Shown here: positions 1 through 63,366 of the stretch, in pieces
How positions within the stretch are numbered: the stretch's first letter is position 1
Layout of the letters: the number at the start of each line of letters is the position of its first letter
The notes under the pieces: model-generated
Seen by the model: the letters and a program-made list of their open reading frames with translations, nothing else
Databases searched by the model: none
Told to the model about the DNA's origin: nothing
Assembly (NCBI GenBank): GCA_002748755.1
Contig: PDTD01000020.1
Coordinates: 1-63,366, forward strand
Source: Desulfobulbus propionicus
Lineage (GTDB): Bacteria > Desulfobacterota > Desulfobulbia > Desulfobulbales > Desulfobulbaceae
Direction: 5' to 3'
DNA length: 63,366 nt
Translations under genes and position numbers: made by a program

Positions 1-147
1 TTTGAGAATGGCTGTACGACTTTCCAGCTCACGCAGCAAAAGGGCTCCCCCGTCAGAAGTGATAGAGCCCCCGTCAAAATTTGCTTTGATTTCCCGCTTA
101 CCCAGTGCTTGAAATCCACCTTCAACTTGAGTACACTCTGTTTTCAT
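1..147 (-). CDS. IS1380-family transposase, N-terminal 49 codons
   Basis: The reading frame starts at the ATG at 147 and runs leftward off the window without a stop, so only the first 49 residues are seen. They start MKTECTQVEGGFQALGKR and contain FDGGSITSDGGALLLRE. That FDGG-x-ITSDGG-ALLLRE block is the signature N-terminus of IS1380-group DDE transposases, which cut and rejoin the ends of their own element. The catalytic residues lie outside the window, so it cannot be said whether the copy is active. There are no frameshifts in the visible part, unlike the IS66 and IS110 remnants elsewhere. Confidence 0.8.
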   Translation of the reverse strand, partial: MKTECTQVEGGFQALGKREIKANFDGGSITSDGGALLLRELESRTAILK

Positions 148-239
148 AGGCCATTTTTGTTGTTAGAGTTATCGTATTGTGAACACGATAATTTGCAACA
201 TTTATGGCCTTTTTGCTTTAGTCTTATGAGAAATGCAGG
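1..239 (-). mobile_element. IS1380-family insertion sequence, 5' end only (cut by window edge)
   Basis: The element runs from the window edge to an outer end at about 239, where the plus strand reads ATGAGAAATGCAGG. Read inward, the end is CCTGCATTTCTCATAAGAC. The transposase start (see separate entry) lies about 90 bases inside. The element interrupts the phage-type gene that follows. This end is close to the ends of the 219-221 bp dispersed repeats found later in the window. The family assignment rests on the transposase N-terminus; the exact outer base is uncertain by 1-2 bases. Confidence 0.75.
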
Positions 240-550
240 CTAACTTGACCGCCGGAGAAAATTCTGTGGCCTACAGTTATGCTGCCGAGTCGGGCTACAA
301 GGTGACCATCGGCACCCAGACGCAGATCCGCGTGGCCATCATGATTGACGGGGCCAACCTGGAGAATGGTGAAGAGATAACCGCTGCGTTTGACTCAGTG
401 GTGCTTTCCACCAACACGGACATCACCTTGATCTCTGATCCGGACAGTGACTTTGATGATATCCAGTTTGATCTGGTTTTTGAAACCCTAAGCGGCCAGG
501 ATTCACCTGGCACTATCAACGGTGTTCCGCTGCAGTATTACTCTGAGTAA
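233..550 (+). pseudogene. Phage tail-type protein, N-terminally truncated by IS1380
   Basis: This is an open frame of 105 codons. Its first ATG lies inside the terminal repeat of the IS1380 element (ATGCAGG), so the original N-terminus has been lost and the present start codon is supplied by the insertion sequence. The remaining protein is acidic and beta-rich in appearance, with SGYKVTIGTQTQIRVAIMID near the start and ending in PLQYYSE. I do not recognise a named family directly. Position before a small chaperone-like gene and a tape-measure-like stub fits a major tail (tube) protein, but this is inference from order. A good ribosome site for the next gene overlaps its stop. Confidence 0.4.
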
Positions 551-566
551 TGGAGGGCACGCATTT

Positions 567-914
567 ATGAAACGACTGACAACTGTTGTAGAATTTAACG
601 GGAAAGATTTTCCGCTGAAAGAGCTGAGCGCTCTGGAGATAGAAAGGGTGATGAGTGACCTGGAGAAAGGCCACTATCAGGGCCACGTATTGGACGCGCT
701 TATGGCGGATCGCAAGCTGCCGGCCTGCGTGGTTTTTCTTTCCATGGGGACAGACGGTAAACACTTTGACTTGAACGTTGCCCCCTCGGAGCTTGAAAAC
801 CTCTACGACAAGGTGGCTGAGGTAAACCCTCGCTGCGCAGCCATGATGGAAAGGCTCGTCGAAACGGGGGTCAGGCTGCAGCAATCCGGAAAGCCGCCAG
901 CTTCCTCATCATGA
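567..914 (+). CDS. Small phage protein, tail assembly chaperone-like
   Basis: A 115-residue protein starts MKRLTTVVEFNGKDFPLKEL. The start at 567 is chosen because GGAGGG lies ten bases upstream; the longer frame from 522 would overlap the previous gene. It is mainly helical, with no signal peptide or membrane segment, and ends in a serine/proline-rich tail. Its place between a tail-type protein and a tape-measure-like N-terminus is where siphophage tail assembly chaperones are found. The next small frame starts in the ATGA overlapping its stop codon, as happens in tail chaperone pairs. Function is inferred from position only. Confidence 0.4.
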   Translation: MKRLTTVVEFNGKDFPLKELSALEIERVMSDLEKGHYQGHVLDALMADRKLPACVVFLSMGTDGKHFDLNVAPSELENLYDKVAEVNPRCAAMMERLVETGVRLQQSGKPPASSS

Positions 915-1018
915 TGGGGCATCATCGGGCCTGGGAGTATGGTTTTTCCTATTTCTTGGAGGCAATCGATCATGCCACAAAGTTTTACTCCCAGCCCGGT
1001 TCACCCAAGAAGAAATAA
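914..1018 (+). CDS. 34-residue overlapping phage ORF
   Basis: This short frame starts in the ATGATG that overlaps the stop of the preceding gene (a start at 911 would add one methionine). It encodes a 34-residue peptide starting MGHHRAWEYGFSYFLEAID and ending in PKKK. Tail assembly chaperones of siphophages are often encoded by two overlapping frames just before the tape-measure gene, and this tight overlap fits that layout. No motif confirms it, and there is no slippery heptamer that I can identify at the junction. Confidence 0.35.
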   Translation: MGHHRAWEYGFSYFLEAIDHATKFYSQPGSPKKK

Positions 1019-1206
1019 ATCGGGTAACCAAACACCCAGAGAAAAAATGACCCGACAATATAATAGGTGTTGAAGGTGGGAAATATATCACAGAGCAGGC
1101 AGACCACAAATATGCTGCCGACCTGAATGCGGGCCAGGTCTTTAACGCGCAAGGCAGCACACTTGGCAACAAGGTGTTTGAATTTTTTTCTGAAATTGAT
1201 CTTCAT
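985..1206 (-). CDS. Small membrane protein, unknown, within the phage remnant
   Basis: A 73-residue frame on the opposite strand starts MKINFRKKFKHLVAK, basic at the N-terminus. It then has two hydrophobic stretches, around residues 29-42 (GSIFVVCLLCDIF) and 47-67 (YYIVGSFFLWVFGYPIYFFL). It ends EPGWE. The basic start with two membrane spans looks like a real small membrane protein rather than a shadow frame. It overlaps the end of the 34-residue frame and faces the phage tail genes. No ribosome site stands out before the ATG at 1206. Function unknown. Confidence 0.35.
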   Translation of the reverse strand: MKINFRKKFKHLVAKCAALRVKDLARIQVGSIFVVCLLCDIFPTFNTYYIVGSFFLWVFGYPIYFFLGEPGWE

Positions 1207-1247
1207 ATCTTTATGATAACATCGAAATCGGGGGGCGTCAACTTGCC

Positions 1248-1415
1248 ATGAGCAGCGCTCAAAAATACGTCGTTAAAATTGCTGCGCAGTATGAAGGACA
1301 GTCTGACCTGAAGGAGCTGCAGGCTGACCTGAACACCATTGGGCAGGTTAAAAGCTTTGAAAAGCTGCGCCAGCAGTGGCAGCAGACCAACAAATCCGGC
1401 GGTGGACCCCAATAA
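1248..1415 (+). pseudogene. Phage tail tape-measure-like N-terminus, truncated by IS3-type end
   Basis: The frame opens at the ATG at 1248 and encodes MSSAQKYVVKIAAQYEGQSD followed by a heptad-like helical stretch. It stops after 55 codons, where the sequence becomes the terminal repeat of an IS3-type element; the last codons (GGGPQ) are already inside the repeat. The opening KYVVKIAA and the helical continuation resemble the start of tail tape-measure proteins, which are normally many hundreds of residues long. This is therefore a stub of a much longer gene cut by a transposon. The family call is tentative. Confidence 0.4.
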
Positions 1416-1445
1416 TTGGACAGCCTGATGGGTGGGATAAGCTAC
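1402..1445 (+). repeat. IS3-type terminal inverted repeat, left copy
   Basis: The bases GTGGACCCCAATAATTGGAC and the following CAGCCTGATGGGTGGGATAA are matched in inverted orientation at 15100-15146, beside an IS3-family transposase C-terminus. Here the repeat ends the tape-measure stub and no transposase follows it, so only the end of the element remains. Confidence 0.65.
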
Positions 1446-1671
1446 AAGTTATCTCTTTTGCTATACCAAAATCATATTCACTACTATTTCGTTGAATTCT
1501 TTGAAGTAGCGACATTGCATTAATAGCGTTGGTTTTCGGCATGATGATACAGAATTCCTCTCTTCCCCATCTGCCAGCCATATCCGTTACTCGAATAGTG
1601 TTTCGAAGGATTTTACCCATTTTTATTAAAACTTCATCTCCGACTGAATAAGGGCGTTGAAAATAATGCAA
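1430..1671 (-). pseudogene. GGDEF (diguanylate cyclase) domain fragment
   Basis: The minus frame reads GDEVLIKMGKILRNTIR followed by DMAGRWGREEFCIIMPKT, then helices similar to the C-terminal half of a GGDEF domain. In active diguanylate cyclases the signature is GG(D/E)EF; here it is GREEF. The fragment has no usable N-terminus and its downstream end runs into the IS3-type repeat, so the frame continues into transposon sequence. It is a stranded piece of a signalling gene, between an IS3 end and an IS66 piece. Confidence 0.6.
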
Positions 1672-1699
1672 ATTATTTGTTTAAAAACAGTTAGTTACA

Positions 1700-1965
1700 A
1701 TGGTGTCGACTGGTCGTGTATCTGGAGGATGGTCGCCTTGCTCCTGACAATTATGCCGCCGAAAACAGTATCCGCCCCTTTGTGATTGGGAGAGAGAACT
1801 GGTTGTTTTCTGGTACTCCTGAGGGTGCTGAAGCCTCTGCTTTGCTCTTTAGCCTGATTGAAACGGCAAAGGCCAACAACGCCGGGTCCCTGCTGCCGTG
1901 GAACGTAACCCTTGAGAAAGACTCCTGCAAGGTGTAGGCGGGTTTGGCGCTTATACAGATGCAGT
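1700..1965 (+). pseudogene. IS66 transposase C-terminal remnant with internal deletion
   Basis: The frame starting at 1716 reads [20 protein letters not shown] and then [20 protein letters not shown], the C-terminal signature of IS66 TnpC (the [10 protein letters not shown] block). It matches the copy at 20400-20697, but after AKANN the segment coding about 22 residues present there is missing, joining directly to [16 protein letters not shown]. The sequence TTTGGCGCTTAT after the stop is the same outer end as in the other copy. Confidence 0.75.
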
Positions 1966-2148
1966 TCAGGTTGTTTCGAGAGTTTTGAGCAAACAACCAT
2001 ACAATTTGATCTGAAAATCGGCATATAGGGATTGCTTTTGACCAATGGGTCGTGCACAGTATACAGTGTACTATGGAAAGAGTGTTTTTTATAATGCCTC
2101 CTAGGCTACCCCTTTTCGGGCGATTCATTTTTGATGTGCAGCAGGCGT

Positions 2149-2742
2149 ATGAAACTTCTTGTTGTCTCTGATATTATTGTGCCTGAGTTGACAGAGGCTG
2201 GTTTATGCACCGACTTGATCAGTGGCGTTGATTTGGTGCTTTCCTGCGGAGACCTCCCACCGGAATACCTGGATTTCTTGTCCAGAAAAACAGATGCGCC
2301 GCTTTTTTATGTGCTTGGCAATCACGATATTCGCCATGATAATTTAAATATACCGGGGTGCCAGCATCTCCATCGCCGTATTCAGACGTTTCGTAATGTG
2401 CGCTTTATGGGCCTTGGCGGTTCCCGGTGGTATAATGGCGGTCCCAATCAATACAGGGAATCCCAGATGCAGATGTTTTTGCGTGGACTATGGCTTTCGC
2501 TTTTTCTCCATAGGGGAGTGGATGTGGTTCTTACCCATGCACCCCCATGGGGTGTGGGGGATGCTGAAGACCCATGTCACAGGGGGTTTTTGGGGTTTCG
2601 TCGCTTTGTGGAGCGGTATCAGCCTCTCTACTTCCTGCATGGACATATTCATAAGGATTTCAAAAAGGATGATGAACGAAAGAGCTGGCTGAAAAATACC
2701 CAAATAATCAACTGCTTCGGAGCGTATGTCCTGTATGTTTGA
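2149..2742 (+). CDS. Calcineurin-like metallophosphoesterase
   Basis: A cytosolic phosphoesterase of 197 residues. Metal-binding motifs visible in order are SD near residue 8, CGDLP near 32-36, GNHD near 57-60, THAPP near 129, and HGHIH near 164. The usual first DxH motif is reduced to SDIIVPE, lacking the histidine; some short members of the superfamily share this. ATGs at 2134 and 2149 are both possible; 2149 is preferred because MKLLVVSD is the normal family start. Its last 17 bases overlap the next gene, so the two are co-expressed. The substrate cannot be told from sequence; the family includes phosphodiesterases and nucleotidases. Confidence 0.8.
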   Translation: MKLLVVSDIIVPELTEAGLCTDLISGVDLVLSCGDLPPEYLDFLSRKTDAPLFYVLGNHDIRHDNLNIPGCQHLHRRIQTFRNVRFMGLGGSRWYNGGPNQYRESQMQMFLRGLWLSLFLHRGVDVVLTHAPPWGVGDAEDPCHRGFLGFRRFVERYQPLYFLHGHIHKDFKKDDERKSWLKNTQIINCFGAYVLYV

Positions 2743-3829
2743 ACCTTTGAAGTTTGTCAGGAGGCTGTTTGGAATCCGTCACATGGACGGCCCGAAGAAT
2801 CCCCTGCAGCGATTTGATAGGGTGCAGGAAAATGAACAGGCTTATGAATCCATCGACCGCGGTGTGCGCGACATCCCACTGGATGATATTGTCGGGACAG
2901 TAGGACGCTATCATGATTTTGACAATCAGTTTCGTCCGGTGCGGGAAGGAGAGAATACGCGGCTTGAGGGCATCAGGCGGGCTATGGTGCAGGGTCGGGT
3001 GATGCCCCCGATTTCCCTGTATCAGATCAAGGAAGAGTATTTTATCTACGACGGACACCATAGAATCGCGGCGGCTCGTGAACTGGGACATACCCATATC
3101 AGAGCCTGTATTGTTGAGCTGCTTCCAGGGACTGACAGCCTTGAAAATCGCCTCTATTTAGAAAAAACTGCTTTCAGGGACAAGGCAGGACAGACAGAGA
3201 GCGTGGAACTGACAGAGCCAGGACAATTTGTTCATCTGGAAAAGCAGATCCTTGACCATCAGCAATTTCTGAAGGAGAACGGTACGCAGGATGTCGATTT
3301 CAAGCAGGCGGCGGCAGACTGGTCACGAACAATATACAGGCCCTTGAAGGCCATGATTGAAAAAAGTGGCCTGGTGCATTCTTTTTCCGGCAGGACCGTG
3401 GATGATTTGTATCTTTATATCTCCTCCTTTCAGTGGGAAAAGAATGCGGAAAGGAGTTATGGTATTGGTATTGATAAACTTATCCCCAAGAATATGGAGG
3501 ATTTTCGAGAGCTGATGATCAATCGCACCGAAGCACAATATCCCGACATGAAACGGGAAATCACCTTTTTTGTACTTGTCAATGTGGAGGGCAGGTATGA
3601 GGATCAGATTATGGATAAACTCTATGCCCAACCCGAAATAGATGAGATCCATTCTGTGCATGGCTCCATAGACATGGTCGTCAAGGTCACCCTGCAGAGA
3701 GATCTGCTGGCCTCTGATGCTGAATTGATTTCAGAGTTCACCTATCGTTCCATGCGTACCCTCAAGGGCGTCCGAAGTACTCAGACCTTAATCCCGGGGT
3801 TGTCGAAAGTCAAAGAGAGGTCCATGTAA
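2726..3829 (+). CDS. ParB/Srx-like domain fused to Lrp/AsnC-type RAM domain
   Basis: A 367-residue soluble protein. Residues about 40-140 look like a ParB/sulfiredoxin-type domain: MPPISLYQIKEEYFIYDGHH then RIAAARELGHTHIRACIVEL, with the DGHHR motif that in ParB-like proteins binds nucleotide. The middle (about 150-265) is helical and not recognised. The C-terminal 85 residues (REITFFVLVNVEGRYEDQIM to STQTLIPG) look like an Lrp/AsnC effector-binding (RAM) domain, which senses small molecules and oligomerises. No helix-turn-helix is seen. An alternative ATG lies at 2735. The gene overlaps the phosphoesterase by 17 bases. A ligand-sensing nucleotidase or kinase-like role is inference. Confidence 0.65.
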   Translation: MSCMFEPLKFVRRLFGIRHMDGPKNPLQRFDRVQENEQAYESIDRGVRDIPLDDIVGTVGRYHDFDNQFRPVREGENTRLEGIRRAMVQGRVMPPISLYQIKEEYFIYDGHHRIAAARELGHTHIRACIVELLPGTDSLENRLYLEKTAFRDKAGQTESVELTEPGQFVHLEKQILDHQQFLKENGTQDVDFKQAAADWSRTIYRPLKAMIEKSGLVHSFSGRTVDDLYLYISSFQWEKNAERSYGIGIDKLIPKNMEDFRELMINRTEAQYPDMKREITFFVLVNVEGRYEDQIMDKLYAQPEIDEIHSVHGSIDMVVKVTLQRDLLASDAELISEFTYRSMRTLKGVRSTQTLIPGLSKVKERSM

Positions 3830-4206
3830 GGAAGCACCGACCATGCCAAGCAACCTTTTTGTGAGCATGAGTGGGTAGACGAGATCTGAAAAAAGAAAAA
3901 GGGGATCACCACCAAGAGAATGGAGGCCAAGCGGATAAGGCGCATGCTCGGGGAAGGCCTCTTGGTGACTTGTTGATTGGTGAGGGATATATGACCAGCC
4001 TGAAAAAAATATACAGTGCTGTTTAAAAAAAAAGGGGTTCGTGCAATCGGAAGATATCGTTGATATGACAACAAGAGTGAAGACTTCTATGCCTGAGCGG
4101 CTAGTGTGCCAAGATGGGGTGATCCTCTTGCTGAAGCTGTCTGATAAATCTGATTCAGGAACCCCGCATTGCCCGTTCCTGTCAGCAGTGTAAGGTTGCC
4201 GACCGG
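3830..4206. other. Intergenic, no gene seen
   Basis: About 380 bases between convergent genes. Reading frames here are short and shadow-like, and no strong hairpin with a U-tract was found. Confidence 0.5.
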
Positions 4207-4827
4207 TTACTTGGAATAGAGTTCAACGATCAACTGCTCGTTAATATCCTTGGTAACGTCATCCCGCATGGGCAGGCGCGTCACAGTAAGACGTTGTTGA
4301 TCTTTCTCCACCGAAAGCCATTCAGGAGATCGTACTACCGGATTATCTTCAATAATACCGGCAATGAGCTGCTTGGATTTCTTTTTCTGCGCGGCACTGA
4401 CAACATCATCTGCTTTGATTTTATAGGAAGGGATATCAACCCGACGACCGTTGACCAGCAGGTGTCCGTGGCTGACCATTTGTCGAGCCTGCATCCGAGT
4501 GGCGGCAAAACCTGCGCGGAACACCACGTTGTCCAGTCGGCGTTCGAGTAGAACGAGCAGATTGGTGCCAGTGACACCTTTTTGCTTGGCCGCTTGGTCA
4601 AATGTTCGCCTGAATTGTTTTTCAAGCAGGCCGTAAATATGACGTACTTTTTGTTTTTCCTGGAGCTGCAAGGCATAATCGGATTGTTTCTTGCGCATTT
4701 GTTTGTCACCGTGTTGTCCCGGCGGGTTGGTACGTCGTGCTAAAAGACGGTCATATTTGGGCGATTCGAACACGTTCATACCGAAACGTCTTACCAATTT
4801 GCCTTTTGGCCCAGTAAAGCGTGCCAT
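4207..4827 (-). CDS. rpsD: 30S ribosomal protein S4, cysteine-free form, standing alone
   Basis: A 206-residue S4, the primary 16S rRNA-binding protein that starts assembly of the 30S body. The start MARFTGPKGKLVRRFGMNVF is typical, and the S4 RNA-binding domain is visible at RLDNVVFRAGFAATRMQARQ followed by VSHGHLLVNGRRVDIPSY. The N-terminal region has no cysteines, so it is the zinc-free (C-minus) form. S4 normally sits in the rpsM-rpsK-rpsD-rpoA-rplQ operon; here neither neighbour is a ribosomal gene. It may be the only copy, or a zinc-independent paralogue of an alpha-operon copy outside the window. Confidence 0.95.
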   Translation of the reverse strand: MARFTGPKGKLVRRFGMNVFESPKYDRLLARRTNPPGQHGDKQMRKKQSDYALQLQEKQKVRHIYGLLEKQFRRTFDQAAKQKGVTGTNLLVLLERRLDNVVFRAGFAATRMQARQMVSHGHLLVNGRRVDIPSYKIKADDVVSAAQKKKSKQLIAGIIEDNPVVRSPEWLSVEKDQQRLTVTRLPMRDDVTKDINEQLIVELYSK

Positions 4828-5180
4828 AGAATAGTCTCCCTGCTTACAAAAAATATCGATAATTTGCTATTGCAGAACACTCTTGAGTGTCTGCTCACAC
4901 TTGGGCTTTCAGAATCTGTGCCTACCTGAACTGAATGAAAATAAGCACTGATTGAGAAAGCCTCATTGCTGGACAGACAGGAGGTTGTCCCGCCGCCAGC
5001 CAGAAGTATCTATACTAAAATTGAATGTAAAAAATAATAACATAAGCCTTTGCTTTTTGAAAAGCAAGCATAAAGATGAAAAATCCGATCCCGTCCGCAT
5101 TGTTCATCAGCGTCGGTGATACCTGATGCAAAGATTTTGGCAGTGCATAGATCAGCGAAGACTCGGAGAGTAGCCTCCAT

Positions 5181-5270
5181 CCCGAATTTCTCATAAACAA
5201 GTAGCAATTTTTGAGACAGTGCGCGAGTGCAGTGTCTGTCTGGTTGTTACGTTGTTCATGAGATAAATTG
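5181..5270. repeat. Short element with IS1380-like inverted ends
   Basis: It begins CCCGAATTTCTCATAAACAA and ends GTTGTTCATGAGATAAATTG. The two ends are imperfect inverted repeats of each other and match the ends of the 219-221 bp repeat family. The element is only 90 bp, and no matching 4-bp direct repeat flanks it. Confidence 0.5.
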
Positions 5271-5317
5271 TATATGCGTTTTACGCTCCTCCTGTTATTG
5301 GCGGAATTGCATTCTAG

Positions 5318-5341
5318 GGAGTATGCTGCAAAGCATACTCG
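5318..5341. terminator. Hairpin after the LOG-like gene
   Basis: Perfect stem GAGTATGCT / AGCATACTC with a very short loop, lying immediately beyond the stop of the minus-strand LOG-like gene. There is no U-tract on the minus strand, so a terminator role is plausible only from its position. Confidence 0.35.
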
Positions 5342-5343
5342 TT

Positions 5344-7458
5344 TTACCCGGAATTTTGGTTGGGTCTTTTGAAAGCCTCTATGGAGCGCTGGTGAAAGGT
5401 CTTTTTTCTGATACGTGCTGACTTGATCTGTGCGCGTTGCACACTGGGGGTCGGTATCTGGTTTTCCTCGTACCAGATATTCGGATCCTGGCAGAACCGA
5501 ACCAGCTCCGCGTGGGCGGTATCGGCATTCCGGCATGCTTTGATCAGACGGGGTATAAATGCAGGGCCAAAGCTTTTGTCTGCTATGGCCGCAACCTGTC
5601 GTTGGGTATGCGACCAGAGGTCGTCTCGATCCAGCAGGATTATGGGAGCGAGAGGGTTTTCATGGAGTTTCATTGAGGTGATGGTGATGGACAGTTCCTC
5701 GGCGCTGCCGTAGCCACCCGTGTTGATAATAGGGAGATTGCTCAATTTCTGCAGATGGTCCTGGCGGGCAAGGCGGAGCCCTTCCCTGTACTTGATCAGG
5801 CCGTCGCAGGTGGTCAGTGAGGCCTGCTGTTCTCCTTCCAGGTTGATGGTCACACCGATGCTCATGATATTGTGTTGCCGTGCAAGGTCGTTGGCTTCCT
5901 TCATCAGGCCGGGGCCTCCGCCGTGAACGATTCCCATCTCATTGCCAAATGACAGGGCGAGCCTGTTGATCAGCTCAATGGTCAGACGGTTATCAGCTTC
6001 ATTGGTGTGGGAGCCGTAAAAGGCGAACCAGTACCTGACCAGATCGAAGCGATCGCGGTCGTCAGGCTCCATGAAGCAACCATGGTAGAAGGTGTAGAGC
6101 TTGTCTGTGGCAGCATCGTAACGAAGGAATTCACAGTCGGATGTGGCGGTGTGGCTTAATCTGATCATTTTTTTGACGTAGTCATCGGTAAATGCCGGAT
6201 TTTCCGTGTTGATGAGAAAAGTCCTGACGCCGCTCCGTCGGAGCGTATCTATGATTTCGGTGGAGGGGAAAGCATCACCGATAAAGACCCTGCCGTTGAT
6301 GCCGCCGAGCACAGAGAGTTTTTTCAGTGTCTGGGCGAATTCAAGGTGTTTTTCTGTGGAGAGGCTATTTTTCGGCCTGCGAATGGTGCTTTTCTGAACC
6401 GAGTTACGGATGATTTCCAGCTGAGCCCGACTCAGAGGGTCGTGAGCCTTTGGTATTTGGGTGACGGTATTTTTATTGAGGATCATGCCAAGTGATTGCT
6501 CTTGGATGAAAGTAAAAAGACTGCTGACATCCGAGGTCGTCAGAAGATCGTACAGCCGGTATCCGTCCTTGACCTTCTGTTTGGAGAGTGGCACGGTAAG
6601 AGGGTTTTCGGCCCGGAAAAAACGAATTTTTACCTGTACCCGGTTCAGTGGCACGGCCTCCTTGCCGAAATGAAAAAATTCAACCTGCCGATTACGGAAG
6701 GTTCTGAAGGGGTCCAGAACTCGGGCCGGAAGGTGCTCTATACCAAAGGATTCCGGTTCAGTCACTGCGTCGATAATACCGTAGATGTCGCCAAGTGAGA
6801 TTTTGATGGCGCCGATAAAGAGTTCGCCGGGGCGAAGCATGGCCTGTTCCAGGCGCAGAGAGACGCGAGAGCGGATTTTGGTCAGGGCAACACGGCCTTT
6901 TTTAATGACTTCGTTGACGCTTGACTCGGTGATGGCCCCGGACTCGAAACAATATTGATAGGGTTCAAGATCAGCGAGGACATAGTCGCTTTCCCTGCCG
7001 GTCAAGGGATCTGTCTCCCGTTTGATCTGAAAGCCGTTATAGCGGCCTTTGCCATCGGATCGGCCGACAAAGAGACGCTTGTGCAGGTAATGGCGGACAT
7101 CATGAATGCGGAGTTCAGGGTCCATGACCACCAACCTGCCGATTTCATCCCCTGTTGTGAACAGACTCAGCACGTTGCCGAGCATGGGGTTGAGATTTTC
7201 CACCTTGCCGTCCAGGTGGATATCCCGGCCATCGATCTGTGGTAAGGTATCTGGAGAAAGCAGGTCGGCCTTGATGCCCAGTTGGGTGTTTCCGCTTCGG
7301 GCGGAAAAAAGAAAGGGTTTTGACTCTCCCATGGCCCCTAGAATGTAGTCTGGCAGATCGACAAAGGAGAAGCATGCCTGTAGCATGTTTCTGTCTACGT
7401 TTTTTTCATGGAGTGTGCTGATGTGTCCGTCCGGGCTGACAATTTGCGCTATTTTCAT
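5344..7458 (-). CDS. Large LOG-like (lysine decarboxylase-fold) protein with long N-terminal region
   Basis: A 704-residue soluble protein. The C-terminal part (roughly residues 475-660) has the SLOG/LOG Rossmann signature: a GIVHGGGPGLMKEANDLA nucleotide-binding stretch and, in place of the usual PGGxGTxxE, the sequence NTGGYGSAEEL. Classical LOG proteins are about 200 residues and cleave ribose-5-phosphate from nucleotide monophosphates. Here the motif is altered and about 470 extra residues precede it, including a second alpha/beta stretch around 385-440 (GRVFIGDAFPSTEIIDTLRR). The N-terminal half is not recognised. The start at 7458 has only a weak ribosome site. It is divergent from the TauE-type gene. 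A role in nucleotide metabolism or nucleotide sensing is inference. Confidence 0.65.
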   Translation of the reverse strand: MKIAQIVSPDGHISTLHEKNVDRNMLQACFSFVDLPDYILGAMGESKPFLFSARSGNTQLGIKADLLSPDTLPQIDGRDIHLDGKVENLNPMLGNVLSLFTTGDEIGRLVVMDPELRIHDVRHYLHKRLFVGRSDGKGRYNGFQIKRETDPLTGRESDYVLADLEPYQYCFESGAITESSVNEVIKKGRVALTKIRSRVSLRLEQAMLRPGELFIGAIKISLGDIYGIIDAVTEPESFGIEHLPARVLDPFRTFRNRQVEFFHFGKEAVPLNRVQVKIRFFRAENPLTVPLSKQKVKDGYRLYDLLTTSDVSSLFTFIQEQSLGMILNKNTVTQIPKAHDPLSRAQLEIIRNSVQKSTIRRPKNSLSTEKHLEFAQTLKKLSVLGGINGRVFIGDAFPSTEIIDTLRRSGVRTFLINTENPAFTDDYVKKMIRLSHTATSDCEFLRYDAATDKLYTFYHGCFMEPDDRDRFDLVRYWFAFYGSHTNEADNRLTIELINRLALSFGNEMGIVHGGGPGLMKEANDLARQHNIMSIGVTINLEGEQQASLTTCDGLIKYREGLRLARQDHLQKLSNLPIINTGGYGSAEELSITITSMKLHENPLAPIILLDRDDLWSHTQRQVAAIADKSFGPAFIPRLIKACRNADTAHAELVRFCQDPNIWYEENQIPTPSVQRAQIKSARIRKKTFHQRSIEAFKRPNQNSG

Positions 7459-7546
7459 AGGAAGAGCGTGTGGGCAAGTGTTGAGGCTTTAGGGGCAACA
7501 GGTTATACATCTATGCAGTGTACCATGTTGATGAGAGAGGATAAAG

Positions 7547-8317
7547 ATGAATCATCCCATGCCAGATGTCGTAGCCCTGTTCCTTATCGGGGCAACGTTT
7601 TTTGTGGCCGGTGGGGTCAAAGGAATGATCGGCTTTGGGTTGCCGACTGTAAGTGTGGGGGTGCTCGCCACATGCTTTGATGTGCCGACAGCCATGGCTC
7701 TTCTGCTTGTCCCCTCTCTGCTTACCAATCTTTGGCAAGCGACCCATGGCGGCCATGCCCGAGCGCTGGTACAAAGAATCTGGTTATTTTTACTTGGAGC
7801 GGGCGGTTCAATTTGGGTGGGGGCCATTCTCCTTACCTCGGTTAACACCGCCTATCTCACCATGTCGCTCGGGGCCGTAGTAGTGGTGTATTGCTTGCTG
7901 CATTTCATGGGCTGCCCCTGTAACGTACAATCAGATCATGAACAGACCATCGGGCTGATTCTGGGGATCGTAAACGGTATACTTACAGGGATGACAGGAT
8001 CTTTTGTGGTCCCTGGGGTGATGTTTCTGCAGGCCATCGGGCTGCCACGTAACATGCTTGTACAGGCGATGGGAATGTTGTTTTCCGTGTCTACCTTGGG
8101 GTTGGCCATTGCGTTGCAAAAAAGTAGGCTGCTTACAATGGAACTGGGAGTTCTGTCCATTCTGGCGGTGGTTCCGGCGGGAGCGGGTATGCTGCTTGGA
8201 CAGCGCATTCGGGATTCGCTTCCAAAAGAGCGGTTTACAAAGGGCTTTTTTTTCGCCTTGCTCATTTTGGGTGTTGGCATCATGGGCAAGGGCGTGTTTA
8301 CCTTGGGACGGCCTTGA
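7547..8317 (+). CDS. TauE/SafE-family membrane permease
   Basis: A 256-residue inner-membrane protein with about eight hydrophobic segments. It begins with a short polar stretch then VVALFLIGATFFVAGGVKGM, the GGxxGxxxGFG-type start of the TauE/SafE (DUF81) family. The second half repeats it (GIVNGILTGMTGSFVVPGVM), as expected for the internally duplicated fold. Members export sulfite, sulfoacetate or other small organic anions. GAGAGGATA lies just upstream of the ATG at 7547. It diverges from the LOG-like gene with 88 bases between starts. The substrate is not predictable; sulfur anions fit the likely lifestyle but this is inference. Confidence 0.85.
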   Translation: MNHPMPDVVALFLIGATFFVAGGVKGMIGFGLPTVSVGVLATCFDVPTAMALLLVPSLLTNLWQATHGGHARALVQRIWLFLLGAGGSIWVGAILLTSVNTAYLTMSLGAVVVVYCLLHFMGCPCNVQSDHEQTIGLILGIVNGILTGMTGSFVVPGVMFLQAIGLPRNMLVQAMGMLFSVSTLGLAIALQKSRLLTMELGVLSILAVVPAGAGMLLGQRIRDSLPKERFTKGFFFALLILGVGIMGKGVFTLGRP

Positions 8318-8774
8318 TGCGGTTCGTCAGGTGAGATCAGGCAAACACATAGTAGGACAACTCTGTCATGCTTTCCATCCTGCAGTCAATAGGGTGAGGA
8401 AGAAGACCCGCTTGATGAACGCTCCAAAGGGCACAGCAGAGTATTTGATGAGCAATCCAGGCGAAGCTTATGAAATGGACAATATACCGCTTCTGCAAAC
8501 TATAAACACCCGTTAAAAGTAATGTTGCCTGCCTGCGGACATAATATACCTCTGTTTTTTCTTATTTCTCAAATAAGAAAAAATATACAGGAGAAATCCG
8601 GGAGGTGCAGCCTGTTTGTATGGGGATGACAGGCTGCCGTCATTGAGCGGATGTCTTGCTCGTGCAATGGATAATTGCAGGGTGCAGGTTATATTTGTTG
8701 CTGGCCGGGAGGATTCGCTCTATATCAATTAGGTAAGAGAAGAAGGGGACATTTTTCAATCTGGAAGGGGGTGC
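8318..8774. other. Leader region of the cobalamin operon
   Basis: About 455 bases before cobQ. It contains the right end of a dispersed repeat (8541-8602) with a strong AT-rich palindrome. A cobalamin riboswitch was looked for here, but no convincing B12-box was found. Reading frames crossing it look like extensions of shadow frames. Confidence 0.45.
8541..8602 (+). repeat. Right end of the dispersed IS1380-like repeat (partial)
   Basis: The segment ends with CTCAAATAAGAAAAAATATA followed by CAGGAGAAATCCGGG, matching the right end of the full copy at 36321-36539 (TCAAATAAGACAAAATGTTC then ATGAGAAATCC). It includes the palindrome TTTTTTCTTATTT / AAATAAGAAAAAA. No left end was found about 220 bases upstream. 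It lies 170 bases before cobQ. Confidence 0.5.
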
Positions 8775-10286
8775 ATGGGTACGCAAGCTGTCTGTTTGGC
8801 TGTCCTCGGTACAGGATCGGATGTGGGGAAATCCATCGTGACAACGGCCATTTGTCGAATACTGGTGAACAGGGGGCTGCGTGTGGCTCCATTCAAGGCC
8901 CAGAATATGTCCAACAACTCTGGCGTAACTCCGGAGGGCATGGAAATGGGGCGGGCCCAGATTGTCCAGGCCGAGGCCTGTCGCATCCCGCCGCATGTGG
9001 ATATGAACCCGGTTCTGCTCAAACCTACCAGTGATGTTGGGTCCCAGGTGGTTCTTAACGGTAAAGCTTGGCTGGAAGCCTCTTCTCGCGGGTATTACAA
9101 GCGAAAAGAGTATTTGTTTGTACAGAGTTGTGCCGCCCTTGACAGGCTGCGACGGAACTATGATGTTGTTGTCATGGAAGGTGCAGGCTCCTGTGCCGAG
9201 GTCAACCTGATGGCCAATGACATTGTCAACCTTCGCGCCGCCCAGTATGCAGAAGCCCCGGTAATTTTGGTGGCAGATATTGATCGAGGCGGTGTCTTTG
9301 CTCAGATTGTCGGCACCCTGGCCTGTATCAGTCCCGAGCAGCAGCAGTTGATCAGCGGGTTTGTTATCAACCGGTTCAGGGGCGACCTATCCCTGTTTCA
9401 GAGCGGTGTTGCATGGATTGAGCAGAAAACCGGTAAACAGGTGTTCGGTGTTCTGCCCTGGTTTAAGCATTTTCATATTGAGGCAGAGGATGCTGTGGTC
9501 ATAGAAAAGCCTCACGGCCACCATCCTGGAGCAACAGGTAAACCAGCCATTGCGGTGATTAAGCTTCCCCACATTTCAAATTTTACCGATTTCGATCCCC
9601 TGCTGCATTGTGAGGAACTAGAGGTCGTCTATCTTTCCCAACTCCAGGGTCTCAAAGGGTTTCAGGCCGTGATCCTGCCAGGATCAAAGAGTACATGCAG
9701 TGATTTGCAGTGGTTGGAAAGCACTGGCTGGAAACAGGAAATTTGTACCTATGCTGCGGGCGGCGGACATGTTCTCGGGGTCTGTGGTGGCTACCAGATG
9801 CTCGGGTCCCAAGTGCACGATCCTGATGGCATCGAAGGCGCCCCAGGGGTGACTCCGGGTCTTGATCTTTTACCGGCGGAAACCGTGCTCAAGGCCCCAA
9901 AAATAACAACGCTAACCGACTTCCGTTGGCAGGGTATCAAAGGAAAGGGGTATGAGATCCACATGGGGCAAACTAGGCACCAAGGTTGTTCTCCTCTGGT
10001 GCAGGTGGAAAGGAGAAACCAGGAGCCCTGCAACGACACTGACGGCTGTATAAGCATCGACTCCAGGGTGATGGGGACCTATATGCATGGCCTGTTCGAT
10101 ACACCCGCTATTACCGAAAAATGGCTGCAGTGCATCGGGCTGGGCCAGGTCAAGGTTGATCAGCGCTATGGTCCTGCGGCCAGGGACAAGGCCTATGATC
10201 AACTCGCGGAGCATGCGACCGATCACCTGGATGTGGAGGCGATTGTACAGCTTTTGGCGCCAAGAGGGCAGGGGATGTTTTCATGA
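8775..10286 (+). CDS. cobQ: Cobyric acid synthase
   Basis: A 503-residue cytosolic glutamine-dependent amidotransferase that amidates four carboxylates of adenosylcobyrinic acid a,c-diamide to give cobyric acid. The N-terminal dethiobiotin-synthetase-like ATPase domain shows the P-loop GTGSDVGKS near residue 12 and KAQNMSNNSG, typical of CobQ. The C-terminal class I amidotransferase domain has the nucleophile in GVCGGYQMLG (about residue 337) and a histidine in YEIHMGQT. Length is normal. The start at 8775 is preceded by GGAAGGGG. Its end overlaps the next gene by four bases (ATGA), so translation is coupled through cobQ-cobD-cbiB. Confidence 0.95.
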   Translation: MGTQAVCLAVLGTGSDVGKSIVTTAICRILVNRGLRVAPFKAQNMSNNSGVTPEGMEMGRAQIVQAEACRIPPHVDMNPVLLKPTSDVGSQVVLNGKAWLEASSRGYYKRKEYLFVQSCAALDRLRRNYDVVVMEGAGSCAEVNLMANDIVNLRAAQYAEAPVILVADIDRGGVFAQIVGTLACISPEQQQLISGFVINRFRGDLSLFQSGVAWIEQKTGKQVFGVLPWFKHFHIEAEDAVVIEKPHGHHPGATGKPAIAVIKLPHISNFTDFDPLLHCEELEVVYLSQLQGLKGFQAVILPGSKSTCSDLQWLESTGWKQEICTYAAGGGHVLGVCGGYQMLGSQVHDPDGIEGAPGVTPGLDLLPAETVLKAPKITTLTDFRWQGIKGKGYEIHMGQTRHQGCSPLVQVERRNQEPCNDTDGCISIDSRVMGTYMHGLFDTPAITEKWLQCIGLGQVKVDQRYGPAARDKAYDQLAEHATDHLDVEAIVQLLAPRGQGMFS

Positions 10287-11374
10287 TCACTGGTCATGGC
10301 GGCAACAGAGGAGAAGCAGCAGCCGTGCTGGGATGTCGACCGGAAGATATTGTAGATATGAGCAGTAATATCAATCCGCTGGGTATGCCGCCCGGATTGC
10401 TTGAACATCTCCGTTGTCGTTTGGAAGAGATCGTGTCTCTGCCCGAAGCAGACGCAGGGCAGGCTGTGAGGTCCATGGCTTGTCTTTTGGGAATTGATCC
10501 GGGCAGGATGCTTATGGGAACAGGCACCACCCAGTTTATCTATACCGTCTGTCCAGCCCTGCGGCCGGAGCGGGTCCTGATAGTGGGGCCCACCTATGCT
10601 GATTACGCCTCATCCTGTGCCATGTACGGGGTGCCAATGGATTTTTTTTTAGCCCGTCCGGAGGATGATTTCCAGTTGGACCACGCCTTGTTGGCCAGCC
10701 GGGCGAAAAAGTATGATCTTGTATTTATCTGTAACCCCAACAATCCCACAGGCCGGATTATTCCGCGTGACGAACTGCTGGATCTCTGTCGTAGCCAGAC
10801 GGATACCACCTTTGTTGTTGATGAATCCTATCTGCCTTTTGCCTTGGGTGAGCAGGCAAAAGGTATGAGCGATGAACATTTGGACAATGTGGTGGTGCTT
10901 TGGTCGATTTCGAAAATTTTCGGTATTCCCGGACTACGGGCCGGTTTTCTGGAAGCAGAAGTATCCATACTGGAACGTTTTAGCCGTTTCATGCAACCCT
11001 GGTCAGCCAATACTCTGGCCCAGGAAGCCGTTGTTTTTCTTGGCCAGCAGAAAGAGCAGACCTTACGATTTATCGACCAGTCCGCACTGTTTGCCCGGCA
11101 ACAGGTTGACGAGTTTCAGCAGGATCTCCGGGGGCTGCCCGTGCATCTCTACCCCACAGTCACACCCTATCTGCTTATTCGCCTCCCTGTAGATCTGACC
11201 GCAGCAAGTGTGTGTGACGCTATGCTTCAAGAGCGGCTGCTGCTTCGTAACTGTGCCAATTTTTACGGCCTTGATGAACAATATGTGCGCATTGCCCTGA
11301 AAACTCCGGAAATCAATGTCCGGGCTGCCCGGCACCTCCGGCAGGTGGTAAGCCGGAAGGTAGAGGAGGGCTGA
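10283..11374 (+). CDS. cobD: L-threonine-O-3-phosphate decarboxylase (CobD/CobC)
   Basis: A 363-residue PLP enzyme of the class I/II aminotransferase fold. It decarboxylates threonine phosphate to (R)-1-aminopropan-2-ol phosphate, the linker of the cobalamin nucleotide loop. The N-terminus MITGHGGNRGEAAAVLGC and DMSSNINPLG are typical. The PLP lysine is in SISKIFGIPGLRAGF (about residue 211), and FICNPNNPTG is the conserved cofactor loop. The paralogue histidinol-phosphate aminotransferase shares the fold, but the GHGGN start and position between cobQ and cbiB favour the cobalamin enzyme. Symbol follows the Salmonella convention. It starts in the ATGA overlap with cobQ. Confidence 0.9.
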   Translation: MITGHGGNRGEAAAVLGCRPEDIVDMSSNINPLGMPPGLLEHLRCRLEEIVSLPEADAGQAVRSMACLLGIDPGRMLMGTGTTQFIYTVCPALRPERVLIVGPTYADYASSCAMYGVPMDFFLARPEDDFQLDHALLASRAKKYDLVFICNPNNPTGRIIPRDELLDLCRSQTDTTFVVDESYLPFALGEQAKGMSDEHLDNVVVLWSISKIFGIPGLRAGFLEAEVSILERFSRFMQPWSANTLAQEAVVFLGQQKEQTLRFIDQSALFARQQVDEFQQDLRGLPVHLYPTVTPYLLIRLPVDLTAASVCDAMLQERLLLRNCANFYGLDEQYVRIALKTPEINVRAARHLRQVVSRKVEEG

Positions 11375-11376
11375 GC

Positions 11377-12342
11377 ATGGACCTGTGGCAGTGGGCTATA
11401 CCTCTACTCCTACCCCTGGGGTTTGTGCTGGATCGTCTTCTGGGAGATCCCCTTCGGCTGCCTCATCCCATACGTTGGATGGGATGGGCCATTCTCCGGT
11501 GCGAACCGGTGTTCAGGCGGTATGTTCCCGGTGAGCTGTTCGCTGGTACCTTGTTTGCGGTTTTTCTGATAAGCTGTTGTTGGCTGCTTTCTGTGCTTAT
11601 CCTGGATGTGGTCGCCTCCTGGTCACCCCTTGGAGAATTTGGGCTGGAGGTGGCCATGGTTTTTTATTGTTTGTCCGTGCAATCTTTGAAAAATGCAGCC
11701 ATGGATATTTACCGGCTGCTTGTGCAGAAGAAAACCGATGAAGCCAGGACGCAGGTTGCCATGATCGTGGGACGTGATGTGCAGTCATACCAGGCAGAAG
11801 ATATTGCCAGGGCAACGGTGGAAACCGTGGCGGAGAATTTCGTTGACGGGGTTGTTTCTCCGCTTTTTTATGGGGTCATGGGCGGTGGCCCGTTGATGCT
11901 GACCTATAAGATGATCAACACCCTGGACTCCATGGTTGGTTATAAGAATGAGCGTTATCGTTTTTTTGGTTGTGCAGCTGCACGGATTGATGATCTGGCC
12001 AACTGGATTCCAGCCCGGATAGCCGTGGCCATTATAACGTTGGCAGCCATGCTGCCGCCCTGGGAAACAGGCAGGCGAGCCTGGAGAACAGGGCTGCAGG
12101 AAGGTAGACAACACGCCAGTCCCAATGCCGGCTATCCGGAAGCCGCCTTTGCGGGTGCATTGGGGGTGCAATTGAATGGGCCGAATTATTACGGCGGTAT
12201 CCTGGTGGAAAAACCGTTTATCGGCAAACAGTTTCTTCCTCCAGGGGTGCAGCATATTGAGGAGGCCTGTACACTTATGGTACGCTCTTCGCTTATTGCA
12301 GTAGTCCTTGCCTGGATCGCTTCGTGTCTTCTGGCGTTGTGA
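11377..12342 (+). CDS. cbiB: Adenosylcobinamide-phosphate synthase
   Basis: A 321-residue inner-membrane enzyme that joins aminopropanol phosphate, made by the preceding gene product, to adenosylcobyric acid. It begins with a hydrophobic segment followed by FVLDRLLGDPLRLPHPIRWM, the hallmark of CbiB. The central part has TVETVAENFVDGVVSPLFY and YKMINTLDSMVGYKNERY, both highly conserved. Several further membrane segments are visible. GAGGAGGG precedes the ATG at 11377, two bases after the cobD stop. The three genes together cover conversion of cobyrinic acid diamide to adenosylcobinamide phosphate. Confidence 0.95.
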   Translation: MDLWQWAIPLLLPLGFVLDRLLGDPLRLPHPIRWMGWAILRCEPVFRRYVPGELFAGTLFAVFLISCCWLLSVLILDVVASWSPLGEFGLEVAMVFYCLSVQSLKNAAMDIYRLLVQKKTDEARTQVAMIVGRDVQSYQAEDIARATVETVAENFVDGVVSPLFYGVMGGGPLMLTYKMINTLDSMVGYKNERYRFFGCAAARIDDLANWIPARIAVAIITLAAMLPPWETGRRAWRTGLQEGRQHASPNAGYPEAAFAGALGVQLNGPNYYGGILVEKPFIGKQFLPPGVQHIEEACTLMVRSSLIAVVLAWIASCLLAL

Positions 12343-12553
12343 GGATGTGGAATCTGGAGCTTCCTGAAAGTCGTCTAACCCGGATTTCTCATGAACACCT
12401 TACGAGTGTTGAAAAGTAACAAACAAGCAGCATGATCTAGCTAGAGCCTGTCCATAAATGGCACATTTTGAAATGTGCCCACTGCCAGCCTCACCATCGC
12501 GGACAACAGAGTCATAGAACGAAGCCCATTTTTCCTGACTTTTTCAGCTTGTC
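12343..12553. other. Intergenic with solo IS1380-like end at 12379-12400
   Basis: Directly after cbiB the plus strand reads CCCGGATTTCTCATGAACAC, a perfect copy of the left end of the dispersed repeat. The usual internal hairpin sequence does not follow and no right end was found nearby, so this is a solo or decayed end marking the border of the insertion-sequence island. Confidence 0.55.
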
Positions 12554-12739
12554 ATGGGAAAAACAGCTCTATCCAGGGTCCTTTGTACCCAGTGGAACTG
12601 GTATCAGGCAAACGGTAACCTGAAAGACCGAGCCTGCCGGGTCATGCTTTTGAAACCAGAGGAAAAAGGCGAAATCACTCTGCCTCCAAGAAAAAGAGAA
12701 CCATTCCGGTATCCCAAAAAGGCTGACCGCAAGCAATAA
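12554..12739 (+). pseudogene. DUF4338 (IS-associated, DruA-type) N-terminal fragment
   Basis: The 61-codon frame includes QWNWYQANGNLKDRACRVML followed by LKPEEKGEITLPPRK. This combination (W-W-x-QANG-LKDxxCR, then E-KG-ITLPPRK) is characteristic of the N-terminal part of DUF4338 proteins, which accompany some insertion sequences and include DruA of the Druantia defence system. The rest of the protein is missing: the frame stops at 12739 and IS66-like sequence follows. It is therefore a fragment and gives no evidence of a defence system here. Confidence 0.5.
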
Positions 12740-12839
12740 ACTTACAATACCTCGCAATTGACCGGTACGGTCTCCGAGTTTGGCTCTTTACCAAGCTTGC
12801 GCTTCCCTGGATCGTCATGACGGTCAGTCATTTTATCCT

Positions 12840-13160
12840 TTCTTGGGGTGAATGCGAGCAATACGGCAAGGTAAGCAAGGGCTATTTCAGCACCGGCTTT
12901 GGCCCCCGGATTTTCCGCACTTGTTGCTGAAATTGGCGGCAACAGCAGGGAAACCATCCAGACATTCTGCTCCTCGGCGCTTGGGGTTCCTGTCAGTCTC
13001 GGTGACATCCAAAAGGTTCTTGACCGGGCTTCTGCCGCGATCACGCCTCATTACCATGCGATCAGGGACAAGGCCAGGAGTCAGGATATAAGCCACCTGG
13101 AAAAGCGGCGGCAAGCTGAACTGGCTCTGGGGAAGACGAAGCCAGGGAACCAGGAGTGAA
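12840..13160 (+). pseudogene. IS66-type transposase (TnpC) central fragment
   Basis: The frame from 12899 reads FSALVAEIGGNSRETIQTFC followed by LGVPVSLGDIQKVLDRASAA, the conserved central portion of an IS66 transposase before its catalytic domain. Upstream in another frame the zinc-finger-type region is recognisable (CEQYGKVSKGYFSTGFGP), showing a frameshift near 12890-12900. The catalytic domain is absent beyond about 13100. Confidence 0.6.
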
Positions 13161-13259
13161 AAAGGAAACCGCTGGCTGGAGCGAATTCTCTCGCCCAGGG
13201 AGACCTGTCGATGCCATTAACTGATATTTCAAAAAATCAAAAGCCTGATCTGGAATGGA

Positions 13260-13660
13260 TCAGGCGAGCCACTTAAACGCAACCCTGTGATGGGTTACAC
13301 CTCTTTTGGGGTATGGAATCCCTCCTTGAATGATTTTCAAAAAGGACTTTTCTACCAATTGTTTCCATACGTCGCCATCTTCCAAGTTGAGGTGGCCGGA
13401 TTCGCGTGAAATCAGTGACCGGAATAGCCTGGAATACTCAGCCAGGGCAATAAAAACCGCGACTAACGCTGAGCGATTCTGGGTGGATGGCACGGTTTTT
13501 GTTGATTTTTTGACCAGTATGACAGGATATAATACGAGAGATTATGCCGCAGCCACTATTCGGCACGACTCAAACCGCTTTGACGTCGTGCTTCTATGTG
13601 GACTTTCCAAGGGTTGCTCAAGATCGAATCATGAGTTTGTGGTGTATCAGGCATGGAATA
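13260..13660 (-). pseudogene. IS66 TnpA-like remnant
   Basis: Read on the minus strand, bases 13660 to 13560 match the start of the tnpA gene at 18831 (for example CACGACGTCAAAGCGGTTTG here and CACAGCGTCAAAGCGGTTTG there). In frame, STQNRSALVAVFIAL matches the end of the same protein. Stops and frameshifts break it. The remaining stretch to 13260 is not recognised. Confidence 0.55.
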
Positions 13661-13674
13661 CCTCCTTAAGCTAA

Positions 13675-14252
13675 GACGAGTTGATGGAAATTGTCCTTTG
13701 TCAACAAGCCGTCAATGATCGTCAGGTAAGACCCGAGGGCAGGAAAGGGATGTCTCTTGCGCTTATGGAAGGCCCATGGTTCAGCACGGATCGCTTCCTT
13801 TATAGTGTTCCTCGAATACCCTGTCATCCTGAATAACTCTCTTATAATTTAGCCGTAAACACGACGGGCTGTCCTGATACATTCGTATTGATCCATTGAG
13901 AGCAACCCCTTTCCTCCTGTGGGCTAGGGTTTTTGCTTCACCATAACAGGAAGAAAGGACGCTCAGGGTGGTCAATTTTAGATTAGCACAACCCGGCAGA
14001 CTACCAGGTCACATTTCGTAAAAAGATATACTCAATTATCAAGGGACTGCGACATGATCTGGATGAATGGATTATCTTCGTACAATTACGAGAAAGGTCT
14101 CATCAAGGAAAAATGTGTTGAGGAAGAGCATCCATAAAAAGTGTGGAAGATGGAAAGACTGTGTGGAAGGAGAAGTATTTGAACTGATCTTGACCTGACA
14201 AACGCCTCATCAAAATTGGTTGTTTGTCAGATCAGATCTTGACTAATACAAT
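13675..14252. other. Non-coding stretch in the insertion-sequence island
   Basis: About 580 bases without a supportable gene. All frames are short. The sequence becomes AT-rich towards the rubredoxin gene. Confidence 0.5.
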
Positions 14253-14459
14253 TTAAGCACCTTCTGCTACAGATCCTGGACCTGCCAGTGGCTTAAATGC
14301 TTTTTTACTGGCACCGCAAATTGGACATCTCCAATCATCAGGAAGATCTTCAAAACTTGTACCTTTAGGTATTTTGCTTTTTCTATCACCTTTGTCAGGG
14401 TTATAGATATATCCACAATTTGTCGTTTGACATTGATACATTTCTTCGGGTTGAGCCAT
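14253..14459 (-). CDS. Rubredoxin, type II knuckle (C-x4-C)
   Basis: A 68-residue one-iron electron carrier of the cytosol. Four cysteines can bind the Fe(Cys)4 centre: C10 and C15 in [18 protein letters not shown], and C45 and C48 in WRCPICGA. Standard rubredoxins have C-x2-C in the first knuckle; here four residues separate the pair, as in the type II rubredoxin of Desulfovibrio desulfuricans. The rest is orthodox ([16 protein letters not shown]). The C-terminus has a 15-residue extension beyond FKPL. The minus strand has GGAGG seven bases before the ATG at 14459. The gene is AT-rich compared with its flanks and is isolated among transposon remnants, suggesting acquisition. Likely partners are rubredoxin-oxygen or peroxide reductases, none seen here. 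Confidence 0.92.
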
Positions 14460-14804
14460 AATAAATCCTCCAAGGACGGTTATAAAACGTTCTATTTAAT
14501 TAACTGTAATAGTATCGCTTCAAAACGGTACTATGATCTTTGCCTGTTACTGTTTGTGGAATAATTGGTCATTCATACTTTCTTTACTTAAGAAGGTGTA
14601 GAAAAAGATCGATAATATTTAAAGAAAAATGGTTATATAAACGCAAAAAAAACCACAAACCACTATAATAAGTAATTTTTTTTCTGCCAAAGAAAAAAGT
14701 GATTACCACTGAAGTTCAGCACATTTATTTTAGGGATTAGTCATTATATAATTAACCCACTGTGTCATAATCAATCAAGACCAAAATGAACGGGAGAGTA
14801 CGAT
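14460..14804. other. AT-rich region upstream of rubredoxin
   Basis: About 345 bases of clearly lower GC, with runs of A. It probably holds the rubredoxin promoter on the minus strand and the 5' flank of an IS1595-type fragment on the plus strand. No gene or stable hairpin was identified. Confidence 0.5.
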
Positions 14805-14930
14805 ATGGCCAAAAATCCAATTCAGTATCAAAAAGGTTTGAGCTTGACAGATTTTCTTGCCCAATACGGTGACGAATCCAAATGGGCGCTGGCCCCTCAA
14901 GCACCAGTACATTTATCTACACTCATTTGA
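14805..14930 (+). pseudogene. IS1595-family transposase N-terminal fragment
   Basis: The ATG at 14805, preceded by GGGAGAG, opens a frame reading MAKNPIQYQKGLSLTDFLAQ then YGDESK, the standard N-terminus of IS1595 (ISXO2-like) transposases (xxIQFQKGLSLxxFLxxYGTEE). After about 26 codons the homology ends and the frame runs into IS3-type sequence, stopping near 14930. The zinc ribbon and catalytic domain are missing. Confidence 0.6.
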
Positions 14931-15146
14931 AAACGGCAGGTCGCTCCGCTTCGGACTTGCCAAGTGGACCCGGTACTACAATTTGGCAAGAGGCCATTCT
15001 TCTTTTGAGGACAAAACCCCGGATGAGGTTTACTTTGGTTTGCCTTGCCCGTTCGCCGAGGCTGCCTGATGCCAGTTTTTAATTTTCTCATCTCAGGGCT
15101 TGTGGCTTATCCCACCCATCAGGCTGTCCAATTAATGGGGGCCACC
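14880..15146 (+). pseudogene. IS3-family OrfB C-terminal fragment and right end
   Basis: The frame to the stop at 15069 reads HQYIYLHSFENGRSLRFGLA then YYNLARGHSSFEDKTPDEVY, the C-terminal signature of IS3-family integrase-type transposases (the YN-xR-H-S-x-TP-EVY pattern). Only about the last 55 residues remain, joined directly to an IS1595 fragment. The outer end (15100-15146) is the inverted partner of the repeat at 1402-1445. Confidence 0.7.
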
Positions 15147-15159
15147 GCCTTTGTTATAT

Positions 15160-15202
15160 AAAAAAATCCCGACGGAAAAGAGTTCTGTCGGGATTTTTTA
15201 CT
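15160..15202. terminator. Bidirectional rho-independent terminator
   Basis: AAAAAATCCCGACGGAAAAG followed by AGTTCTGTCGGGATTTTTT forms a stem flanked by A and T runs on both sides, so it works in both directions. On the minus strand it lies just after the alcohol dehydrogenase stop. Confidence 0.85.
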
Positions 15203-15221
15203 TTTTTTTCTTTCTGGTCTT

Positions 15222-16343
15222 TTATGGTGTATAATCCTTATCAATGATGATAACTGGTTTGATAACCTCCCCACTGTTTGAAGCATTTGCCGCTTCGTTT
15301 ATCTGCTCAAAGTCAAATTGCTTGATAACCTGATCAAAGGGGAACTTGTTTCGATTATGAAAGCCAATAAGCTGGGGAATAAAGGTCTGGGGAACAGCAT
15401 CTCCCATAAGAACACCCTTTATTGTTTTTGTTCCGACAACCAGATCAATAAATGGCGAGATGGAAAACTCTTTGTTGGTTACGGCAACAGGTGCATATAC
15501 GCCACCCTGGGCAGTTACTTCTAATGCCGCTTTCATGACTTCAGACACTCCTGTGGTATCTATTACATAATCGGTTCCCAAGCCGTTTGTTATCTTCTTT
15601 ATCTCTTCAACGACATCGACTTTTAAGGAATTAATGGTGTGTGTTGACCCCATTTTTTTGGAAATTTCCAGACGATGGTCATGAATATCAACCGCAATAA
15701 CAATTGGGAATGATGAAATGCAGGATGCCATCATTGCCCCCAATCCAACCGTACCTGTGCCAAATACCGTTATGGTTGATCCCACCGGAGGATTAAATCC
15801 ATTGAGAACTGTACCACTCCCGGTCAAGAACCCGCAACCAAGCGGACCGACAATGCGCAGATCAATAGATTTATCAACCTTAATAATATTGCTTTCATCA
15901 ACAACTGTATAGGTTGCAAACGATGACTGACCTAGAAAGTTGCTGATTGGTGTGGTCTTATCCTCTTTATAAAATACTGCTGTTCCATCTCCGCGTCTGC
16001 CAACCACATTTAATGCAGGCCAATCGGAGCAGCTGGCAGGTTTTCCGTGAAGGCAATTATAGCAATGTCCGCAAAATGAATGGGAGAGGACAACATGATC
16101 GCCTGCTTGAACTGTTTTGACAGCATCTCCAACTTCCTCGACAATTCCAGCCCCTTCATGGCCAAAGATTGCAGGTAAATTATAGGCGGCATCTCCCAGA
16201 CGAAATGCTTCATCAGAATGACAAATGCCGCTTGCTACAATCTTAACCAATATCTCGTTTGAATTTGGTTGATCCAGGTACACCCTCTCAATTTGATAGT
16301 CTTCATTGACACCGTTAACCACTGCAGCTTTGATTTCTTTCAT
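15222..16343 (-). CDS. Zinc-dependent aryl-type alcohol dehydrogenase
   Basis: A 373-residue medium-chain dehydrogenase/reductase that interconverts alcohols and aldehydes with NAD(H). Catalytic zinc ligands are visible as C41 in SGICHSDEA, H63-E64 in FGHEGAG and a cysteine in GPLGCGFLTGSG. The structural-zinc segment CGHCYNCLHGKPASC has the four expected cysteines. The Rossmann motif is VFGTGTVGLGAM and an Asp in VDIHD suggests NAD preference. The whole layout matches benzyl/aryl alcohol dehydrogenases. GAGGG lies before the ATG at 16343. The gene is markedly AT-richer than flanking chromosomal genes and sits inside the insertion-sequence island, so horizontal gain is likely. Confidence 0.9.
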   Translation of the reverse strand: MKEIKAAVVNGVNEDYQIERVYLDQPNSNEILVKIVASGICHSDEAFRLGDAAYNLPAIFGHEGAGIVEEVGDAVKTVQAGDHVVLSHSFCGHCYNCLHGKPASCSDWPALNVVGRRGDGTAVFYKEDKTTPISNFLGQSSFATYTVVDESNIIKVDKSIDLRIVGPLGCGFLTGSGTVLNGFNPPVGSTITVFGTGTVGLGAMMASCISSFPIVIAVDIHDHRLEISKKMGSTHTINSLKVDVVEEIKKITNGLGTDYVIDTTGVSEVMKAALEVTAQGGVYAPVAVTNKEFSISPFIDLVVGTKTIKGVLMGDAVPQTFIPQLIGFHNRNKFPFDQVIKQFDFEQINEAANASNSGEVIKPVIIIDKDYTP

Positions 16344-16613
16344 CGCGATACCCTCTTTTGTTGATGGTTATCCTTCCTTAGAGCGGAAGAGAGGAACAGC
16401 ATTTATATAAAACTATACGCAATGACCTTGGGCAAAGGCCCCAATTTTCTTGCGAGTAGCATGACGGCCTCTTTGAAGTATGAGGTTAATTGCTTCTGTT
16501 TGGTACCTGTGGCTATGGTGCAGATGAGGCTTTTTGCTCATATTGGCACAAGAAGGTAGGAGAACTCAAATAGTAGGTGACTTACTTTCAGCATACGTAT
16601 ATTTGTTTGTTTG

Positions 16614-17210
16614 TCAAATTAATTTGGAGATGGATTCAATTGATTGGACAGCCTCAGTGACAAGGGACAGGTCGTTCTTGTCAGGGGCAAGGCGACCATC
16701 CGCCAGGTACCCGATCAAACGGTGCCATCGCTTTACGGTGTAAGTAACGGCTTTTCCTAAGGCCGTCTTTGATGGTACCAGCTGTTTTTTCTTCTCAAGC
16801 CAGCTTTTCCAGTGGTCCAATATAGGTTGAGAGTATCCCTGGCGCCGTTGATAAATTTCTTCAGGGGTATGGTCTTCATCGCGGCACCTCTTTTCGATCT
16901 TGTAAAGGTTACTGAAGAAGGCAAGCCCTTTATGCGCACTCCCTGGTTTGGCTTTCTTGCCCTGGGCCTTGATGATATCGGCGAATTTCTTTCTGGGCAT
17001 GGACAATGCACCCGATATGCTGAATGTCTTCGCGGTAATCAAGGAAATCATACCCGGCATATCCATTGGTCTGTACGTATCCCTTGAAATTGCCGAGAAA
17101 ATCGCCCACCACATCACCGCTTCGGGTAGGATGATACTGATACAGAAGAATTTGTCTGTTTTTCTTTTTCCCGCGCTTTCGTTGTTCCCTGGACACATTC
17201 CTGCCCTAGA
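16614..17210 (-). pseudogene. IS66 transposase (TnpC) catalytic-half remnant
   Basis: In frames on the minus strand the sequence reads KFADIIKAQGKKAKPGSAHK, then FFSNLYKIEKRCRDEDHTPE, and near the end IGYLADGRLAPDKN. These match the C-terminal half of IS66 TnpC. Frame changes occur near 17000 and the [10 protein letters not shown] block is broken. It lies beside an IS110 remnant whose downstream end is at about 17226. Confidence 0.7.
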
Positions 17211-17225
17211 GGCAGTAAATTCTCT

Positions 17226-17985
17226 TTACTGCCAAAACGCTCCATGTCCGCCCCTATTTCCATCAGGAGCAGGGCTGCGCTGTGTATTCCAGTGAATCCG
17301 GCCGCTCATTCCACGCGATTCCGGGCCCTGTTTGTACATATCCCATTGAGGTTGATAAGGGGCCATTGCCTCAAAGACGTACTCATCAATATGACGCAGT
17401 TCTTCACTTAAGAAACCCATGTGATGGTGAATCGTAGACAGCAATAAACGATGACGTTCTCCCAGAGGCTCATTAAGAGAATCGAATAATTCTTGAACCT
17501 TCGATTTGAGAGGCCCTCGGGCAAACCAGACAAGTTCTTTCGGTGACTTCCCTTCTATCAGCCCGGGAATCATGGCCTGGGTCGAACTCCCTTGATGTCG
17601 CTGACTACTCCCCCGAGACGAATCCCAGAATCATCAGATGCCTTATGCAGTCTGTTCGTCTCAGCATTGAGTGTATCTTTAACATCTGTTTCCCGGCCAG
17701 GAATTTGTTTAACGTGCCGCGCATTGACCACGAACGTCTATGGGTGGCATTCTCCAGAGATTCATAGATGCTCTTGAAAAAAATTGCGCTACTTGCCATG
17801 ACAACCAGCTCAATATCGATCTTTTTGAGCCAACGACATAGTTGCCGACGGTGTTTGCGAAAAGTTGCAAAACTTCTGGTTTCCTCAGCAACATTACCAT
17901 CCTCCGACAGTAATTGAAGAGTGGCAGCCACTCTCATTTTGTGGATATCCAGCCCTGCACACCTCTTGACGATTGGATTTTTCAT
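17226..17985 (-). pseudogene. IS110-family transposase, frameshifted and C-terminally truncated
   Basis: The gene starts at the ATG at 17985 with MKNPIVKRCAGLDIHKMRVA. The GLDIHK motif holds the first aspartate of the DEDD catalytic set of IS110 transposases. This frame stops at about 17605; the following domain continues in another frame from 17573 (MIPGLIEGKSPKELVWFARG then SKVQELFDSLNEPLGERHRL). The C-terminal Transposase_20 part with the catalytic serine is missing after about 17226. Confidence 0.75.
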
Positions 17986-18359
17986 GATAAACTCCGAAGT
18001 GCTAAATGGGTGTACCAATGGGATGGGACTGGATTTCCGGGTGGCCATCCACCAAAAAGGTGCAGGTCTTTTTACCCTGCGTCCCATGCCTTTGAGCTGT
18101 ATGGCAAAATCGGGGGTACGTGCCGCAAATCCGGGTCCGTTTAGCTCTCAGGCTTGACACCACCATAAGGTATTCGACCATGAAGTCCCACTCCATCTTT
18201 TTGCTGCATGATAGTGTGGGGTATACCTATTATCATGCCCGGGGGTGACCAACTCCTCGGTCATGTGTGTTGAACTCAGTGTTCTCAAATAAGACAAAAA
18301 AGTCCATCAGCCGACGGCCTGGTGGAATGCATACCAATAAAGAAGGACAGGGAACGTAG
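17986..18359. other. Intergenic, IS110 flank and NifX-like gene leader
   Basis: About 375 bases. It includes the 5' flank of the IS110 remnant and the leader of the NifX-like gene. A short stretch near 18282-18305 (CTCAAATAAGACAAAAAAGT) resembles the right part of the dispersed repeat but lacks the diagnostic end. No gene seen. Confidence 0.4.
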
Positions 18360-18725
18360 ATGAATATTGCTTTGACCACAGATGGTTCTACGCTGGACAG
18401 TACGGTTTTTTATGAATTTGCCGGGGCACCTTGGCTACTCATTGTCAATGTCGACACCATGGAGTGTACAGCCATTGCCCACGTTGTTGCTCCAGGCTCA
18501 GATGAGGATATGGCCCGAAAAATCCTGGAATATCGCTGCGAGGCAGTTATGACGGGGAAGTTGACCGAAAAAGCCTTTAATATCCTGGCAGACGAGGGCG
18601 TCACCCGTTATGCTGCCGCAGGTATGGGCGTGCGCAAGGCGCTGGCGGCTATGGATAACAGAGAGCTGAGGTTTATCCGTAATCCTGAAGGCACGGATAG
18701 CTGTCAAGGATGGCATCACCACTGA
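18360..18725 (+). CDS. NifX/NifB-type FeMo-cofactor-binding domain protein
   Basis: A 121-residue single-domain protein of the dinitrogenase iron-molybdenum cofactor biosynthesis family (NifX, NafY, MTH1175-like). It opens MNIALTTDGSTLDSTVFYEF and continues with FAGAPWLLIVNVDTMECTAI; the later block AVMTGKLTEKAFNILADEGV and YAAAGMGVRKAL is the conserved nucleotide-fold-like core. These proteins bind metal clusters and act as carriers or chaperones. Free-standing copies are common in anaerobes without nitrogenase and their role is unknown. The C-terminus ends CQGWHHH, a possible metal-binding tail. GGACAGGGA precedes the ATG. It is intact, though flanked on both sides by transposon remnants. 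Confidence 0.85.
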   Translation: MNIALTTDGSTLDSTVFYEFAGAPWLLIVNVDTMECTAIAHVVAPGSDEDMARKILEYRCEAVMTGKLTEKAFNILADEGVTRYAAAGMGVRKALAAMDNRELRFIRNPEGTDSCQGWHHH

Positions 18726-18830
18726 GTTGTTACCATCGTAAGGGTCTCATAAAGTACTACTCCGTTTTCTCACAGGCATGAGTCGTGATGATTTTTCTCA
18801 TCAACTCACCCTAGCTTATGGAGGTATCCC

Positions 18831-20697
18831 ATGCCGGAGACACCACAAGCTCATGATTCGATCATGAGCAACCCTTGGAACGTTCACATAGAAGCACAGC
18901 GTCAAAGCGGTTTGAGTTGTGCCGGATATTGGCGGCGGCATAATCTCTCGTATCATGCCCTGTCATACTGGATCAAAAAATCAACAAAAAACCTGCCGCC
19001 CACCCAGAATCGCTCAGCGTTAGTCCCGGTTCTATTGCCCTGAGTGTATCTCCCAAGATAACAGACAGGCAGGATTCTGACCTCAGGCTGCGTCTGGCAA
19101 ATGACATCACCGCAGAAGTTGGTACCGACTTCTCCACAAACACACTCTCTGCCCTGTTATCTGCCCTGGGCGTTTATCCATGATATTCCCGCTTCATGCC
19201 ACCAAGGTCTCTATTGCCACCGGTAGCACCGACCTGCAAAAATCAATGAATGGGTTTTCCCTGCTGGTAGTGGATCTGCTGGACGCGATCCTTTGTCAGC
19301 GAACCTGTTGGCCTTTTGCAGTCAGAGTTTTTGACTGTGGCATAAACGGTTGGAAAAAGATCGCTTCCCGTGGCCAGAAAACCAGGCAGAGGTGCTCGCA
19401 ATCTGTGGGCGAAGGCCCTCCTGGCTCTTGAGAAATCGATACGACCACATTACCTGACGACAGCACGCTTGTGAAACAGATACTTGTCGAGAATCAAAGG
19501 AAACACGCTGAGGCTCGTTTTGATCGGAAAACCTCTATCCCGGCATCTTCATGCGCAGTTGTTTGGGCGAAAGAACAAACAATTGTCCCTGGAAAGAACT
19601 GTGACCCTGCTTCCCCAGTTTGACATGCCCGAGACCGCTGCTCCTGAAGAAGAGGTCGAAGTACCATCCCATACCTGCAAAGAGGGTGGCAGGAAGCCCC
19701 GGGTAGAAAAGGTGCATGAGATTGAAGAGGCCGATAAGCTGTGGCTGTGAGCAAACCAGGATCGGAGAGGAAGTCTTTGAGCAGCTTGTAACAGCAGTTC
19801 AAACGGTTGGGCCTTGAGCTTGCCCGTGCACTGATGAGTGGCTGGGCCATGCAGGTAGTCTCTGCCTGTCAGCTGCTGTTAAACCTGCTGCAGGATGAAT
19901 TGGTGGACAGTGATTACATCAATATCGGTGAAACCACGATGCAGGTTGGAAAGAAGCCGGGTCGTGACCCCACTACTTATCCTATATGTGGGTGTTCCGT
20001 CGAGCTGATTCGCACAGACAAGTACTTTTGTATCAGTATCATCCAACCCAAAACGGCGATGTGGTGCGCGATTTCAAGGGATACCTGCAGACTGATGGGT
20101 ATGCAGGGTATGACTTCCTTGATCGCCGCAAAGACATTCATCATATCGGGTGCTTTGTCCATGCCTGGCATTAGTTTGCCCATATCGTCAAGGCCCAGGG
20201 CAAGAAAGCCAAACCTGTGAGTGCACATAAGGGGGTCGCCTTTTTCAGTAAACGTTACAAGATCGAAAAGATGTGCCGTGATGACTCTAAACTGATATTG
20301 GACGACTTGGAAAGTTGGCTTGATAGGAAAAAACAGCAGGTGCCACCAAAGACGGCCTTGGGTAAAGCCGTTACTTACACCTCGAACCTGTCGCCCCGTC
20401 TGATCGGGTATCTGGAGGATGGTCGCCTTGCTCTTGACAATAATGCCGCCAAAACAGTATCCGCCTTTTTGTGATTAAAAGAAAGAACTGGTTGTTTTCT
20501 CAGGTATTCCTGAGGGTGCGCAAGCCTCTGCTTTGCTCTTTAGCCTGATTGAAATGGCAAAGGCCAACAACCTCGAGCCCTACGCCTATCTCCGACATAT
20601 TTTTACCCAACTGCCTACAGTAAATACTTTGGCCGATTCTACTGCGCTGCTACCGTGGAATGTAACCCTTGAGAAAGACTCCTGCAAGGTGTAGGTC
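18831..20697 (+). mobile_element. Degenerate near-full-length IS66 element (tnpA-tnpB-tnpC)
   Basis: Three IS66 genes can be followed in order. tnpA starts at 18831 after GGAGG (WNVHIEAQRQSGLSCAGYWR, then KSTKNLPPTQNRSALVPV) and is frameshifted near 19040. tnpB starts at 19180 (MIFPLHATKVSIATGSTDLQ) and loses frame near 19290. tnpC runs from 19484 to 20694 in at least four frames, with recognisable pieces RKPRVEKVHEIEEADKL, VSAHKGVAFFSKRYKIEKMC and [18 protein letters not shown], and ends [16 protein letters not shown]-like. The outer end GGTCGTTTGGCGCTTAT follows the last stop. Multiple frameshifts mean it is inactive by itself. Confidence 0.8.
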
Positions 20698-20930
20698 GTT
20701 TGGCGCTTATTTACCATCTGACGAGATAGGCCCGTGTATATTGGGTGTGAGCACCAGAATGCTACCAGATACTGCCAAAATCAGACGTGATGCATGAGCC
20801 GCTTGCGGCCATGGCCCGGGTACATGATTTCCGGGAGAAGGTGGGCCTTCTTTGCCTGTTATGGGAGTTGCAGGGCTGCTTATTTGTCGACCATGGCCAC
20901 AGCCTGGTCAGACGGGGAGTTGCCATGGGT

Positions 20931-20969
20931 AAACCGACCCTCAATCCAGCACGGATTGAGGGTCGGTTT
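20931..20969 (-). terminator. Terminator of the RND efflux operon
   Basis: A perfect 17-bp stem, AAACCGACCCTCAATCC paired with GGATTGAGGGTCGGTTT, with a five-base loop. It lies 15 bases beyond the RND gene stop. The U-run is only three bases, so termination may be factor-assisted, but the stem is exceptionally stable. Confidence 0.7.
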
Positions 20970-20984
20970 GCAAAGAGTCCTTAT

Positions 20985-23900
20985 TCAGGGTTCGTTTCTG
21001 GTTCTTGGCTTTTCCAGAAAGATGACAAACGAGAGCAAGGCCGGGATAACAAAGAGGGTGAACAGGGTAGAAAGAGCTAGGCCTCCCAGAAGAATGGACC
21101 CCAGTCCTCGGTAGAGTTCACTCCCGGAACCTGTTGCCATGACAAGTGGAGACATGGCCAGGATACTTGTCGTCGTACTCATGAAGATGGGCCGGATCCT
21201 GGTTCGTACGGCATCTGATATCGCCTCAATCCCTGCCATGCTGTTATAGCGGATATTGTTTAACGACTGATGGACAATCAAGATAGCGTTGTTCACCACT
21301 GTGCCGATGAGGATGATGAACCCCAGCATGCTGAGAATGTCCAGGGGCTGTTGGGTTATGAAGGTATCCACAGCTTGTAGTCCCATAAGTCCACCAGCGG
21401 CAGCCAGAGGCACTGTACAGAGAATGATCAGGGGATAGAGAAAATTTTCAAACAGGGCTGCCATAAGCAGATAGGTAATGACAACGGCCAGTAGCATATT
21501 CCACTGCAATGCTTGTCTGGTTTCGGTCAGTTTGTCGGCGTTACCGCCGACCTTTATTTGTAGATTGGCAAGTTTCCCGGCTTGTTGTAAAGGAGCAATC
21601 ACCTCGTTCTCAATGATGTCCATGGCGTTTTGCAGCGCCAATGTATGGGGCGGGTTAACTTGCAGAGTGATGGTTCGGTTTCTTTCCAGGTGGTTGATTT
21701 GGGGCATGCCCTGGGTGTATACCAACTCGGCCACATCACCTATGCGGATGAGATCGTTGTGCCCGGAAACAAGCGTGGCATTGAGGATGTCTTCTGGAGA
21801 GACAAAAACTGTCTCATCACCTTTGAGCACCAGATTAATCTGTTTGGTGCCTTCCGGGCGATAGTGGTCTATCGTTCGGCCGTCCATGAGGATGTCCACG
21901 TACATGCCCAAGTCTGTTTCGGTGAGTCCGTTGGCCAGGAGTTTCTCTTTGTCCGGGATTATTTTGACTTCCGGATAACTGGTTTCCAGGGTGGGGACTG
22001 GCCTGATTTGGCTGCCAGCGATTTTCTGGGCAGTTATGCCATAGAGGGCGCGGGCTGCGTCAACAATGGCGTTGATGTTTTCGCCGGAAATGTTGATTTC
22101 AACGGTTCTGCCTTTTCCAATCCCTGACTCGAAGATACTCGCCTGGGTGCTGACCCCGAAAATGCCGGGAATGGAGTGCATGATGCGGCGGAACAGGGGC
22201 ATCATCTCTCTGGCCCTGTTTTCGTGGACACTAATGCCTCCGAAGAGGGTTAAACGATCTGCGGCCACGTAAAATATTTGCTTCACCTGGGGTATGCCGT
22301 CCTTGTTGTCCTCATGTATGTACGGAAGGGTCTGGTTGTAAATATATCGCCCCATTTCTTTGTTTTTTTGCACTGAATAGCCAGGAGGTGGGATAATGAT
22401 ATTAAGTAGCAGGTTGCGGTTGCCCCGGGGCAGGTATTCGGCGTTAGGTAGGAGGCTAAAGAAGAGGATCACGGCCAAACCGGTGAAGACACATATGGAG
22501 AGGCTCCTGAAGAACAGGTTTTTCATACACAGGTCGGAAAACTTCATGATCAGGGAAGACAGCGCCGGCCCTATGATTGATTTCTGCCAGCGTCCGGTTT
22601 TTTTCTTGCTCGAGGAGGTACGGTACAGCAGGTTGATTAAGGTAGGGATCACTGTAATGGAAACAACCAGGCTGAGAACAATGGCGGAGGTAATGGCAAT
22701 GGCAATATCGCGAAATAGTTGTCCGGCCTCCTCTTGGATAAAGACCACGGGAAGGAAAACCGCCACCGTGGTGGCCGTGGATGCCAGGACAGCGCCCCAT
22801 ACTTCTTTTGTACCCTCATATGCAGCTGTAAAGGCTGTCTTTCCCTGGGAGCGGTGGCGGTCGATGTTTTCGAGAACAACAATGGAGTTATCCACCAGCA
22901 TGCCCACAGCAAAGGAGATCCCTGCGAGGCTGACCACGTTCAGATTACGATCAGCAAGCCAGAGCATGATAAATGCACCTATGGCGGAAATGGGTATGGC
23001 TACGGCAACCGCAGCAGTGGAACGGGCGCTGCGCAGAAAGAGGAGTAGTACGCCGATGGCAAGCAGTCCACCGACTAAGACATTCTTTTTGACCAGGGAG
23101 ATGGCTGTATTGATATAAGGTCTTTGGTCATATACCCAGTCTATGAACAGGTCCTGGTCAGAAAGTCGCTCCACATTAAGACGGTTGACCTCTTGCTGCA
23201 GTTTGTCGGTCATCTCCAAGACATTGGCTCCTGGCTCCCTTCGTATACCGATAACGATGACCTGCTCGCCGTTATGGAGGACAGAGACCGCTTCCTTGGC
23301 GTGGCCGAGTTTGACCGTTGCCACGTCACTCAGGGAGATACGCCTGATGCCATCAGCAAAGATAATCACAGAGAGCAGATCTTCCGGCCGCTGGAACTGA
23401 CTGATTGTACGTATCCGGTAATTTTTCCGGTCTATGCCCAGGATACCGGCGGAAATATTGCTGTTAGCCTGCCGGATTGCCTTGATTATCTGATTGATGG
23501 AAACTTTAAGCCTGGCCATTTTTTGGGGATCAATGATAATTTCCAACTGGTCTTCGGTGCCACCGAAAACGGCAACGGAACCAACGCCCTCCACCCGTTC
23601 GAGATGTTGACGGATATTGTCCTCAAAATAGGTCCGGTACTGGTTGATGGGGGTTGCGTTGTTAGGTTTGGGCCGGAGCATCATCCAGATAACGGGGGAA
23701 CTTTGGGCTCCTGCAGCCTTTATAATAGGTTTATCAGCCGTATCGGGGTACCTGGAAACTTCGTTGAGTTTGTTGGAAACCCGAAGCAGGGCATCATCCA
23801 GGTCGGTCCCTATCTGAAAGGTGAGGGTGATTTCTCCCATGGCATTGTAGCTGGAGCTTTCCATCTTTGTCAGCCCTCGCAACCCCTTGAGAGTTTCTTC

Positions 23901-24101
23901 CTGTTTCTCAATGATGTCTTTCTCTATTTCATAAGGGGTGGCTCCGCTCCAGTGGGTGCTCACCGTAATTTTGGGGGCCTCAACGTCAGGCGTCAGCTGC
24001 ACAGGCAGACTGTTGAGGCCGATGCAACCGAAAATAAGTACCAGAATAACACCAACAGCGATGCTGACCGGCTTGGTGAGAGCATAACGGATGATATCCA
24101 T
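20985..24101 (-). CDS. RND-family efflux transporter, inner-membrane pump
   Basis: A 1038-residue pump of the AcrB/MexF type, full length for the family. It starts MDIIRYALTKPVSIAVGVIL with the first membrane span. The large periplasmic loops follow; the fourth-span region reads FAVGMLVDNSIVVLENIDRH. The family often has two adjacent aspartates in this span, here one followed by Asn. The family repeat RTRIRPIFMSTTTSILAMSP is near the C-terminus, and the last span ends ALLSFVIFLEKPRTRNEP. It expels drugs, solvents or toxic organics using the proton gradient. The gene starts five bases after the adaptor gene, so the two form an operon. No outer-membrane channel gene accompanies them, so a shared TolC is probably used. 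Confidence 0.92.
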   Translation of the reverse strand: MDIIRYALTKPVSIAVGVILVLIFGCIGLNSLPVQLTPDVEAPKITVSTHWSGATPYEIEKDIIEKQEETLKGLRGLTKMESSSYNAMGEITLTFQIGTDLDDALLRVSNKLNEVSRYPDTADKPIIKAAGAQSSPVIWMMLRPKPNNATPINQYRTYFEDNIRQHLERVEGVGSVAVFGGTEDQLEIIIDPQKMARLKVSINQIIKAIRQANSNISAGILGIDRKNYRIRTISQFQRPEDLLSVIIFADGIRRISLSDVATVKLGHAKEAVSVLHNGEQVIVIGIRREPGANVLEMTDKLQQEVNRLNVERLSDQDLFIDWVYDQRPYINTAISLVKKNVLVGGLLAIGVLLLFLRSARSTAAVAVAIPISAIGAFIMLWLADRNLNVVSLAGISFAVGMLVDNSIVVLENIDRHRSQGKTAFTAAYEGTKEVWGAVLASTATTVAVFLPVVFIQEEAGQLFRDIAIAITSAIVLSLVVSITVIPTLINLLYRTSSSKKKTGRWQKSIIGPALSSLIMKFSDLCMKNLFFRSLSICVFTGLAVILFFSLLPNAEYLPRGNRNLLLNIIIPPPGYSVQKNKEMGRYIYNQTLPYIHEDNKDGIPQVKQIFYVAADRLTLFGGISVHENRAREMMPLFRRIMHSIPGIFGVSTQASIFESGIGKGRTVEINISGENINAIVDAARALYGITAQKIAGSQIRPVPTLETSYPEVKIIPDKEKLLANGLTETDLGMYVDILMDGRTIDHYRPEGTKQINLVLKGDETVFVSPEDILNATLVSGHNDLIRIGDVAELVYTQGMPQINHLERNRTITLQVNPPHTLALQNAMDIIENEVIAPLQQAGKLANLQIKVGGNADKLTETRQALQWNMLLAVVITYLLMAALFENFLYPLIILCTVPLAAAGGLMGLQAVDTFITQQPLDILSMLGFIILIGTVVNNAILIVHQSLNNIRYNSMAGIEAISDAVRTRIRPIFMSTTTSILAMSPLVMATGSGSELYRGLGSILLGGLALSTLFTLFVIPALLSFVIFLEKPRTRNEP

Positions 24102-24106
24102 GGTCG

Positions 24107-25159
24107 TTACTCTTTGTCTGTGGTGACTGGTTGATCGGGGCGTAACCGTTCATTTCCTTCTATGATCACAGGCATTCCCGGAACAAGATATGGGTTATCC
24201 GCAGCAATCTGGTCGCCCAGGTGGGTGACGATATGTACGGGCAGCATGGCCGCCGTACCATCCTTGATGGTGTAGACGAAATTTTTGCCCTGGAATTGTA
24301 TCAGGGCTGCTCTTGGAAGGACAGCCAGTTCCTGCTTGCTGCTTATGGGTAGGCGCACAGAGGCAGTCATGTTTTCGGCTATTCCCTCCTGAGCGGGCAC
24401 TCGGATTTTGATAAAAACGTTTTTGGTCCGTTGGTCTGCGCGGGGATCAATTGTCGCCACGGTTCCAGTCACCTGCCTACTGTATGCGGTAATGGTGATA
24501 TCGACCTCCAGGCCTTCATGGATGAACTGCAGGAGGGTTTCACCCACAGGAACCTTGACAAAGAGGTCCTCGGTGGCCCCGATGGTCATAACCGGGTTGC
24601 CCTGTTGCACCCAGTCACCGACTTCAACATTTTTCTCCAGGATCACCCCGTCAAAGGGTGCAGATATGGTGCTTTTTGTTTTTTGCAGCTCAAGCTTTGC
24701 CAACCTTTGCCGGGCTGCCTGCTTTTCCATACGGGCGTTGTTGAGATTGAACGAAGCATCATCGTAGTTTTTTTGACTCGCTCCCCGGGTTGTGAGCAGA
24801 CTTTTTTGCCGCTGGAAATTTTTTTCAGCCAGATCTGCCTCCAGTTCGCTTTGTTGTATCTTGGTCTGTATAAGCCGGATATCGGCATCAAGCAGGTCGG
24901 TGTTGAGATGGACCAGAGGCTGCCCCTTGCGTACATGCTCACCGATACGTCCTCGGACAGAGGTTGCCAATCCGACAACCTCGCTGGACACCCGGCTGAC
25001 GCGGTCAAAGTACAATATCCCGGTAAATGGTTTGGTTTTCGCCACCTCTTGATGGCGTACAGGGGTCGTCACCACCAGTGCGGGAGGCCGCTTGTCTTGG
25101 GCAAAAGCCTGGTTGAGGACAAAGCAGAGGAACAGGGAAAAGACAGGTAGCATACGCAT
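24107..25159 (-). CDS. RND efflux adaptor (membrane fusion protein)
   Basis: A 350-residue periplasmic adaptor linking the pump to an outer-membrane channel. It has a cleavable-looking signal peptide (MRMLPVFSLFLCFVLNQAFA, then QDKRPP). The lipoyl halves are visible as VVGLATSVRGRIGEHVRKGQ and APFDGVILEKNVEVGDWVQQ, flanking a coiled-coil hairpin of about 75 residues (TKIQQSELEADLAEKNFQRQ to AARQRLAKLELQK). Beta-barrel and membrane-proximal domains follow. It precedes the pump gene by five bases. No lipobox is present, so it is probably held by the pump rather than a lipid. Confidence 0.9.
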   Translation of the reverse strand: MRMLPVFSLFLCFVLNQAFAQDKRPPALVVTTPVRHQEVAKTKPFTGILYFDRVSRVSSEVVGLATSVRGRIGEHVRKGQPLVHLNTDLLDADIRLIQTKIQQSELEADLAEKNFQRQKSLLTTRGASQKNYDDASFNLNNARMEKQAARQRLAKLELQKTKSTISAPFDGVILEKNVEVGDWVQQGNPVMTIGATEDLFVKVPVGETLLQFIHEGLEVDITITAYSRQVTGTVATIDPRADQRTKNVFIKIRVPAQEGIAENMTASVRLPISSKQELAVLPRAALIQFQGKNFVYTIKDGTAAMLPVHIVTHLGDQIAADNPYLVPGMPVIIEGNERLRPDQPVTTDKE

Positions 25160-25912
25160 AAGTCTACCTCGATGGGGTGCTGGAGAAATGAATTCAGGAA
25201 CCAGACCTTCTTACAGCGTTCATCGTGTAGCGGGAACCATTGCCCGCACAAGCCTGCTGCAGGGTACAGTAGTGCCTGTCCAAACCTGGAAGACATTGAT
25301 CAGTCACAGGAAGGGAGTTCTTCGCTATCACTCTGTTCTCTCTCCCATGAGCACGTACAAGAAACCACTGAAAAACGGAATACTCCCCGACAGTATCAGG
25401 AGGGCTATGAGACGGTAAAATAAGACGTTATGATAATACGACCTTGGAAGAATCTCAACTGTTTTTTCAATCAGCCAGGGGGGAGCGTCAACCCGGAATG
25501 TTCATGCATATGGGAGGTCTCCGTTCAGGGCGCCTGATCTCTGAACGACCGTAATGTCCAGCATTCCTTCTCAGTTAAAGCGGTGCTGTATTGTTTCAGT
25601 TGGTTAGAGAAAAGTTGTCCGTGCCGGTGAACCAGTACAGGGGTCCCTGGTAATTCTCAACATAGGTTTTTGTTAGCCTGTCTGTAAACGCTCAAGTGAA
25701 CTGTAAAGTGGTCGTCCTTTGTTTCTTTCTGTTTTTCGCCACCGAACCTGTGGGGTCTTTTTTGCCGACCGTTGCAGCCGAAAGTTGCTCTTTGGACAGC
25801 TCGTCATGATCGTTCCGGTCTATACGACTTTCCGATTAAAAAATACCACCATAAGCCATCTGTTGCCCAGGTTGCGTCAAGCAGCAGCACAATGATGAAA
25901 AATCGGGGTTGA
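25160..25912. other. Large intergenic region, no gene seen
   Basis: About 750 bases between the start of the efflux operon and the end of the ferredoxin-nitroreductase gene. Short frames on both strands lack family signatures. A local regulator for the pump was looked for and not found. The stretch may be decayed coding sequence. Confidence 0.5.
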
Positions 25913-26743
25913 TCAAAATGCCCTAACCTTGTTCATGGATACGGTGTCACGCTGCACGGTTCGGTGGTATCTGACCGCAGGTCTGCCAAAGAGCATAACG
26001 TACCCGAGTAGATGATCCTCTGGTATCCCCAGATGCCTGAGGGTCTCCGGGAGGATAAGGGTAAAGGCCCATTTGGCCAGTCCGTCCCACAGGGTGCCGA
26101 TACCCATGGAGGTCGACATCAGTTCAAAATAGGTCAGGGCAATATCGCAATCTGCCTGGGGAGTAGGGCCGCTTGCAGGGGCGGAAACAAGCAGCATGTG
26201 TGGAGCGTTGCGAAACAGGACATCCTTTCCCTTGTCCCAGGCATGGATAATCTTTTCAAAATATTCCAGTCCTTGGGGTAACCGACCTTGTAGGGCCCGT
26301 TCTCTGATACCTGCAATGGTTTTTTCCCGGACAGAGTTCATCACCTTTGGGTCTTCAATTACGGTGAAGAGACATTGACAATTGTTGACACCGGTGGGGG
26401 CATTACCGGCAATGGTCAGGAGTTTTTGGATGGTTGCCGCCTCCAGTGGGGTGGCGCAATATCTGCGTACGGAGCGTCTGCCACGCAGCAGGGTTTCAAC
26501 CTGTTGAGGAGTGGGGAGGTTATTTTTGAGGACAAGGGAGTTATCCGGATTCAGTCCAAATATGGAGAGGGCACCTGTCGGACAGACCGCCAGACAGTGC
26601 TGACACCCTATGCATTGACCGGCCTTTTCAACTCGGGCAGTCGGTTGTCCGTTAATCATCTGCAGGATGGTATAAGGGCAGTCTTCGACACACATTCCAC
26701 ATCTGATGCATTTTTCAATATCTATGCGCAGATCTAATTTCAT
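25913..26743 (-). CDS. Ferredoxin-nitroreductase fusion protein
   Basis: A 276-residue flavoprotein common in anaerobes. The N-terminal 65 residues hold two 4Fe-4S motifs, CIRCGMCVEDCPY and CIGCQHCLAVCP. The remainder is a nitroreductase-fold FMN domain, starting with the FMN-phosphate-binding RGRRSVRRY and continuing IAGNAPTGVNNCQ and MGIGTLWDGL. Such proteins pass electrons from ferredoxin-type centres to FMN and reduce nitro or other oxidised organic compounds; true substrates are unknown. The minus strand has AGAGAAGAAGA before the ATG at 26743. A 220-bp dispersed repeat starts about 120 bases upstream of it. Confidence 0.88.
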   Translation of the reverse strand: MKLDLRIDIEKCIRCGMCVEDCPYTILQMINGQPTARVEKAGQCIGCQHCLAVCPTGALSIFGLNPDNSLVLKNNLPTPQQVETLLRGRRSVRRYCATPLEAATIQKLLTIAGNAPTGVNNCQCLFTVIEDPKVMNSVREKTIAGIRERALQGRLPQGLEYFEKIIHAWDKGKDVLFRNAPHMLLVSAPASGPTPQADCDIALTYFELMSTSMGIGTLWDGLAKWAFTLILPETLRHLGIPEDHLLGYVMLFGRPAVRYHRTVQRDTVSMNKVRAF

Positions 26744-26860
26744 GGTATCTTCTTCTCTTTAAATCCGTCATGGATGTAGGTTCCAGCAAAGAGTGATTCT
26801 GTTGGCATGGACCTGCTCACTGGGCATTTTGCACTCTGGCTGCATATGTTGGAGGTCTCT

Positions 26861-27080
26861 TGTGAATCTCTCATCAGCTCAGGTGGTGCCAGATGCAACC
26901 TTCTTGGCAGGGTATGAGAGCCCCCTCTTTTTGCTGTCAAAACAATGAGGAAGCTGGTGCCGCTTGGGGCTGGTTTTTGGTACATGTTTTGGAGATATTG
27001 GCTATACAATCGTTTTCTTGATAAATGATTGTTTTTATATTGTATTTTAATTTTCTCTATATGTCCATGAGCAATTCGGG
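26861..27080 (+). repeat. Dispersed 220-bp IS1380-like miniature element, copy E
   Basis: It runs from TGTGAATCTCTCATCAGCTC to TGTCCATGAGCAATTCGGG and is bordered by perfect 4-bp direct repeats CTCT at 26857-26860 and 27081-27084. The sub-terminal arms CAGGTGGTGCCAG and CTGGTGCCGCTTG can pair. It lies between the divergent ferredoxin-nitroreductase and srkA genes, where it could alter both promoters. Confidence 0.8.
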
Positions 27081-27337
27081 CTCTTCTTGCTTCAGGCTGC
27101 CCTGAATGCAGGGAGATTGGAAGACTGGGAGTGTTTCGCCTTAGTATCTACCCCGAATGGGGAAAGAAAACCAAGAAAGAGTTACCCTGTCATCAGGAAT
27201 CTGATACGCCTGCAGCGCTGGCGCTACCAGTGCCTGGAGTTTGAACTCCCCCTGCTCTGTCTCAACTGCAGGTGAAGGAAGGGTGCCAGGCGCGCAGCCT
27301 GCAACTGCATAAAAATTCGATATCAAGAGCGGTAAGA

Positions 27338-28378
27338 ATGAGAGAGAACAACCCGTTGATCCCAGACGATCATGCCGGAGATCAACAGAGGGATAGGCAG
27401 ACGCAATCTTTGTTTCAAAGCCTTACCCCGGAGAACATCCTTAATGCGGCCGAGGACTTTCTGGGTAGGTATTTATCCAACCTTTGCCGGCCGTTGAACA
27501 GTTATATTAATCGCGTCTACGAATTGGAAGACGAAGATGGAGAGGGGCTTATTATCAAATTCTACCGGCCTGGACGATGGGCCGGGGAAGCAATTCAGGA
27601 AGAACACGATTTTCTGCTGGAGTTGGCTCGGGGTGAGGTGCCGGTGATCCCGCCCTTTTGTGGTGGAGACGGCAGGACCTTGGGCAGACTGGAGAACATC
27701 TCTTTTGCCCTGTTTCCTAAAAAAGGGGGACGATACGTTGATGAGCTGGATCACGAGCAATGGGGGATGCTGGGCCGACTCCTGGGGCGAGCCCATATGA
27801 TAGGAGCTGACAGACCCTGCTCCCATCGACCTGTCCTTCACCCTGAGCGATCCACCCGCTCTCATGTAGGCTACATTCTGGAGAGTGGACTTGTTGCCGT
27901 AGACCTGGAAAGGGAATATGAGCAGGTCGTATCAACCTTTATTGAGATTGCCGCCCCCATTTTTGAACAAGTCGAACAAATTCGTATCCATGCTGACTGC
28001 CATTCAGGGAACCTAATTTTCAGGCCGGGAGAAGGGTATTGCCTGATCGACCTGGATGATATGGCCATGGGCCCCCCGGTACAGGATTTCTGGATGCTCC
28101 TGCCCGGGGATCGTTTGCAGTCGCAGTCAGAGCTCAATGCACTGCTTGACGGGTACGAGATTTTTCGGGATTTCGACTACACCAGTCTTCGGCTCATAGA
28201 ACCGTTGCGGGCTATGCGTTTTATTCATTATACCGCCTGGTGCGCTTATCAGATGCATGCCGACGGCACGGCCGCCCTTGTCCCGGATTTTGCAACCCGG
28301 GAGTACTGGCTCAAGGAAATACGGGATCTGAACGACCAGATGCAGATCATCCAGGGTGAGCAGGAAAGAAGGTTATGA
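27338..28378 (+). CDS. srkA: Stress response kinase A-like Ser/Thr kinase
   Basis: A 346-residue protein of the YihE/SrkA branch of the aminoglycoside-phosphotransferase-like kinases. The ATP-binding part reads RVYELEDEDGEGLIIKFYRP with the lysine in IIKFYRPGRW; the catalytic loop is IHADCHSGNLIF and the metal-binding aspartate is in LIDLDDMAMGP. SrkA counters programmed death under stress in E. coli by phosphorylating proteins. The start at 27338 (MRENNPLIPD) is preferred over a frame extending to 27272, whose extra residues do not look like the family. The 3' end overlaps the convergent exonuclease gene by six bases. Confidence 0.9.
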   Translation: MRENNPLIPDDHAGDQQRDRQTQSLFQSLTPENILNAAEDFLGRYLSNLCRPLNSYINRVYELEDEDGEGLIIKFYRPGRWAGEAIQEEHDFLLELARGEVPVIPPFCGGDGRTLGRLENISFALFPKKGGRYVDELDHEQWGMLGRLLGRAHMIGADRPCSHRPVLHPERSTRSHVGYILESGLVAVDLEREYEQVVSTFIEIAAPIFEQVEQIRIHADCHSGNLIFRPGEGYCLIDLDDMAMGPPVQDFWMLLPGDRLQSQSELNALLDGYEIFRDFDYTSLRLIEPLRAMRFIHYTAWCAYQMHADGTAALVPDFATREYWLKEIRDLNDQMQIIQGEQERRL

Positions 28379-29038
28379 GTCGTGGCTGAAGGGTGGAGTG
28401 TCATCGGCAATATCGCCATGATGTATCTCCATGAGCCTGCTGTATACAGCTCTGCTGATCCAAGCATCGGTGGCTGCATACCTGATTTGCTTTGCGCTCA
28501 GGTCTGGGGCTGCCCAGTTGGTGGTTCGGACACTTTTTGAGATACGTATACCCAAGGTGACAGCAGCCAGGCCCCGCAGACCGTGGTGCTGCATGCCCAG
28601 GTGCCTGCTGATATCGGCGAGGTCTATGAACCCTTGGGGCAGAAAGGGGTGTATCTGTTGCAGTTGGACCGTGTCAAAGCCTACTGCAACACCTACTTTT
28701 ATTGTCTGTTGGTTGCTGAGGATATCCGTAAGCGCTTTGGGGATGCCCAGCTGGTACAGCTTGAAAAGAAAGACGCTTTGACCGTCAGCAAGCTGGAGAA
28801 GAGCAGGAGGGTATGATTGTCCCTTACGGAATGTGGGCCGGGTTTCTGTGTCAAAGCCAAGTAGGTTGGTTGTACGCAAGGTTTTCACCGCAGCCTGCAG
28901 TTGGGTTTGGTTGCTGACAATATGGATGGGGCCTTCCCATCTGGCCAGGGGTAAGGCATTGATTTCCTCTTTCTTCAGCCGAACCAATAAGTTCCGGAGG
29001 GACTTGCCGGGTATCTGATGGGTTTGAGGAGAGTGCAT
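28373..29038 (-). CDS. RNase D-like 3'-5' exonuclease (DEDDy)
   Basis: A 221-residue soluble exonuclease with only the catalytic DnaQ/RNase D-type domain and no HRDC domains. The DEDD residues appear in LLGFDTETRPTF (D and E), VGVAVGFDTVQL (second D) and IRYAATDAWISR (Y-x3-D, the DEDDy form). Such short proteins degrade or trim RNA or single-stranded DNA from 3' ends; the substrate is not known from sequence. It converges on srkA with a six-base overlap. Confidence 0.88.
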   Translation of the reverse strand: MHSPQTHQIPGKSLRNLLVRLKKEEINALPLARWEGPIHIVSNQTQLQAAVKTLRTTNLLGFDTETRPTFRKGQSYPPALLQLADGQSVFLFKLYQLGIPKALTDILSNQQTIKVGVAVGFDTVQLQQIHPFLPQGFIDLADISRHLGMQHHGLRGLAAVTLGIRISKSVRTTNWAAPDLSAKQIRYAATDAWISRAVYSRLMEIHHGDIADDTPPFSHDS

Positions 29039-29211
29039 AGAGATCGTACCGGTATGGTGCCAGGGTTGGAGTTGTTGTACATGGCCGTTTTGTTAGGGGT
29101 GTCCGAGTGCAGGAGCACGGAATAAAACCGTACCGTGCTCATTCTGTAAAGTTTTTTTTCTCCCTGTATTTTTTAACTACCAGCAGCCCGGCTGCGGATG
29201 CCATGGGTGTT

Positions 29212-29253
29212 GCTAGCAGTGTACCCTAGACCCCTGCTAGCCCGTTTTTTTCT
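29212..29253 (+). terminator. Possible rho-independent terminator
   Basis: GCTAGCAG pairs with CTGCTAGC around a 14-base loop and is followed by CCGTTTTTTTCT. No plus-strand gene ends directly before it, so it may belong to the decayed repeat or act as an attenuator for the downstream operon. Confidence 0.4.
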
Positions 29254-29299
29254 TTGAGCAAAAAAAGATAAAAGCAGCTCTATGATCCAAGCAGAAGAG

Positions 29300-29351
29300 G
29301 TGATTAAAAAACGTCGAACCTGGCTCAACCTGAGCTGATGAGAAATCCGGG
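29300..29351 (-). repeat. Dispersed IS1380-like repeat, reversed partial copy G
   Basis: On the minus strand it reads CCCGGATTTCTCATCAGCTC then AGGTTGAGCCAGGTTCGACG, matching the left end and the first sub-terminal arm of the 220-bp family (for example TCAGTTCAGGCGGTGCCAGG at 43072). The other end was not found. Confidence 0.55.
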
Positions 29352-29457
29352 CTAGTTTGGCAGGGTTAACGTTCCTCCTTTTGGTCGAGGTTTGCACTTC
29401 AATTTGCCGCAGATTCTGGTGGTAGACAAGAACAACGCCTCCCGTTGCTTTTTATAA

Positions 29458-31320
29458 TTGAAAAAGTTTGTACCCGGAATAATTGTTACGATGTACAATT
29501 GTTTGCCTTTCCTCAAAATCCAAGCTGGAGTACGTTTTTTGAACCCGACAAATATAGATAATCCTGAATATTTTCATAAGGTTATAGATTGCCAGTATGC
29601 CTGTCCAGCACATACGCCTGTGCCAGAGTACATTCGTCTGCTGAGTGAAAAACGCTATGATGATGCCTACATGGTCAACTGGAGATCCAATGTTTTTCCC
29701 GGTGTCCTGGGGCGAGTTTGTGATCGTCCCTGTGAACCCGCCTGTAGAAGAGGGCGGGTGGAAAAGGAACCTGTAGCCATCTGTCGGTTGAAACGACTGG
29801 CTGCAGACTATTGCTCACCGGATATCGCAAAACGATTTCCGGAAATTCCAAAGAAAAAGAATGGCTGGAAAATAGCTTTGATCGGCGCAGGTCCCGCATC
29901 GTTGACCGTCGCCCGTGACTTGCTGCCCTTGGGCTACACTGTTGATCTTTACGATGATCAGGCAAAAGGGGGCGGCTTCATGCGGAGCCAGGTACCGTCT
30001 TTTCGTTTGCCCGAAAAGGTACTGGATCAGGAAATCGAACAGATTCTCAATATGGGTGTGCATACAGTCTTCAACACCTATGTTTCCTCCATGCAGGCTT
30101 TCCTGGAGAAAAAATATGATGCCGTTTTTGTGGGAACCGGTGCCCCCAGGGGGCGGGATCTCCCTCATTTGCCTGGCAGAAAAGAGGCTGATGCCGACAT
30201 CCATATCGGTATAGACTGGCTGGCCGGAGTGGTTTTTGGGCATGTGCAGAGCGTGGGCAAAAAGGTGCTGGTCATTGGTGGCGGGAACACAGCCATGGAC
30301 TGTTGCCGTACAGCACGACGCATGGGCGGAGAGGATGTCCGTATTGTTGTCCGCAGCCCACAGGCCGAGATGAAGGCATCACCTTGGGAAATTGAGGATG
30401 CCCTCCATGAAGATATTCCGCTGTATGATAATCACGTTCCCAAAGAATTTGTGGTCAAGGAAGGGCAATTGACCGGGATGCTTTTTGACAAAGTCACTGC
30501 ACAATATGATGACCGGGGGCGCCGGAAGTTGGTGCCCTCAGGGGAACCTCCGGTGTTTATGGAATGCGACGAGGTGCTTTTGGCCGTTGGCCAGGTGAAC
30601 TCTTTTCCCTGGATAGAGAAGGATCTTGGTATTGCGTTTGATCAATGGGGATTGCCGGTGTTGAATGAGGCCACTTTGCAGTCTACGCTCCAACATGTTT
30701 TCTTCGGCGGTGACGCGGCTTTTGGACCCAAGAACATCATTACTGCCGTCGCCCACGGCCATCAGGCGGCCATCTCCATCGATCTTTTTCTGCGCGGCCT
30801 TCCGCTCGAGAACAGGCCTGCACCCCATGTTCAATGTGCTGGCCAGAAGATGGGGATTCACGATTGGCTGTATGACAATTGGGTCAGCGAGGAGGAGCGA
30901 CGGGTGGTTCCCACTGTGGACAAGGTAAAAACTTTGAAGGATAGGCTCGTTGAAGTGGAGTTGGGATATGACAGAGAAGTGGGACATACCGAGGCTCTGC
31001 GCTGTCTCAATTGTGATGTACAGACCGTTTTTTATTTTCAGGAGTGTATAGAATGCGATGCCTGCGTGGACGTCTGTCCTGAAAAGTGCATCAATTTTGT
31101 TTCCAATGGAACCGAGGAAGAGATCCGTTCACGCCTGCTGGCGCCTGCCCTGAGGCTTGATCAAGGGCTATATATATCCAATCTGCTGCCCACGGGCCGG
31201 GTCATGGTCAAGGACGAGAATGTCTGTCTGCATTGCGGTCTTTGTGCAGAGCGGTGCCCGACTTCGGCATGGCAGATGCAGAAGTTTTTATATCATTCGC
31301 CACAGGCGGGACAAAAATGA
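29458..31320 (+). CDS. GltD-like FAD/NAD(P)-Fe-S subunit of a 2-oxoacid:ferredoxin oxidoreductase
   Basis: Up to 620 residues. The N-terminal Fe-S domain has CQYACPAHTPVPEY and GRVCDRPCEPACRRG, as in glutamate synthase small chain and dihydropyrimidine dehydrogenase. FAD binds at IALIGAGPASLTVARDLLPL and NAD(P)H at VLVIGGGNTAMDCCRTARRM. The C-terminal part carries two ferredoxin-like clusters, CIECDACVDVCPEKC and CLHCGLCAERCP. It should pass electrons between pyridine nucleotide or another carrier and the oxidoreductase encoded next. The TTG at 29458 gives the longest frame; the ATG at 29491 is a likely alternative. Its stop overlaps the next start as ATGA. Confidence 0.85.
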   Translation: MKKFVPGIIVTMYNCLPFLKIQAGVRFLNPTNIDNPEYFHKVIDCQYACPAHTPVPEYIRLLSEKRYDDAYMVNWRSNVFPGVLGRVCDRPCEPACRRGRVEKEPVAICRLKRLAADYCSPDIAKRFPEIPKKKNGWKIALIGAGPASLTVARDLLPLGYTVDLYDDQAKGGGFMRSQVPSFRLPEKVLDQEIEQILNMGVHTVFNTYVSSMQAFLEKKYDAVFVGTGAPRGRDLPHLPGRKEADADIHIGIDWLAGVVFGHVQSVGKKVLVIGGGNTAMDCCRTARRMGGEDVRIVVRSPQAEMKASPWEIEDALHEDIPLYDNHVPKEFVVKEGQLTGMLFDKVTAQYDDRGRRKLVPSGEPPVFMECDEVLLAVGQVNSFPWIEKDLGIAFDQWGLPVLNEATLQSTLQHVFFGGDAAFGPKNIITAVAHGHQAAISIDLFLRGLPLENRPAPHVQCAGQKMGIHDWLYDNWVSEEERRVVPTVDKVKTLKDRLVEVELGYDREVGHTEALRCLNCDVQTVFYFQECIECDACVDVCPEKCINFVSNGTEEEIRSRLLAPALRLDQGLYISNLLPTGRVMVKDENVCLHCGLCAERCPTSAWQMQKFLYHSPQAGQK

Positions 31321-33125
31321 AACCGATTGCAAGCATCAATGATTGTGTGGTTCAATTTGCCAATATCAACGGATCGGGATCTGCCAGCGCGAACAATCTG
31401 TTTGCCAGGGCGGTATACCGGATGGGGGTATCGGTCAGTCCGAAAAATATTTTTCCTTCCAATATCCAGGGCCTGCCTACCTGGTATGAGGTGCGGATAA
31501 ACGACCAGGGGTATACCGGACGCAGGGGAGATGTGGATATGGTGGTGGCCATGAATGGTCAGACCATGCGCCAGGATTATGAGGGGTTGCTTCCAGGCGG
31601 TTATTTTGTCTATGACTCTTCCCGTCGGCTTCCTGATGATTACAAGCGTGAGGATGTGGTTGTCATAGGCCTGCCGCTGACCACCTTATGTCGTGACGCC
31701 TTTGACAATCCCCGCATGCAGTCCCTGCTGAAAAACATCGTCTATGTGGGAGCGCTGGCCTACCTGCTGGATATGGAATTTGGGGTGCTGGTTGCATCTG
31801 TGGAAAAACAGTTTCAAGGCAAGGCTGCATTGTTGGAGTCCAATCTCAAGGCTCTCCAGATGGGCTATACCTATGCAGGCGAGCACCATGCAGGTGTCTG
31901 CCTTCTTCGAGTCGAACGTCGGGACAGGGTCGGAGATGCCGTCTTGATGGGAGGCAATACTGCAGCAGCCCTGGGAGCAATCTATGGCGGGGCAACCGTG
32001 GTGGGCTGGTATCCCATCACGCCATCAACTTCTGTCATTGAATCCTTTGCTCAATACGCCCAAGAGCTGCGTACCGAGGAGGACAGTGGCCGGATAAAGG
32101 CTGCCATAGTGCAGGCAGAGGATGAGTTGGCTGCCCTGGGGGTTGTAATCGGGGCAGCCTGGAACGGCGCCCGCGCCTTTACTGCCACCAGCGGCCCGGG
32201 AATATCCCTGATGAGTGAATTCCTCGGTCTGGCCTACTATGCAGAGATTCCAGCTGTTTTGATTGATGTGCAGCGAGCCGGTCCTTCCACAGGATTGCCG
32301 ACCAGAACCCAGCAGTCTGATTTGTTGTGCTGTGCCTACGCCTCCCACGGCGACAGCAAGCATGTCCTGCTGTTTCCAAGTACGCCGTACGAGTGTTTTC
32401 AGATGACGGCCGATGCCTTTGATCTGGCCGATCGATTACAAACACCGGTCATTGTCCTCTCTGACCTGGACCTTGGTATGAATGAACATCTGAGTCCCCC
32501 TTTACACTGGGATGATAACCGGGTCTACGATCGAGGAAAAGTCCTGGACGAGGAAGCACTGCTGCAACTGCAAAAACGATGGGGGCGGTATTTGGATATG
32601 GACAATGATGGCATCTGCTATCGAACCTATCCAGGGACCAGTGATCAGGTCGGAGCTTATTTTACCCGGGGTTCAGCCCATGATGAATATGCCGTATACT
32701 CGGAAGATGCTACGGTATATGAACAGAACATGCAGCGCCTGGTGCGTAAGATGGAGGCCGCTGTCTCCCTGCTGCCGGAGCCTGTCCCTTTCGGTGATCG
32801 GCAGACAAGCAAAACAGGACTGATCTATTTCGGCACCAGCAGGCATACGGCAGAGGAATGTCTGGATAGGCTCAGCAGACAGGGGATCTGTATACATGGC
32901 CTGCGCGTGCGTGCCTTTCCCTTTCATCAGGACGTGAGCGAGTTTATTACCCGGCATGAGCGGATTTTTGTCCTGGAACAGAACAGGGACGGCCAGCTTC
33001 GCACCCTGCTGCTTGATACGTGTGGGGCTCCACCGGACAAACTGGTATCCATTGTTTGCTATGACGGGCTCCCCCTTGCATCAAGAAGGATATACAAAGC
33101 ACTGCTGGATGCTGTTCAGCAGTGA
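31317..33125 (+). CDS. 2-oxoacid:ferredoxin oxidoreductase, fused gamma-alpha subunit
   Basis: A 602-residue cytosolic subunit. The first 190 residues are the gamma domain (FANINGSGSASANNLFARAV, then GYTGRRGDVDMVVAMNG). The rest is the alpha (pyrimidine-binding) domain, with GNTAAALGAIYGGATVVGWY, PITPSTSVIES and FTATSGPGISLMSEFLGLAY. The gamma-alpha fusion order is typical of 2-oxoglutarate (KorA-type) enzymes. The start at the ATGA overlap (31317) is chosen; an upstream extension to 31233 would overlap the previous gene. With the next gene it forms the catalytic core converting a 2-oxoacid and CoA to acyl-CoA, CO2 and reduced ferredoxin, probably 2-oxoglutarate. Confidence 0.9.
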   Translation: MKPIASINDCVVQFANINGSGSASANNLFARAVYRMGVSVSPKNIFPSNIQGLPTWYEVRINDQGYTGRRGDVDMVVAMNGQTMRQDYEGLLPGGYFVYDSSRRLPDDYKREDVVVIGLPLTTLCRDAFDNPRMQSLLKNIVYVGALAYLLDMEFGVLVASVEKQFQGKAALLESNLKALQMGYTYAGEHHAGVCLLRVERRDRVGDAVLMGGNTAAALGAIYGGATVVGWYPITPSTSVIESFAQYAQELRTEEDSGRIKAAIVQAEDELAALGVVIGAAWNGARAFTATSGPGISLMSEFLGLAYYAEIPAVLIDVQRAGPSTGLPTRTQQSDLLCCAYASHGDSKHVLLFPSTPYECFQMTADAFDLADRLQTPVIVLSDLDLGMNEHLSPPLHWDDNRVYDRGKVLDEEALLQLQKRWGRYLDMDNDGICYRTYPGTSDQVGAYFTRGSAHDEYAVYSEDATVYEQNMQRLVRKMEAAVSLLPEPVPFGDRQTSKTGLIYFGTSRHTAEECLDRLSRQGICIHGLRVRAFPFHQDVSEFITRHERIFVLEQNRDGQLRTLLLDTCGAPPDKLVSIVCYDGLPLASRRIYKALLDAVQQ

Positions 33126-33167
33126 AAAAGCAATACCAAGAACTGTGCCGCAGCAAGGAGATTTTAG

Positions 33168-34220
33168 ATGACGTTTCTTAAACCAGGTTTCAGGCATCCT
33201 GATCTGGAGCCCAATGCAGCTGGTTATACGTTTAAGGATTATGAGGGAGGACTTTCTACTCTGTGTGCCGGATGTGGCCATGATTCCGTCAATGCCGCCA
33301 TTATCCGTGCCTGTTTTGAACTCTCCATCGCTCCGCATAAGGTGGTGAAATTGTCGGGTATCGGCTGCTCTTCAAAGAGTCCCGCCTATTTTCTGGGCAA
33401 GTCGCATGGATTTAATACTGTGCATGGCAGGATGCCCTCTCTTGCCACAGGGGCAAACATGGCCAATCGGGATCTGCTGTACCTGGGGGTATCCGGTGAT
33501 GGCGATACTGCTTCCATAGGGATAGGACAGTTTATTCATACCGTGCGCCGGAATCTCAATATGGTCTACATTGTCATGAATAATGGATGTTATGGATTGA
33601 CCAAGGGGCAGTATTCCGCCACAGCAGACAAGGGCTCAGTGGGCAAAAAAGGTGATCCCAACATGCTGGAGTCCATAGATTTGTGCGAGCTGGCCATTCA
33701 GCTGGGAGCCGGTTTTGTTGGGCGCAGTTTTTCCGGAGACAAACAGCAGCTTGTGCCCATGCTCAAGGCGGCCATGTCCTATGAGGGCATGTCTTTTCTG
33801 GACGTAATCTCTCCCTGTGTCACCTTTAACAATACTCCGGGATCAACCAAGAGTTATCATTGGGTGCGGGAACACCGTGAAGCAACGGCCACCTTTGATT
33901 TCGTTCCTTTCAGGCAGGAAATAACTACGGAATATGGTGGGGGGCAGACCGAGAAAGTCACTTTGCATGATGCCTCGGTTATTTATCTGTATAAAGAAGC
34001 GGAGCACGAGCAGGTGACGGACAGGTGTCTCGCCATGGAGGCCCTTGAACATCACAAGAAAAGGGGGCGTATCCTCACTGGTATTCTCTATATAGACCCT
34101 GAAGGTAACGACACTCACGAGATACTGCATACATCCAAAAGACCTCTGAATGCCATGGATGAACAAGACCTCTGCCCCGGAAATGACGTATTATCGGCGA
34201 TTAATGACAGGTTTCGCTGA
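33168..34220 (+). CDS. 2-oxoacid:ferredoxin oxidoreductase, beta (TPP-binding) subunit
   Basis: A 350-residue subunit. STLCAGCGHDSVNAAIIRAC gives the C-x2-C-type start of the beta subunit, and the thiamine diphosphate site is VSGDGDTASIGIGQFIHTVR with MNNGCYGLTKGQ. The KLSGIGCSSKSP block is also diagnostic. It needs the alpha-gamma subunit encoded just upstream (42-base spacer with AGGAG). Length is slightly above the usual 280-300 because of a C-terminal extension of about 50 residues (TDRCLAMEALEHHKKRGRIL onward). Substrate most likely 2-oxoglutarate, by similarity of the fusion arrangement; pyruvate or branched-chain oxoacids are not excluded. Confidence 0.9.
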   Translation: MTFLKPGFRHPDLEPNAAGYTFKDYEGGLSTLCAGCGHDSVNAAIIRACFELSIAPHKVVKLSGIGCSSKSPAYFLGKSHGFNTVHGRMPSLATGANMANRDLLYLGVSGDGDTASIGIGQFIHTVRRNLNMVYIVMNNGCYGLTKGQYSATADKGSVGKKGDPNMLESIDLCELAIQLGAGFVGRSFSGDKQQLVPMLKAAMSYEGMSFLDVISPCVTFNNTPGSTKSYHWVREHREATATFDFVPFRQEITTEYGGGQTEKVTLHDASVIYLYKEAEHEQVTDRCLAMEALEHHKKRGRILTGILYIDPEGNDTHEILHTSKRPLNAMDEQDLCPGNDVLSAINDRFR

Positions 34221-34392
34221 GGCATGCTGCACCGTGCAAGCTGGATTGCGCTATGAGAGAGGCACCCTTGTGGGGAGCCGTCGGACAGTGGGGTAAGCCT
34301 GAGATATTCACACCGCCTTCTTTTTGATCCTGTAGACCAAAGGGTCATGAACAAACAGGCTCTTCCCTATCGGGGATTCAGACCCTATTTAG

Positions 34393-34613
34393 CCCGGTTT
34401 TTTCATGAGCACAGGCGGCGCCAGAAGCATGGTTTTTTAGCAGTGCATGCGAGTATCTTCTCTTTGCTGCCAAAACATTGTCAGAGCTGGTGCCGCCTGT
34501 GCTGAGCGTTGGTACACGTTGTACCAAAATTGGTTACATAATCATTTTTTTCACTCGGATTGTTTTTGGAGTGTATTGTTGTATTCCTGCAAACTGTTCA
34601 TGAAGACTTTGGG
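34393..34613 (+). repeat. Dispersed 221-bp IS1380-like miniature element, copy D
   Basis: Left end CCCGGTTTTTTCATGAGCAC, right end TGTTCATGAAGACTTTGGG. Perfect 4-bp direct repeats TTAG flank it at 34389-34392 and 34614-34617. Arms CAGGCGGCGCCAG (34412-34424) and CTGGTGCCGCCTG (34487-34499) form a 13-bp stem with one mismatch. The right-hand TTAG contains the stop codon of nhaB (TAA on the minus strand), so the element inserted on the stop and the duplication kept it. Confidence 0.85.
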
Positions 34614-36236
34614 TTAGAGGAAGAAATAGGTAGACACTAGACCGACCACTGACATAATGATGGTGTATGGTAGCGCCAGGTACACCATTCGGCCGTAAGA
34701 AAGCCGGATGACCGGAGCCAGCGCCGAAGTCAGCAGGAAAAGGAAAGCAGCCTGACCGTTTGGCGTGGCCACACTCGGAATATTGGTGCCTGTATTGATT
34801 GCTACGGCCAGTTTATCGAAATGGGTCATAATTTCCTTGGCCTGTTCTGCCGCCGCCTGGGGAAGGGCTGCGAGGACTTCACTTCTGGGGATATGGGAAT
34901 CAGTGAGCCTGGCCATCAAGTCCGCCCCGCTTATGCCGATATCGGGAATCGCGGCCAACTGTTCCACAAAGTGAATTTTGGTTTCGGTGATATAGACCGT
35001 AGCCACGAAGACATTGTCTGAAATCATGGAGAGGAGACCGTTTGCGATGTAATAGGCCCCAAGCTGGCTGTGCCCTTCCAGACTGAGGACATAATCTATG
35101 ACCGGTTTAAACAGGTGCTGGTCGTGGATGACGGCCACAATGGCAAAAAAGACGACCAGCAGCGCAGTAAACGGCAGGGCCTCTTCAAAGGCTTTGCCGG
35201 TCTGGTGCTCGGCAACGATGCCAGTGAGTGAGGTCAGTAGCACGATAACGGAAAGCCCTATGAGACCTACTGCTGCCAGATGAAAGGCAAGCGCGATAAT
35301 CAGCCAGATGCCAACCAGTGCCTGAATAATCAGTTTAGCCCGGCCTACATGGCCGCGCTGTTGCTCCATGGCAATTTCTGTCTCCAGAAGGTGGGAACGA
35401 ATGTTTCCTGGCATTTCAGCCCCATAGCTGAACCATTTTTTCTTTTCCAGAAAAAAGCAGGTGAGTAGACCAAAGACAAGCACAGGCAGGGATACAGGGG
35501 CTACCTCGATAAAAAAAGAGGGGAACGTCCAACCCATTATGTGGCCGATGAGCAGGTTCTGCGGTTCACCCACCAGGGTACACACACCACCAAGGGCTGT
35601 ACCCACAGCACCGTGCATCATCAGGTTACGGAGAAAAATTCGAAATTGACGAAGTTCTTCCCGCTCTGTTTCCTGAGCCGCCAGGTCACTGGTCAGGTCG
35701 TGGCTGGTATGCGGGTCTTTCCCTGAGACATATCGGTGGTACACGTCATAGAAGCCGTAGGCAACGGCTATGATGACAGCGGTGACGGTCAGGGCATCAA
35801 GAAAAGCCGAGAGAAAGGCGCCTGCAAAGCAGAAGAGCAGAGAAATAATGATTTTAGACTGGACCCGAACCAGGATACGGGTGAAGGTAAACTGTAGGAA
35901 ATCCTTCATGAAAAAAATGCCAGCCACCATGAAGATCAGTAGCAGAATGACCTCAAAATTGTTGAGCGCTTCATGGTAGACGGTTTCTGGATGGGTCATT
36001 CCCAGGGCTACAGCCTCGATGGCAAGCAGACCTCCTGAGGGGAGGGGGTAGCATTTGAGGGCCATGGCCAGGGTGAAGATGAATTCTCCGATCAGTATCC
36101 AGCCGGTAACAAAAGGGCCGATCGTATACAGCAGTATGGGGTTGATGACAAGAAAAGCGATGATGGTAAGTTTGTACCATGTGGGAGCGTTTCCCAAAAA
36201 GTTTTGGCCAATGGCCTGCGGTATTGATTTGGGCAT
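34614..36236 (-). CDS. nhaB: Na+/H+ antiporter NhaB
   Basis: A 540-residue inner-membrane antiporter that exports sodium in exchange for protons, controlling internal pH and sodium. It begins [20 protein letters not shown], the typical NhaB start, and has 11-12 hydrophobic spans. Conserved stretches include [40 protein letters not shown] and [20 protein letters not shown]. Length is near normal (E. coli 513). GGAGAA lies just before the ATG at 36236. The stop codon coincides with the border of the dispersed repeat at 34393-34613, and two more copies lie upstream of its start. Confidence 0.95.
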
Positions 36237-36320
36237 GTGTATTCTCCTGGATAAAAAAGGAAACTATATGTTCTTTCAGGGGGCGGCGGCCCCCTGAAAG
36301 TGGATAACGTGTTTAGCTAG

Positions 36321-36539
36321 CCCGGATGCCTCCTTTGTTCAGGTGGTGTCAGGTTCGGTAGTTTTTGGTACTTCATTATAGGTGGGAATATGTGTTGCCA
36401 AAACACCGCCGAAGATGGTACCGCCTGGGCTGATTTTTGGTGCACAGTTTACCGAAATTTGAGTCTGCTCACGAACAGCACACCCATCTTTCTTTGTCTT
36501 TTTTTTCAAATAAGACAAAATGTTCATGAGAAATCCAGG
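36321..36539 (+). repeat. Dispersed 219-bp IS1380-like miniature element, copy A
   Basis: Runs from CCCGGATGCCTCCTTTGTTC to TGTTCATGAGAAATCCAGG. Flanks are CTAG and CAAG, one mismatch from a 4-bp direct repeat. The sub-terminal arms are AGGTGGTGTCAGG and TGGTACCGCCTGG. It lies 85 bases upstream of the nhaB start. Confidence 0.8.
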
Positions 36540-36743
36540 CAAGAGGCCAGATTCAAAAAATAGGAGGCGCGGATAATAGAAAAGAAACGTACAACGCACA
36601 GTTCAAAAAGCAAGGCCAAAGTAACTCTGACGACAATTCAACACAACGAAAGGTTCTGGTTGACCATGAACTGAGCAAATCTAGTTTGGGGAGCGGATAG
36701 CACCTATATACCTATGGAATGGGATTTATCTTGTAGCAATGCG

Positions 36744-36964
36744 CCTGGATGTATCCTCAGCGCAGGTGGTGTCAGGTTCGGTAGTTTTGGGTACCTCATT
36801 ATAGGTGGGTATATGTGTTGCCAAAAAATTGTCGAAGATGATACTCTCTTCACTGACCTTTAGTGCACATTTTGTTGTAATGTTAAATCGATCACGGACA
36901 TCACATATAACTGTTTGTATGTATTTCTATTCAAATGACACAAAATGTTCATGAGAAATTCAGG
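36744..36964 (+). repeat. Dispersed 221-bp IS1380-like miniature element, copy B
   Basis: Runs from CCTGGATGTATCCTCAGCGC to TGTTCATGAGAAATTCAGG, in the same orientation as copy A and about 200 bases from it. The left arm CAGGTGGTGTCAGG is kept but the right arm has decayed (GATACTCTCTTCACTGA). Its right end lies 31 bases before the start chosen for the transglutaminase gene, so it occupies that promoter region. Confidence 0.8.
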
Positions 36965-36995
36965 TTAGGAATTCAGGTTTATGATGGGAGAATCA

Positions 36996-38453
36996 ATGCA
37001 AGGAAGAATCCGTCTCATCTGCAAAATAAGTATTGTCGTTGTCTGGGTGGGGCTTGTGGTCGGCCTGCTTCGACGGGACGTCTTTATTACCTCGATAACC
37101 GCTGATGAGCGCGCTCTGCTCAGCCAGGCGGAAAACGAGGTATACCAGGCCATCTATTTCAAACATGCCAAGATAGGATATGTCATCAACCAGTACGACG
37201 CCCGGGGGGATACGACTCTGCGTATTAATCAGCAGGCGGTTATGCGCTTGCAGGTTGCAGAGATGGAGCAGCGTATTGTCTTGCGGCTGCAGGCAGATGT
37301 ACTTGCAGACAACAGTCTGAAAAATTTTACTTTTTCTTTCGATTCCCCTTTTTACAGGATGCAAGCGAGAGGGACCGTCACCGGCAAGATCGTTGCCTTC
37401 GAGTTGCAAACTGGCAGTGCAACCATCCGCAATCAGGTGGTCGTGGACAGACCGCCGGTACTGCCTACAGCCAGGAGAGGATATCTGCTGCGAGGGGAAA
37501 TCCAACCCGGAGACAAGGTACGGCTTCCCTCGTTTGATCCTTTGCGTCTCACTGCCAAGGAGACAGTGATTGTCTACAAGGGTCGGGACAAGGTGCTGAT
37601 CAATGGGAGGGTTCTGCAGTTGCATAAATTTACCGAGATGTTCAGCGGTGTTGGCATCAATTTTTGGCTCAATGATACAGGGGATGTGGTCAAGGAGGAG
37701 TCACCCGCCGGGTTTGTCTTTGTCAAGGAACCAAAATTTAAAGCCCTGGCCATGGGCAAGGGCGGTGAAGAACTGTTCTCTTCGGTTTCGGTCACAGGCG
37801 ATATGCCGGATCTTACAGGGTGCAAGCGGATGCAGTACAGGCTGGGATTGCCGGAAGGCACCTTTGAACTCTCCGGCGGCCGCCAGCGTTTTGCAGACCC
37901 CATTTTGACAGTGACCATGGAGACCGTTCGGAAGACAGATGCATCTGCCGGGTGCGGGGATATGAGGGGGGCGTGTCAAGCTACAGCCTATGTCCAGGCC
38001 CATGCCCCTCGCATTGTTGCGTTGGCAGAGAAAATCATCGCAGGGGAGGAGGACGCTGTCCAGCAGGTCCGAAAGCTCAGCACCTGGGTCCATGAAAATA
38101 TTGAAAAACGGCCTGTCATCGGATACCCCGATGCCCTGAGCACTTTGGACGCCAGGATCGGGGATTGCAACGAGCACGCCGCCCTTTTTGCGGCCCTGGC
38201 GCGGAGTATTGGTATCCCAACCTATATCGCTGCTGGAGTGGTCCATCATAAGGATGCCTTTTATTACCACGCCTGGAACGAGGTCTGTGTAAATAATATG
38301 CTGTTATCCCTGGACACCACCACTAACCAGGTCCCGGCCGACCTGACACACCTGAGGTTTTTACGTGGTGAGTTTGATGAGCAGGTGCAGGTAGGCGCCC
38401 TTCTCGGCAGGCTCAGCATTGAACCACTCCCTGAAAAGCGCTGTATAGACTGA
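36996..38453 (+). CDS. Transglutaminase-like protein with N-terminal membrane anchor
   Basis: A 485-residue protein. The N-terminus MQGRIRLICKISIVVVWVGL and VVGLL form one membrane anchor; the rest should be periplasmic. The C-terminal transglutaminase-like domain (about residues 330-440) has the Cys-His-Asp triad in ARIGDCNEHAALFAALARSI, YYHAWNEVCV and LSLDTTTNQ. The central 300 residues are beta-rich and not recognised. The start at 36996 is chosen for GGGAG six bases upstream; ATGs at 36981 and 36984 add five or four residues. Eight bases separate it from the ABC ATPase gene. Such domains act as proteases or amide-cutting enzymes as often as crosslinkers; a role linked to the exporter is inference. 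Confidence 0.8.
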   Translation: MQGRIRLICKISIVVVWVGLVVGLLRRDVFITSITADERALLSQAENEVYQAIYFKHAKIGYVINQYDARGDTTLRINQQAVMRLQVAEMEQRIVLRLQADVLADNSLKNFTFSFDSPFYRMQARGTVTGKIVAFELQTGSATIRNQVVVDRPPVLPTARRGYLLRGEIQPGDKVRLPSFDPLRLTAKETVIVYKGRDKVLINGRVLQLHKFTEMFSGVGINFWLNDTGDVVKEESPAGFVFVKEPKFKALAMGKGGEELFSSVSVTGDMPDLTGCKRMQYRLGLPEGTFELSGGRQRFADPILTVTMETVRKTDASAGCGDMRGACQATAYVQAHAPRIVALAEKIIAGEEDAVQQVRKLSTWVHENIEKRPVIGYPDALSTLDARIGDCNEHAALFAALARSIGIPTYIAAGVVHHKDAFYYHAWNEVCVNNMLLSLDTTTNQVPADLTHLRFLRGEFDEQVQVGALLGRLSIEPLPEKRCID

Positions 38454-38461
38454 GGCCCCAT

Positions 38462-39259
38462 ATGACCCAAAATCTGCTGATCACCCGCAATCTTTCCAAG
38501 TCCTTTGCCGGTTTCGAGGCGGTACAGGGCCTGGATCTCTGCGTCCATCGGGGAGAGATCTTTGGTTTTCTCGGACCCAATGGAGCTGGCAAAACCACCA
38601 CCATTAAGATGTTGGTGGGACTGCTGAAGCCCACAGCGGGAACTATTGTCATAGGGGGGATGGACATGGCTCTTCATCCTCTGGAATGCAAAAAGATGAC
38701 CGGCTATATTCCGGATAGACCTTTTCTCTATGAGAAGCTGACCGGTGATGAATACCTGCGTTTTATCTGCAGTCTTTATCCTGATGCCGTCAAGGGAAAA
38801 GCCTATGAACATGCCGCCAGATACCTTGATCTGTTTGACCTGGGGCCATGGCGACACCATCTGATAGAGGGGTATTCCCACGGCATGCGGCAGAAACTGA
38901 TCATGAGTTCAATCTTGATGCTGGGCCAGGATCTGATCATTGTCGACGAACCTATGGTAGGCCTGGATCCCAAGAGCGCCAGGGTGGTCAAGGAGCTGTT
39001 TCGGCAGAAGGCGCAACGCGGCACTACCATTTTTCTTTCCACCCACTCCATGGAAATAGCTGAGGAACTCTGCGATCGGATCGGTATTCTTGTCAACGGC
39101 CAAATCCGGGCGGTGGGAAGCATGGGCGAGCTACGCCGGGAAGCAGGCCGCGGTGATGCCCACCTTGAAGATATCTTTCTGCAACTGACCGGCACCTTTG
39201 AACTGCAGGAGGTCATCAAGGCCCTGCGTACTTCCCCCGTAGCGGGTGCAGGAGATTGA
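38462..39259 (+). CDS. ABC transporter ATP-binding protein
   Basis: A 265-residue ATPase of the ABC-2 exporter type. Walker A is GPNGAGKTTTIK, the signature is YSHGMRQKL (in place of LSGGQ, as common in this subfamily), Walker B is DLIIVDEPMVGLD, and the switch histidine is in FLSTHSMEIAEE. It follows the transglutaminase gene by eight bases and its stop is one base before the permease ATG, so the three genes form one operon. It should energise export or membrane remodelling by the permease. The substrate is unknown. Confidence 0.92.
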   Translation: MTQNLLITRNLSKSFAGFEAVQGLDLCVHRGEIFGFLGPNGAGKTTTIKMLVGLLKPTAGTIVIGGMDMALHPLECKKMTGYIPDRPFLYEKLTGDEYLRFICSLYPDAVKGKAYEHAARYLDLFDLGPWRHHLIEGYSHGMRQKLIMSSILMLGQDLIIVDEPMVGLDPKSARVVKELFRQKAQRGTTIFLSTHSMEIAEELCDRIGILVNGQIRAVGSMGELRREAGRGDAHLEDIFLQLTGTFELQEVIKALRTSPVAGAGD

Positions 39260-39260
39260 C

Positions 39261-40970
39261 ATGGAAGGGATGCGTCTCCTGGCGCCCTGGCTGCGCAGCA
39301 GCCTGAATCGGCTTTTCCCTGGAAAACAGTTTGGTCGTAACGCAGGGGGCATTCTGCTGGCTGGTCTCGGCGGCTGTACGGCCATTTATGTGGTGACCGC
39401 CAAGGTATTGCAATACTTTCACAGCCAGAATGAGCTTGGCATCATTCTCAGCCTGAAAATTTTTCAAATGGCCTGGGTCATGATTTTCGCCATGCTCATT
39501 TTTTCCTCCATGATTGCCGCTGTCTCGGCCTTTTACCTGGCGGAGGATAACGAAATCCTGCTCAGCTCTCCGCTGCATCCCTCAGAGATCTACCTGATGC
39601 GTTTTCTGACAACAACGATCAACACCTCTTGGATGATCCTGGTCTTCTCCCTACCGGTGTTCGGAGCGTATGGGAAGATTTTTGATGCTGGTCCCTTGTT
39701 CTGGCCTCTCCTGGTGGTGGCGGTCCCGGCGGTCACCTTGATTGCCACAGGTGTTGCCACAGTTCTGACCGTGGTGGTTGTTTCGTATTTCCCGGCCCGC
39801 CGAACCAAAGATATTGTCCTCTATCTTTCCCTTTGTTTTGGTGTGTTTCTCTACCTGGTTTTTCGCATGATCCGGCCCGAAGAACTTGTGAATCCTGAGA
39901 AATACGGGCAGTTTATTGATTATTTTTCTGCGGTGTCCGCCCCGGTCGGTCCCTGGCTGCCAGCGGGATGGGCGGCGAATATGATTTCCTCATATCTCCT
40001 GGATAGGCAGGTCGACCTGCTGCTCGCCGGACTTCTTATTACCACCCCTATGGTCCTTTTTTTCTTAGGACAATGGCTGATGGAGCGGTTATTTATCGTC
40101 GGGTATTCCAAATCCCAGGAATCGTTTGGGGGCCATCAGGCTTTCCGCCCCGTTCGCCGTTTTCACTCGACCAAAGTCTGGATATTCCGTAAGGAATTGA
40201 AATATTTTTTGCGTGACTCCAGTGAATGGTCGCAATTTTTTATGATCGCTGCCCTGATTGTGGTGTATCTCTATAACTTCAAGGTGTTGCCGCTGGATCG
40301 TGCCCCTATGCCCATGGAGTTTGTCAGCAACCTGATAGCATTTGCCAATATCGGGCTGTCTGGATTCCTGGCCGCTTCGCTGGCAGCCCGTTTTGTCTAT
40401 CCGTCCATCTCGGCAGAGCAGGGTGCCTATTATCTAATCGCTGTCTCGCCTCTTTCCTGGAGACGCTATCTCTGGTATAAATACCAGTTTTACTGTCCAC
40501 CTTTTACCCTGCTTAGCCTTGGGCTGATCATAATCTCCAACCATCTGTTGCAGATCCAGGGCCCCATGCATTGGGTTTCGGTCTGTATTGGCTTGGTGAG
40601 CACCTGGACCACTTTAGGGCTGGCCCTGGGGTTTGGGATGTATTTTGCCGACTTCAAGTCAGAGACCAAGGCTGGAGCCATGGAACCGGGAGCAATTCTG
40701 TTTTTGTTTTCTGCCATTTTGTACCAGGTCGTGGTACTGCTTTCAGGGATGAGTTTTGTGGCCGGACTGGTACGCAAGACGCTCGTCGGCCAAGGCGTGG
40801 CGTTCTTTGATGTCCTGCTGCTTATTGCCTGGGGGGGAGGCGTCGTCCTGGTGTCCTTTTTATTGGTATTTGGGCTGTGTACACGAGCTAGCTCCAGGCA
40901 GGATGATGCGGGAGATATGGGGCGTTCGGGGCTGTTCCTTTTCTGGAGGGGTCGGCGAAGGGAGTATTGA
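39261..40970 (+). CDS. ABC-2-type transporter permease, large
   Basis: A 569-residue polytopic membrane protein with about a dozen hydrophobic segments, for example FQMAWVMIFAMLIFSSMIAA and SWMILVFSLPVFGAYG. The arrangement of two six-span halves separated by a soluble stretch (KSQESFGGHQAFRPVRRFHS) suggests a tandem permease. The start at 39261 is used because AGGAG lies six bases before it; a GTG at 39246 would overlap the ATPase gene. Partner of the ATPase just upstream. Similar large permeases occur with ATPases of the same type in many anaerobes; no substrate is known. Some frames near its 3' end continue beyond the stop but have no family signature. Confidence 0.8.
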   Translation: MEGMRLLAPWLRSSLNRLFPGKQFGRNAGGILLAGLGGCTAIYVVTAKVLQYFHSQNELGIILSLKIFQMAWVMIFAMLIFSSMIAAVSAFYLAEDNEILLSSPLHPSEIYLMRFLTTTINTSWMILVFSLPVFGAYGKIFDAGPLFWPLLVVAVPAVTLIATGVATVLTVVVVSYFPARRTKDIVLYLSLCFGVFLYLVFRMIRPEELVNPEKYGQFIDYFSAVSAPVGPWLPAGWAANMISSYLLDRQVDLLLAGLLITTPMVLFFLGQWLMERLFIVGYSKSQESFGGHQAFRPVRRFHSTKVWIFRKELKYFLRDSSEWSQFFMIAALIVVYLYNFKVLPLDRAPMPMEFVSNLIAFANIGLSGFLAASLAARFVYPSISAEQGAYYLIAVSPLSWRRYLWYKYQFYCPPFTLLSLGLIIISNHLLQIQGPMHWVSVCIGLVSTWTTLGLALGFGMYFADFKSETKAGAMEPGAILFLFSAILYQVVVLLSGMSFVAGLVRKTLVGQGVAFFDVLLLIAWGGGVVLVSFLLVFGLCTRASSRQDDAGDMGRSGLFLFWRGRRREY

Positions 40971-41299
40971 GCGGAGTTCGTCTGATATCGAACGAGGTAG
41001 GCGGAGACAGCGCATCTGGAATCCTGTAAGCGGGACCTTGTGCCAGGCTTTCCAAAAGTCATTCCACTGTCGACTCTTTGGCATCAGGCGTGTATATTGC
41101 CTTGGCTGCCATGACAGATCCCTTTATGGCGGCCCCGCATGTGAATGCAGCCGGGACATTGATGCATCAGGCATCTCCGGGCACTTGTACCCCGGTAACA
41201 TGTCTTGGGCTGCGAAAAGAGATGAAAAAATGCTTTGATCCGGGCTAACCCCATACGGATTAAAGAGACCTTTATACTTGTACAGGAGGACGTATAACA
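40971..41299. other. Leader of the ferritin gene
   Basis: About 330 bases. No gene is supported. The region should carry the ferritin promoter; I could not recognise a convincing Fur box. An SD (AGGAGGA) lies at its end. Confidence 0.45.
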
Positions 41300-41809
41300 A
41301 TGATATCGCCAAAAATGAATGATGCCTTTAATGGACAGATCAACGCCGAACTGTTTTCAGCATACCTCTATCTTTCCATGTCTGCCTGGTTCAGCGCAAA
41401 AGGGCTGCCGGGATTTGCCAGTTGGATGCGGGTCCAGGCCAAGGAAGAAGAGTTCCATGCTATGAAAATGTTTGATTATCTGCTTGAGCGAGGCGGAAAT
41501 GTCAATTTGGAACGCATTGAGAAGCCGCAAATTGATTGGGAATCACCCCTTGAGGTCATTGAACAGGTGGCTGAGCATGAAGCATATGTAACTGATTTGA
41601 TAAACAAGCTGGTTGACTGTGCCCTGGAGGACCGGGATCATGCCTCCAATATATTTTTGCAATGGTATGTTGAAGAGCAGGTGGAAGAGGAGGCCAGTGT
41701 AGGCGAAATTGTTGACAGGATGAAGCTTGTTGACAACACTTCGGCGGGCATGTTTGCTATGGACATGGAAATGGGCAAGCGTGTTTTTACTGAGTCTGCG
41801 GGAGAATAA
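41300..41809 (+). CDS. ftnA: Ferritin (non-haem, bacterial type)
   Basis: A 169-residue four-helix-bundle iron-storage protein that forms a 24-mer cage, oxidises Fe(II) and stores it. Ferroxidase residues are visible: Glu in INAELFSAYLYLSMSAWF, the EExxH set in AKEEEFHAMKMFDYL, and Glu/Gln in WYVEEQVEEEASV. The GG-turn ERGGNV is typical. Length is normal. AGGAGGA lies ten bases before the ATG. Likely responsive to iron and oxygen stress. It stands alone, with the sigma/anti-sigma genes convergent downstream. Confidence 0.95.
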   Translation: MISPKMNDAFNGQINAELFSAYLYLSMSAWFSAKGLPGFASWMRVQAKEEEFHAMKMFDYLLERGGNVNLERIEKPQIDWESPLEVIEQVAEHEAYVTDLINKLVDCALEDRDHASNIFLQWYVEEQVEEEASVGEIVDRMKLVDNTSAGMFAMDMEMGKRVFTESAGE

Positions 41810-41972
41810 CTGCATCCGCCCTGTGGCATTGGCTGCCAACAGACAAGGGGAGCGTGCCAGGAGCAGTCAGCCGTTTCCTCAAGCCGTCTTTGCATGCTAA
41901 TCCTTGCTGTATGGAGGTGCAGGACCTTGCAGGGAGCAGATTGTCTCGGTTGGGTTCGTTTGTTCCGACCTC

Positions 41973-42995
41973 TCATTGACCCGTCAAGAGGCTGCGTATT
42001 GCCAAGCACTTGTCGTGAAGACTTATTTGGTCTTGCTTGAATATATGGATAATCTGCTCCACTTGGCTGTCTTGCTTCTGTCTAGTGGCGTCTGCGGTTT
42101 GCCGTTTAAGCAATTGTTCTCCCTGGCGGATAATCTGCTCTATTTGTTCAGGGGGCGGTTGCTGCAGTTTGCAGCTCTCCTCCACCCTGAGCAGCCAGAG
42201 TCGGGACGGCAGCATGCTGCCCATATAAGCTTCCGTACGCATGGCTTTGAAAGCTCTTTTGTCTCTTGCGAAAGCTGGTTCGGTATCGGACAGACTCCAG
42301 GGTGTTGTTTTTGCCTTTGGGAGGGCTTTACGCTTTGCCACTGCCGCAGAAAGATTGGTCTTGGTGTCAGTGGTATCATTTGGTGCATACGAGTTGTCTT
42401 CTGGGTGCCAGCTCTGAGGGGAGGGCTCAGAGAGAAGCTGTGCTGACTCTTTTTCTACACATTCGGACAGGGAGGCATCTGCTAAGGATTCCAGCGAGGA
42501 GGTTTTTGTTTGTATGTCCAGGATTTCATTTTCCATGGCAGGTATGGAATCTAGGGATACGGTTTCCGATGTTTGTAGGTGCAGGAGCGAGCTTTCGTCC
42601 ACACTGATATTGAGAAAAACCATGATACTGGCCGCCGCTGCCAGCAGGGAGCCGGCTGCGGCCAAAGATTTTGGCCGCAGGAAAAATCGAAGCAGGCGGA
42701 CTGGAGGTCTGTTCCCCCTCTCTTCCTGCCGTACCCTGTGGAAGAACTGCCATGATGAATAGCAATCATTGCAGCCAGCAAGGTGTGACAAGTGGCGGGC
42801 AGTCTGTTGTGCAGAGGCTTTTCCTTCCACAAGAGCGGCCATTTGCTCTTCACTTAGGCAGTTGTCGGCAGCAGCTGATTGCTTGTTGGCCAGGACCAGC
42901 AGAGCGAGCTTGCGGTCAGCTTCGTGCTTTTGTTGTATGTCCGGCGTTGTCTTGAACATGCTTGGTTTCTGCTGCTTTTTGGGTCCGCTTGTCAT
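41973..42995 (-). CDS. Putative anti-sigma factor, zinc-finger and one membrane span
   Basis: A 340-residue protein. Near residues 85-97 the sequence TARHLSHLAGCNDCYSSWQF gives the H-x3-C-x2-C zinc motif of ZAS anti-sigma domains. A single membrane segment follows (about residues 129-149, SLAAAGSLLAAAASIMVFLN). The remaining 190 residues would be periplasmic: acidic, Ser/Thr-rich and without a known fold until a helical end. It lies downstream of the sigma gene in the same direction, but the two are separated by 396 bases containing a mobile repeat. An alternative start at the second Met (12 residues in) is possible. Control of the sigma factor is inferred from domain and position. Confidence 0.75.
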   Translation of the reverse strand: MTSGPKKQQKPSMFKTTPDIQQKHEADRKLALLVLANKQSAAADNCLSEEQMAALVEGKASAQQTARHLSHLAGCNDCYSSWQFFHRVRQEERGNRPPVRLLRFFLRPKSLAAAGSLLAAAASIMVFLNISVDESSLLHLQTSETVSLDSIPAMENEILDIQTKTSSLESLADASLSECVEKESAQLLSEPSPQSWHPEDNSYAPNDTTDTKTNLSAAVAKRKALPKAKTTPWSLSDTEPAFARDKRAFKAMRTEAYMGSMLPSRLWLLRVEESCKLQQPPPEQIEQIIRQGEQLLKRQTADATRQKQDSQVEQIIHIFKQDQISLHDKCLAIRSLLTGQ

Positions 42996-43058
42996 TAACT
43001 ATTCTCGTGTCTGAGAAAAACAGTCTGTATTTGGCCAATAAGAAAGTTTTTTTCCTCT

Positions 43059-43277
43059 CCCACCTTTTCTATCAGTTCAGGCGGTGCCAGGTTCGGCGGC
43101 CTTGGGCAGCCCATTCTACTTGGGGCTATGTGTTGCCAAAATACTACCGAAGACGGTGCCGCCTGGACTGACCTTTGATAAACATTTTGTTGGAATGTGA
43201 CATTACACAAGACAAGCACATCCATCTGTTGTTCTCACTTCATTCGAATGAGACCAAATGTTCATGAGAAATCCGGG
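43059..43277 (+). repeat. Dispersed 219-bp IS1380-like miniature element, copy C
   Basis: Left end CCCACCTTTTCTATCAGTTC, right end TGTTCATGAGAAATCCGGG. Arms CAGGCGGTGCCAGG and CGGTGCCGCCTGG pair well. Flanking bases CTCT and CCAT do not match, so the duplication has decayed. It splits the sigma factor gene from the anti-sigma gene. Confidence 0.8.
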
Positions 43278-43391
43278 CCATACATACAGATCCCGCCAAG
43301 GGGAGGAAGACAGGGCATGAGAAGTGCATCCGCTTTTCTGGAGCCTCAAACGAAGAGACGGACCTGCATCGTCATTGTGCCCTGAGTCTGG

Positions 43392-44204
43392 TTACAAGAA
43401 CTGCCGAAAGTCCTGTTCCAGGCCTGCATCACGTATTTGCCCGCGAATTCGCTGCAAGAGCCTACGTACTCTACCATGCACCTGGTATCTGTTCATACCG
43501 AGCATACGCCCAGCCTCTGCCACGGGAACTCCGTCACGGTAACAGAGCTGCAGCAGCAGGGTTTCTTCTGGAGTCAGATCAAAGGAGATGGCCTGTATGT
43601 GTTTAATAAAAAGAGTCGTATCGGTAGGAGCGCTTGTATCCATGCCAAAGAATAGGCGTCCAAGAAGGGCGAGCAGTTGCTCCCGTTCTTGTTGCTCAAG
43701 CTGCTCCTGCTGCCAGGAACCGAGGCCCTCCTCTGGTTGCAAGGTGGTATTGTCCGTATATTCCGTTGTTTCGCCTCGACGCTCTCCACATGAGGGTATT
43801 TCACCGAGAAGGGTATAGGCTGCATCCTGGAGAGTTGTAACGGCAGCCGACTGCCGATCTTTGATAATAGCCACGGCTTCATCGGGAGAGTGACGTTCCA
43901 GACAGAGCAGTTGAAAGAGAGCCATCCAGATACCGCCGAGCCGACGCACCCAGGCAGGGGGCCTGATCCGACCGAATCGTTTGCGGGCAAAATCTTCCAG
44001 TAATCGGTGGGTGAGGGCCGCGATATAGGTGCCGGGCGAACTGCTGCCGTTGAAGGCCCGTACACGTCGCCAATTCTCTTCTGCCAGCCCATCTATGACA
44101 AAGAGCGCCGCTTCTTCGGCAAGCGATTCAGAGCGAAAGCGTTTTGTGGCTAGACGGTTGATTCTTTCCCATTCTGCCAGTACTGTCCGGTTCCAGGTGT
44201 TCAC
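43392..44204 (-). CDS. ECF-like sigma-70 family RNA polymerase sigma factor
   Basis: A 270-residue sigma factor, longer than the usual ECF (about 180-200). The region-2 part includes RAFNGSSSPGTYIAALTHRL followed by LEDFARKRFGR, which fits the -10-binding helix. The region-4 helix-turn-helix is LTPEETLLLQLCYRDGVPVA then EAGRMLGMNRYQVHGRVRRL. The linker of about 110 residues between them is long and rich in Glu and Gln. It directs RNA polymerase to a dedicated promoter set. The ATG at 44204 is used. The von Willebrand lipoprotein gene is divergent, making it the most likely target; the anti-sigma factor follows in the same direction. Confidence 0.82.
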   Translation of the reverse strand: MNTWNRTVLAEWERINRLATKRFRSESLAEEAALFVIDGLAEENWRRVRAFNGSSSPGTYIAALTHRLLEDFARKRFGRIRPPAWVRRLGGIWMALFQLLCLERHSPDEAVAIIKDRQSAAVTTLQDAAYTLLGEIPSCGERRGETTEYTDNTTLQPEEGLGSWQQEQLEQQEREQLLALLGRLFFGMDTSAPTDTTLFIKHIQAISFDLTPEETLLLQLCYRDGVPVAEAGRMLGMNRYQVHGRVRRLLQRIRGQIRDAGLEQDFRQFL

Positions 44205-44240
44205 GAGGCTTGCACAGTTTCACCGGTTACCCCAGGTGAT

Positions 44241-44339
44241 GTTCCCTCTTTTTGTCGTAGTTTTCTTGATTTTTCCCCAGTCAAGAGCTTTTTGTATTGT
44301 AGTATTGTATTCCTATAAAATGCGGATGAGAAATCCGGA
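44241..44339 (+). repeat. Right half of a dispersed IS1380-like repeat, copy H
   Basis: The segment ends GTAGTATTGTATTCCTATAA then AATGCGGATGAGAAATCCGG, aligning with the right half of copy D (GTATTGTTGTATTCCTGCAA then ACTGTTCATGAAG). It begins just upstream of the sigma gene start and lies between that gene and the divergent lipoprotein gene. The left half is missing or replaced. Confidence 0.55.
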
Positions 44340-44618
44340 TGGATGATACACCTGTATCTTTCCATCATAGAACCATAATCAAGGAGGCATGATAGAAGAA
44401 AAAATACCATACAATATGGAGGATTGGATATCCATAAAAACAGTATTGTCATACCGGGAATGAAGGTGTTTGCGTATGCTTTATCTCCGGTATGCAGGAC
44501 GCTCCCGATACAGGTTTAAAAAAAGATTTTTTTAGACGACACAGTGGTTTTCCGGGTCCGTCCATGCAGATAAGGTTTCAAAAGAAGGGTGCCAACAAAT
44601 ACAGTCTTTAAGGAGGAC

Positions 44619-46439
44619 ATGGTGAGATCATTGACCGTAATTATTCTGGTGGTTCTGTTTCTGGGCTGGGGATGCTCACCTCAGACAGAGCGTGATCAAC
44701 AAGACAAAACACAATCCGTGACAGCAAGCCGGGAGGAATCGGAAGCGGTTGACAATGCCAAGGGTAAACCAGGTGTTGCGCAGGAAAAAGGTAGAAAGAG
44801 TGGCTCAGCTCAAGCCACATTTGTTCCTCCTTTGGAAGTCCAAGCAAAGGAGGATGGTCTGAAATCGTTGAGAAGCGTTGACCAAGATAAGGGATCAATA
44901 TCGCAGAGGCGGCTGGCTCCCTTTGGAGCGACATTCCCCATATCTAACTCTACTGTATCCTTGCCGCAGGCCCAATGGAACAGAGAATCGTACAATGCCA
45001 ACGAGGAGAGTGGTTTTATTACCACAGCCAATGATCCTCTTTCCACATTCAGCATAGATGTGGATACTGCAGGATATGCCAATGTGCGACGGATGATTAC
45101 CGATGGTATGCTCCCCCCTGTCGGTGCCGTACGCATTGAGGAAATGGTGAACTATTTTTCCTATGACTACCCACAGCCTGAGCAGGGCAAGGATATGCGC
45201 ATTAATGCTGAGGTCGGTCCCAGCCCGTATCATGATGGATATCGGCTGGTGCGCATCGGTTTGAATACCAAGGATTTGGATCCCCGGCAGATGCCGCCTT
45301 CCAATCTGGTCTTTTTGATTGATGTTTCCGGATCCATGCAGGCGGCCAACAAACTGCCGCTGCTGAAACAGTCGATGAAGCTGTTGGTGCAGCAGATGGG
45401 AGCCCGCGACCGTATTGCCATTGTTGTCTATGCCGGCAGTGACAGGGTTGTGTTGCAGCCTACAGCGGCAAATGAAAAAGGAAAAATTATGCAGGCCATA
45501 GATATGTTGCAGCCGGGTGGGTCCACGCATGCATCCAGCGGTATCCGCACGGCCTATGCCCTGGCCCGTCAGAGTTTTATGCCCACGGGCAACAATCGGG
45601 TGGTCCTCGCTTCCGATGGCGATTTCAACGTTGGAGTAACCAGCAGAGGTGAATTACAGAAGATGATTGAGGCCGAAGGTGCAAGCGGGGTATATCTCAC
45701 TGTGCTGGGGTTTGGCATGGGGAATTACCATGACGATACCATGGAGATCCTAGCTGATAAGGGCAATGGCAACTATGCCTATATTGATACCCTGCTGGAG
45801 GCCAAAAAAGTTATGGTCAAGGAAATGAGCGGCACCCTGTTTACCCTGGCCAATGATGTTAAAATTCAGGTGGAGTTTAACCCTGCCCAGGTGGGAGCGT
45901 ATCGACTTTTGGGGTATGAGAACCGCGCTTTGGCAGACGAAGACTTTCGTGATGACAGCAAGGATGCCGGAGAGATAGGTGTTGGCCACCGGGTGACCGC
46001 CCTCTATGAACTGATTCCTGCCGGGCATGCCTCTGTGCCATCTGTTGATCCGTTGAAATATCAGAGCACTCAGCCAAGAGCCGGGGAGGTCTCTGCTGAA
46101 TTGCTGACCGTGAAAGTACGGTACAAGCCCCTTGGGCAGAAGGTGTCCCAGGAAATGAGCCTTGCAGTATCCGCTATTCTGTCGGATACAAACAGTGCTG
46201 ATTTTCAGTTTGCCGCGGCAGTAGCGGGCTATGGCATGCTGCTAACCAAGAGCAAACATCTGGGGAGTTTTTCCTGGGAAAAATGTTTACAGATGGCCCG
46301 TTCGGGCCGGGGGCAGGACAGGGAAGGATATCGGGCGGAATTTTATCGGCTGGTGGAGACCAGTGAACTTCTGGTCCAGCAGCAACCGGTCTCTCAGCCC
46401 AGACCGTTTCCAATGTCCATGCCTCCGCAGTCGAAATAA
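44619..46439 (+). CDS. von Willebrand factor type A lipoprotein, YfbK-like
   Basis: A 606-residue protein. MVRSLTVIILVVLFLGWGCS is a lipoprotein-type signal ending at Cys20 (the residue at -3 is Gly, less usual). About 120 Ser/Gln-rich residues follow, then the YfbK-type N-terminal domain (FSIDVDTAGYANVRRMITDG). The vWA domain starts FLIDVSGSMQAANKLPLLKQ, with the metal-site DxSxS intact. The end has the DUF3520-type region (FQFAAAVAGYGMLLTKSKHL). AAGGAGGA precedes the ATG at 44619; a GTG at 44589 gives a longer frame without a signal. It is divergent from a sigma/anti-sigma pair, an arrangement seen in several bacteria. Function of the family is unknown. Confidence 0.88.
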   Translation: MVRSLTVIILVVLFLGWGCSPQTERDQQDKTQSVTASREESEAVDNAKGKPGVAQEKGRKSGSAQATFVPPLEVQAKEDGLKSLRSVDQDKGSISQRRLAPFGATFPISNSTVSLPQAQWNRESYNANEESGFITTANDPLSTFSIDVDTAGYANVRRMITDGMLPPVGAVRIEEMVNYFSYDYPQPEQGKDMRINAEVGPSPYHDGYRLVRIGLNTKDLDPRQMPPSNLVFLIDVSGSMQAANKLPLLKQSMKLLVQQMGARDRIAIVVYAGSDRVVLQPTAANEKGKIMQAIDMLQPGGSTHASSGIRTAYALARQSFMPTGNNRVVLASDGDFNVGVTSRGELQKMIEAEGASGVYLTVLGFGMGNYHDDTMEILADKGNGNYAYIDTLLEAKKVMVKEMSGTLFTLANDVKIQVEFNPAQVGAYRLLGYENRALADEDFRDDSKDAGEIGVGHRVTALYELIPAGHASVPSVDPLKYQSTQPRAGEVSAELLTVKVRYKPLGQKVSQEMSLAVSAILSDTNSADFQFAAAVAGYGMLLTKSKHLGSFSWEKCLQMARSGRGQDREGYRAEFYRLVETSELLVQQQPVSQPRPFPMSMPPQSK

Positions 46440-46449
46440 ACCGGATAGG

Positions 46450-46472
46450 AGGGTGGTTGTATCCACCCTGCG
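46450..46472 (+). terminator. Hairpin after the vWA lipoprotein gene
   Basis: GAGGGTGG / CCACCCTG with a TTGTAT loop, eleven bases after the stop. No U-run follows, so its function as a terminator is uncertain. Confidence 0.35.
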
Positions 46473-46612
46473 TAGTCGCCATTGAGCCTCTTTTGTTTTT
46501 TAATCAGACCTTCGGCAGAGGTTTTATCTGACCCGATTGTGCAATTTATCCTGCTTGCGCAGGATGTCCGTGAGCCTGGATAAAGGCAGCCGTATCCATT
46601 TGGACATCGAAC

Positions 46613-47923
46613 TCAACTTCTTTTGTCGAGACAAAGCAGCACAATCAAGCCATAGACCCCTGTCAAGGCAACAAGGAGGAATGCAATTTTGGGGGGGCTT
46701 TTCCTGTATCGCAGCTGGTGCCAGAAAAAGAGACATAAAAGGCTGACGCCAATCCCCCAGAGGGAGAGCGCCCCACCCAATGTGCAGGTAACCTTGACAT
46801 GGGTCTGCCCATCCGTATTGTTTAGTCTGAGACAAAAGGGAAAAAGAGCTGCGTGTATGGAATCAGCAAGTGTTTTTTTTGCTCTGGACATCTGATGCCG
46901 ATACTGGGTAACAGGTGTCCAATCACGCTGCATGGTCACGCCATGTACAGTCAGTTCATCAGAGTAGACAGCGGTTGTATACAAGGGATTCATGACCAGC
47001 TTGATATCCATGGTTGCAGCGTCGTAGCCCTGAAGAGGCAGCGGAATCAACCCGTAGTTGTCATAGCGTATGAGATGGAGCACGCCTGTCCCACTGAGAA
47101 GGAGTCCATAGAATGCTTTGCTGTTTTTCTCCGATACTTTGATGTGTCTGGTTTTTAGCCTCGGATCTATTGGGGTTTTTACAACTTTAGGCATTCCCTT
47201 GATCCGTTTGAGATGGAAAATGTGATAGCTCTTATCAACCATAAAGACCCCTTCGTCAAAGGGCTTGAGGATGGAGAATTTTCCATGAACGGAACGAGCA
47301 GGGAACTGGAAACCTTCTGCCTTCAGGGCGTTGGTGAAAAGCGTACTCAATGTGTCATCCACCCTGTTCGTACGGGCGTTGACAAATTCCATTCGCTCTG
47401 CGGTCATTCTGAATCGGTCTTCAGGGAAAGACAGACGTACCTGGCCGGGATTGGACTCCAGCAGAGGGTATAAAGGTTCTGTGAGCTTGCTCCCGTTGAC
47501 CTCAGCTTGTTTCAATTCCCAAACCTGGCGATGCTTTTTTATGGTCTCCTTATCAAAGGTCTGGTTATCAATTGTTATTGGAAGCAAACCCCACAACTCC
47601 ATGTTCTTGTAATAGATAAACGGCAGCCGTTTTTCAAACTCAACCCGTGTGTACCAGCTGCCATTTTGATCCCTGTACGCATATTCTGGGCTGTGGTCAG
47701 TCGCTTTTGCATAGGACTCAGCGGGAATGGTTCCGACTATTTTTTCTCTATAGATAAACCTCTTGGTCACGGGACTGAAAAGGAGATGGGTTTTTCCCGT
47801 CTGCTGCATATAGAGCTTTTCATACAGCATGGGCAGGTATACAGCCATAGCACCAATGGCAAGAACCACCATTGTGACGGTGGCAACTAGGTGGATGGAG
47901 AAGTGCTCTCTGGAGTGCTTCAT
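46613..47923 (-). CDS. DUF4857-type membrane-anchored protein of an ABC system
   Basis: A 436-residue protein. It has an N-terminal membrane span (HLVATVTMVVLAIGAMAVYL), a large extracytoplasmic domain of about 300 residues, and two C-terminal spans (LGGALSLWGIGVSLLCLFFW and IAFLLVALTGVYGLIVLLCL). This layout and its place behind an ABC permease fit the DUF4857 family. The start at 47923 is chosen because it lies in an ATGA overlap with the permease stop and has AAGG seven bases upstream; the frame extends 54 residues further up but that part copies the permease coding region. It is probably the substrate-side component of the transporter. Function unknown. Confidence 0.7.
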   Translation of the reverse strand: MKHSREHFSIHLVATVTMVVLAIGAMAVYLPMLYEKLYMQQTGKTHLLFSPVTKRFIYREKIVGTIPAESYAKATDHSPEYAYRDQNGSWYTRVEFEKRLPFIYYKNMELWGLLPITIDNQTFDKETIKKHRQVWELKQAEVNGSKLTEPLYPLLESNPGQVRLSFPEDRFRMTAERMEFVNARTNRVDDTLSTLFTNALKAEGFQFPARSVHGKFSILKPFDEGVFMVDKSYHIFHLKRIKGMPKVVKTPIDPRLKTRHIKVSEKNSKAFYGLLLSGTGVLHLIRYDNYGLIPLPLQGYDAATMDIKLVMNPLYTTAVYSDELTVHGVTMQRDWTPVTQYRHQMSRAKKTLADSIHAALFPFCLRLNNTDGQTHVKVTCTLGGALSLWGIGVSLLCLFFWHQLRYRKSPPKIAFLLVALTGVYGLIVLLCLDKRS

Positions 47924-48597
47924 TCGGATACCTTCCTGAAGCGAAAATGATAGGCGGGAAGCAATACTGAGAAAAACATCAGCAACAGCGGGATCAGCAG
48001 GATCAGGAGGAGGTTGTTGTACCCTCCTGGTCCGGCAGGAAAGAGAAACAATCCGGTGACACCGGCGGTTATACCGACAGTGCATAATCGCAGTTTGTTC
48101 CCGGGTTCAAGCAGTGCAGCAGAGCCCCCTAGGTAGGCAGTACAACCGGCATAGACCCAGGGGGTAGCAGTGCCCAGGGTCATGAGGCCTACTTCAGGCG
48201 GGAAATAAAGGGTTGTGATCAGCACCAGGGCTAGGAGATTGGGAAGAACAATAGCACTGGTGGCAAGGAGGCCAATAAGAATATGGGCCATAATCAGCCG
48301 GTGGGGGGAAACGGGCAGGTGGAGGGTAAGCCTGAGACGTTCGTCTCGCATTTCTGGAAAGAATTGCGCACAGGCAAGCAGTACCCCTACCACGGTGGGA
48401 ATATACTTAAACACCTCATAATGATGTATCTGACCAAGGTGCATGACCTGGTACCAGACCATTTCTGGCCTGTAGACTATAAACAAATGCCTAATATCAA
48501 TAAAAATATAGCCGGTGATACAACAATGGAGCACGAAGAGCGTCAACCAGGGTGTACGAATCTTGCAGTACTCTTTTAAGAGTATGGATTTGATCAT
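47920..48597 (-). CDS. ABC-2-type permease, small
   Basis: A 225-residue membrane protein with six hydrophobic spans, starting MIKSILLKEYCKIRTPWLTL. The coupling-helix-like stretch FFPEMRDERLRLTLHLPVSP is typical of ABC-2 permeases of this group (EMRxxRLxLTLHLP). It starts two bases after the ATPase stop and overlaps the DUF4857 gene by four bases, so the three are translationally coupled. It should form the membrane channel of an exporter with the ATPase. The substrate is unknown. Confidence 0.8.
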   Translation of the reverse strand: MIKSILLKEYCKIRTPWLTLFVLHCCITGYIFIDIRHLFIVYRPEMVWYQVMHLGQIHHYEVFKYIPTVVGVLLACAQFFPEMRDERLRLTLHLPVSPHRLIMAHILIGLLATSAIVLPNLLALVLITTLYFPPEVGLMTLGTATPWVYAGCTAYLGGSAALLEPGNKLRLCTVGITAGVTGLFLFPAGPGGYNNLLLILLIPLLLMFFSVLLPAYHFRFRKVSE

Positions 48598-48599
48598 CT

Positions 48600-50504
48600 T
48601 CAGTACCTCCCTGTATAGCCGATAAACGCATCTTCGAGGTTCATGGGAACCTGCTCAAGTGCAGACGAATCAAATCCCTGGGCTGCCAGCTCAGCAGCCA
48701 CAAGATTTAGGGAAGAAAAGGAAAAGCACTGATAATGATCTGGATGTGTTTCAATGTTTTTAATGCAGCCAGCAGCTAGGGGGTGTTCATCTTTCCTGAG
48801 CTTCTTGTGGCTCTGGATTGGGAGGTGAAAGCATTTGAACGTCTTTATGAATGTTTGTAAGGAGGTGCACAGAAGTTTGCCGCCCCGCTCTAAAAAGATC
48901 ACCTCGTCCACAAATCGCTCCATATCCTGGATGACGTGTGAGGTCAAAAAAACTGTTTTGTTTCCGTTTCGCAGGTATTCCTGCATATAGTCCAGAAACA
49001 GGCGGCGATAGCCGGCATCAAGGCCCATGGAATAATCATCCAGTATTAGGAGCTCCGCTTGCTGGGCCATGAGTAACCCCAGGACAACCTGGGATCGCTG
49101 GCCACAGGACATGGAGCCGACCTTTCGGGTATAGGGGAGGCCCAGAAGTTCGATAAGTTGGTAGTAATACTCCCTGTTCCAGTTGGGATAAAAGGGTGCG
49201 TAAAAGTGCTCAAGCTGCTCGATAGTCATGAATTTGTCATAAGTGAGATGCCCTTCAAAGAGCAGGCCGATCCGGCTTCTGGTCTGGGGAGAAATTTTGT
49301 GGGAATCTTCACCAAAAACTTTGCAGTATCCAGATGAGGGACGCAGGAACCCCATAAGGATCTTGATTAATGTGGTCTTGCCCACGCCGTTTTTTCCCAG
49401 GAGGCCGACCACCTTCCCTGGCGAAACCGTGAAATTAAGATCCTCATAAATGACCTGTTTCCCATAGGTGTGGGCTAACTGCTGTACCTGGATGACAGAA
49501 TCCATATCTTCCTGTTCTTTTCCGTATGATACTGTTTTATGGAGATGATGACTGTTGGTGGCGAATTGCTCTTCCTTCCCTGTTTGAGTTTTTTGTTGAA
49601 AGTTGATGTTTCTTTTCAACAGGGGAAATTTGGCTCGTTTGACGGCTGATCGTCTGAAGAGTTCGCGGTAGGTGTCTTCATCCAGGTCCAGCCATTGTTC
49701 CCTGCTCATCTGGGTGAGTTCTGGGTGGGGTTTAAAATCCTCGGTACTGTTTGGCTTGGCGCGAGCGTTCCAGGGGCAGACATCCTGGCAGATGTCGCAC
49801 CCGAATATCCACCCCTGGAATGCGCCTCGGAGCTCTTCGGGAAGAGTTCCCCTGTTTTCAATGGTATGGTATGATATACATTTATTGCTGTCGAGCAGGC
49901 GAGGTCCAACCAAAGCATTGGTGGGGCAGGCTTGAAGGCATTTGCTGCACCTGCCGCAAGCATCACGGACCGGGGTGTCATATTCCAAATCGAGGTTGCA
50001 GACAATAAGGCCGATAAAGGTGAAGGAACCATGTTCTTTGTTGATCAGCAGATTATTTTTGCCAATCCATCCTAAACCGGCTTTGACCGCCAGCGCCCGT
50101 TCGAAAAGCGGGGCTGTATCGACAAAACTTCGTGAAACCAGGGTGCTGTTTTTATCTTGAATACACTTTTCCAGTTGTCGGAGTTTGTCTTTGAGCACAT
50201 GGTGGTAATCTTTTCCATAGGCATATTTGGCGATACGGTAACCAGCTTTGAGCTGTTTGGAAGGATAGTAGTTGGTGAGGGTACAGATGACAGAACGGGC
50301 ACCTTCCAGTATGGTTTGCGGGTTTTCCCGTAATTCGGCATAATTGGCCATATACCTCATGTTGCCGTGGAAACCGTCTTGCAACCATTTTTTAAGACGT
50401 TTTGAGTCTTCCTGCAGAGGCTCGGCTCGGGCTATGCCGCAGGCAGCAAAGCCAAGATGCACAGCCTGATTTTTGATATAATCCGTAAGTTCTTTTTTAT
50501 CCAT
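48600..50504 (-). CDS. queG: QueG epoxyqueuosine reductase in one frame with an ABC ATPase
   Basis: One open frame of 634 codons. Residues 1-333 are QueG, the B12- and Fe-S-dependent reductase making queuosine in tRNA: GLGWIGKNNLLINKEHGS, CGRCSKCLQACPTNAL and CDICQDVCPWN hold the active site and two 4Fe-4S clusters. Its usual C-terminal HEAT-like part is missing after VKRAKFPLLKRN. Residues 334-634 are an ABC ATPase: Walker A GKNGVGKTT, signature SMSCGQRSQV, Walker B LLILDDYSMGLD with Asp where Glu is usual. An internal ATG at 49505 with AGGAAG before it could start the ATPase alone. The permease follows two bases after the stop. Either a real fusion or two genes after loss of a stop codon. 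Confidence 0.8.
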   Translation of the reverse strand: MDKKELTDYIKNQAVHLGFAACGIARAEPLQEDSKRLKKWLQDGFHGNMRYMANYAELRENPQTILEGARSVICTLTNYYPSKQLKAGYRIAKYAYGKDYHHVLKDKLRQLEKCIQDKNSTLVSRSFVDTAPLFERALAVKAGLGWIGKNNLLINKEHGSFTFIGLIVCNLDLEYDTPVRDACGRCSKCLQACPTNALVGPRLLDSNKCISYHTIENRGTLPEELRGAFQGWIFGCDICQDVCPWNARAKPNSTEDFKPHPELTQMSREQWLDLDEDTYRELFRRSAVKRAKFPLLKRNINFQQKTQTGKEEQFATNSHHLHKTVSYGKEQEDMDSVIQVQQLAHTYGKQVIYEDLNFTVSPGKVVGLLGKNGVGKTTLIKILMGFLRPSSGYCKVFGEDSHKISPQTRSRIGLLFEGHLTYDKFMTIEQLEHFYAPFYPNWNREYYYQLIELLGLPYTRKVGSMSCGQRSQVVLGLLMAQQAELLILDDYSMGLDAGYRRLFLDYMQEYLRNGNKTVFLTSHVIQDMERFVDEVIFLERGGKLLCTSLQTFIKTFKCFHLPIQSHKKLRKDEHPLAAGCIKNIETHPDHYQCFSFSSLNLVAAELAAQGFDSSALEQVPMNLEDAFIGYTGRY

Positions 50505-50626
50505 TCAAGGTGTTGGATTGTTCGTACAGGGTGGCGGCTTCCGCTTAGCCCAGATTTTGGTTGCTGGATGCACTGGCAGAGGCATGCACCATTACCCTGG
50601 TCAACTCCTACGGATGCGGTCGGAAA

Positions 50627-51478
50627 TCAGTAGTACCTGGCGAGGTCCAAGGTTCGCTGCAAGCGATCCAGAAAACCCTGGTTGACTTCGGGGTAATGGG
50701 CCAGCCCCTTGAACGTAGACTGTCCGTTCACCGTTATCTTCGGGCATTCTACATGCAATCCCAAGGCGCGGAGAGTTGTACTCCAGCTGTCTTCCTCTCC
50801 CATGAGGTCTTCTTCCGCGTGGAGACCGGCGTAATACATGAGAGGGATGATTTTCACTTTAGAGTAGATGGTGTGCCACCTTTCCCGCTCAATTTTTGCC
50901 AGCAGGGCCTCATGGTCCGGGACGCCTTCTACTGTAGCGGTAAGGACGTTGGGGTACATGGTGGTAAGCAGGCTGTCGATTCCCAGGTATATGGTGTTAA
51001 CCGGATCTGCGGCCAAGGGGGTTCCGTGCAATGCCAACAGGTTGAAGCCCTCCTCTGGTCCAAGAAATTCTGGTTCGATTAACGCAATGAGTTCTTTGAT
51101 GAAATCCCAGCGATGGAGCAGGGTTTCACTGAAAAACAGGTTCATGCCCGGAAAGAATTCACAGGTCTCCGCCAACTGGGTATACTCTGTCCCTGGAAAA
51201 AGGAGCAGAGGCTGAATGACGGCCTTGCGGTAGCCATCAGACTCAACCTGGGCAAGGGTCTGCTGCAGGCTGGGTAACTGCAACTTCTTTCGAATAATCT
51301 CAGAGGTGTAGGCCCAGTATGTGGCATGAGAGGAAAACCGTTTTTCCAGCTCTTGTTGAAAGACCTCAAGCACGCTTTTGTTGCGTTTGGTACTACCAAA
51401 GGCAGCAATAACTATGGCGGGCTTTTCCTGTAATTTGGGCTGCCGCATCTTACGCCCTATATATCCTCGTTTATGCAT
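50627..51478 (-). CDS. cbiK: Sirohydrochlorin cobaltochelatase, CbiK type
   Basis: A 283-residue chelatase of the anaerobic cobalamin pathway; it inserts Co(II) into sirohydrochlorin (and may insert Fe for sirohaem). The start after the leader is PAIVIAAFGSTKRNKSVLEV, and metal-binding histidines are likely in LLALHGTPLAADP and MYYAGLHAEEDLMG; the GEEDSW stretch is typical of CbiK. The start MHKRGYIGRK at 51478 is chosen for AGGAA eight bases upstream; a frame to 51523 and a Met at 51448 are alternatives. No cleavable signal is seen. Together with cobQ-cobD-cbiB it shows the organism makes its own cobalamin, which QueG needs. Confidence 0.88.
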   Translation of the reverse strand: MHKRGYIGRKMRQPKLQEKPAIVIAAFGSTKRNKSVLEVFQQELEKRFSSHATYWAYTSEIIRKKLQLPSLQQTLAQVESDGYRKAVIQPLLLFPGTEYTQLAETCEFFPGMNLFFSETLLHRWDFIKELIALIEPEFLGPEEGFNLLALHGTPLAADPVNTIYLGIDSLLTTMYPNVLTATVEGVPDHEALLAKIERERWHTIYSKVKIIPLMYYAGLHAEEDLMGEEDSWSTTLRALGLHVECPKITVNGQSTFKGLAHYPEVNQGFLDRLQRTLDLARYY

Positions 51479-52529
51479 GTTGGCTTTCCTGTTGTTTCCA
51501 CTCAGCAGGGCAAGCGGAAACAAAGCTGTTTATGTATTGGTTTGAAACCGGATTTCTTAAAAAAAGCTTGCACGGATCACGGTGCAGGGCGTGTATCTGC
51601 AAGCGTCCTGCAAGAAAGAGCCTGCGGACAAGCCTTGTGACCTCAAGAGGACTGTTCTGCTTGTGGATAAACATCAGTCACTCTTTGGGTCGTACAACAT
51701 GGAACCCTGAATGCCAAGAGGATGCAAACAGGTTGCCTCATCAAGCAGGAAAGGCAGGAGAAATGCTATGTGCACTCTGTTTGCTTACCCGGATACAGGG
51801 TATTTGTCAATTTCTTCCAGGAGGAACACATCTGAAAATGGTGAGGGCAAGACCATCAGAGCGGCCATGATGGGGCATGTCTGGTAACCGTGTACCTGAT
51901 TGAGGGATGAGGCATTGATGCGGTCGTTCTCTTTTCCTGAAGCGCAACAGGGGTAAAGACGTCATTTACCTTGCATGACCTGTTGCCTTGCTTATTCTGG
52001 TGCACCAACATAGGCCATAAGATGCGGCTCTTTTGTGGGGCCGCCAATGGCGGCAGGTATGATTCCCGCAGGAGATGAACCCGAAGACCCTTGCTCGCTC
52101 AGGGTATATCCATCTGCTTGGGCAGTGGCCAGGTTTGTAGGCATCAGCAGCCAGAGTCATGGGGGGAGCCGTGGACTGGTCAGCGTATTGTCGGATTATG
52201 CTCACTTGAATATCCCATGAGCATTGGGTCTTGTTTGAGAAAAAAACACACAAAATAATACATTGATGAGCTGCTCCGTGAGCAGGCTCAAACTCCGGGA
52301 AAATGTTCCCCACCGCCATGAGAAATGTGAGCTGGCCCGGAAAACTGCGCTTGCCACAATCTGGAACACAGTGCGCAGGTATTCAAAGGGCGTAAGAAAC
52401 CGTCATGATGCTATCCCCATGAGTACCTGCAATATAAGATAGAGGGTCAGAGCTTTCTTTGACTTTTGTTGCATTGTTCCGCAATCTGTTGGTTCCGTCA
52501 AAGAGAGCCCGACCCTTTTGGTGGCAGAA
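51479..52529. other. Longest gene-free stretch (about 1 kb)
   Basis: No frame here has a recognisable family signature or a good ribosome site with coding-like composition. A stretch at 52240-52345 has weak similarity to the ends of the dispersed repeat (CATGAGAAATGTGAGC). It also carries the upstream region of cbiK on the minus strand; a cobalamin riboswitch was not recognised. Confidence 0.45.
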
Positions 52530-53540
52530 TTATTGGATATCGCCGTTCTTATCCGACTCAAGGGCCTGTTTTCCTCCCTGAGCCTGTTCCATGGCCTCCA
52601 TGGAAGTCTCTTCCGGTTGGGGAGCAGGGGTGGGAGCATAGTGTTCAGGCGTTTTGCCAGCCAGTTGTTCAAGCTGCCAGGTCGGCACCTTGAACAGGTT
52701 CTTGTGTCCTGTCACCTGTAGTGTGTAGTCACCCTCCTGTTCAGGCTTGAACAGAGTGTAGACCTGTTCAGAATCCTTGCCATACTGTACAGAGAATTCC
52801 AGCGCCGGGGTTGCCAAGCCTTCTTTTTGAGCCTCATCCGGGGCAAGGATACCTTCGATGCTGATGGTGTTGAGGGTGTTGAGCAGGGCATTGACCTCTT
52901 CCTGCAGGGCGGGGGTTTGAGCGCCCTCTTGCTCAATCAGCCAGGCGTTCTCTTTTTTGAGCAGGGAGAACTCCTTAAAGTCGATGCGATGCACCGTGTT
53001 CTTGTCTATTTGAACAAGAGTTTTGTCCAGCCAGTCTTCCGGGGTACTCCCAAAGTCGAGGGTGCTCAGATTCACGGTAATGACTTCCCGGCTGTTTTCC
53101 GTTCTGGCATGGCTTTTTCGTAAGCCGGCGGCAGAGCCTAGGTAAAAGCCTGCCACCTTCTGTCCCTCACTGTGCAATGCTACATGACGTTCAAAGTCGT
53201 CATCAGCCACGTGGAAACGTTGCAGACCAGATTCGCTGGTGGCGACAGCCAGACCCTGCCGGGCGTCAGTGATGTTTTTGAGTATCTTAGCAACCTGATT
53301 TCCGTTGGCGTCTGCATTGAAATAATCAGGGAGAATCCACTTCCCTCCCTCTCGGATTAGGCGTACCGTATTGCCTTCTCTGCCGACCACGATGAACTGA
53401 TCAAGGTCATACGTATCCACGGACACAAAAGGAGCATCTGGTGTAAAGGCTGCGTATTGGGCTGCTTTCATTCGCAGGTTGATGGTAAACCCTATCTGGG
53501 CAATCAGTAACACAATGGCAGGAAGTATTATTTTGTTCAT
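52530..53540 (-). CDS. DUF4340 domain protein of a Gld-like ABC operon
   Basis: A 336-residue protein. It has an N-terminal membrane span (IILPAIVLLIAQIGFTINLR), then repeated beta-rich DUF4340 units: RLIREGGKWILPDYFNADAN, HRIDFKEFSLLKKENAWLIE and QEEVNALLNTLNTISIEGIL. The C-terminus is Pro/Glu-rich. DUF4340 proteins commonly follow GldG-type genes and lie outside the cytoplasmic membrane. It overlaps the upstream gene by four bases (ATGA), showing translational coupling. Function unknown; likely a partner of the extracytoplasmic GldG-like domain. Confidence 0.85.
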   Translation of the reverse strand: MNKIILPAIVLLIAQIGFTINLRMKAAQYAAFTPDAPFVSVDTYDLDQFIVVGREGNTVRLIREGGKWILPDYFNADANGNQVAKILKNITDARQGLAVATSESGLQRFHVADDDFERHVALHSEGQKVAGFYLGSAAGLRKSHARTENSREVITVNLSTLDFGSTPEDWLDKTLVQIDKNTVHRIDFKEFSLLKKENAWLIEQEGAQTPALQEEVNALLNTLNTISIEGILAPDEAQKEGLATPALEFSVQYGKDSEQVYTLFKPEQEGDYTLQVTGHKNLFKVPTWQLEQLAGKTPEHYAPTPAPQPEETSMEAMEQAQGGKQALESDKNGDIQ

Positions 53541-56446
53541 GCCTGCTCACCTCCATTGATACGTGCAATCAGTTGGGCATAGTGCCTTTGAGACCGTTTT
53601 TGCAGGACTTGGGCGCAAAACCAGACCAGCAGCAGGCCGATACAGGCCAGACCGTAGTTAAGATATTCCCAGAAAATTCGCATATTCTTGTTCAGGGGTG
53701 CCAGAGGTCGTGAGAAGTGGCTGCGACCCCGAATGCCAAGCAGAGCCCGGTCCTCCAAAGACCAGTCGATGGTGTTAGCCAGGACCTGTACGGGGGCGAG
53801 GTTGTTGGTGCGCATCACGCTGGCGCCGATATTGAGCACCATATCCCTGAGAAAACTGTTAGAGGCAAAGATGATGATGCGGGCAGAATCAACGGATTTG
53901 TCCACCTGCCGACTGATAACCTGTTTGGCTTCCTTTTCTTCGGTCTGCTCTGAAGCAGGGGGCTGTTGCTCTTCCGAAGAATCCTGTTCCAGCAGCGGAG
54001 AAGGCTTGCCGATAAAAAAGGAAGAGAAGCGCCCCTCAATGCTTGCCGCAAGGAGGTATCTGTCTTTTTCCTCTCCCATGGGAAATCCTGCTTTGCCATA
54101 ACGCTCAAAATCAGGCTGCAGGTTGGTGTCGTTGCTCAGCCAACTCTTGGCAGAACTTCTCAGCAGAGGTGTTACGGTCCGCTCTTTGTTCTGGTCTGCA
54201 TCGATAAGTATGGGTGATGCCCAGTTGAGTGTTACCTGGGGGATGCCGCTGAGAATATCGATCTGGTTTCCGCCTGTTTCGGGGCGAATATCAACAAAAA
54301 AAGGATAGTTGACCATATGGGTTTCTTGAATGGTAAAACCGCCCACGTTGCGTTCCACCGGTATCGGAAAGGCGCTGTTTTTAGGATCGAGTACCATGGC
54401 TTTTTCAATGGTGATGCCCTGGAATTTCAGCCATTCTTCAAGACCGGAGGTGTGCTCGGAGAGCAGCAGACCGCCCTGCAGATCAATGCTGTATGGTGAG
54501 GTGGCCAGTACCACGGTTCCCCCCTGCATAAGGAATTGGTCCATGGCAAAGAGCTGTTTGTCATTGAGTTGGTCGGGTGCGATAATCATGAGCAACTCCG
54601 CGTCAGCGGGCACCTGGCCGGTGTTCAGGTCAGCTTGGGAAATGACATGCTCCTGAGAAAGGAGTTCGCGTACCATATTGAACTGCGGTCCCCGGGCAGG
54701 CATGCCGAACTGCGCCATGGCCGGTGCGGCAAAGGGTGTGCTCAGGACGACGGTCTTGGAGAAGCCTGCTGCAAAACGCTTGAGTCCTGCCTGGACAGCT
54801 CGTTTGAGACTTTCCTTCTCGAGATCCTCGGGCAGGGGGATTTCGATGGTCTGTTCCCCGCTCTTGGCCACCATGTAGAACCAGAAGGTGTTGGTGCCAA
54901 ACAGGCTAGCTGCCATGGGGCGGAATCCATACTCTTGTGTCAACTGGTCAGCGATTTTGCCGTTTTCTGTTTCTGGATCAACCATGGCCACCTGGAGCTG
55001 GTCCCCCACCTTCTGCTGCATTGCAGCGAGTATCTGTTGCAGGTCTGCCTTGAGAGCAACCAGTTCTGCCGGTAGGCGGTTGTCCGGTGAGATGTAGCCG
55101 GTGAAGTTGACCGGATGATCAATGCCTGCAAAAATATCGCCGCCGCCCTGATAGGTATAAAGGACTTTCTTTATGGCCCTGGTGATGTCGTATTCGGGGT
55201 TTCGCAGCTCCACATCCATATCCTGTTCGCTGCGGACCTTGACTTCTATTAGGTCACGGAAGCTCAGGGTCTCAAACTGATCCCCATACCGGATAAGGAT
55301 ATCGAAATAGGAGTTGGTGACCGATGCCTGATATTTACTCGCAGTCTGGAAAGGGATGGGGCGGATGCCGTATTTTTGTCCCGCCTCCTGTTCCAGTTCC
55401 GGGTTTTCCAGGGGATCGACAAATTCTACCCGGACCTTTTTACCGCCAACAACCCCGTATTCTTCCAGTAGATCCTGCAGACGCGGGACCAGGGGGGCCA
55501 GCAGCGGGTGGGTTTGGGCGCTGAAATAGCCGCGGATGAGCAGTGGTTCTTTGAGCTGCTCCAGATAGCTGCGGGTGGCATCGGAAATAGAGTAGATCCG
55601 TCCCTGGGTGAGGTCCGCGCGCAGATTACCCATGGAAAAAAGCCAGAAGTTTGCAGCCACAAAGTTGGCCATGACCAGGATGGTCGCCAGCTGCCACATC
55701 TTGTGGTGGACATTTGGCTGGTTATTGCTCCAGCGGATTTGTTCCAGGCCGTACAGGTTGAGAGAGAGGAAAAGAGCGGTAATGGAGAGATAATAATACA
55801 GATCGCGCAGATCAATAACCCCTCGAGTTATGGAATCAAACCTGGAGCCTGAGCCAAGGAGCTGGAGGAATTCTGTGCTCTGGTTGCCAAAAAATGCCAG
55901 CAGGGTATCTGAGCCGATCAGGTAGAAAAAACCGCATACCAGGACCGTGACAATCAAGCTGACAATTTGGTTGCCCGACTTGATACTGACAAACAAACCG
56001 ATGGCAATATAGGCGGCAGCCAGAAACAGGGTGGCCACATAACCGCCCAGTACTGGCCCCCAGTCCAGATCGCCCAGAAAGCCAACCGTAAAGGGCAGAG
56101 GCAGTGTCAACATCAGGGAAAGAACGACCAGAGCGAGGCAGGCGAAAAATTTACCCAACGTCAGGCTCAGGGGGTTGACCGGTGCGGTCAGCAGGAATTC
56201 CAGGGTACCTGCCCGGTGCTCTTCGGCCCACATCCGCATGGTCACCGCTGAGGTGAGAAAAATGAGCAGGATGGGCATCCAGGAAAAGAGAGGCCGTATC
56301 TCTGCGATGTTTGAAGAAAAAAAAGTTTCTACCCAGAAGAATATAAATAAGTTGATGCCCAGAAAGGCCCCTATGAATAGATAGGCAATGGGTGAGCTGA
56401 AAAAGGTTGCGAATTCTTTTTTGGCAACTCGAAAAATTGTCTTCAT
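53537..56446 (-). CDS. GldF-GldG fusion: ABC permease joined to extracytoplasmic GldG-like protein
   Basis: A 969-residue protein. Residues 1-245 are an ABC-2 permease (AKKEFATFFSSPIAYLFIGA, RMWAEEHRAGTLEFLLTAPV) with six spans, equal to GldF. After a further span (ATILVMANFVAANFWLFSMG) the rest is GldG-like (ABC_transp_aux): RADLTQGRIYSISDATRSYL, LLIRGYFSAQTHPLLAPLVP, and a Rossmann-like part near 640-690 (DAELLMIIAPDQLNDKQLFA). A last span precedes the C-terminus. In Flavobacterium GldF and GldG are separate and needed for gliding; in other phyla the role is unknown. AGGAGGA precedes the ATG at 56446. Fourteen bases after the ATPase gene. Confidence 0.85.
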   Translation of the reverse strand: MKTIFRVAKKEFATFFSSPIAYLFIGAFLGINLFIFFWVETFFSSNIAEIRPLFSWMPILLIFLTSAVTMRMWAEEHRAGTLEFLLTAPVNPLSLTLGKFFACLALVVLSLMLTLPLPFTVGFLGDLDWGPVLGGYVATLFLAAAYIAIGLFVSIKSGNQIVSLIVTVLVCGFFYLIGSDTLLAFFGNQSTEFLQLLGSGSRFDSITRGVIDLRDLYYYLSITALFLSLNLYGLEQIRWSNNQPNVHHKMWQLATILVMANFVAANFWLFSMGNLRADLTQGRIYSISDATRSYLEQLKEPLLIRGYFSAQTHPLLAPLVPRLQDLLEEYGVVGGKKVRVEFVDPLENPELEQEAGQKYGIRPIPFQTASKYQASVTNSYFDILIRYGDQFETLSFRDLIEVKVRSEQDMDVELRNPEYDITRAIKKVLYTYQGGGDIFAGIDHPVNFTGYISPDNRLPAELVALKADLQQILAAMQQKVGDQLQVAMVDPETENGKIADQLTQEYGFRPMAASLFGTNTFWFYMVAKSGEQTIEIPLPEDLEKESLKRAVQAGLKRFAAGFSKTVVLSTPFAAPAMAQFGMPARGPQFNMVRELLSQEHVISQADLNTGQVPADAELLMIIAPDQLNDKQLFAMDQFLMQGGTVVLATSPYSIDLQGGLLLSEHTSGLEEWLKFQGITIEKAMVLDPKNSAFPIPVERNVGGFTIQETHMVNYPFFVDIRPETGGNQIDILSGIPQVTLNWASPILIDADQNKERTVTPLLRSSAKSWLSNDTNLQPDFERYGKAGFPMGEEKDRYLLAASIEGRFSSFFIGKPSPLLEQDSSEEQQPPASEQTEEKEAKQVISRQVDKSVDSARIIIFASNSFLRDMVLNIGASVMRTNNLAPVQVLANTIDWSLEDRALLGIRGRSHFSRPLAPLNKNMRIFWEYLNYGLACIGLLLVWFCAQVLQKRSQRHYAQLIARINGGEQA

Positions 56447-56459
56447 GCTGTGTTCCTCC

Positions 56460-57389
56460 TTACCGTGCGCTCAGCTCTGCAAAAACTGTTTCCAGGGTTC
56501 TGGTCTCAAAGTGCATCTGGTAGAGTTGCCAGTCGTTTTCTAAAACCTTTTGTGCAATCAGCGCGGCCAGCTCATGTGGGTCTGTCTTGTCCCCGAGATT
56601 GACGGCATGGGCATATCCTTTTCCTTTCTCCGGTACGCTCGATTGGATAGACTCAACACCGGAAAGCACGCTGATTGAGTCGGTAAATTTTTGTGCGTCT
56701 GCGGATGTCTCGACGAGCAGGGTCCTCCCGGATTGGAGTTCGTCCAGTCCTTTGTCCAGGACTTTGCAGCCGTCTTTCATAATAATGACACGGTCGCAGA
56801 CCGCCTGGACCTCCTGCAGAATATGGGTGGAGATAATGACGGTCGCCTCGCTGGCCAGTTCCCTGATCAATGCCCGCATGTGCTGAATCTGGGTTGGGTC
56901 AAGACCGTTGGTCGGTTCATCAAGAATGATGATTTTTGGCTTGTGGAGGATGGCCTGGGCAACACCTGTTCGCTGCCGGTAACCACGGGACAAGGTTGAG
57001 ATCGGCTGTATGGCTTTTTCCATCAAACCCGTCTGTTTGAGCACCCGGCTGATAAGGGTTGGCCTGTCGTGGAAAGGAATGCCATGCAGAGCGGCTGAAT
57101 AATCCAGATAATCAATAACATGCATTTCTGGATAGACAGGGCAGTTTTCAGGTAGGTACCCGATCATGGATTGGATTTTTTTACGGTTGGGGCCAATATC
57201 TTTTCCGTTGATGACGATGCTTCCGGTTGTTGGTTCCAGGTATCCAGTGAGCATTTTCATGATCGTCGTTTTTCCTGCGCCGTTGTGACCGAGCAGCCCG
57301 ACGATTTCTCCTTGTGATATGGAGAAGGATACATCGTCAACGGCCGTGCAGTCATCATAGGTGCGGGTCAGGTGATCAACTTGAATCAT
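56460..57389 (-). CDS. ABC transporter ATPase, GldA-like
   Basis: A 309-residue ATPase. Walker A is GHNGAGKTTIMK, signature LSRGYRQRTG, Walker B IIILDEPTNGLD, and the switch histidine is in IISTHILQEVQA. The C-terminal domain of about 90 residues (LLVETSADAQKFTDSISVLS) is the typical extra part of GldA/DUF4162-like ATPases. The start at 57389 (MIQVDHLTRTYDD) is chosen for AAGGAG eight bases upstream; the frame runs further up without family similarity. It heads a three-gene operon with the GldF-GldG fusion and a DUF4340 protein. Confidence 0.92.
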   Translation of the reverse strand: MIQVDHLTRTYDDCTAVDDVSFSISQGEIVGLLGHNGAGKTTIMKMLTGYLEPTTGSIVINGKDIGPNRKKIQSMIGYLPENCPVYPEMHVIDYLDYSAALHGIPFHDRPTLISRVLKQTGLMEKAIQPISTLSRGYRQRTGVAQAILHKPKIIILDEPTNGLDPTQIQHMRALIRELASEATVIISTHILQEVQAVCDRVIIMKDGCKVLDKGLDELQSGRTLLVETSADAQKFTDSISVLSGVESIQSSVPEKGKGYAHAVNLGDKTDPHELAALIAQKVLENDWQLYQMHFETRTLETVFAELSAR

Positions 57390-57753
57390 AAGCTGGTTCT
57401 CCTTGGGTGAGTCTGTCCAATGTTTTTCAACATAGCTGTGTTGGGCTTCATGAAAGGGGTTGTCTGTTGCATGGAACGTATGGTAAGCGATCAGAACTGC
57501 CCCTTGGAGTTTTCTTACCATCGCGCACCTGAATGGTGTGGGCCTCGCCCTTTCTGGTGCTCCAATGGCAGAACGAACGATATGTCCTGTTTTCATGAAG
57601 GTATATTTGGATTTCCGGGGACACCCGGATTGGTACGTATTGTACATACAGCTGTTGGAATGTCAAGGGGGTCCGGGGGAAAAGATGTTCATTGCCAGTA
57701 CCTCTTGGAGCTGGTCAGAACCCCTTGGTCTTTTGGCAAGATAAGGAGCGTTG

Positions 57754-58656
57754 ATGACCACTCGAGAAAGTGTTACACCAGGCGGCGTGTGGTTGATTTT
57801 AGCCGCAGCCCTGCTTTGGGGAACAACAGGAACTGCCCAGGCTCTTGCGCCCTTCAGCGCCCATCCCTTATCAGTCGGGGCCGTACGGCTACTGATCGGT
57901 GGCGGTTTCCTGTTGCTGGTTTCCCTCGTGCGGGGCACTTTTGCAGGCCAGACCCGCTGGCCCAGAATGCTTGTGTTGCTGACTGCATTTTTCGTGGCCT
58001 CTTACCAGGGATGCTTTTTTCTTGGGGTCGCTCAAACCGGTGTTGCTGTGGGTACCATGACAGCCCTTGGCAGTTCACCAATATTTGCCGGTGTCCTGGA
58101 TTATTGCTTTAGAGGAGAGCGACCGGGTCTGTTGTGGGGCTCGGCAACAGGCATGGCTATCTGCGGCTGCCTTGTACTTGCCGTTTTCGGAGGTGAGGTT
58201 CAGGGTGGTTTAACCGGTATCCTCTTGGCCCTGGGAGCAGGGTTCTCTTATGCAGCCTATGCTGTGGGAACCAAAAAATTGCTGGATACCCATGCGGCTG
58301 AGGCTGTTGTCGCTTTGATATTTTCCCTTGGCGCAGTTTTGCTTATGCCGTTTTTCGTGTTTTTCGATCAGCACTGGCTGTTGAGTCCGGCAGGATTCCT
58401 GGTTGCACTACACCTTGGTCTGGTCACGACGGCGGTGTCCTATTGGCTTTTTGCAGCCGGTTTGAAACAGGTCCCCGTACGTATGGCTGCGACTCTGAGT
58501 CTTGCCGAGCCGGTGACCGCCTCTTGTCTGGGGGTATTGCTCCTCCACGAGCAACTGAGTCGTGGCGAGTGGCTGGGAGTTTCCATTCTTTTTGGCGGTA
58601 TCTTCCTGCTTATTGCCGGACCGTATCTTGTCTCTGTCTTTTGTATGAGAAAATAG
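57754..58656 (+). CDS. EamA-family (DMT) exporter
   Basis: A 300-residue inner-membrane protein with ten hydrophobic spans in two EamA repeats. The first repeat starts VWLILAAALLWGTTGTAQAL, the second GGLTGILLALGAGFSYAAYA. The family exports amino acids, purines or other metabolites. The ATG at 57754 is used because AAGGAG lies five bases before it. It stands alone, divergent from the Gld-like operon, and is followed by a good hairpin. Substrate unknown. Confidence 0.9.
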   Translation: MTTRESVTPGGVWLILAAALLWGTTGTAQALAPFSAHPLSVGAVRLLIGGGFLLLVSLVRGTFAGQTRWPRMLVLLTAFFVASYQGCFFLGVAQTGVAVGTMTALGSSPIFAGVLDYCFRGERPGLLWGSATGMAICGCLVLAVFGGEVQGGLTGILLALGAGFSYAAYAVGTKKLLDTHAAEAVVALIFSLGAVLLMPFFVFFDQHWLLSPAGFLVALHLGLVTTAVSYWLFAAGLKQVPVRMAATLSLAEPVTASCLGVLLLHEQLSRGEWLGVSILFGGIFLLIAGPYLVSVFCMRK

Positions 58657-58661
58657 TCTGG

Positions 58662-58712
58662 CCAGGTGGTTGCCTTTTTCAGGCAGCACCTGGTGAAGGC
58701 CTGTGTTTTTTC
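58662..58712 (+). terminator. Terminator of the EamA gene
   Basis: CCAGGTGGTTGCCT and AGGCAGCACCTGG form a strong stem with a short T-rich loop starting five bases after the stop; TGTTTTTTC follows 10-15 bases later. Confidence 0.55.
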
Positions 58713-58737
58713 ATCACCGGGCCTGTATTACCCCTGA

Positions 58738-58849
58738 ATTCGAATTTCTCATGAATATTTTGGTGACATGGGTCGGGTATTATTTACCAACTCATTGTTT
58801 TTGTGTTTTATTTTTTGCGTTTTCACGAAATGCTCAAGAGAAATTTGGG
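58738..58849. repeat. Short IS1380-like inverted-end element, copy I
   Basis: It starts TTCGAATTTCTCATGAATAT and ends ACGAAATGCTCAAGAGAAAT then TTGGGG. The two ends are imperfect inverted repeats of each other and match the ends of the 219-221 bp family, but the internal hairpin is absent and the length is about half. Confidence 0.5.
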
Positions 58850-58988
58850 GCGACGTCTGCAAGGGAGCAAAGTCTATCCCGTATTCGAGTGTGCCTTGTC
58901 TGCTCTGGTGGAGATGGCAATTATTTTGGATGACTTGCTGCAATTTGAGCAGTACAGTACGGTTTATGCCGAGGTTGAAGAGGCGTAC

Positions 58989-59207
58989 CCTGAATTCCTC
59001 ATCCCTCATCAGTTCAGGCGGTTCTAGATGTAACGGTTTTGGCAGTGCAGTAGAATGCTTTTTTGCTGTCACAACACTGCCGAAGACGCTGCTTCCTGTG
59101 CTGATTTTGGATATATTTTTGAGGAAAAGGATGAAAAAGGTTTACTTTGTAACCTCTTGTTTTTATATTATATTTTTATGCTTTCCACTGTTTGCCTGAA
59201 ATTCGGG
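58989..59207 (+). repeat. Dispersed 219-bp IS1380-like miniature element, copy F
   Basis: From CCTGAATTCCTCATCCCTCA to TTTGCCTGAAATTCGGG. The left arm is CAGGCGGTTCTAG; the right arm has decayed (GACGCTGCTTCCTG). Length equals the other copies. No matching flanking direct repeat is left. It lies 310 bases upstream of ilvE. Confidence 0.7.
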
Positions 59208-59517
59208 TGAAACGCCTCTAAGAAGATTGTTCCCACACAAAGGATCAGGGGACCTGCATTCTTATGGGGGATATACCATATTGATTCCATCCAGCAGGAC
59301 AAAAACAGGAGGGGTGATCAGCAGGCAGATCAGGCGGGAGGCCGTCCTCGGCAAGAGCCCTTTGCACCGTCTCTACCTGTACTGGGTTAGGTCTTTGTTG
59401 CTGTTCTGCTGTTTTGGTTGGCCTGGGCGGGCGTATGGTAAGCTTGATTGAAGAGAGTGTATAGGTATACGGTATTCGTATACATTGAAATTGGATTTAC
59501 GTACCAGAGAGGAAACA
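59208..59517. other. Leader of ilvE
   Basis: About 310 bases with only short, unrecognised frames. Possible promoter for ilvE; no attenuator-like leader peptide rich in Ile, Leu or Val was found. Confidence 0.4.
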
Positions 59518-60603
59518 ATGTTACACAAAGAATTTGAGATCGCTGTCAATAAAGTACCGGAAGAACAGCGCAAGGAGAAACCGGCCCAGGATCAATTAGG
59601 TTTTGGTCAGTATTATGCCGACCACATGTTCAGCATGCGCTGGAACAGGGAGCATGGCTGGCATGATGCGCAAATCCAGCCGTACGCCAATATCGCGCTT
59701 GATCCTGCGGCCATGGTTTTTCATTATGGGCAGGCAATCTTCGAAGGTATGAAAGTATACCGGTCGCAAGACGGGCATATTTTCCTTTTTCGGCCTCAGG
59801 ATAATTTTGCGAGAATGAATCAATCTGCCCTGCGTATGTGTATGCCTCGATTTCCTGAAGAGAAGGTGTTGCAGGCGCTTAAGGCGCTTGTGTATCTGGA
59901 TCAGGATTGGGTACCGTCCGAGCCTGGTGCGACGCTGTATGTTCGACCGACAATGATCGCCACCGAACCGCATTTGGGCCTGAGAGCTGCAGAGGAGTAT
60001 CTGTTTTATATTATCAACTCACCGGTTGGTGCGTATTATTCGGAAGGCTTTAGCCCGACCAGAATCTATGTGGAAGAGACCTCTGTTCGTGCCGTGCCTG
60101 GTGGTGTCGGGTTTGCCAAAACATCGGGGAACTATGCGGCCAGCCTGAAGGCTCAAGTCGAAGCACATGAGAAGGGGTTTACCCAGGTTCTCTGGCTCGA
60201 TGCAATTGAACATACGTATATAGAAGAGGTAGGTACGTCCAATATCTTTTTTGTGATCAACGACGTGCTGATCACGCCACCTCTGGGGGGGTCGATCCTT
60301 CCTGGGGTGACCAGAGATTCGGTTATTGAGCTGGCCAGGGAGTGGGATATCCCCGTTGAGGAACGGCGCCTGAGCATTGTTGAAGTGATCAAAGCTGCAG
60401 AAGACGGCTCACTGCAGGAAAGTTTCGGTACAGGCACTGCTGCTGTTATTTCTCCCATAGGCGAGCTGAACTATCGTGCAGCGGCCTATACCATCGGCGA
60501 CGGCAGAATTGGACCGTTGGCGCAGCGCTTCTATGATGCTATTCAGGGTATTCAGTTTGGAGCGCGGGAAGATACTCATGAATGGGTTGTTTCCGTGTGC
60601 TGA
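59518..60603 (+). CDS. ilvE: Branched-chain amino acid aminotransferase
   Basis: A 361-residue PLP enzyme (fold type IV) that transfers amino groups between glutamate and the oxoacids of valine, leucine and isoleucine. FHYGQAIFEGMKVYRSQDG is the conserved start of the large domain. The PLP lysine is in GVGFAKTSGNYAASL (FAKTSGNY, about residue 203), and EEVGTSNIFFV carries the conserved EVGTSN. The length fits the 340-370-residue class. The ATG at 59518 follows AGAGAGGA; the longer frame to 59485 lacks a ribosome site. It precedes groES by 250 bases and seems separately transcribed. Confidence 0.93.
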   Translation: MLHKEFEIAVNKVPEEQRKEKPAQDQLGFGQYYADHMFSMRWNREHGWHDAQIQPYANIALDPAAMVFHYGQAIFEGMKVYRSQDGHIFLFRPQDNFARMNQSALRMCMPRFPEEKVLQALKALVYLDQDWVPSEPGATLYVRPTMIATEPHLGLRAAEEYLFYIINSPVGAYYSEGFSPTRIYVEETSVRAVPGGVGFAKTSGNYAASLKAQVEAHEKGFTQVLWLDAIEHTYIEEVGTSNIFFVINDVLITPPLGGSILPGVTRDSVIELAREWDIPVEERRLSIVEVIKAAEDGSLQESFGTGTAAVISPIGELNYRAAAYTIGDGRIGPLAQRFYDAIQGIQFGAREDTHEWVVSVC

Positions 60604-60784
60604 AAAAAGAACTGTTTCTCGTTGGCAGGTTTTTTTCTTGTTATTCCGGCATGTTGGATGGGTGTTTTTTTCCGTCCCTTCCCCTTGATTTTTCAAAAAC
60701 CGTCACTATTGTTTTGCGCAGTTCGAAAGGCAATTCCCTTGTGATCCCTTGCTTTTTCAGATAGAGCCTGCCGTTTTACGGCAA

Positions 60785-60814
60785 TTGAGACGTCTATTTG
60801 GCTACAGATAAAAT
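60785..60814 (+). promoter_or_regulatory. Possible sigma-70-type promoter of groES-groEL
   Basis: TTGAGA and TAAAAT are 18 bases apart, 40 bases before the groES ATG. A short hairpin (GCCGTTTTACGGC) lies just upstream. No CIRCE inverted repeat (TTAGCACTC / GAGTGCTAA) and no clear sigma-32 pair was found, so heat control must use another route. Confidence 0.4.
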
Positions 60815-60853
60815 AAGAGCGTATTTTTTATTATTTAACAGGAGGATTTATTC

Positions 60854-61144
60854 ATGAACATTCGTCCGTTGAATGATCGTATTCTGGTGAAACGATTGGA
60901 AGGAGAGGAAAAGACCGCCGGTGGAATCATTATTCCCGATTCAGCTAAAGAGAAACCGGCGGAAGGTGAGATCGTTGCAGTCGGTCCAGGTAAACTGGGG
61001 GATAACGGTGAGCGTGTTGCCATGGATGTGGCTGTCGGAGATCGTGTCCTCTTTTCTAAATACGGGGGAACCGACGTAAAACTGGATGGCGAGGATTACC
61101 TGATTATGCGTGAGGATGATATCCTTGGTGTTGTTGAGGCATAA
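60854..61144 (+). CDS. groES: Co-chaperonin GroES
   Basis: A 96-residue subunit of the heptameric lid of the GroEL chamber. It starts [20 protein letters not shown]; the mobile loop is [20 protein letters not shown] with the conserved GGIII. The rest ([20 protein letters not shown]) is standard. AGGAGGA lies ten bases upstream. Normal length. The groEL gene follows after 46 bases. Confidence 0.98.
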
Positions 61145-61157
61145 TTGAGATACTTAA

Positions 61158-62840
<1,683 letters not shown>

Positions 62841-62874
62841 TGAACAACCCATAACCTCTACGCTTATGTTTTAT

Positions 62875-62920
62875 ACGCTCCATTTTCAAGCTATCTTGTT
62901 GAAAATGGAGCGTTTATTAT
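62875..62920 (+). terminator. groEL terminator
   Basis: ACGCTCCATTTTCAA pairs perfectly with TTGAAAATGGAGCGT (15 bp), then TTTATTAT. It starts 35 bases after the groEL stop. Confidence 0.85.
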
Positions 62921-63030
62921 GGAACTTGTTACAGGTTAATGACAGGTGGAAAAGTTCTTTTTCTTGTTGACAAAAGGACGGAAATTTTGAATAGTAGCAC
63001 GGTTCAAAGATAACCGTTTTTCTATACATT

Positions 63031-63107
63031 GGCGATGTAGCTCAGCTGGTTAGAGCGCACGGCTCATATCCGTGGTGTCCGGGGTTCAAGTCCCTGCATC
63101 GCCACCA
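63031..63107 (+). tRNA. tRNA with anticodon CAT, probably elongator Met
   Basis: A 77-base tRNA with acceptor stem GGCGATG / CATCGCC, D-loop TAGCTCAGCTGGTTAGAGC, anticodon loop CTCATAT (anticodon CAT) and T-loop GGGGTTCAAGTCCC. The CCA end is encoded. CAT can mark initiator Met, elongator Met or the lysidine-modified Ile2. The first base pairs normally (G-C), so it is not an initiator; the overall sequence resembles elongator Met, but Ile2 is not ruled out. Confidence 0.95.
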
Positions 63108-63138
63108 TGAGACATTCCAGTATCGTCCGATACTGTCC

Positions 63139-63170
63139 TAAAAGGCCTGTTTTTGCAGGCCTTTTCCTTT
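63139..63170 (+). terminator. Terminator after the tRNA
   Basis: AAAAGGCCTG and CAGGCCTTTT pair with a TTTTTG loop and are followed by CCTTTTTC. It lies about 32 bases after the tRNA. Confidence 0.85.
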
Positions 63171-63366
63171 TTCTGTTGTCCATCCAATCCAGTGCAGGAT
63201 AGTGAAATCCAGAACTTTTGGGGGCCTTTTCCTCCTCGTAACCCCTTCAGGGAGAAAATTATGGAACCTGAAATGAGGGTCTATGTCCGGTAGGTATTAT
63301 GTCCTACAGATCAAAATGGAATGTCATCACCGATAATCGGATTATGACCTTTCTGTTTATCGATCT
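63171..63366. other. Right edge of window, no gene seen
   Basis: About 200 bases without a convincing start or frame. A gene may begin beyond the edge. Confidence 0.4.

Follow-up and report, generated by a model that had tools for sequence, protein, structure and literature searches.

A folded, non-coding miniature element of Desulfobulbus propionicus and its probable mobilisation by IS1380-family transposases

A family of 220-nt repeats is spread through the mostly intergenic sequence of a Desulfobulbus propionicus contig, and by its sequence features it is a transposon-mobilised miniature element (MITE): short, present in many copies, without a transposase gene, and bounded by terminal inverted repeats and a fixed 4-bp target duplication. 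We consider it very probable that a transposase of the IS1380 family moves these elements and that their interior is a fold conserved for spreading. The window analysed here is the entire contig (63,366 nucleotides; C26), part of a 2.0-Mb draft genome.

Six copies of nearly constant length had been proposed for the window from the letters alone. A structural model, R2, which was built from other genomes only, recovered all six on the plus strand, five of them with exactly the predicted boundaries: 26861-27080 (R2 positions 1-220, 86.5 bits; flanks CTCT/CTCT), 34393-34613 (71.2 bits; flanks TTAG/TTAG), 36321-36539 (113.3 bits, and with 171.8 bits the top score in the window with model R1), 36744-36964 (116.3 bits; 77% identity to the 36321 copy) and 43059-43277 (108.2 bits). 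The sixth, 58989-59207, is a degenerate full copy that scored 39.1 bits, its match beginning at 59003 and not at 58989. In their alignable parts the six are about 61-77% alike, and two of them carry the direct repeats (CTCT and TTAG) that had been noticed earlier. The proposed inverted ends proved to be inverted over 14 bases before they diverge; the consensus reads CCCGGATTTCTCATCAGCTC at its left end and, as reverse complement, CCCGGATTTCTCATGAACA at its right. As originally stated, the element codes for no protein: in the consensus of eight copies from the related genome G005, no stop-free frame exceeds 57 codons. The element thus encodes no transposase and is not an IS proper.

The shorter forms fared unevenly. 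Three predicted partial copies were found again, as a right-part fragment at 8525-8602 (plus strand; nhmmer 35.5 bits; predicted at 8541), a weak right-end fragment at 12379-12432 (minus strand; 18.6 bits; end site with 0 mismatches) and a left-part fragment with a CTAG flank at 29275-29350 (minus strand; 38.3 bits; predicted at 29300), and the short two-ended form expected at 58738 is a 111-base element at 58739-58849 (plus strand; R2 26.5 bits, E 0.003). What remained of the partial copy at 44241 was a right-end-like site at 44324-44339 (minus strand, 2 mismatches), and of the short form at 5181 an end-like site that differs at 1 position; a weak match to the left end lies close by, at 5096-5148 (plus strand; nhmmer 18.7 bits). 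A right-half fragment at 52208-52315 (minus strand; nhmmer 36.5 bits) was absent from the earlier list. The window also holds repeats of another kind, namely large inverted duplications (13506-13686 with 18799-18979, 87%; pieces of 16675-17159 with 20014-20443, 83-87%) and a direct repeat (1806-1889, again at 20497-20580).

Further copies in the genome, the outcome predicted for this check, were found in large numbers. The end pattern, with up to 2 mismatches, matched the genome 265 times vs 0 for the reversed pattern, and a sequence-only model gave at least 150 genome-wide matches, all at E 8e-28 or better. Iterated nhmmer searches of a 463,366-base sample (the window and 20 further stretches, each of 20 kb, picked after viewing the hit list) yielded 133 matches at E <1e-3, of which 59 come close to full length; together the matches occupy 110 distinct places and 3.9% of the bases. 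Median divergence from the consensus was 21% for 46 aligned own copies and median pairwise identity 59% for 59 own copies, and by this measure the copies of this genome are old. The eight G005 copies are 88-96% identical to one another. Both genomes are small, the own genome with 2.0 Mb at 91% completeness and G005, which carries the top-scoring copies, with 1.3 Mb at 68% completeness; the complete same-genus genomes G001, G003 and G006 have 4.8-5.8 Mb. Genome reduction together with an element burst is possible.

Location is mostly intergenic, 10 of 74 own matches lying mostly within an ORF of at least 120 codons. Relative to neighbouring genes in tandem contexts, the element had the same orientation in 13 cases and the opposite one in 24, and orientation was mixed in 37 copies from other genomes; no convincing orientation bias emerged from the own copies, the relatives or these 37 copies.

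The flanks of the copies point to transposition with a fixed target length. Among 55 full own copies, flanking 4-mers were identical in 8 vs 1.85 after shuffling, and none of 2000 shuffles reached 8; at other lengths, one copy was exact at three bases and none at five. In 27 fuller copies of the relatives G003, G004, G005 and G058 exact 4-mers occurred 16 times vs 3.9 (0 of 2000 shuffles), with three exact repeats at three bases and none at five. When 40 copies from 19 further genomes were analyzed, their ends being set by the best end-like site, 19 had exact 4-mers vs 5.6 (maximum of 2000 shuffles, 14). The insertion target is YTAR (CTAG, TTAG, CTAA).

Empty sites, the other expected mark of mobility, were present in relatives at three places, all read by eye from alignments. 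At the place equivalent to the 34393 copy the model search detected no element in G003, G004, G006 or G005; the stop region there has one TTAG in G003 and G004 and CTAG in G006, and leftward of the target these three genomes have diverged too far for an alignment. The remaining two sites come from G003 and G004, which are about 85% alike and show two reciprocal insertions within 500 bp. Their empty sites have the single tetramers CCAG and CTAC and the filled counterparts the diverged tetramers CTAG + CAAG and CTAA + CTAG, respectively, the insertion boundaries being judged by eye. Together with the further copies and the 4-bp duplications in the own genome and in relatives, the empty sites support the original prediction of a transposon-mobilised miniature element.

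The ORF at 34614-36236 (minus strand) has its stop codon within the right TTAG of the 34393-34613 copy; the element was inserted at this stop codon, and the 4-bp duplication preserves the stop. A general preference for stop codons was considered and found not convincing: 8 of 55 own copies touch a stop vs 58 of 639 (9.1%) free YTAR sites, which is near the expectation from the YTAR target.

We next consider the likely source of the transposase. At the edge of the contig (1-239, minus strand) lies the 5' part of an IS1380-type element that is truncated by the contig end. Its first 49 codons (1-147) match PF13701 with E 1.5e-8 and 33.8 bits, slightly below the curated cut-off of 34.7, and this short piece had no NCBIfam match; its end, CCTGCATTTCTCATAA at 224-239, is followed by TTAG. 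A possible decayed IS1380 transposase fragment is found at 25731-25820 (minus strand; E 3.2e-4; 53% identity over 30 residues). The contig-edge piece has relatives at 51 or more loci. In 12 of 31 IS1380 loci examined, inverted ends were accompanied by exact 4-bp duplications of CTAG, TTAG or CTAA; of the remaining loci one ran into a contig end, the flanks were unequal at two, and the rest showed no clear pair. A scan of three proteins from these loci identified each as an IS1380 transposase (NF033539).

Ends of both partners were found in two genomes, G143 and G026, and in both the IS1380 and MITE ends vary together and share the target; the IS genes there are split or broken. G143, a single contig, carries two IS1380 copies with the ends CCCGGATTTCTCATCA and CCCGGATTTCTCATTA and the duplications CTAA and CTAG, along with MITEs ending in, e.g., CCCGCATTTCTCATCA and CCCGGATTTCTCATGA. 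In G026 the IS1380 end is CCCGCATATTTCACAG with CTAA and the MITEs have CCCGTATATTTCACAA, and the variant ATATTTCA is common to both. The G026 transposase gene is interrupted by a stop, and that of G143 (L283, L285) is divided between overlapping frames of 284 and 202 codons, the two copies being 96.8% identical; a programmed frameshift would explain the split, as would a break common to both copies. No intact IS1380 element with matching ends was detected in the own-genome and same-genus assemblies examined; the own genome yielded only IS1380 relics and the contig-edge piece, and ten IS1380 loci of G001, G003, G005, G006 and G058 (L055-L064) had no matching ends apart from one loose match at L064. 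Of 12 carriers searched for PF13701 three had it, among them one of the nine that come from elsewhere in the phylum. Two exact-pattern scans of viral contigs gave no matches. The ends, the duplications, the empty sites and, in two genomes, the matching IS1380 end variants are directly visible; from them we infer the transposition reaction, and the MITE is likely mobilised by an IS1380-family transposase.

The element is also folded. The predicted layout consists of a 12-pair end stem, a 36-pair hairpin 1 in which some mismatches persist, a very small hairpin, and hairpin 2, whose 12-pair base involves the right end of the element; the internal pairing of GGCGGTGCC with GGTGCCGCC noticed at the outset exists and lies within the 36-pair hairpin. 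Pairing was evaluated in a sequence-only, almost gap-free alignment of 16 elements (set A5), one per genome and 46-80% identical, which were selected after viewing folds; 12 of 52 elements were left out of the folding set for their weak or altered ends. In this alignment 95.0% of 960 cells were paired vs 83.0% (SD 0.7) after shuffling, which leaves the relatedness among sequences in place, 36 of 60 pairs had changes on both sides vs 20.3 expected, and the covariation score was 0.419 vs 0.186. With slid partner positions only 37-43% of cells paired, a comparison that is biased towards the structure, since the prediction was made on these very sequences. One copy per genome was then picked at random from 23 genomes, eight times, with the dropped rows included and a new prediction for every draw; this gave 91.5-94.1% paired vs 79-81% and 33-38 pairs with double change vs 20-24; the result was upheld with all 67 copies taken together. 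Some opposite positions are often mismatched: of the 16 elements none pairs at columns 33/94, 2 pair at 13/114, and 6 each at 32/95 and 22/105. Under the modelled structure the hairpins covary across genera, and that distant relatives have maintained the fold by paired changes suggests a role for the shape itself.

The copies of the own genome behave differently. RNAalifold predicted no pairs from 46 of them, and the paired fraction was 0.812 observed and 0.812 expected from independent columns for the end stem, 0.750 vs 0.745 for hairpin 1, and 0.694 vs 0.660 for hairpin 2 (z 4.1; all pairs z 3.7), an excess in hairpin 2 that two subfamilies may explain. A first reading from these copies, that the fold is irrelevant, was overturned by the aligned intact copies of other genera. 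Since compensatory changes keep the fold between genera and the decayed own copies show little covariation, the fold probably serves the spreading element and is needed during spread. Rfam, searched at gathering cut-offs and at E up to 1, recognised only a tRNA and no element in the window, and gave three matches in 22 element loci (12 + 10), all far under gathering scores. A 236-nt form in L123 (G003), L142 (G004) and L234 (G143) has about 17 extra nucleotides like AGGTAAGCGCAGACTCC; by eye, these belong to the upper part of the left arm of hairpin 1, and L234 shows such a stretch lower on that arm, as reverse complement.

Which strand is selected can be judged from the wobble pairs. In the 16 genomes 55 G.T vs 18 A.C cells were counted in columns picked by Watson-Crick pairs only (p 1.7e-5 if cells are independent), G.T exceeding A.C in 13 genomes, with the reverse in one (G166) and ties in two. 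Among pairs common to both strands' predictions the excess was weaker (27 vs 16 in 36 sequences, 4 of the 40 elements retained for folding being left out here), and there hairpin 2 had 2 G.T vs 5 A.C; deviations from the paired consensus positions in own copies comprised 300 G.T and 258 A.C. Whole-strand alifold predictions differed strongly (-70.5 vs -16.6; similar in random draws), but a prediction made on one strand gains from the wobble pairs of that strand, and we therefore rely on the strand-neutral 55/18 count. The G.T excess suggests selection on a single-stranded form of one sense, most likely RNA of the plus strand as modelled here; single-stranded DNA is a possible alternative that would likewise favour G.T over A.C.

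The sequence model detected the family in 25 of 257 genomes of the order, representing 9 of 69 genera and two families, with 8 candidates scored per genome. In a phylum sample the structural model, with 5 candidates scored per genome and without decoy control, detected it in 10 of 395 genomes including the own one. The other nine carriers fall in eight families, and ten elements from them have, as read by eye, the same fold layout, most with other ends: L271 lies between TTAG tetramers, L275 has TGAA, L272 and L277 have the 5-bp repeats AAAAT and TTTAA, and L278 has no clear element boundary. These ten rows lay outside model building, and 90% of their cells were paired vs 61% after shuffling; the alignment was fitted to the model, and this fitting is biased towards the structure.

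Altogether, we propose that full-length IS1380 elements supply the transposase to the MITE, that this enzyme would recognise the ~14-bp end repeats CCCGGATTTCTCAT, and that the 220-bp element would thereby be inserted at YTAR with duplication of 4 bp. Its interior would be a conserved fold needed while the element spreads, aiding or controlling transposition or softening the harm of insertion; the form under selection would be a single strand of one sense, most likely plus-strand RNA, and inserted copies would then decay with little structural constraint. Identity of ends and target with IS1380 would equally be expected if the MITE were simply an IS1380 deletion derivative with a roleless leftover interior and accidental palindromes. 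We regard this as quite improbable: R2 had no match in 40 IS loci (many cut short) except for a MITE beside the IS relic L204, nor in 13 others (L282-L289, L291-L295), and the fold covaries between genera, the 16-genome pairing test disfavouring accidental palindromes.

Covariation has a competing source of its own, because template switching, i.e. DNA-level correction of imperfect palindromes, would also yield matched changes without function. That the stems were kept in this way and not by selection seems unlikely to us: facing mismatches persist (33/94 pairs in 0 of 16 elements, others in 2-6), G.T exceeds A.C, and the decayed own copies should be corrected as well, yet show little sign of it. 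A host-recruited regulatory RNA (terminator, leader or mRNA stabiliser) kept at each site would fit the intergenic location, with 10 of 74 own matches mostly in an ORF, and the folded transcript, but the inconsistent orientation (13 same, 24 opposite; mixed in 37) and the little structural constraint on own copies once inserted make it very unlikely indeed. Mobilisation by IS1380, with a fold that serves spreading, is thus the reading we prefer. A wider reading is held only tentatively, namely that the element is a mobile structured RNA, with one fold and recurring internal-loop residues, carried through the sulfate-reducer phylum within exchangeable transposon ends; these ends might be of the IS1380 kind with YTAR 4-bp duplications in one order and of the CCTAAATTGAGCG type with 5-bp repeats elsewhere. 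If true, the RNA would bind the transposase or a host protein, controlling where or how often the element moves.

MITEs are usually regarded as passive leftovers. Here two phases are separated, with strong compensatory evolution among intact elements across genera and little among decayed copies, so the question whether a non-coding transposon depends on a folded transcript, or a folded single strand, for its spread becomes testable; the named likely mobiliser and target, and G143 as a genome holding both partners, are a starting point for such a test.

The folded bacterial MITEs NEMIS/Correia and ERIC are likewise short, intergenic, palindromic and numerous; from their general descriptions, they are set apart by other ends and another length. 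IS1380 elements (PF13701, NF033539) share with the MITE the CCCGGATTTCTCA-type ends and the 4-bp YTAR duplications (12 of 31 loci), whereas the MITE has no transposase gene, an interior absent from the IS loci examined, and covarying hairpins. The eukaryotic piggyBac elements also use a four-base target, TTAA and rarely TTAG or CTAA, and IS1380 has served as their outgroup (PMC10813416). Our literature search, which did not cover the supplementary candidates of PMC11109978, found no published description of this MITE family. MITEs are well known, and structured mobile repeats with covariation are already a recognised class, 250 mobile or repeat candidates with covariation being counted in PMC11109978. 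The covarying fold and inconsistent orientation of the present element are those of the MRSC type, whose example MRSC-65-2 is described there as a multi-copy structured repeat of inconsistent orientation, thought to be selfish, for which the authors leave undecided which form is the relevant one, DNA or RNA. MRSC-65-2 is described as one long stem carrying a UYCCGG repeat (PMC11109978), whereas the MITE has an end stem and two hairpins, a known target duplication and a likely mobiliser.
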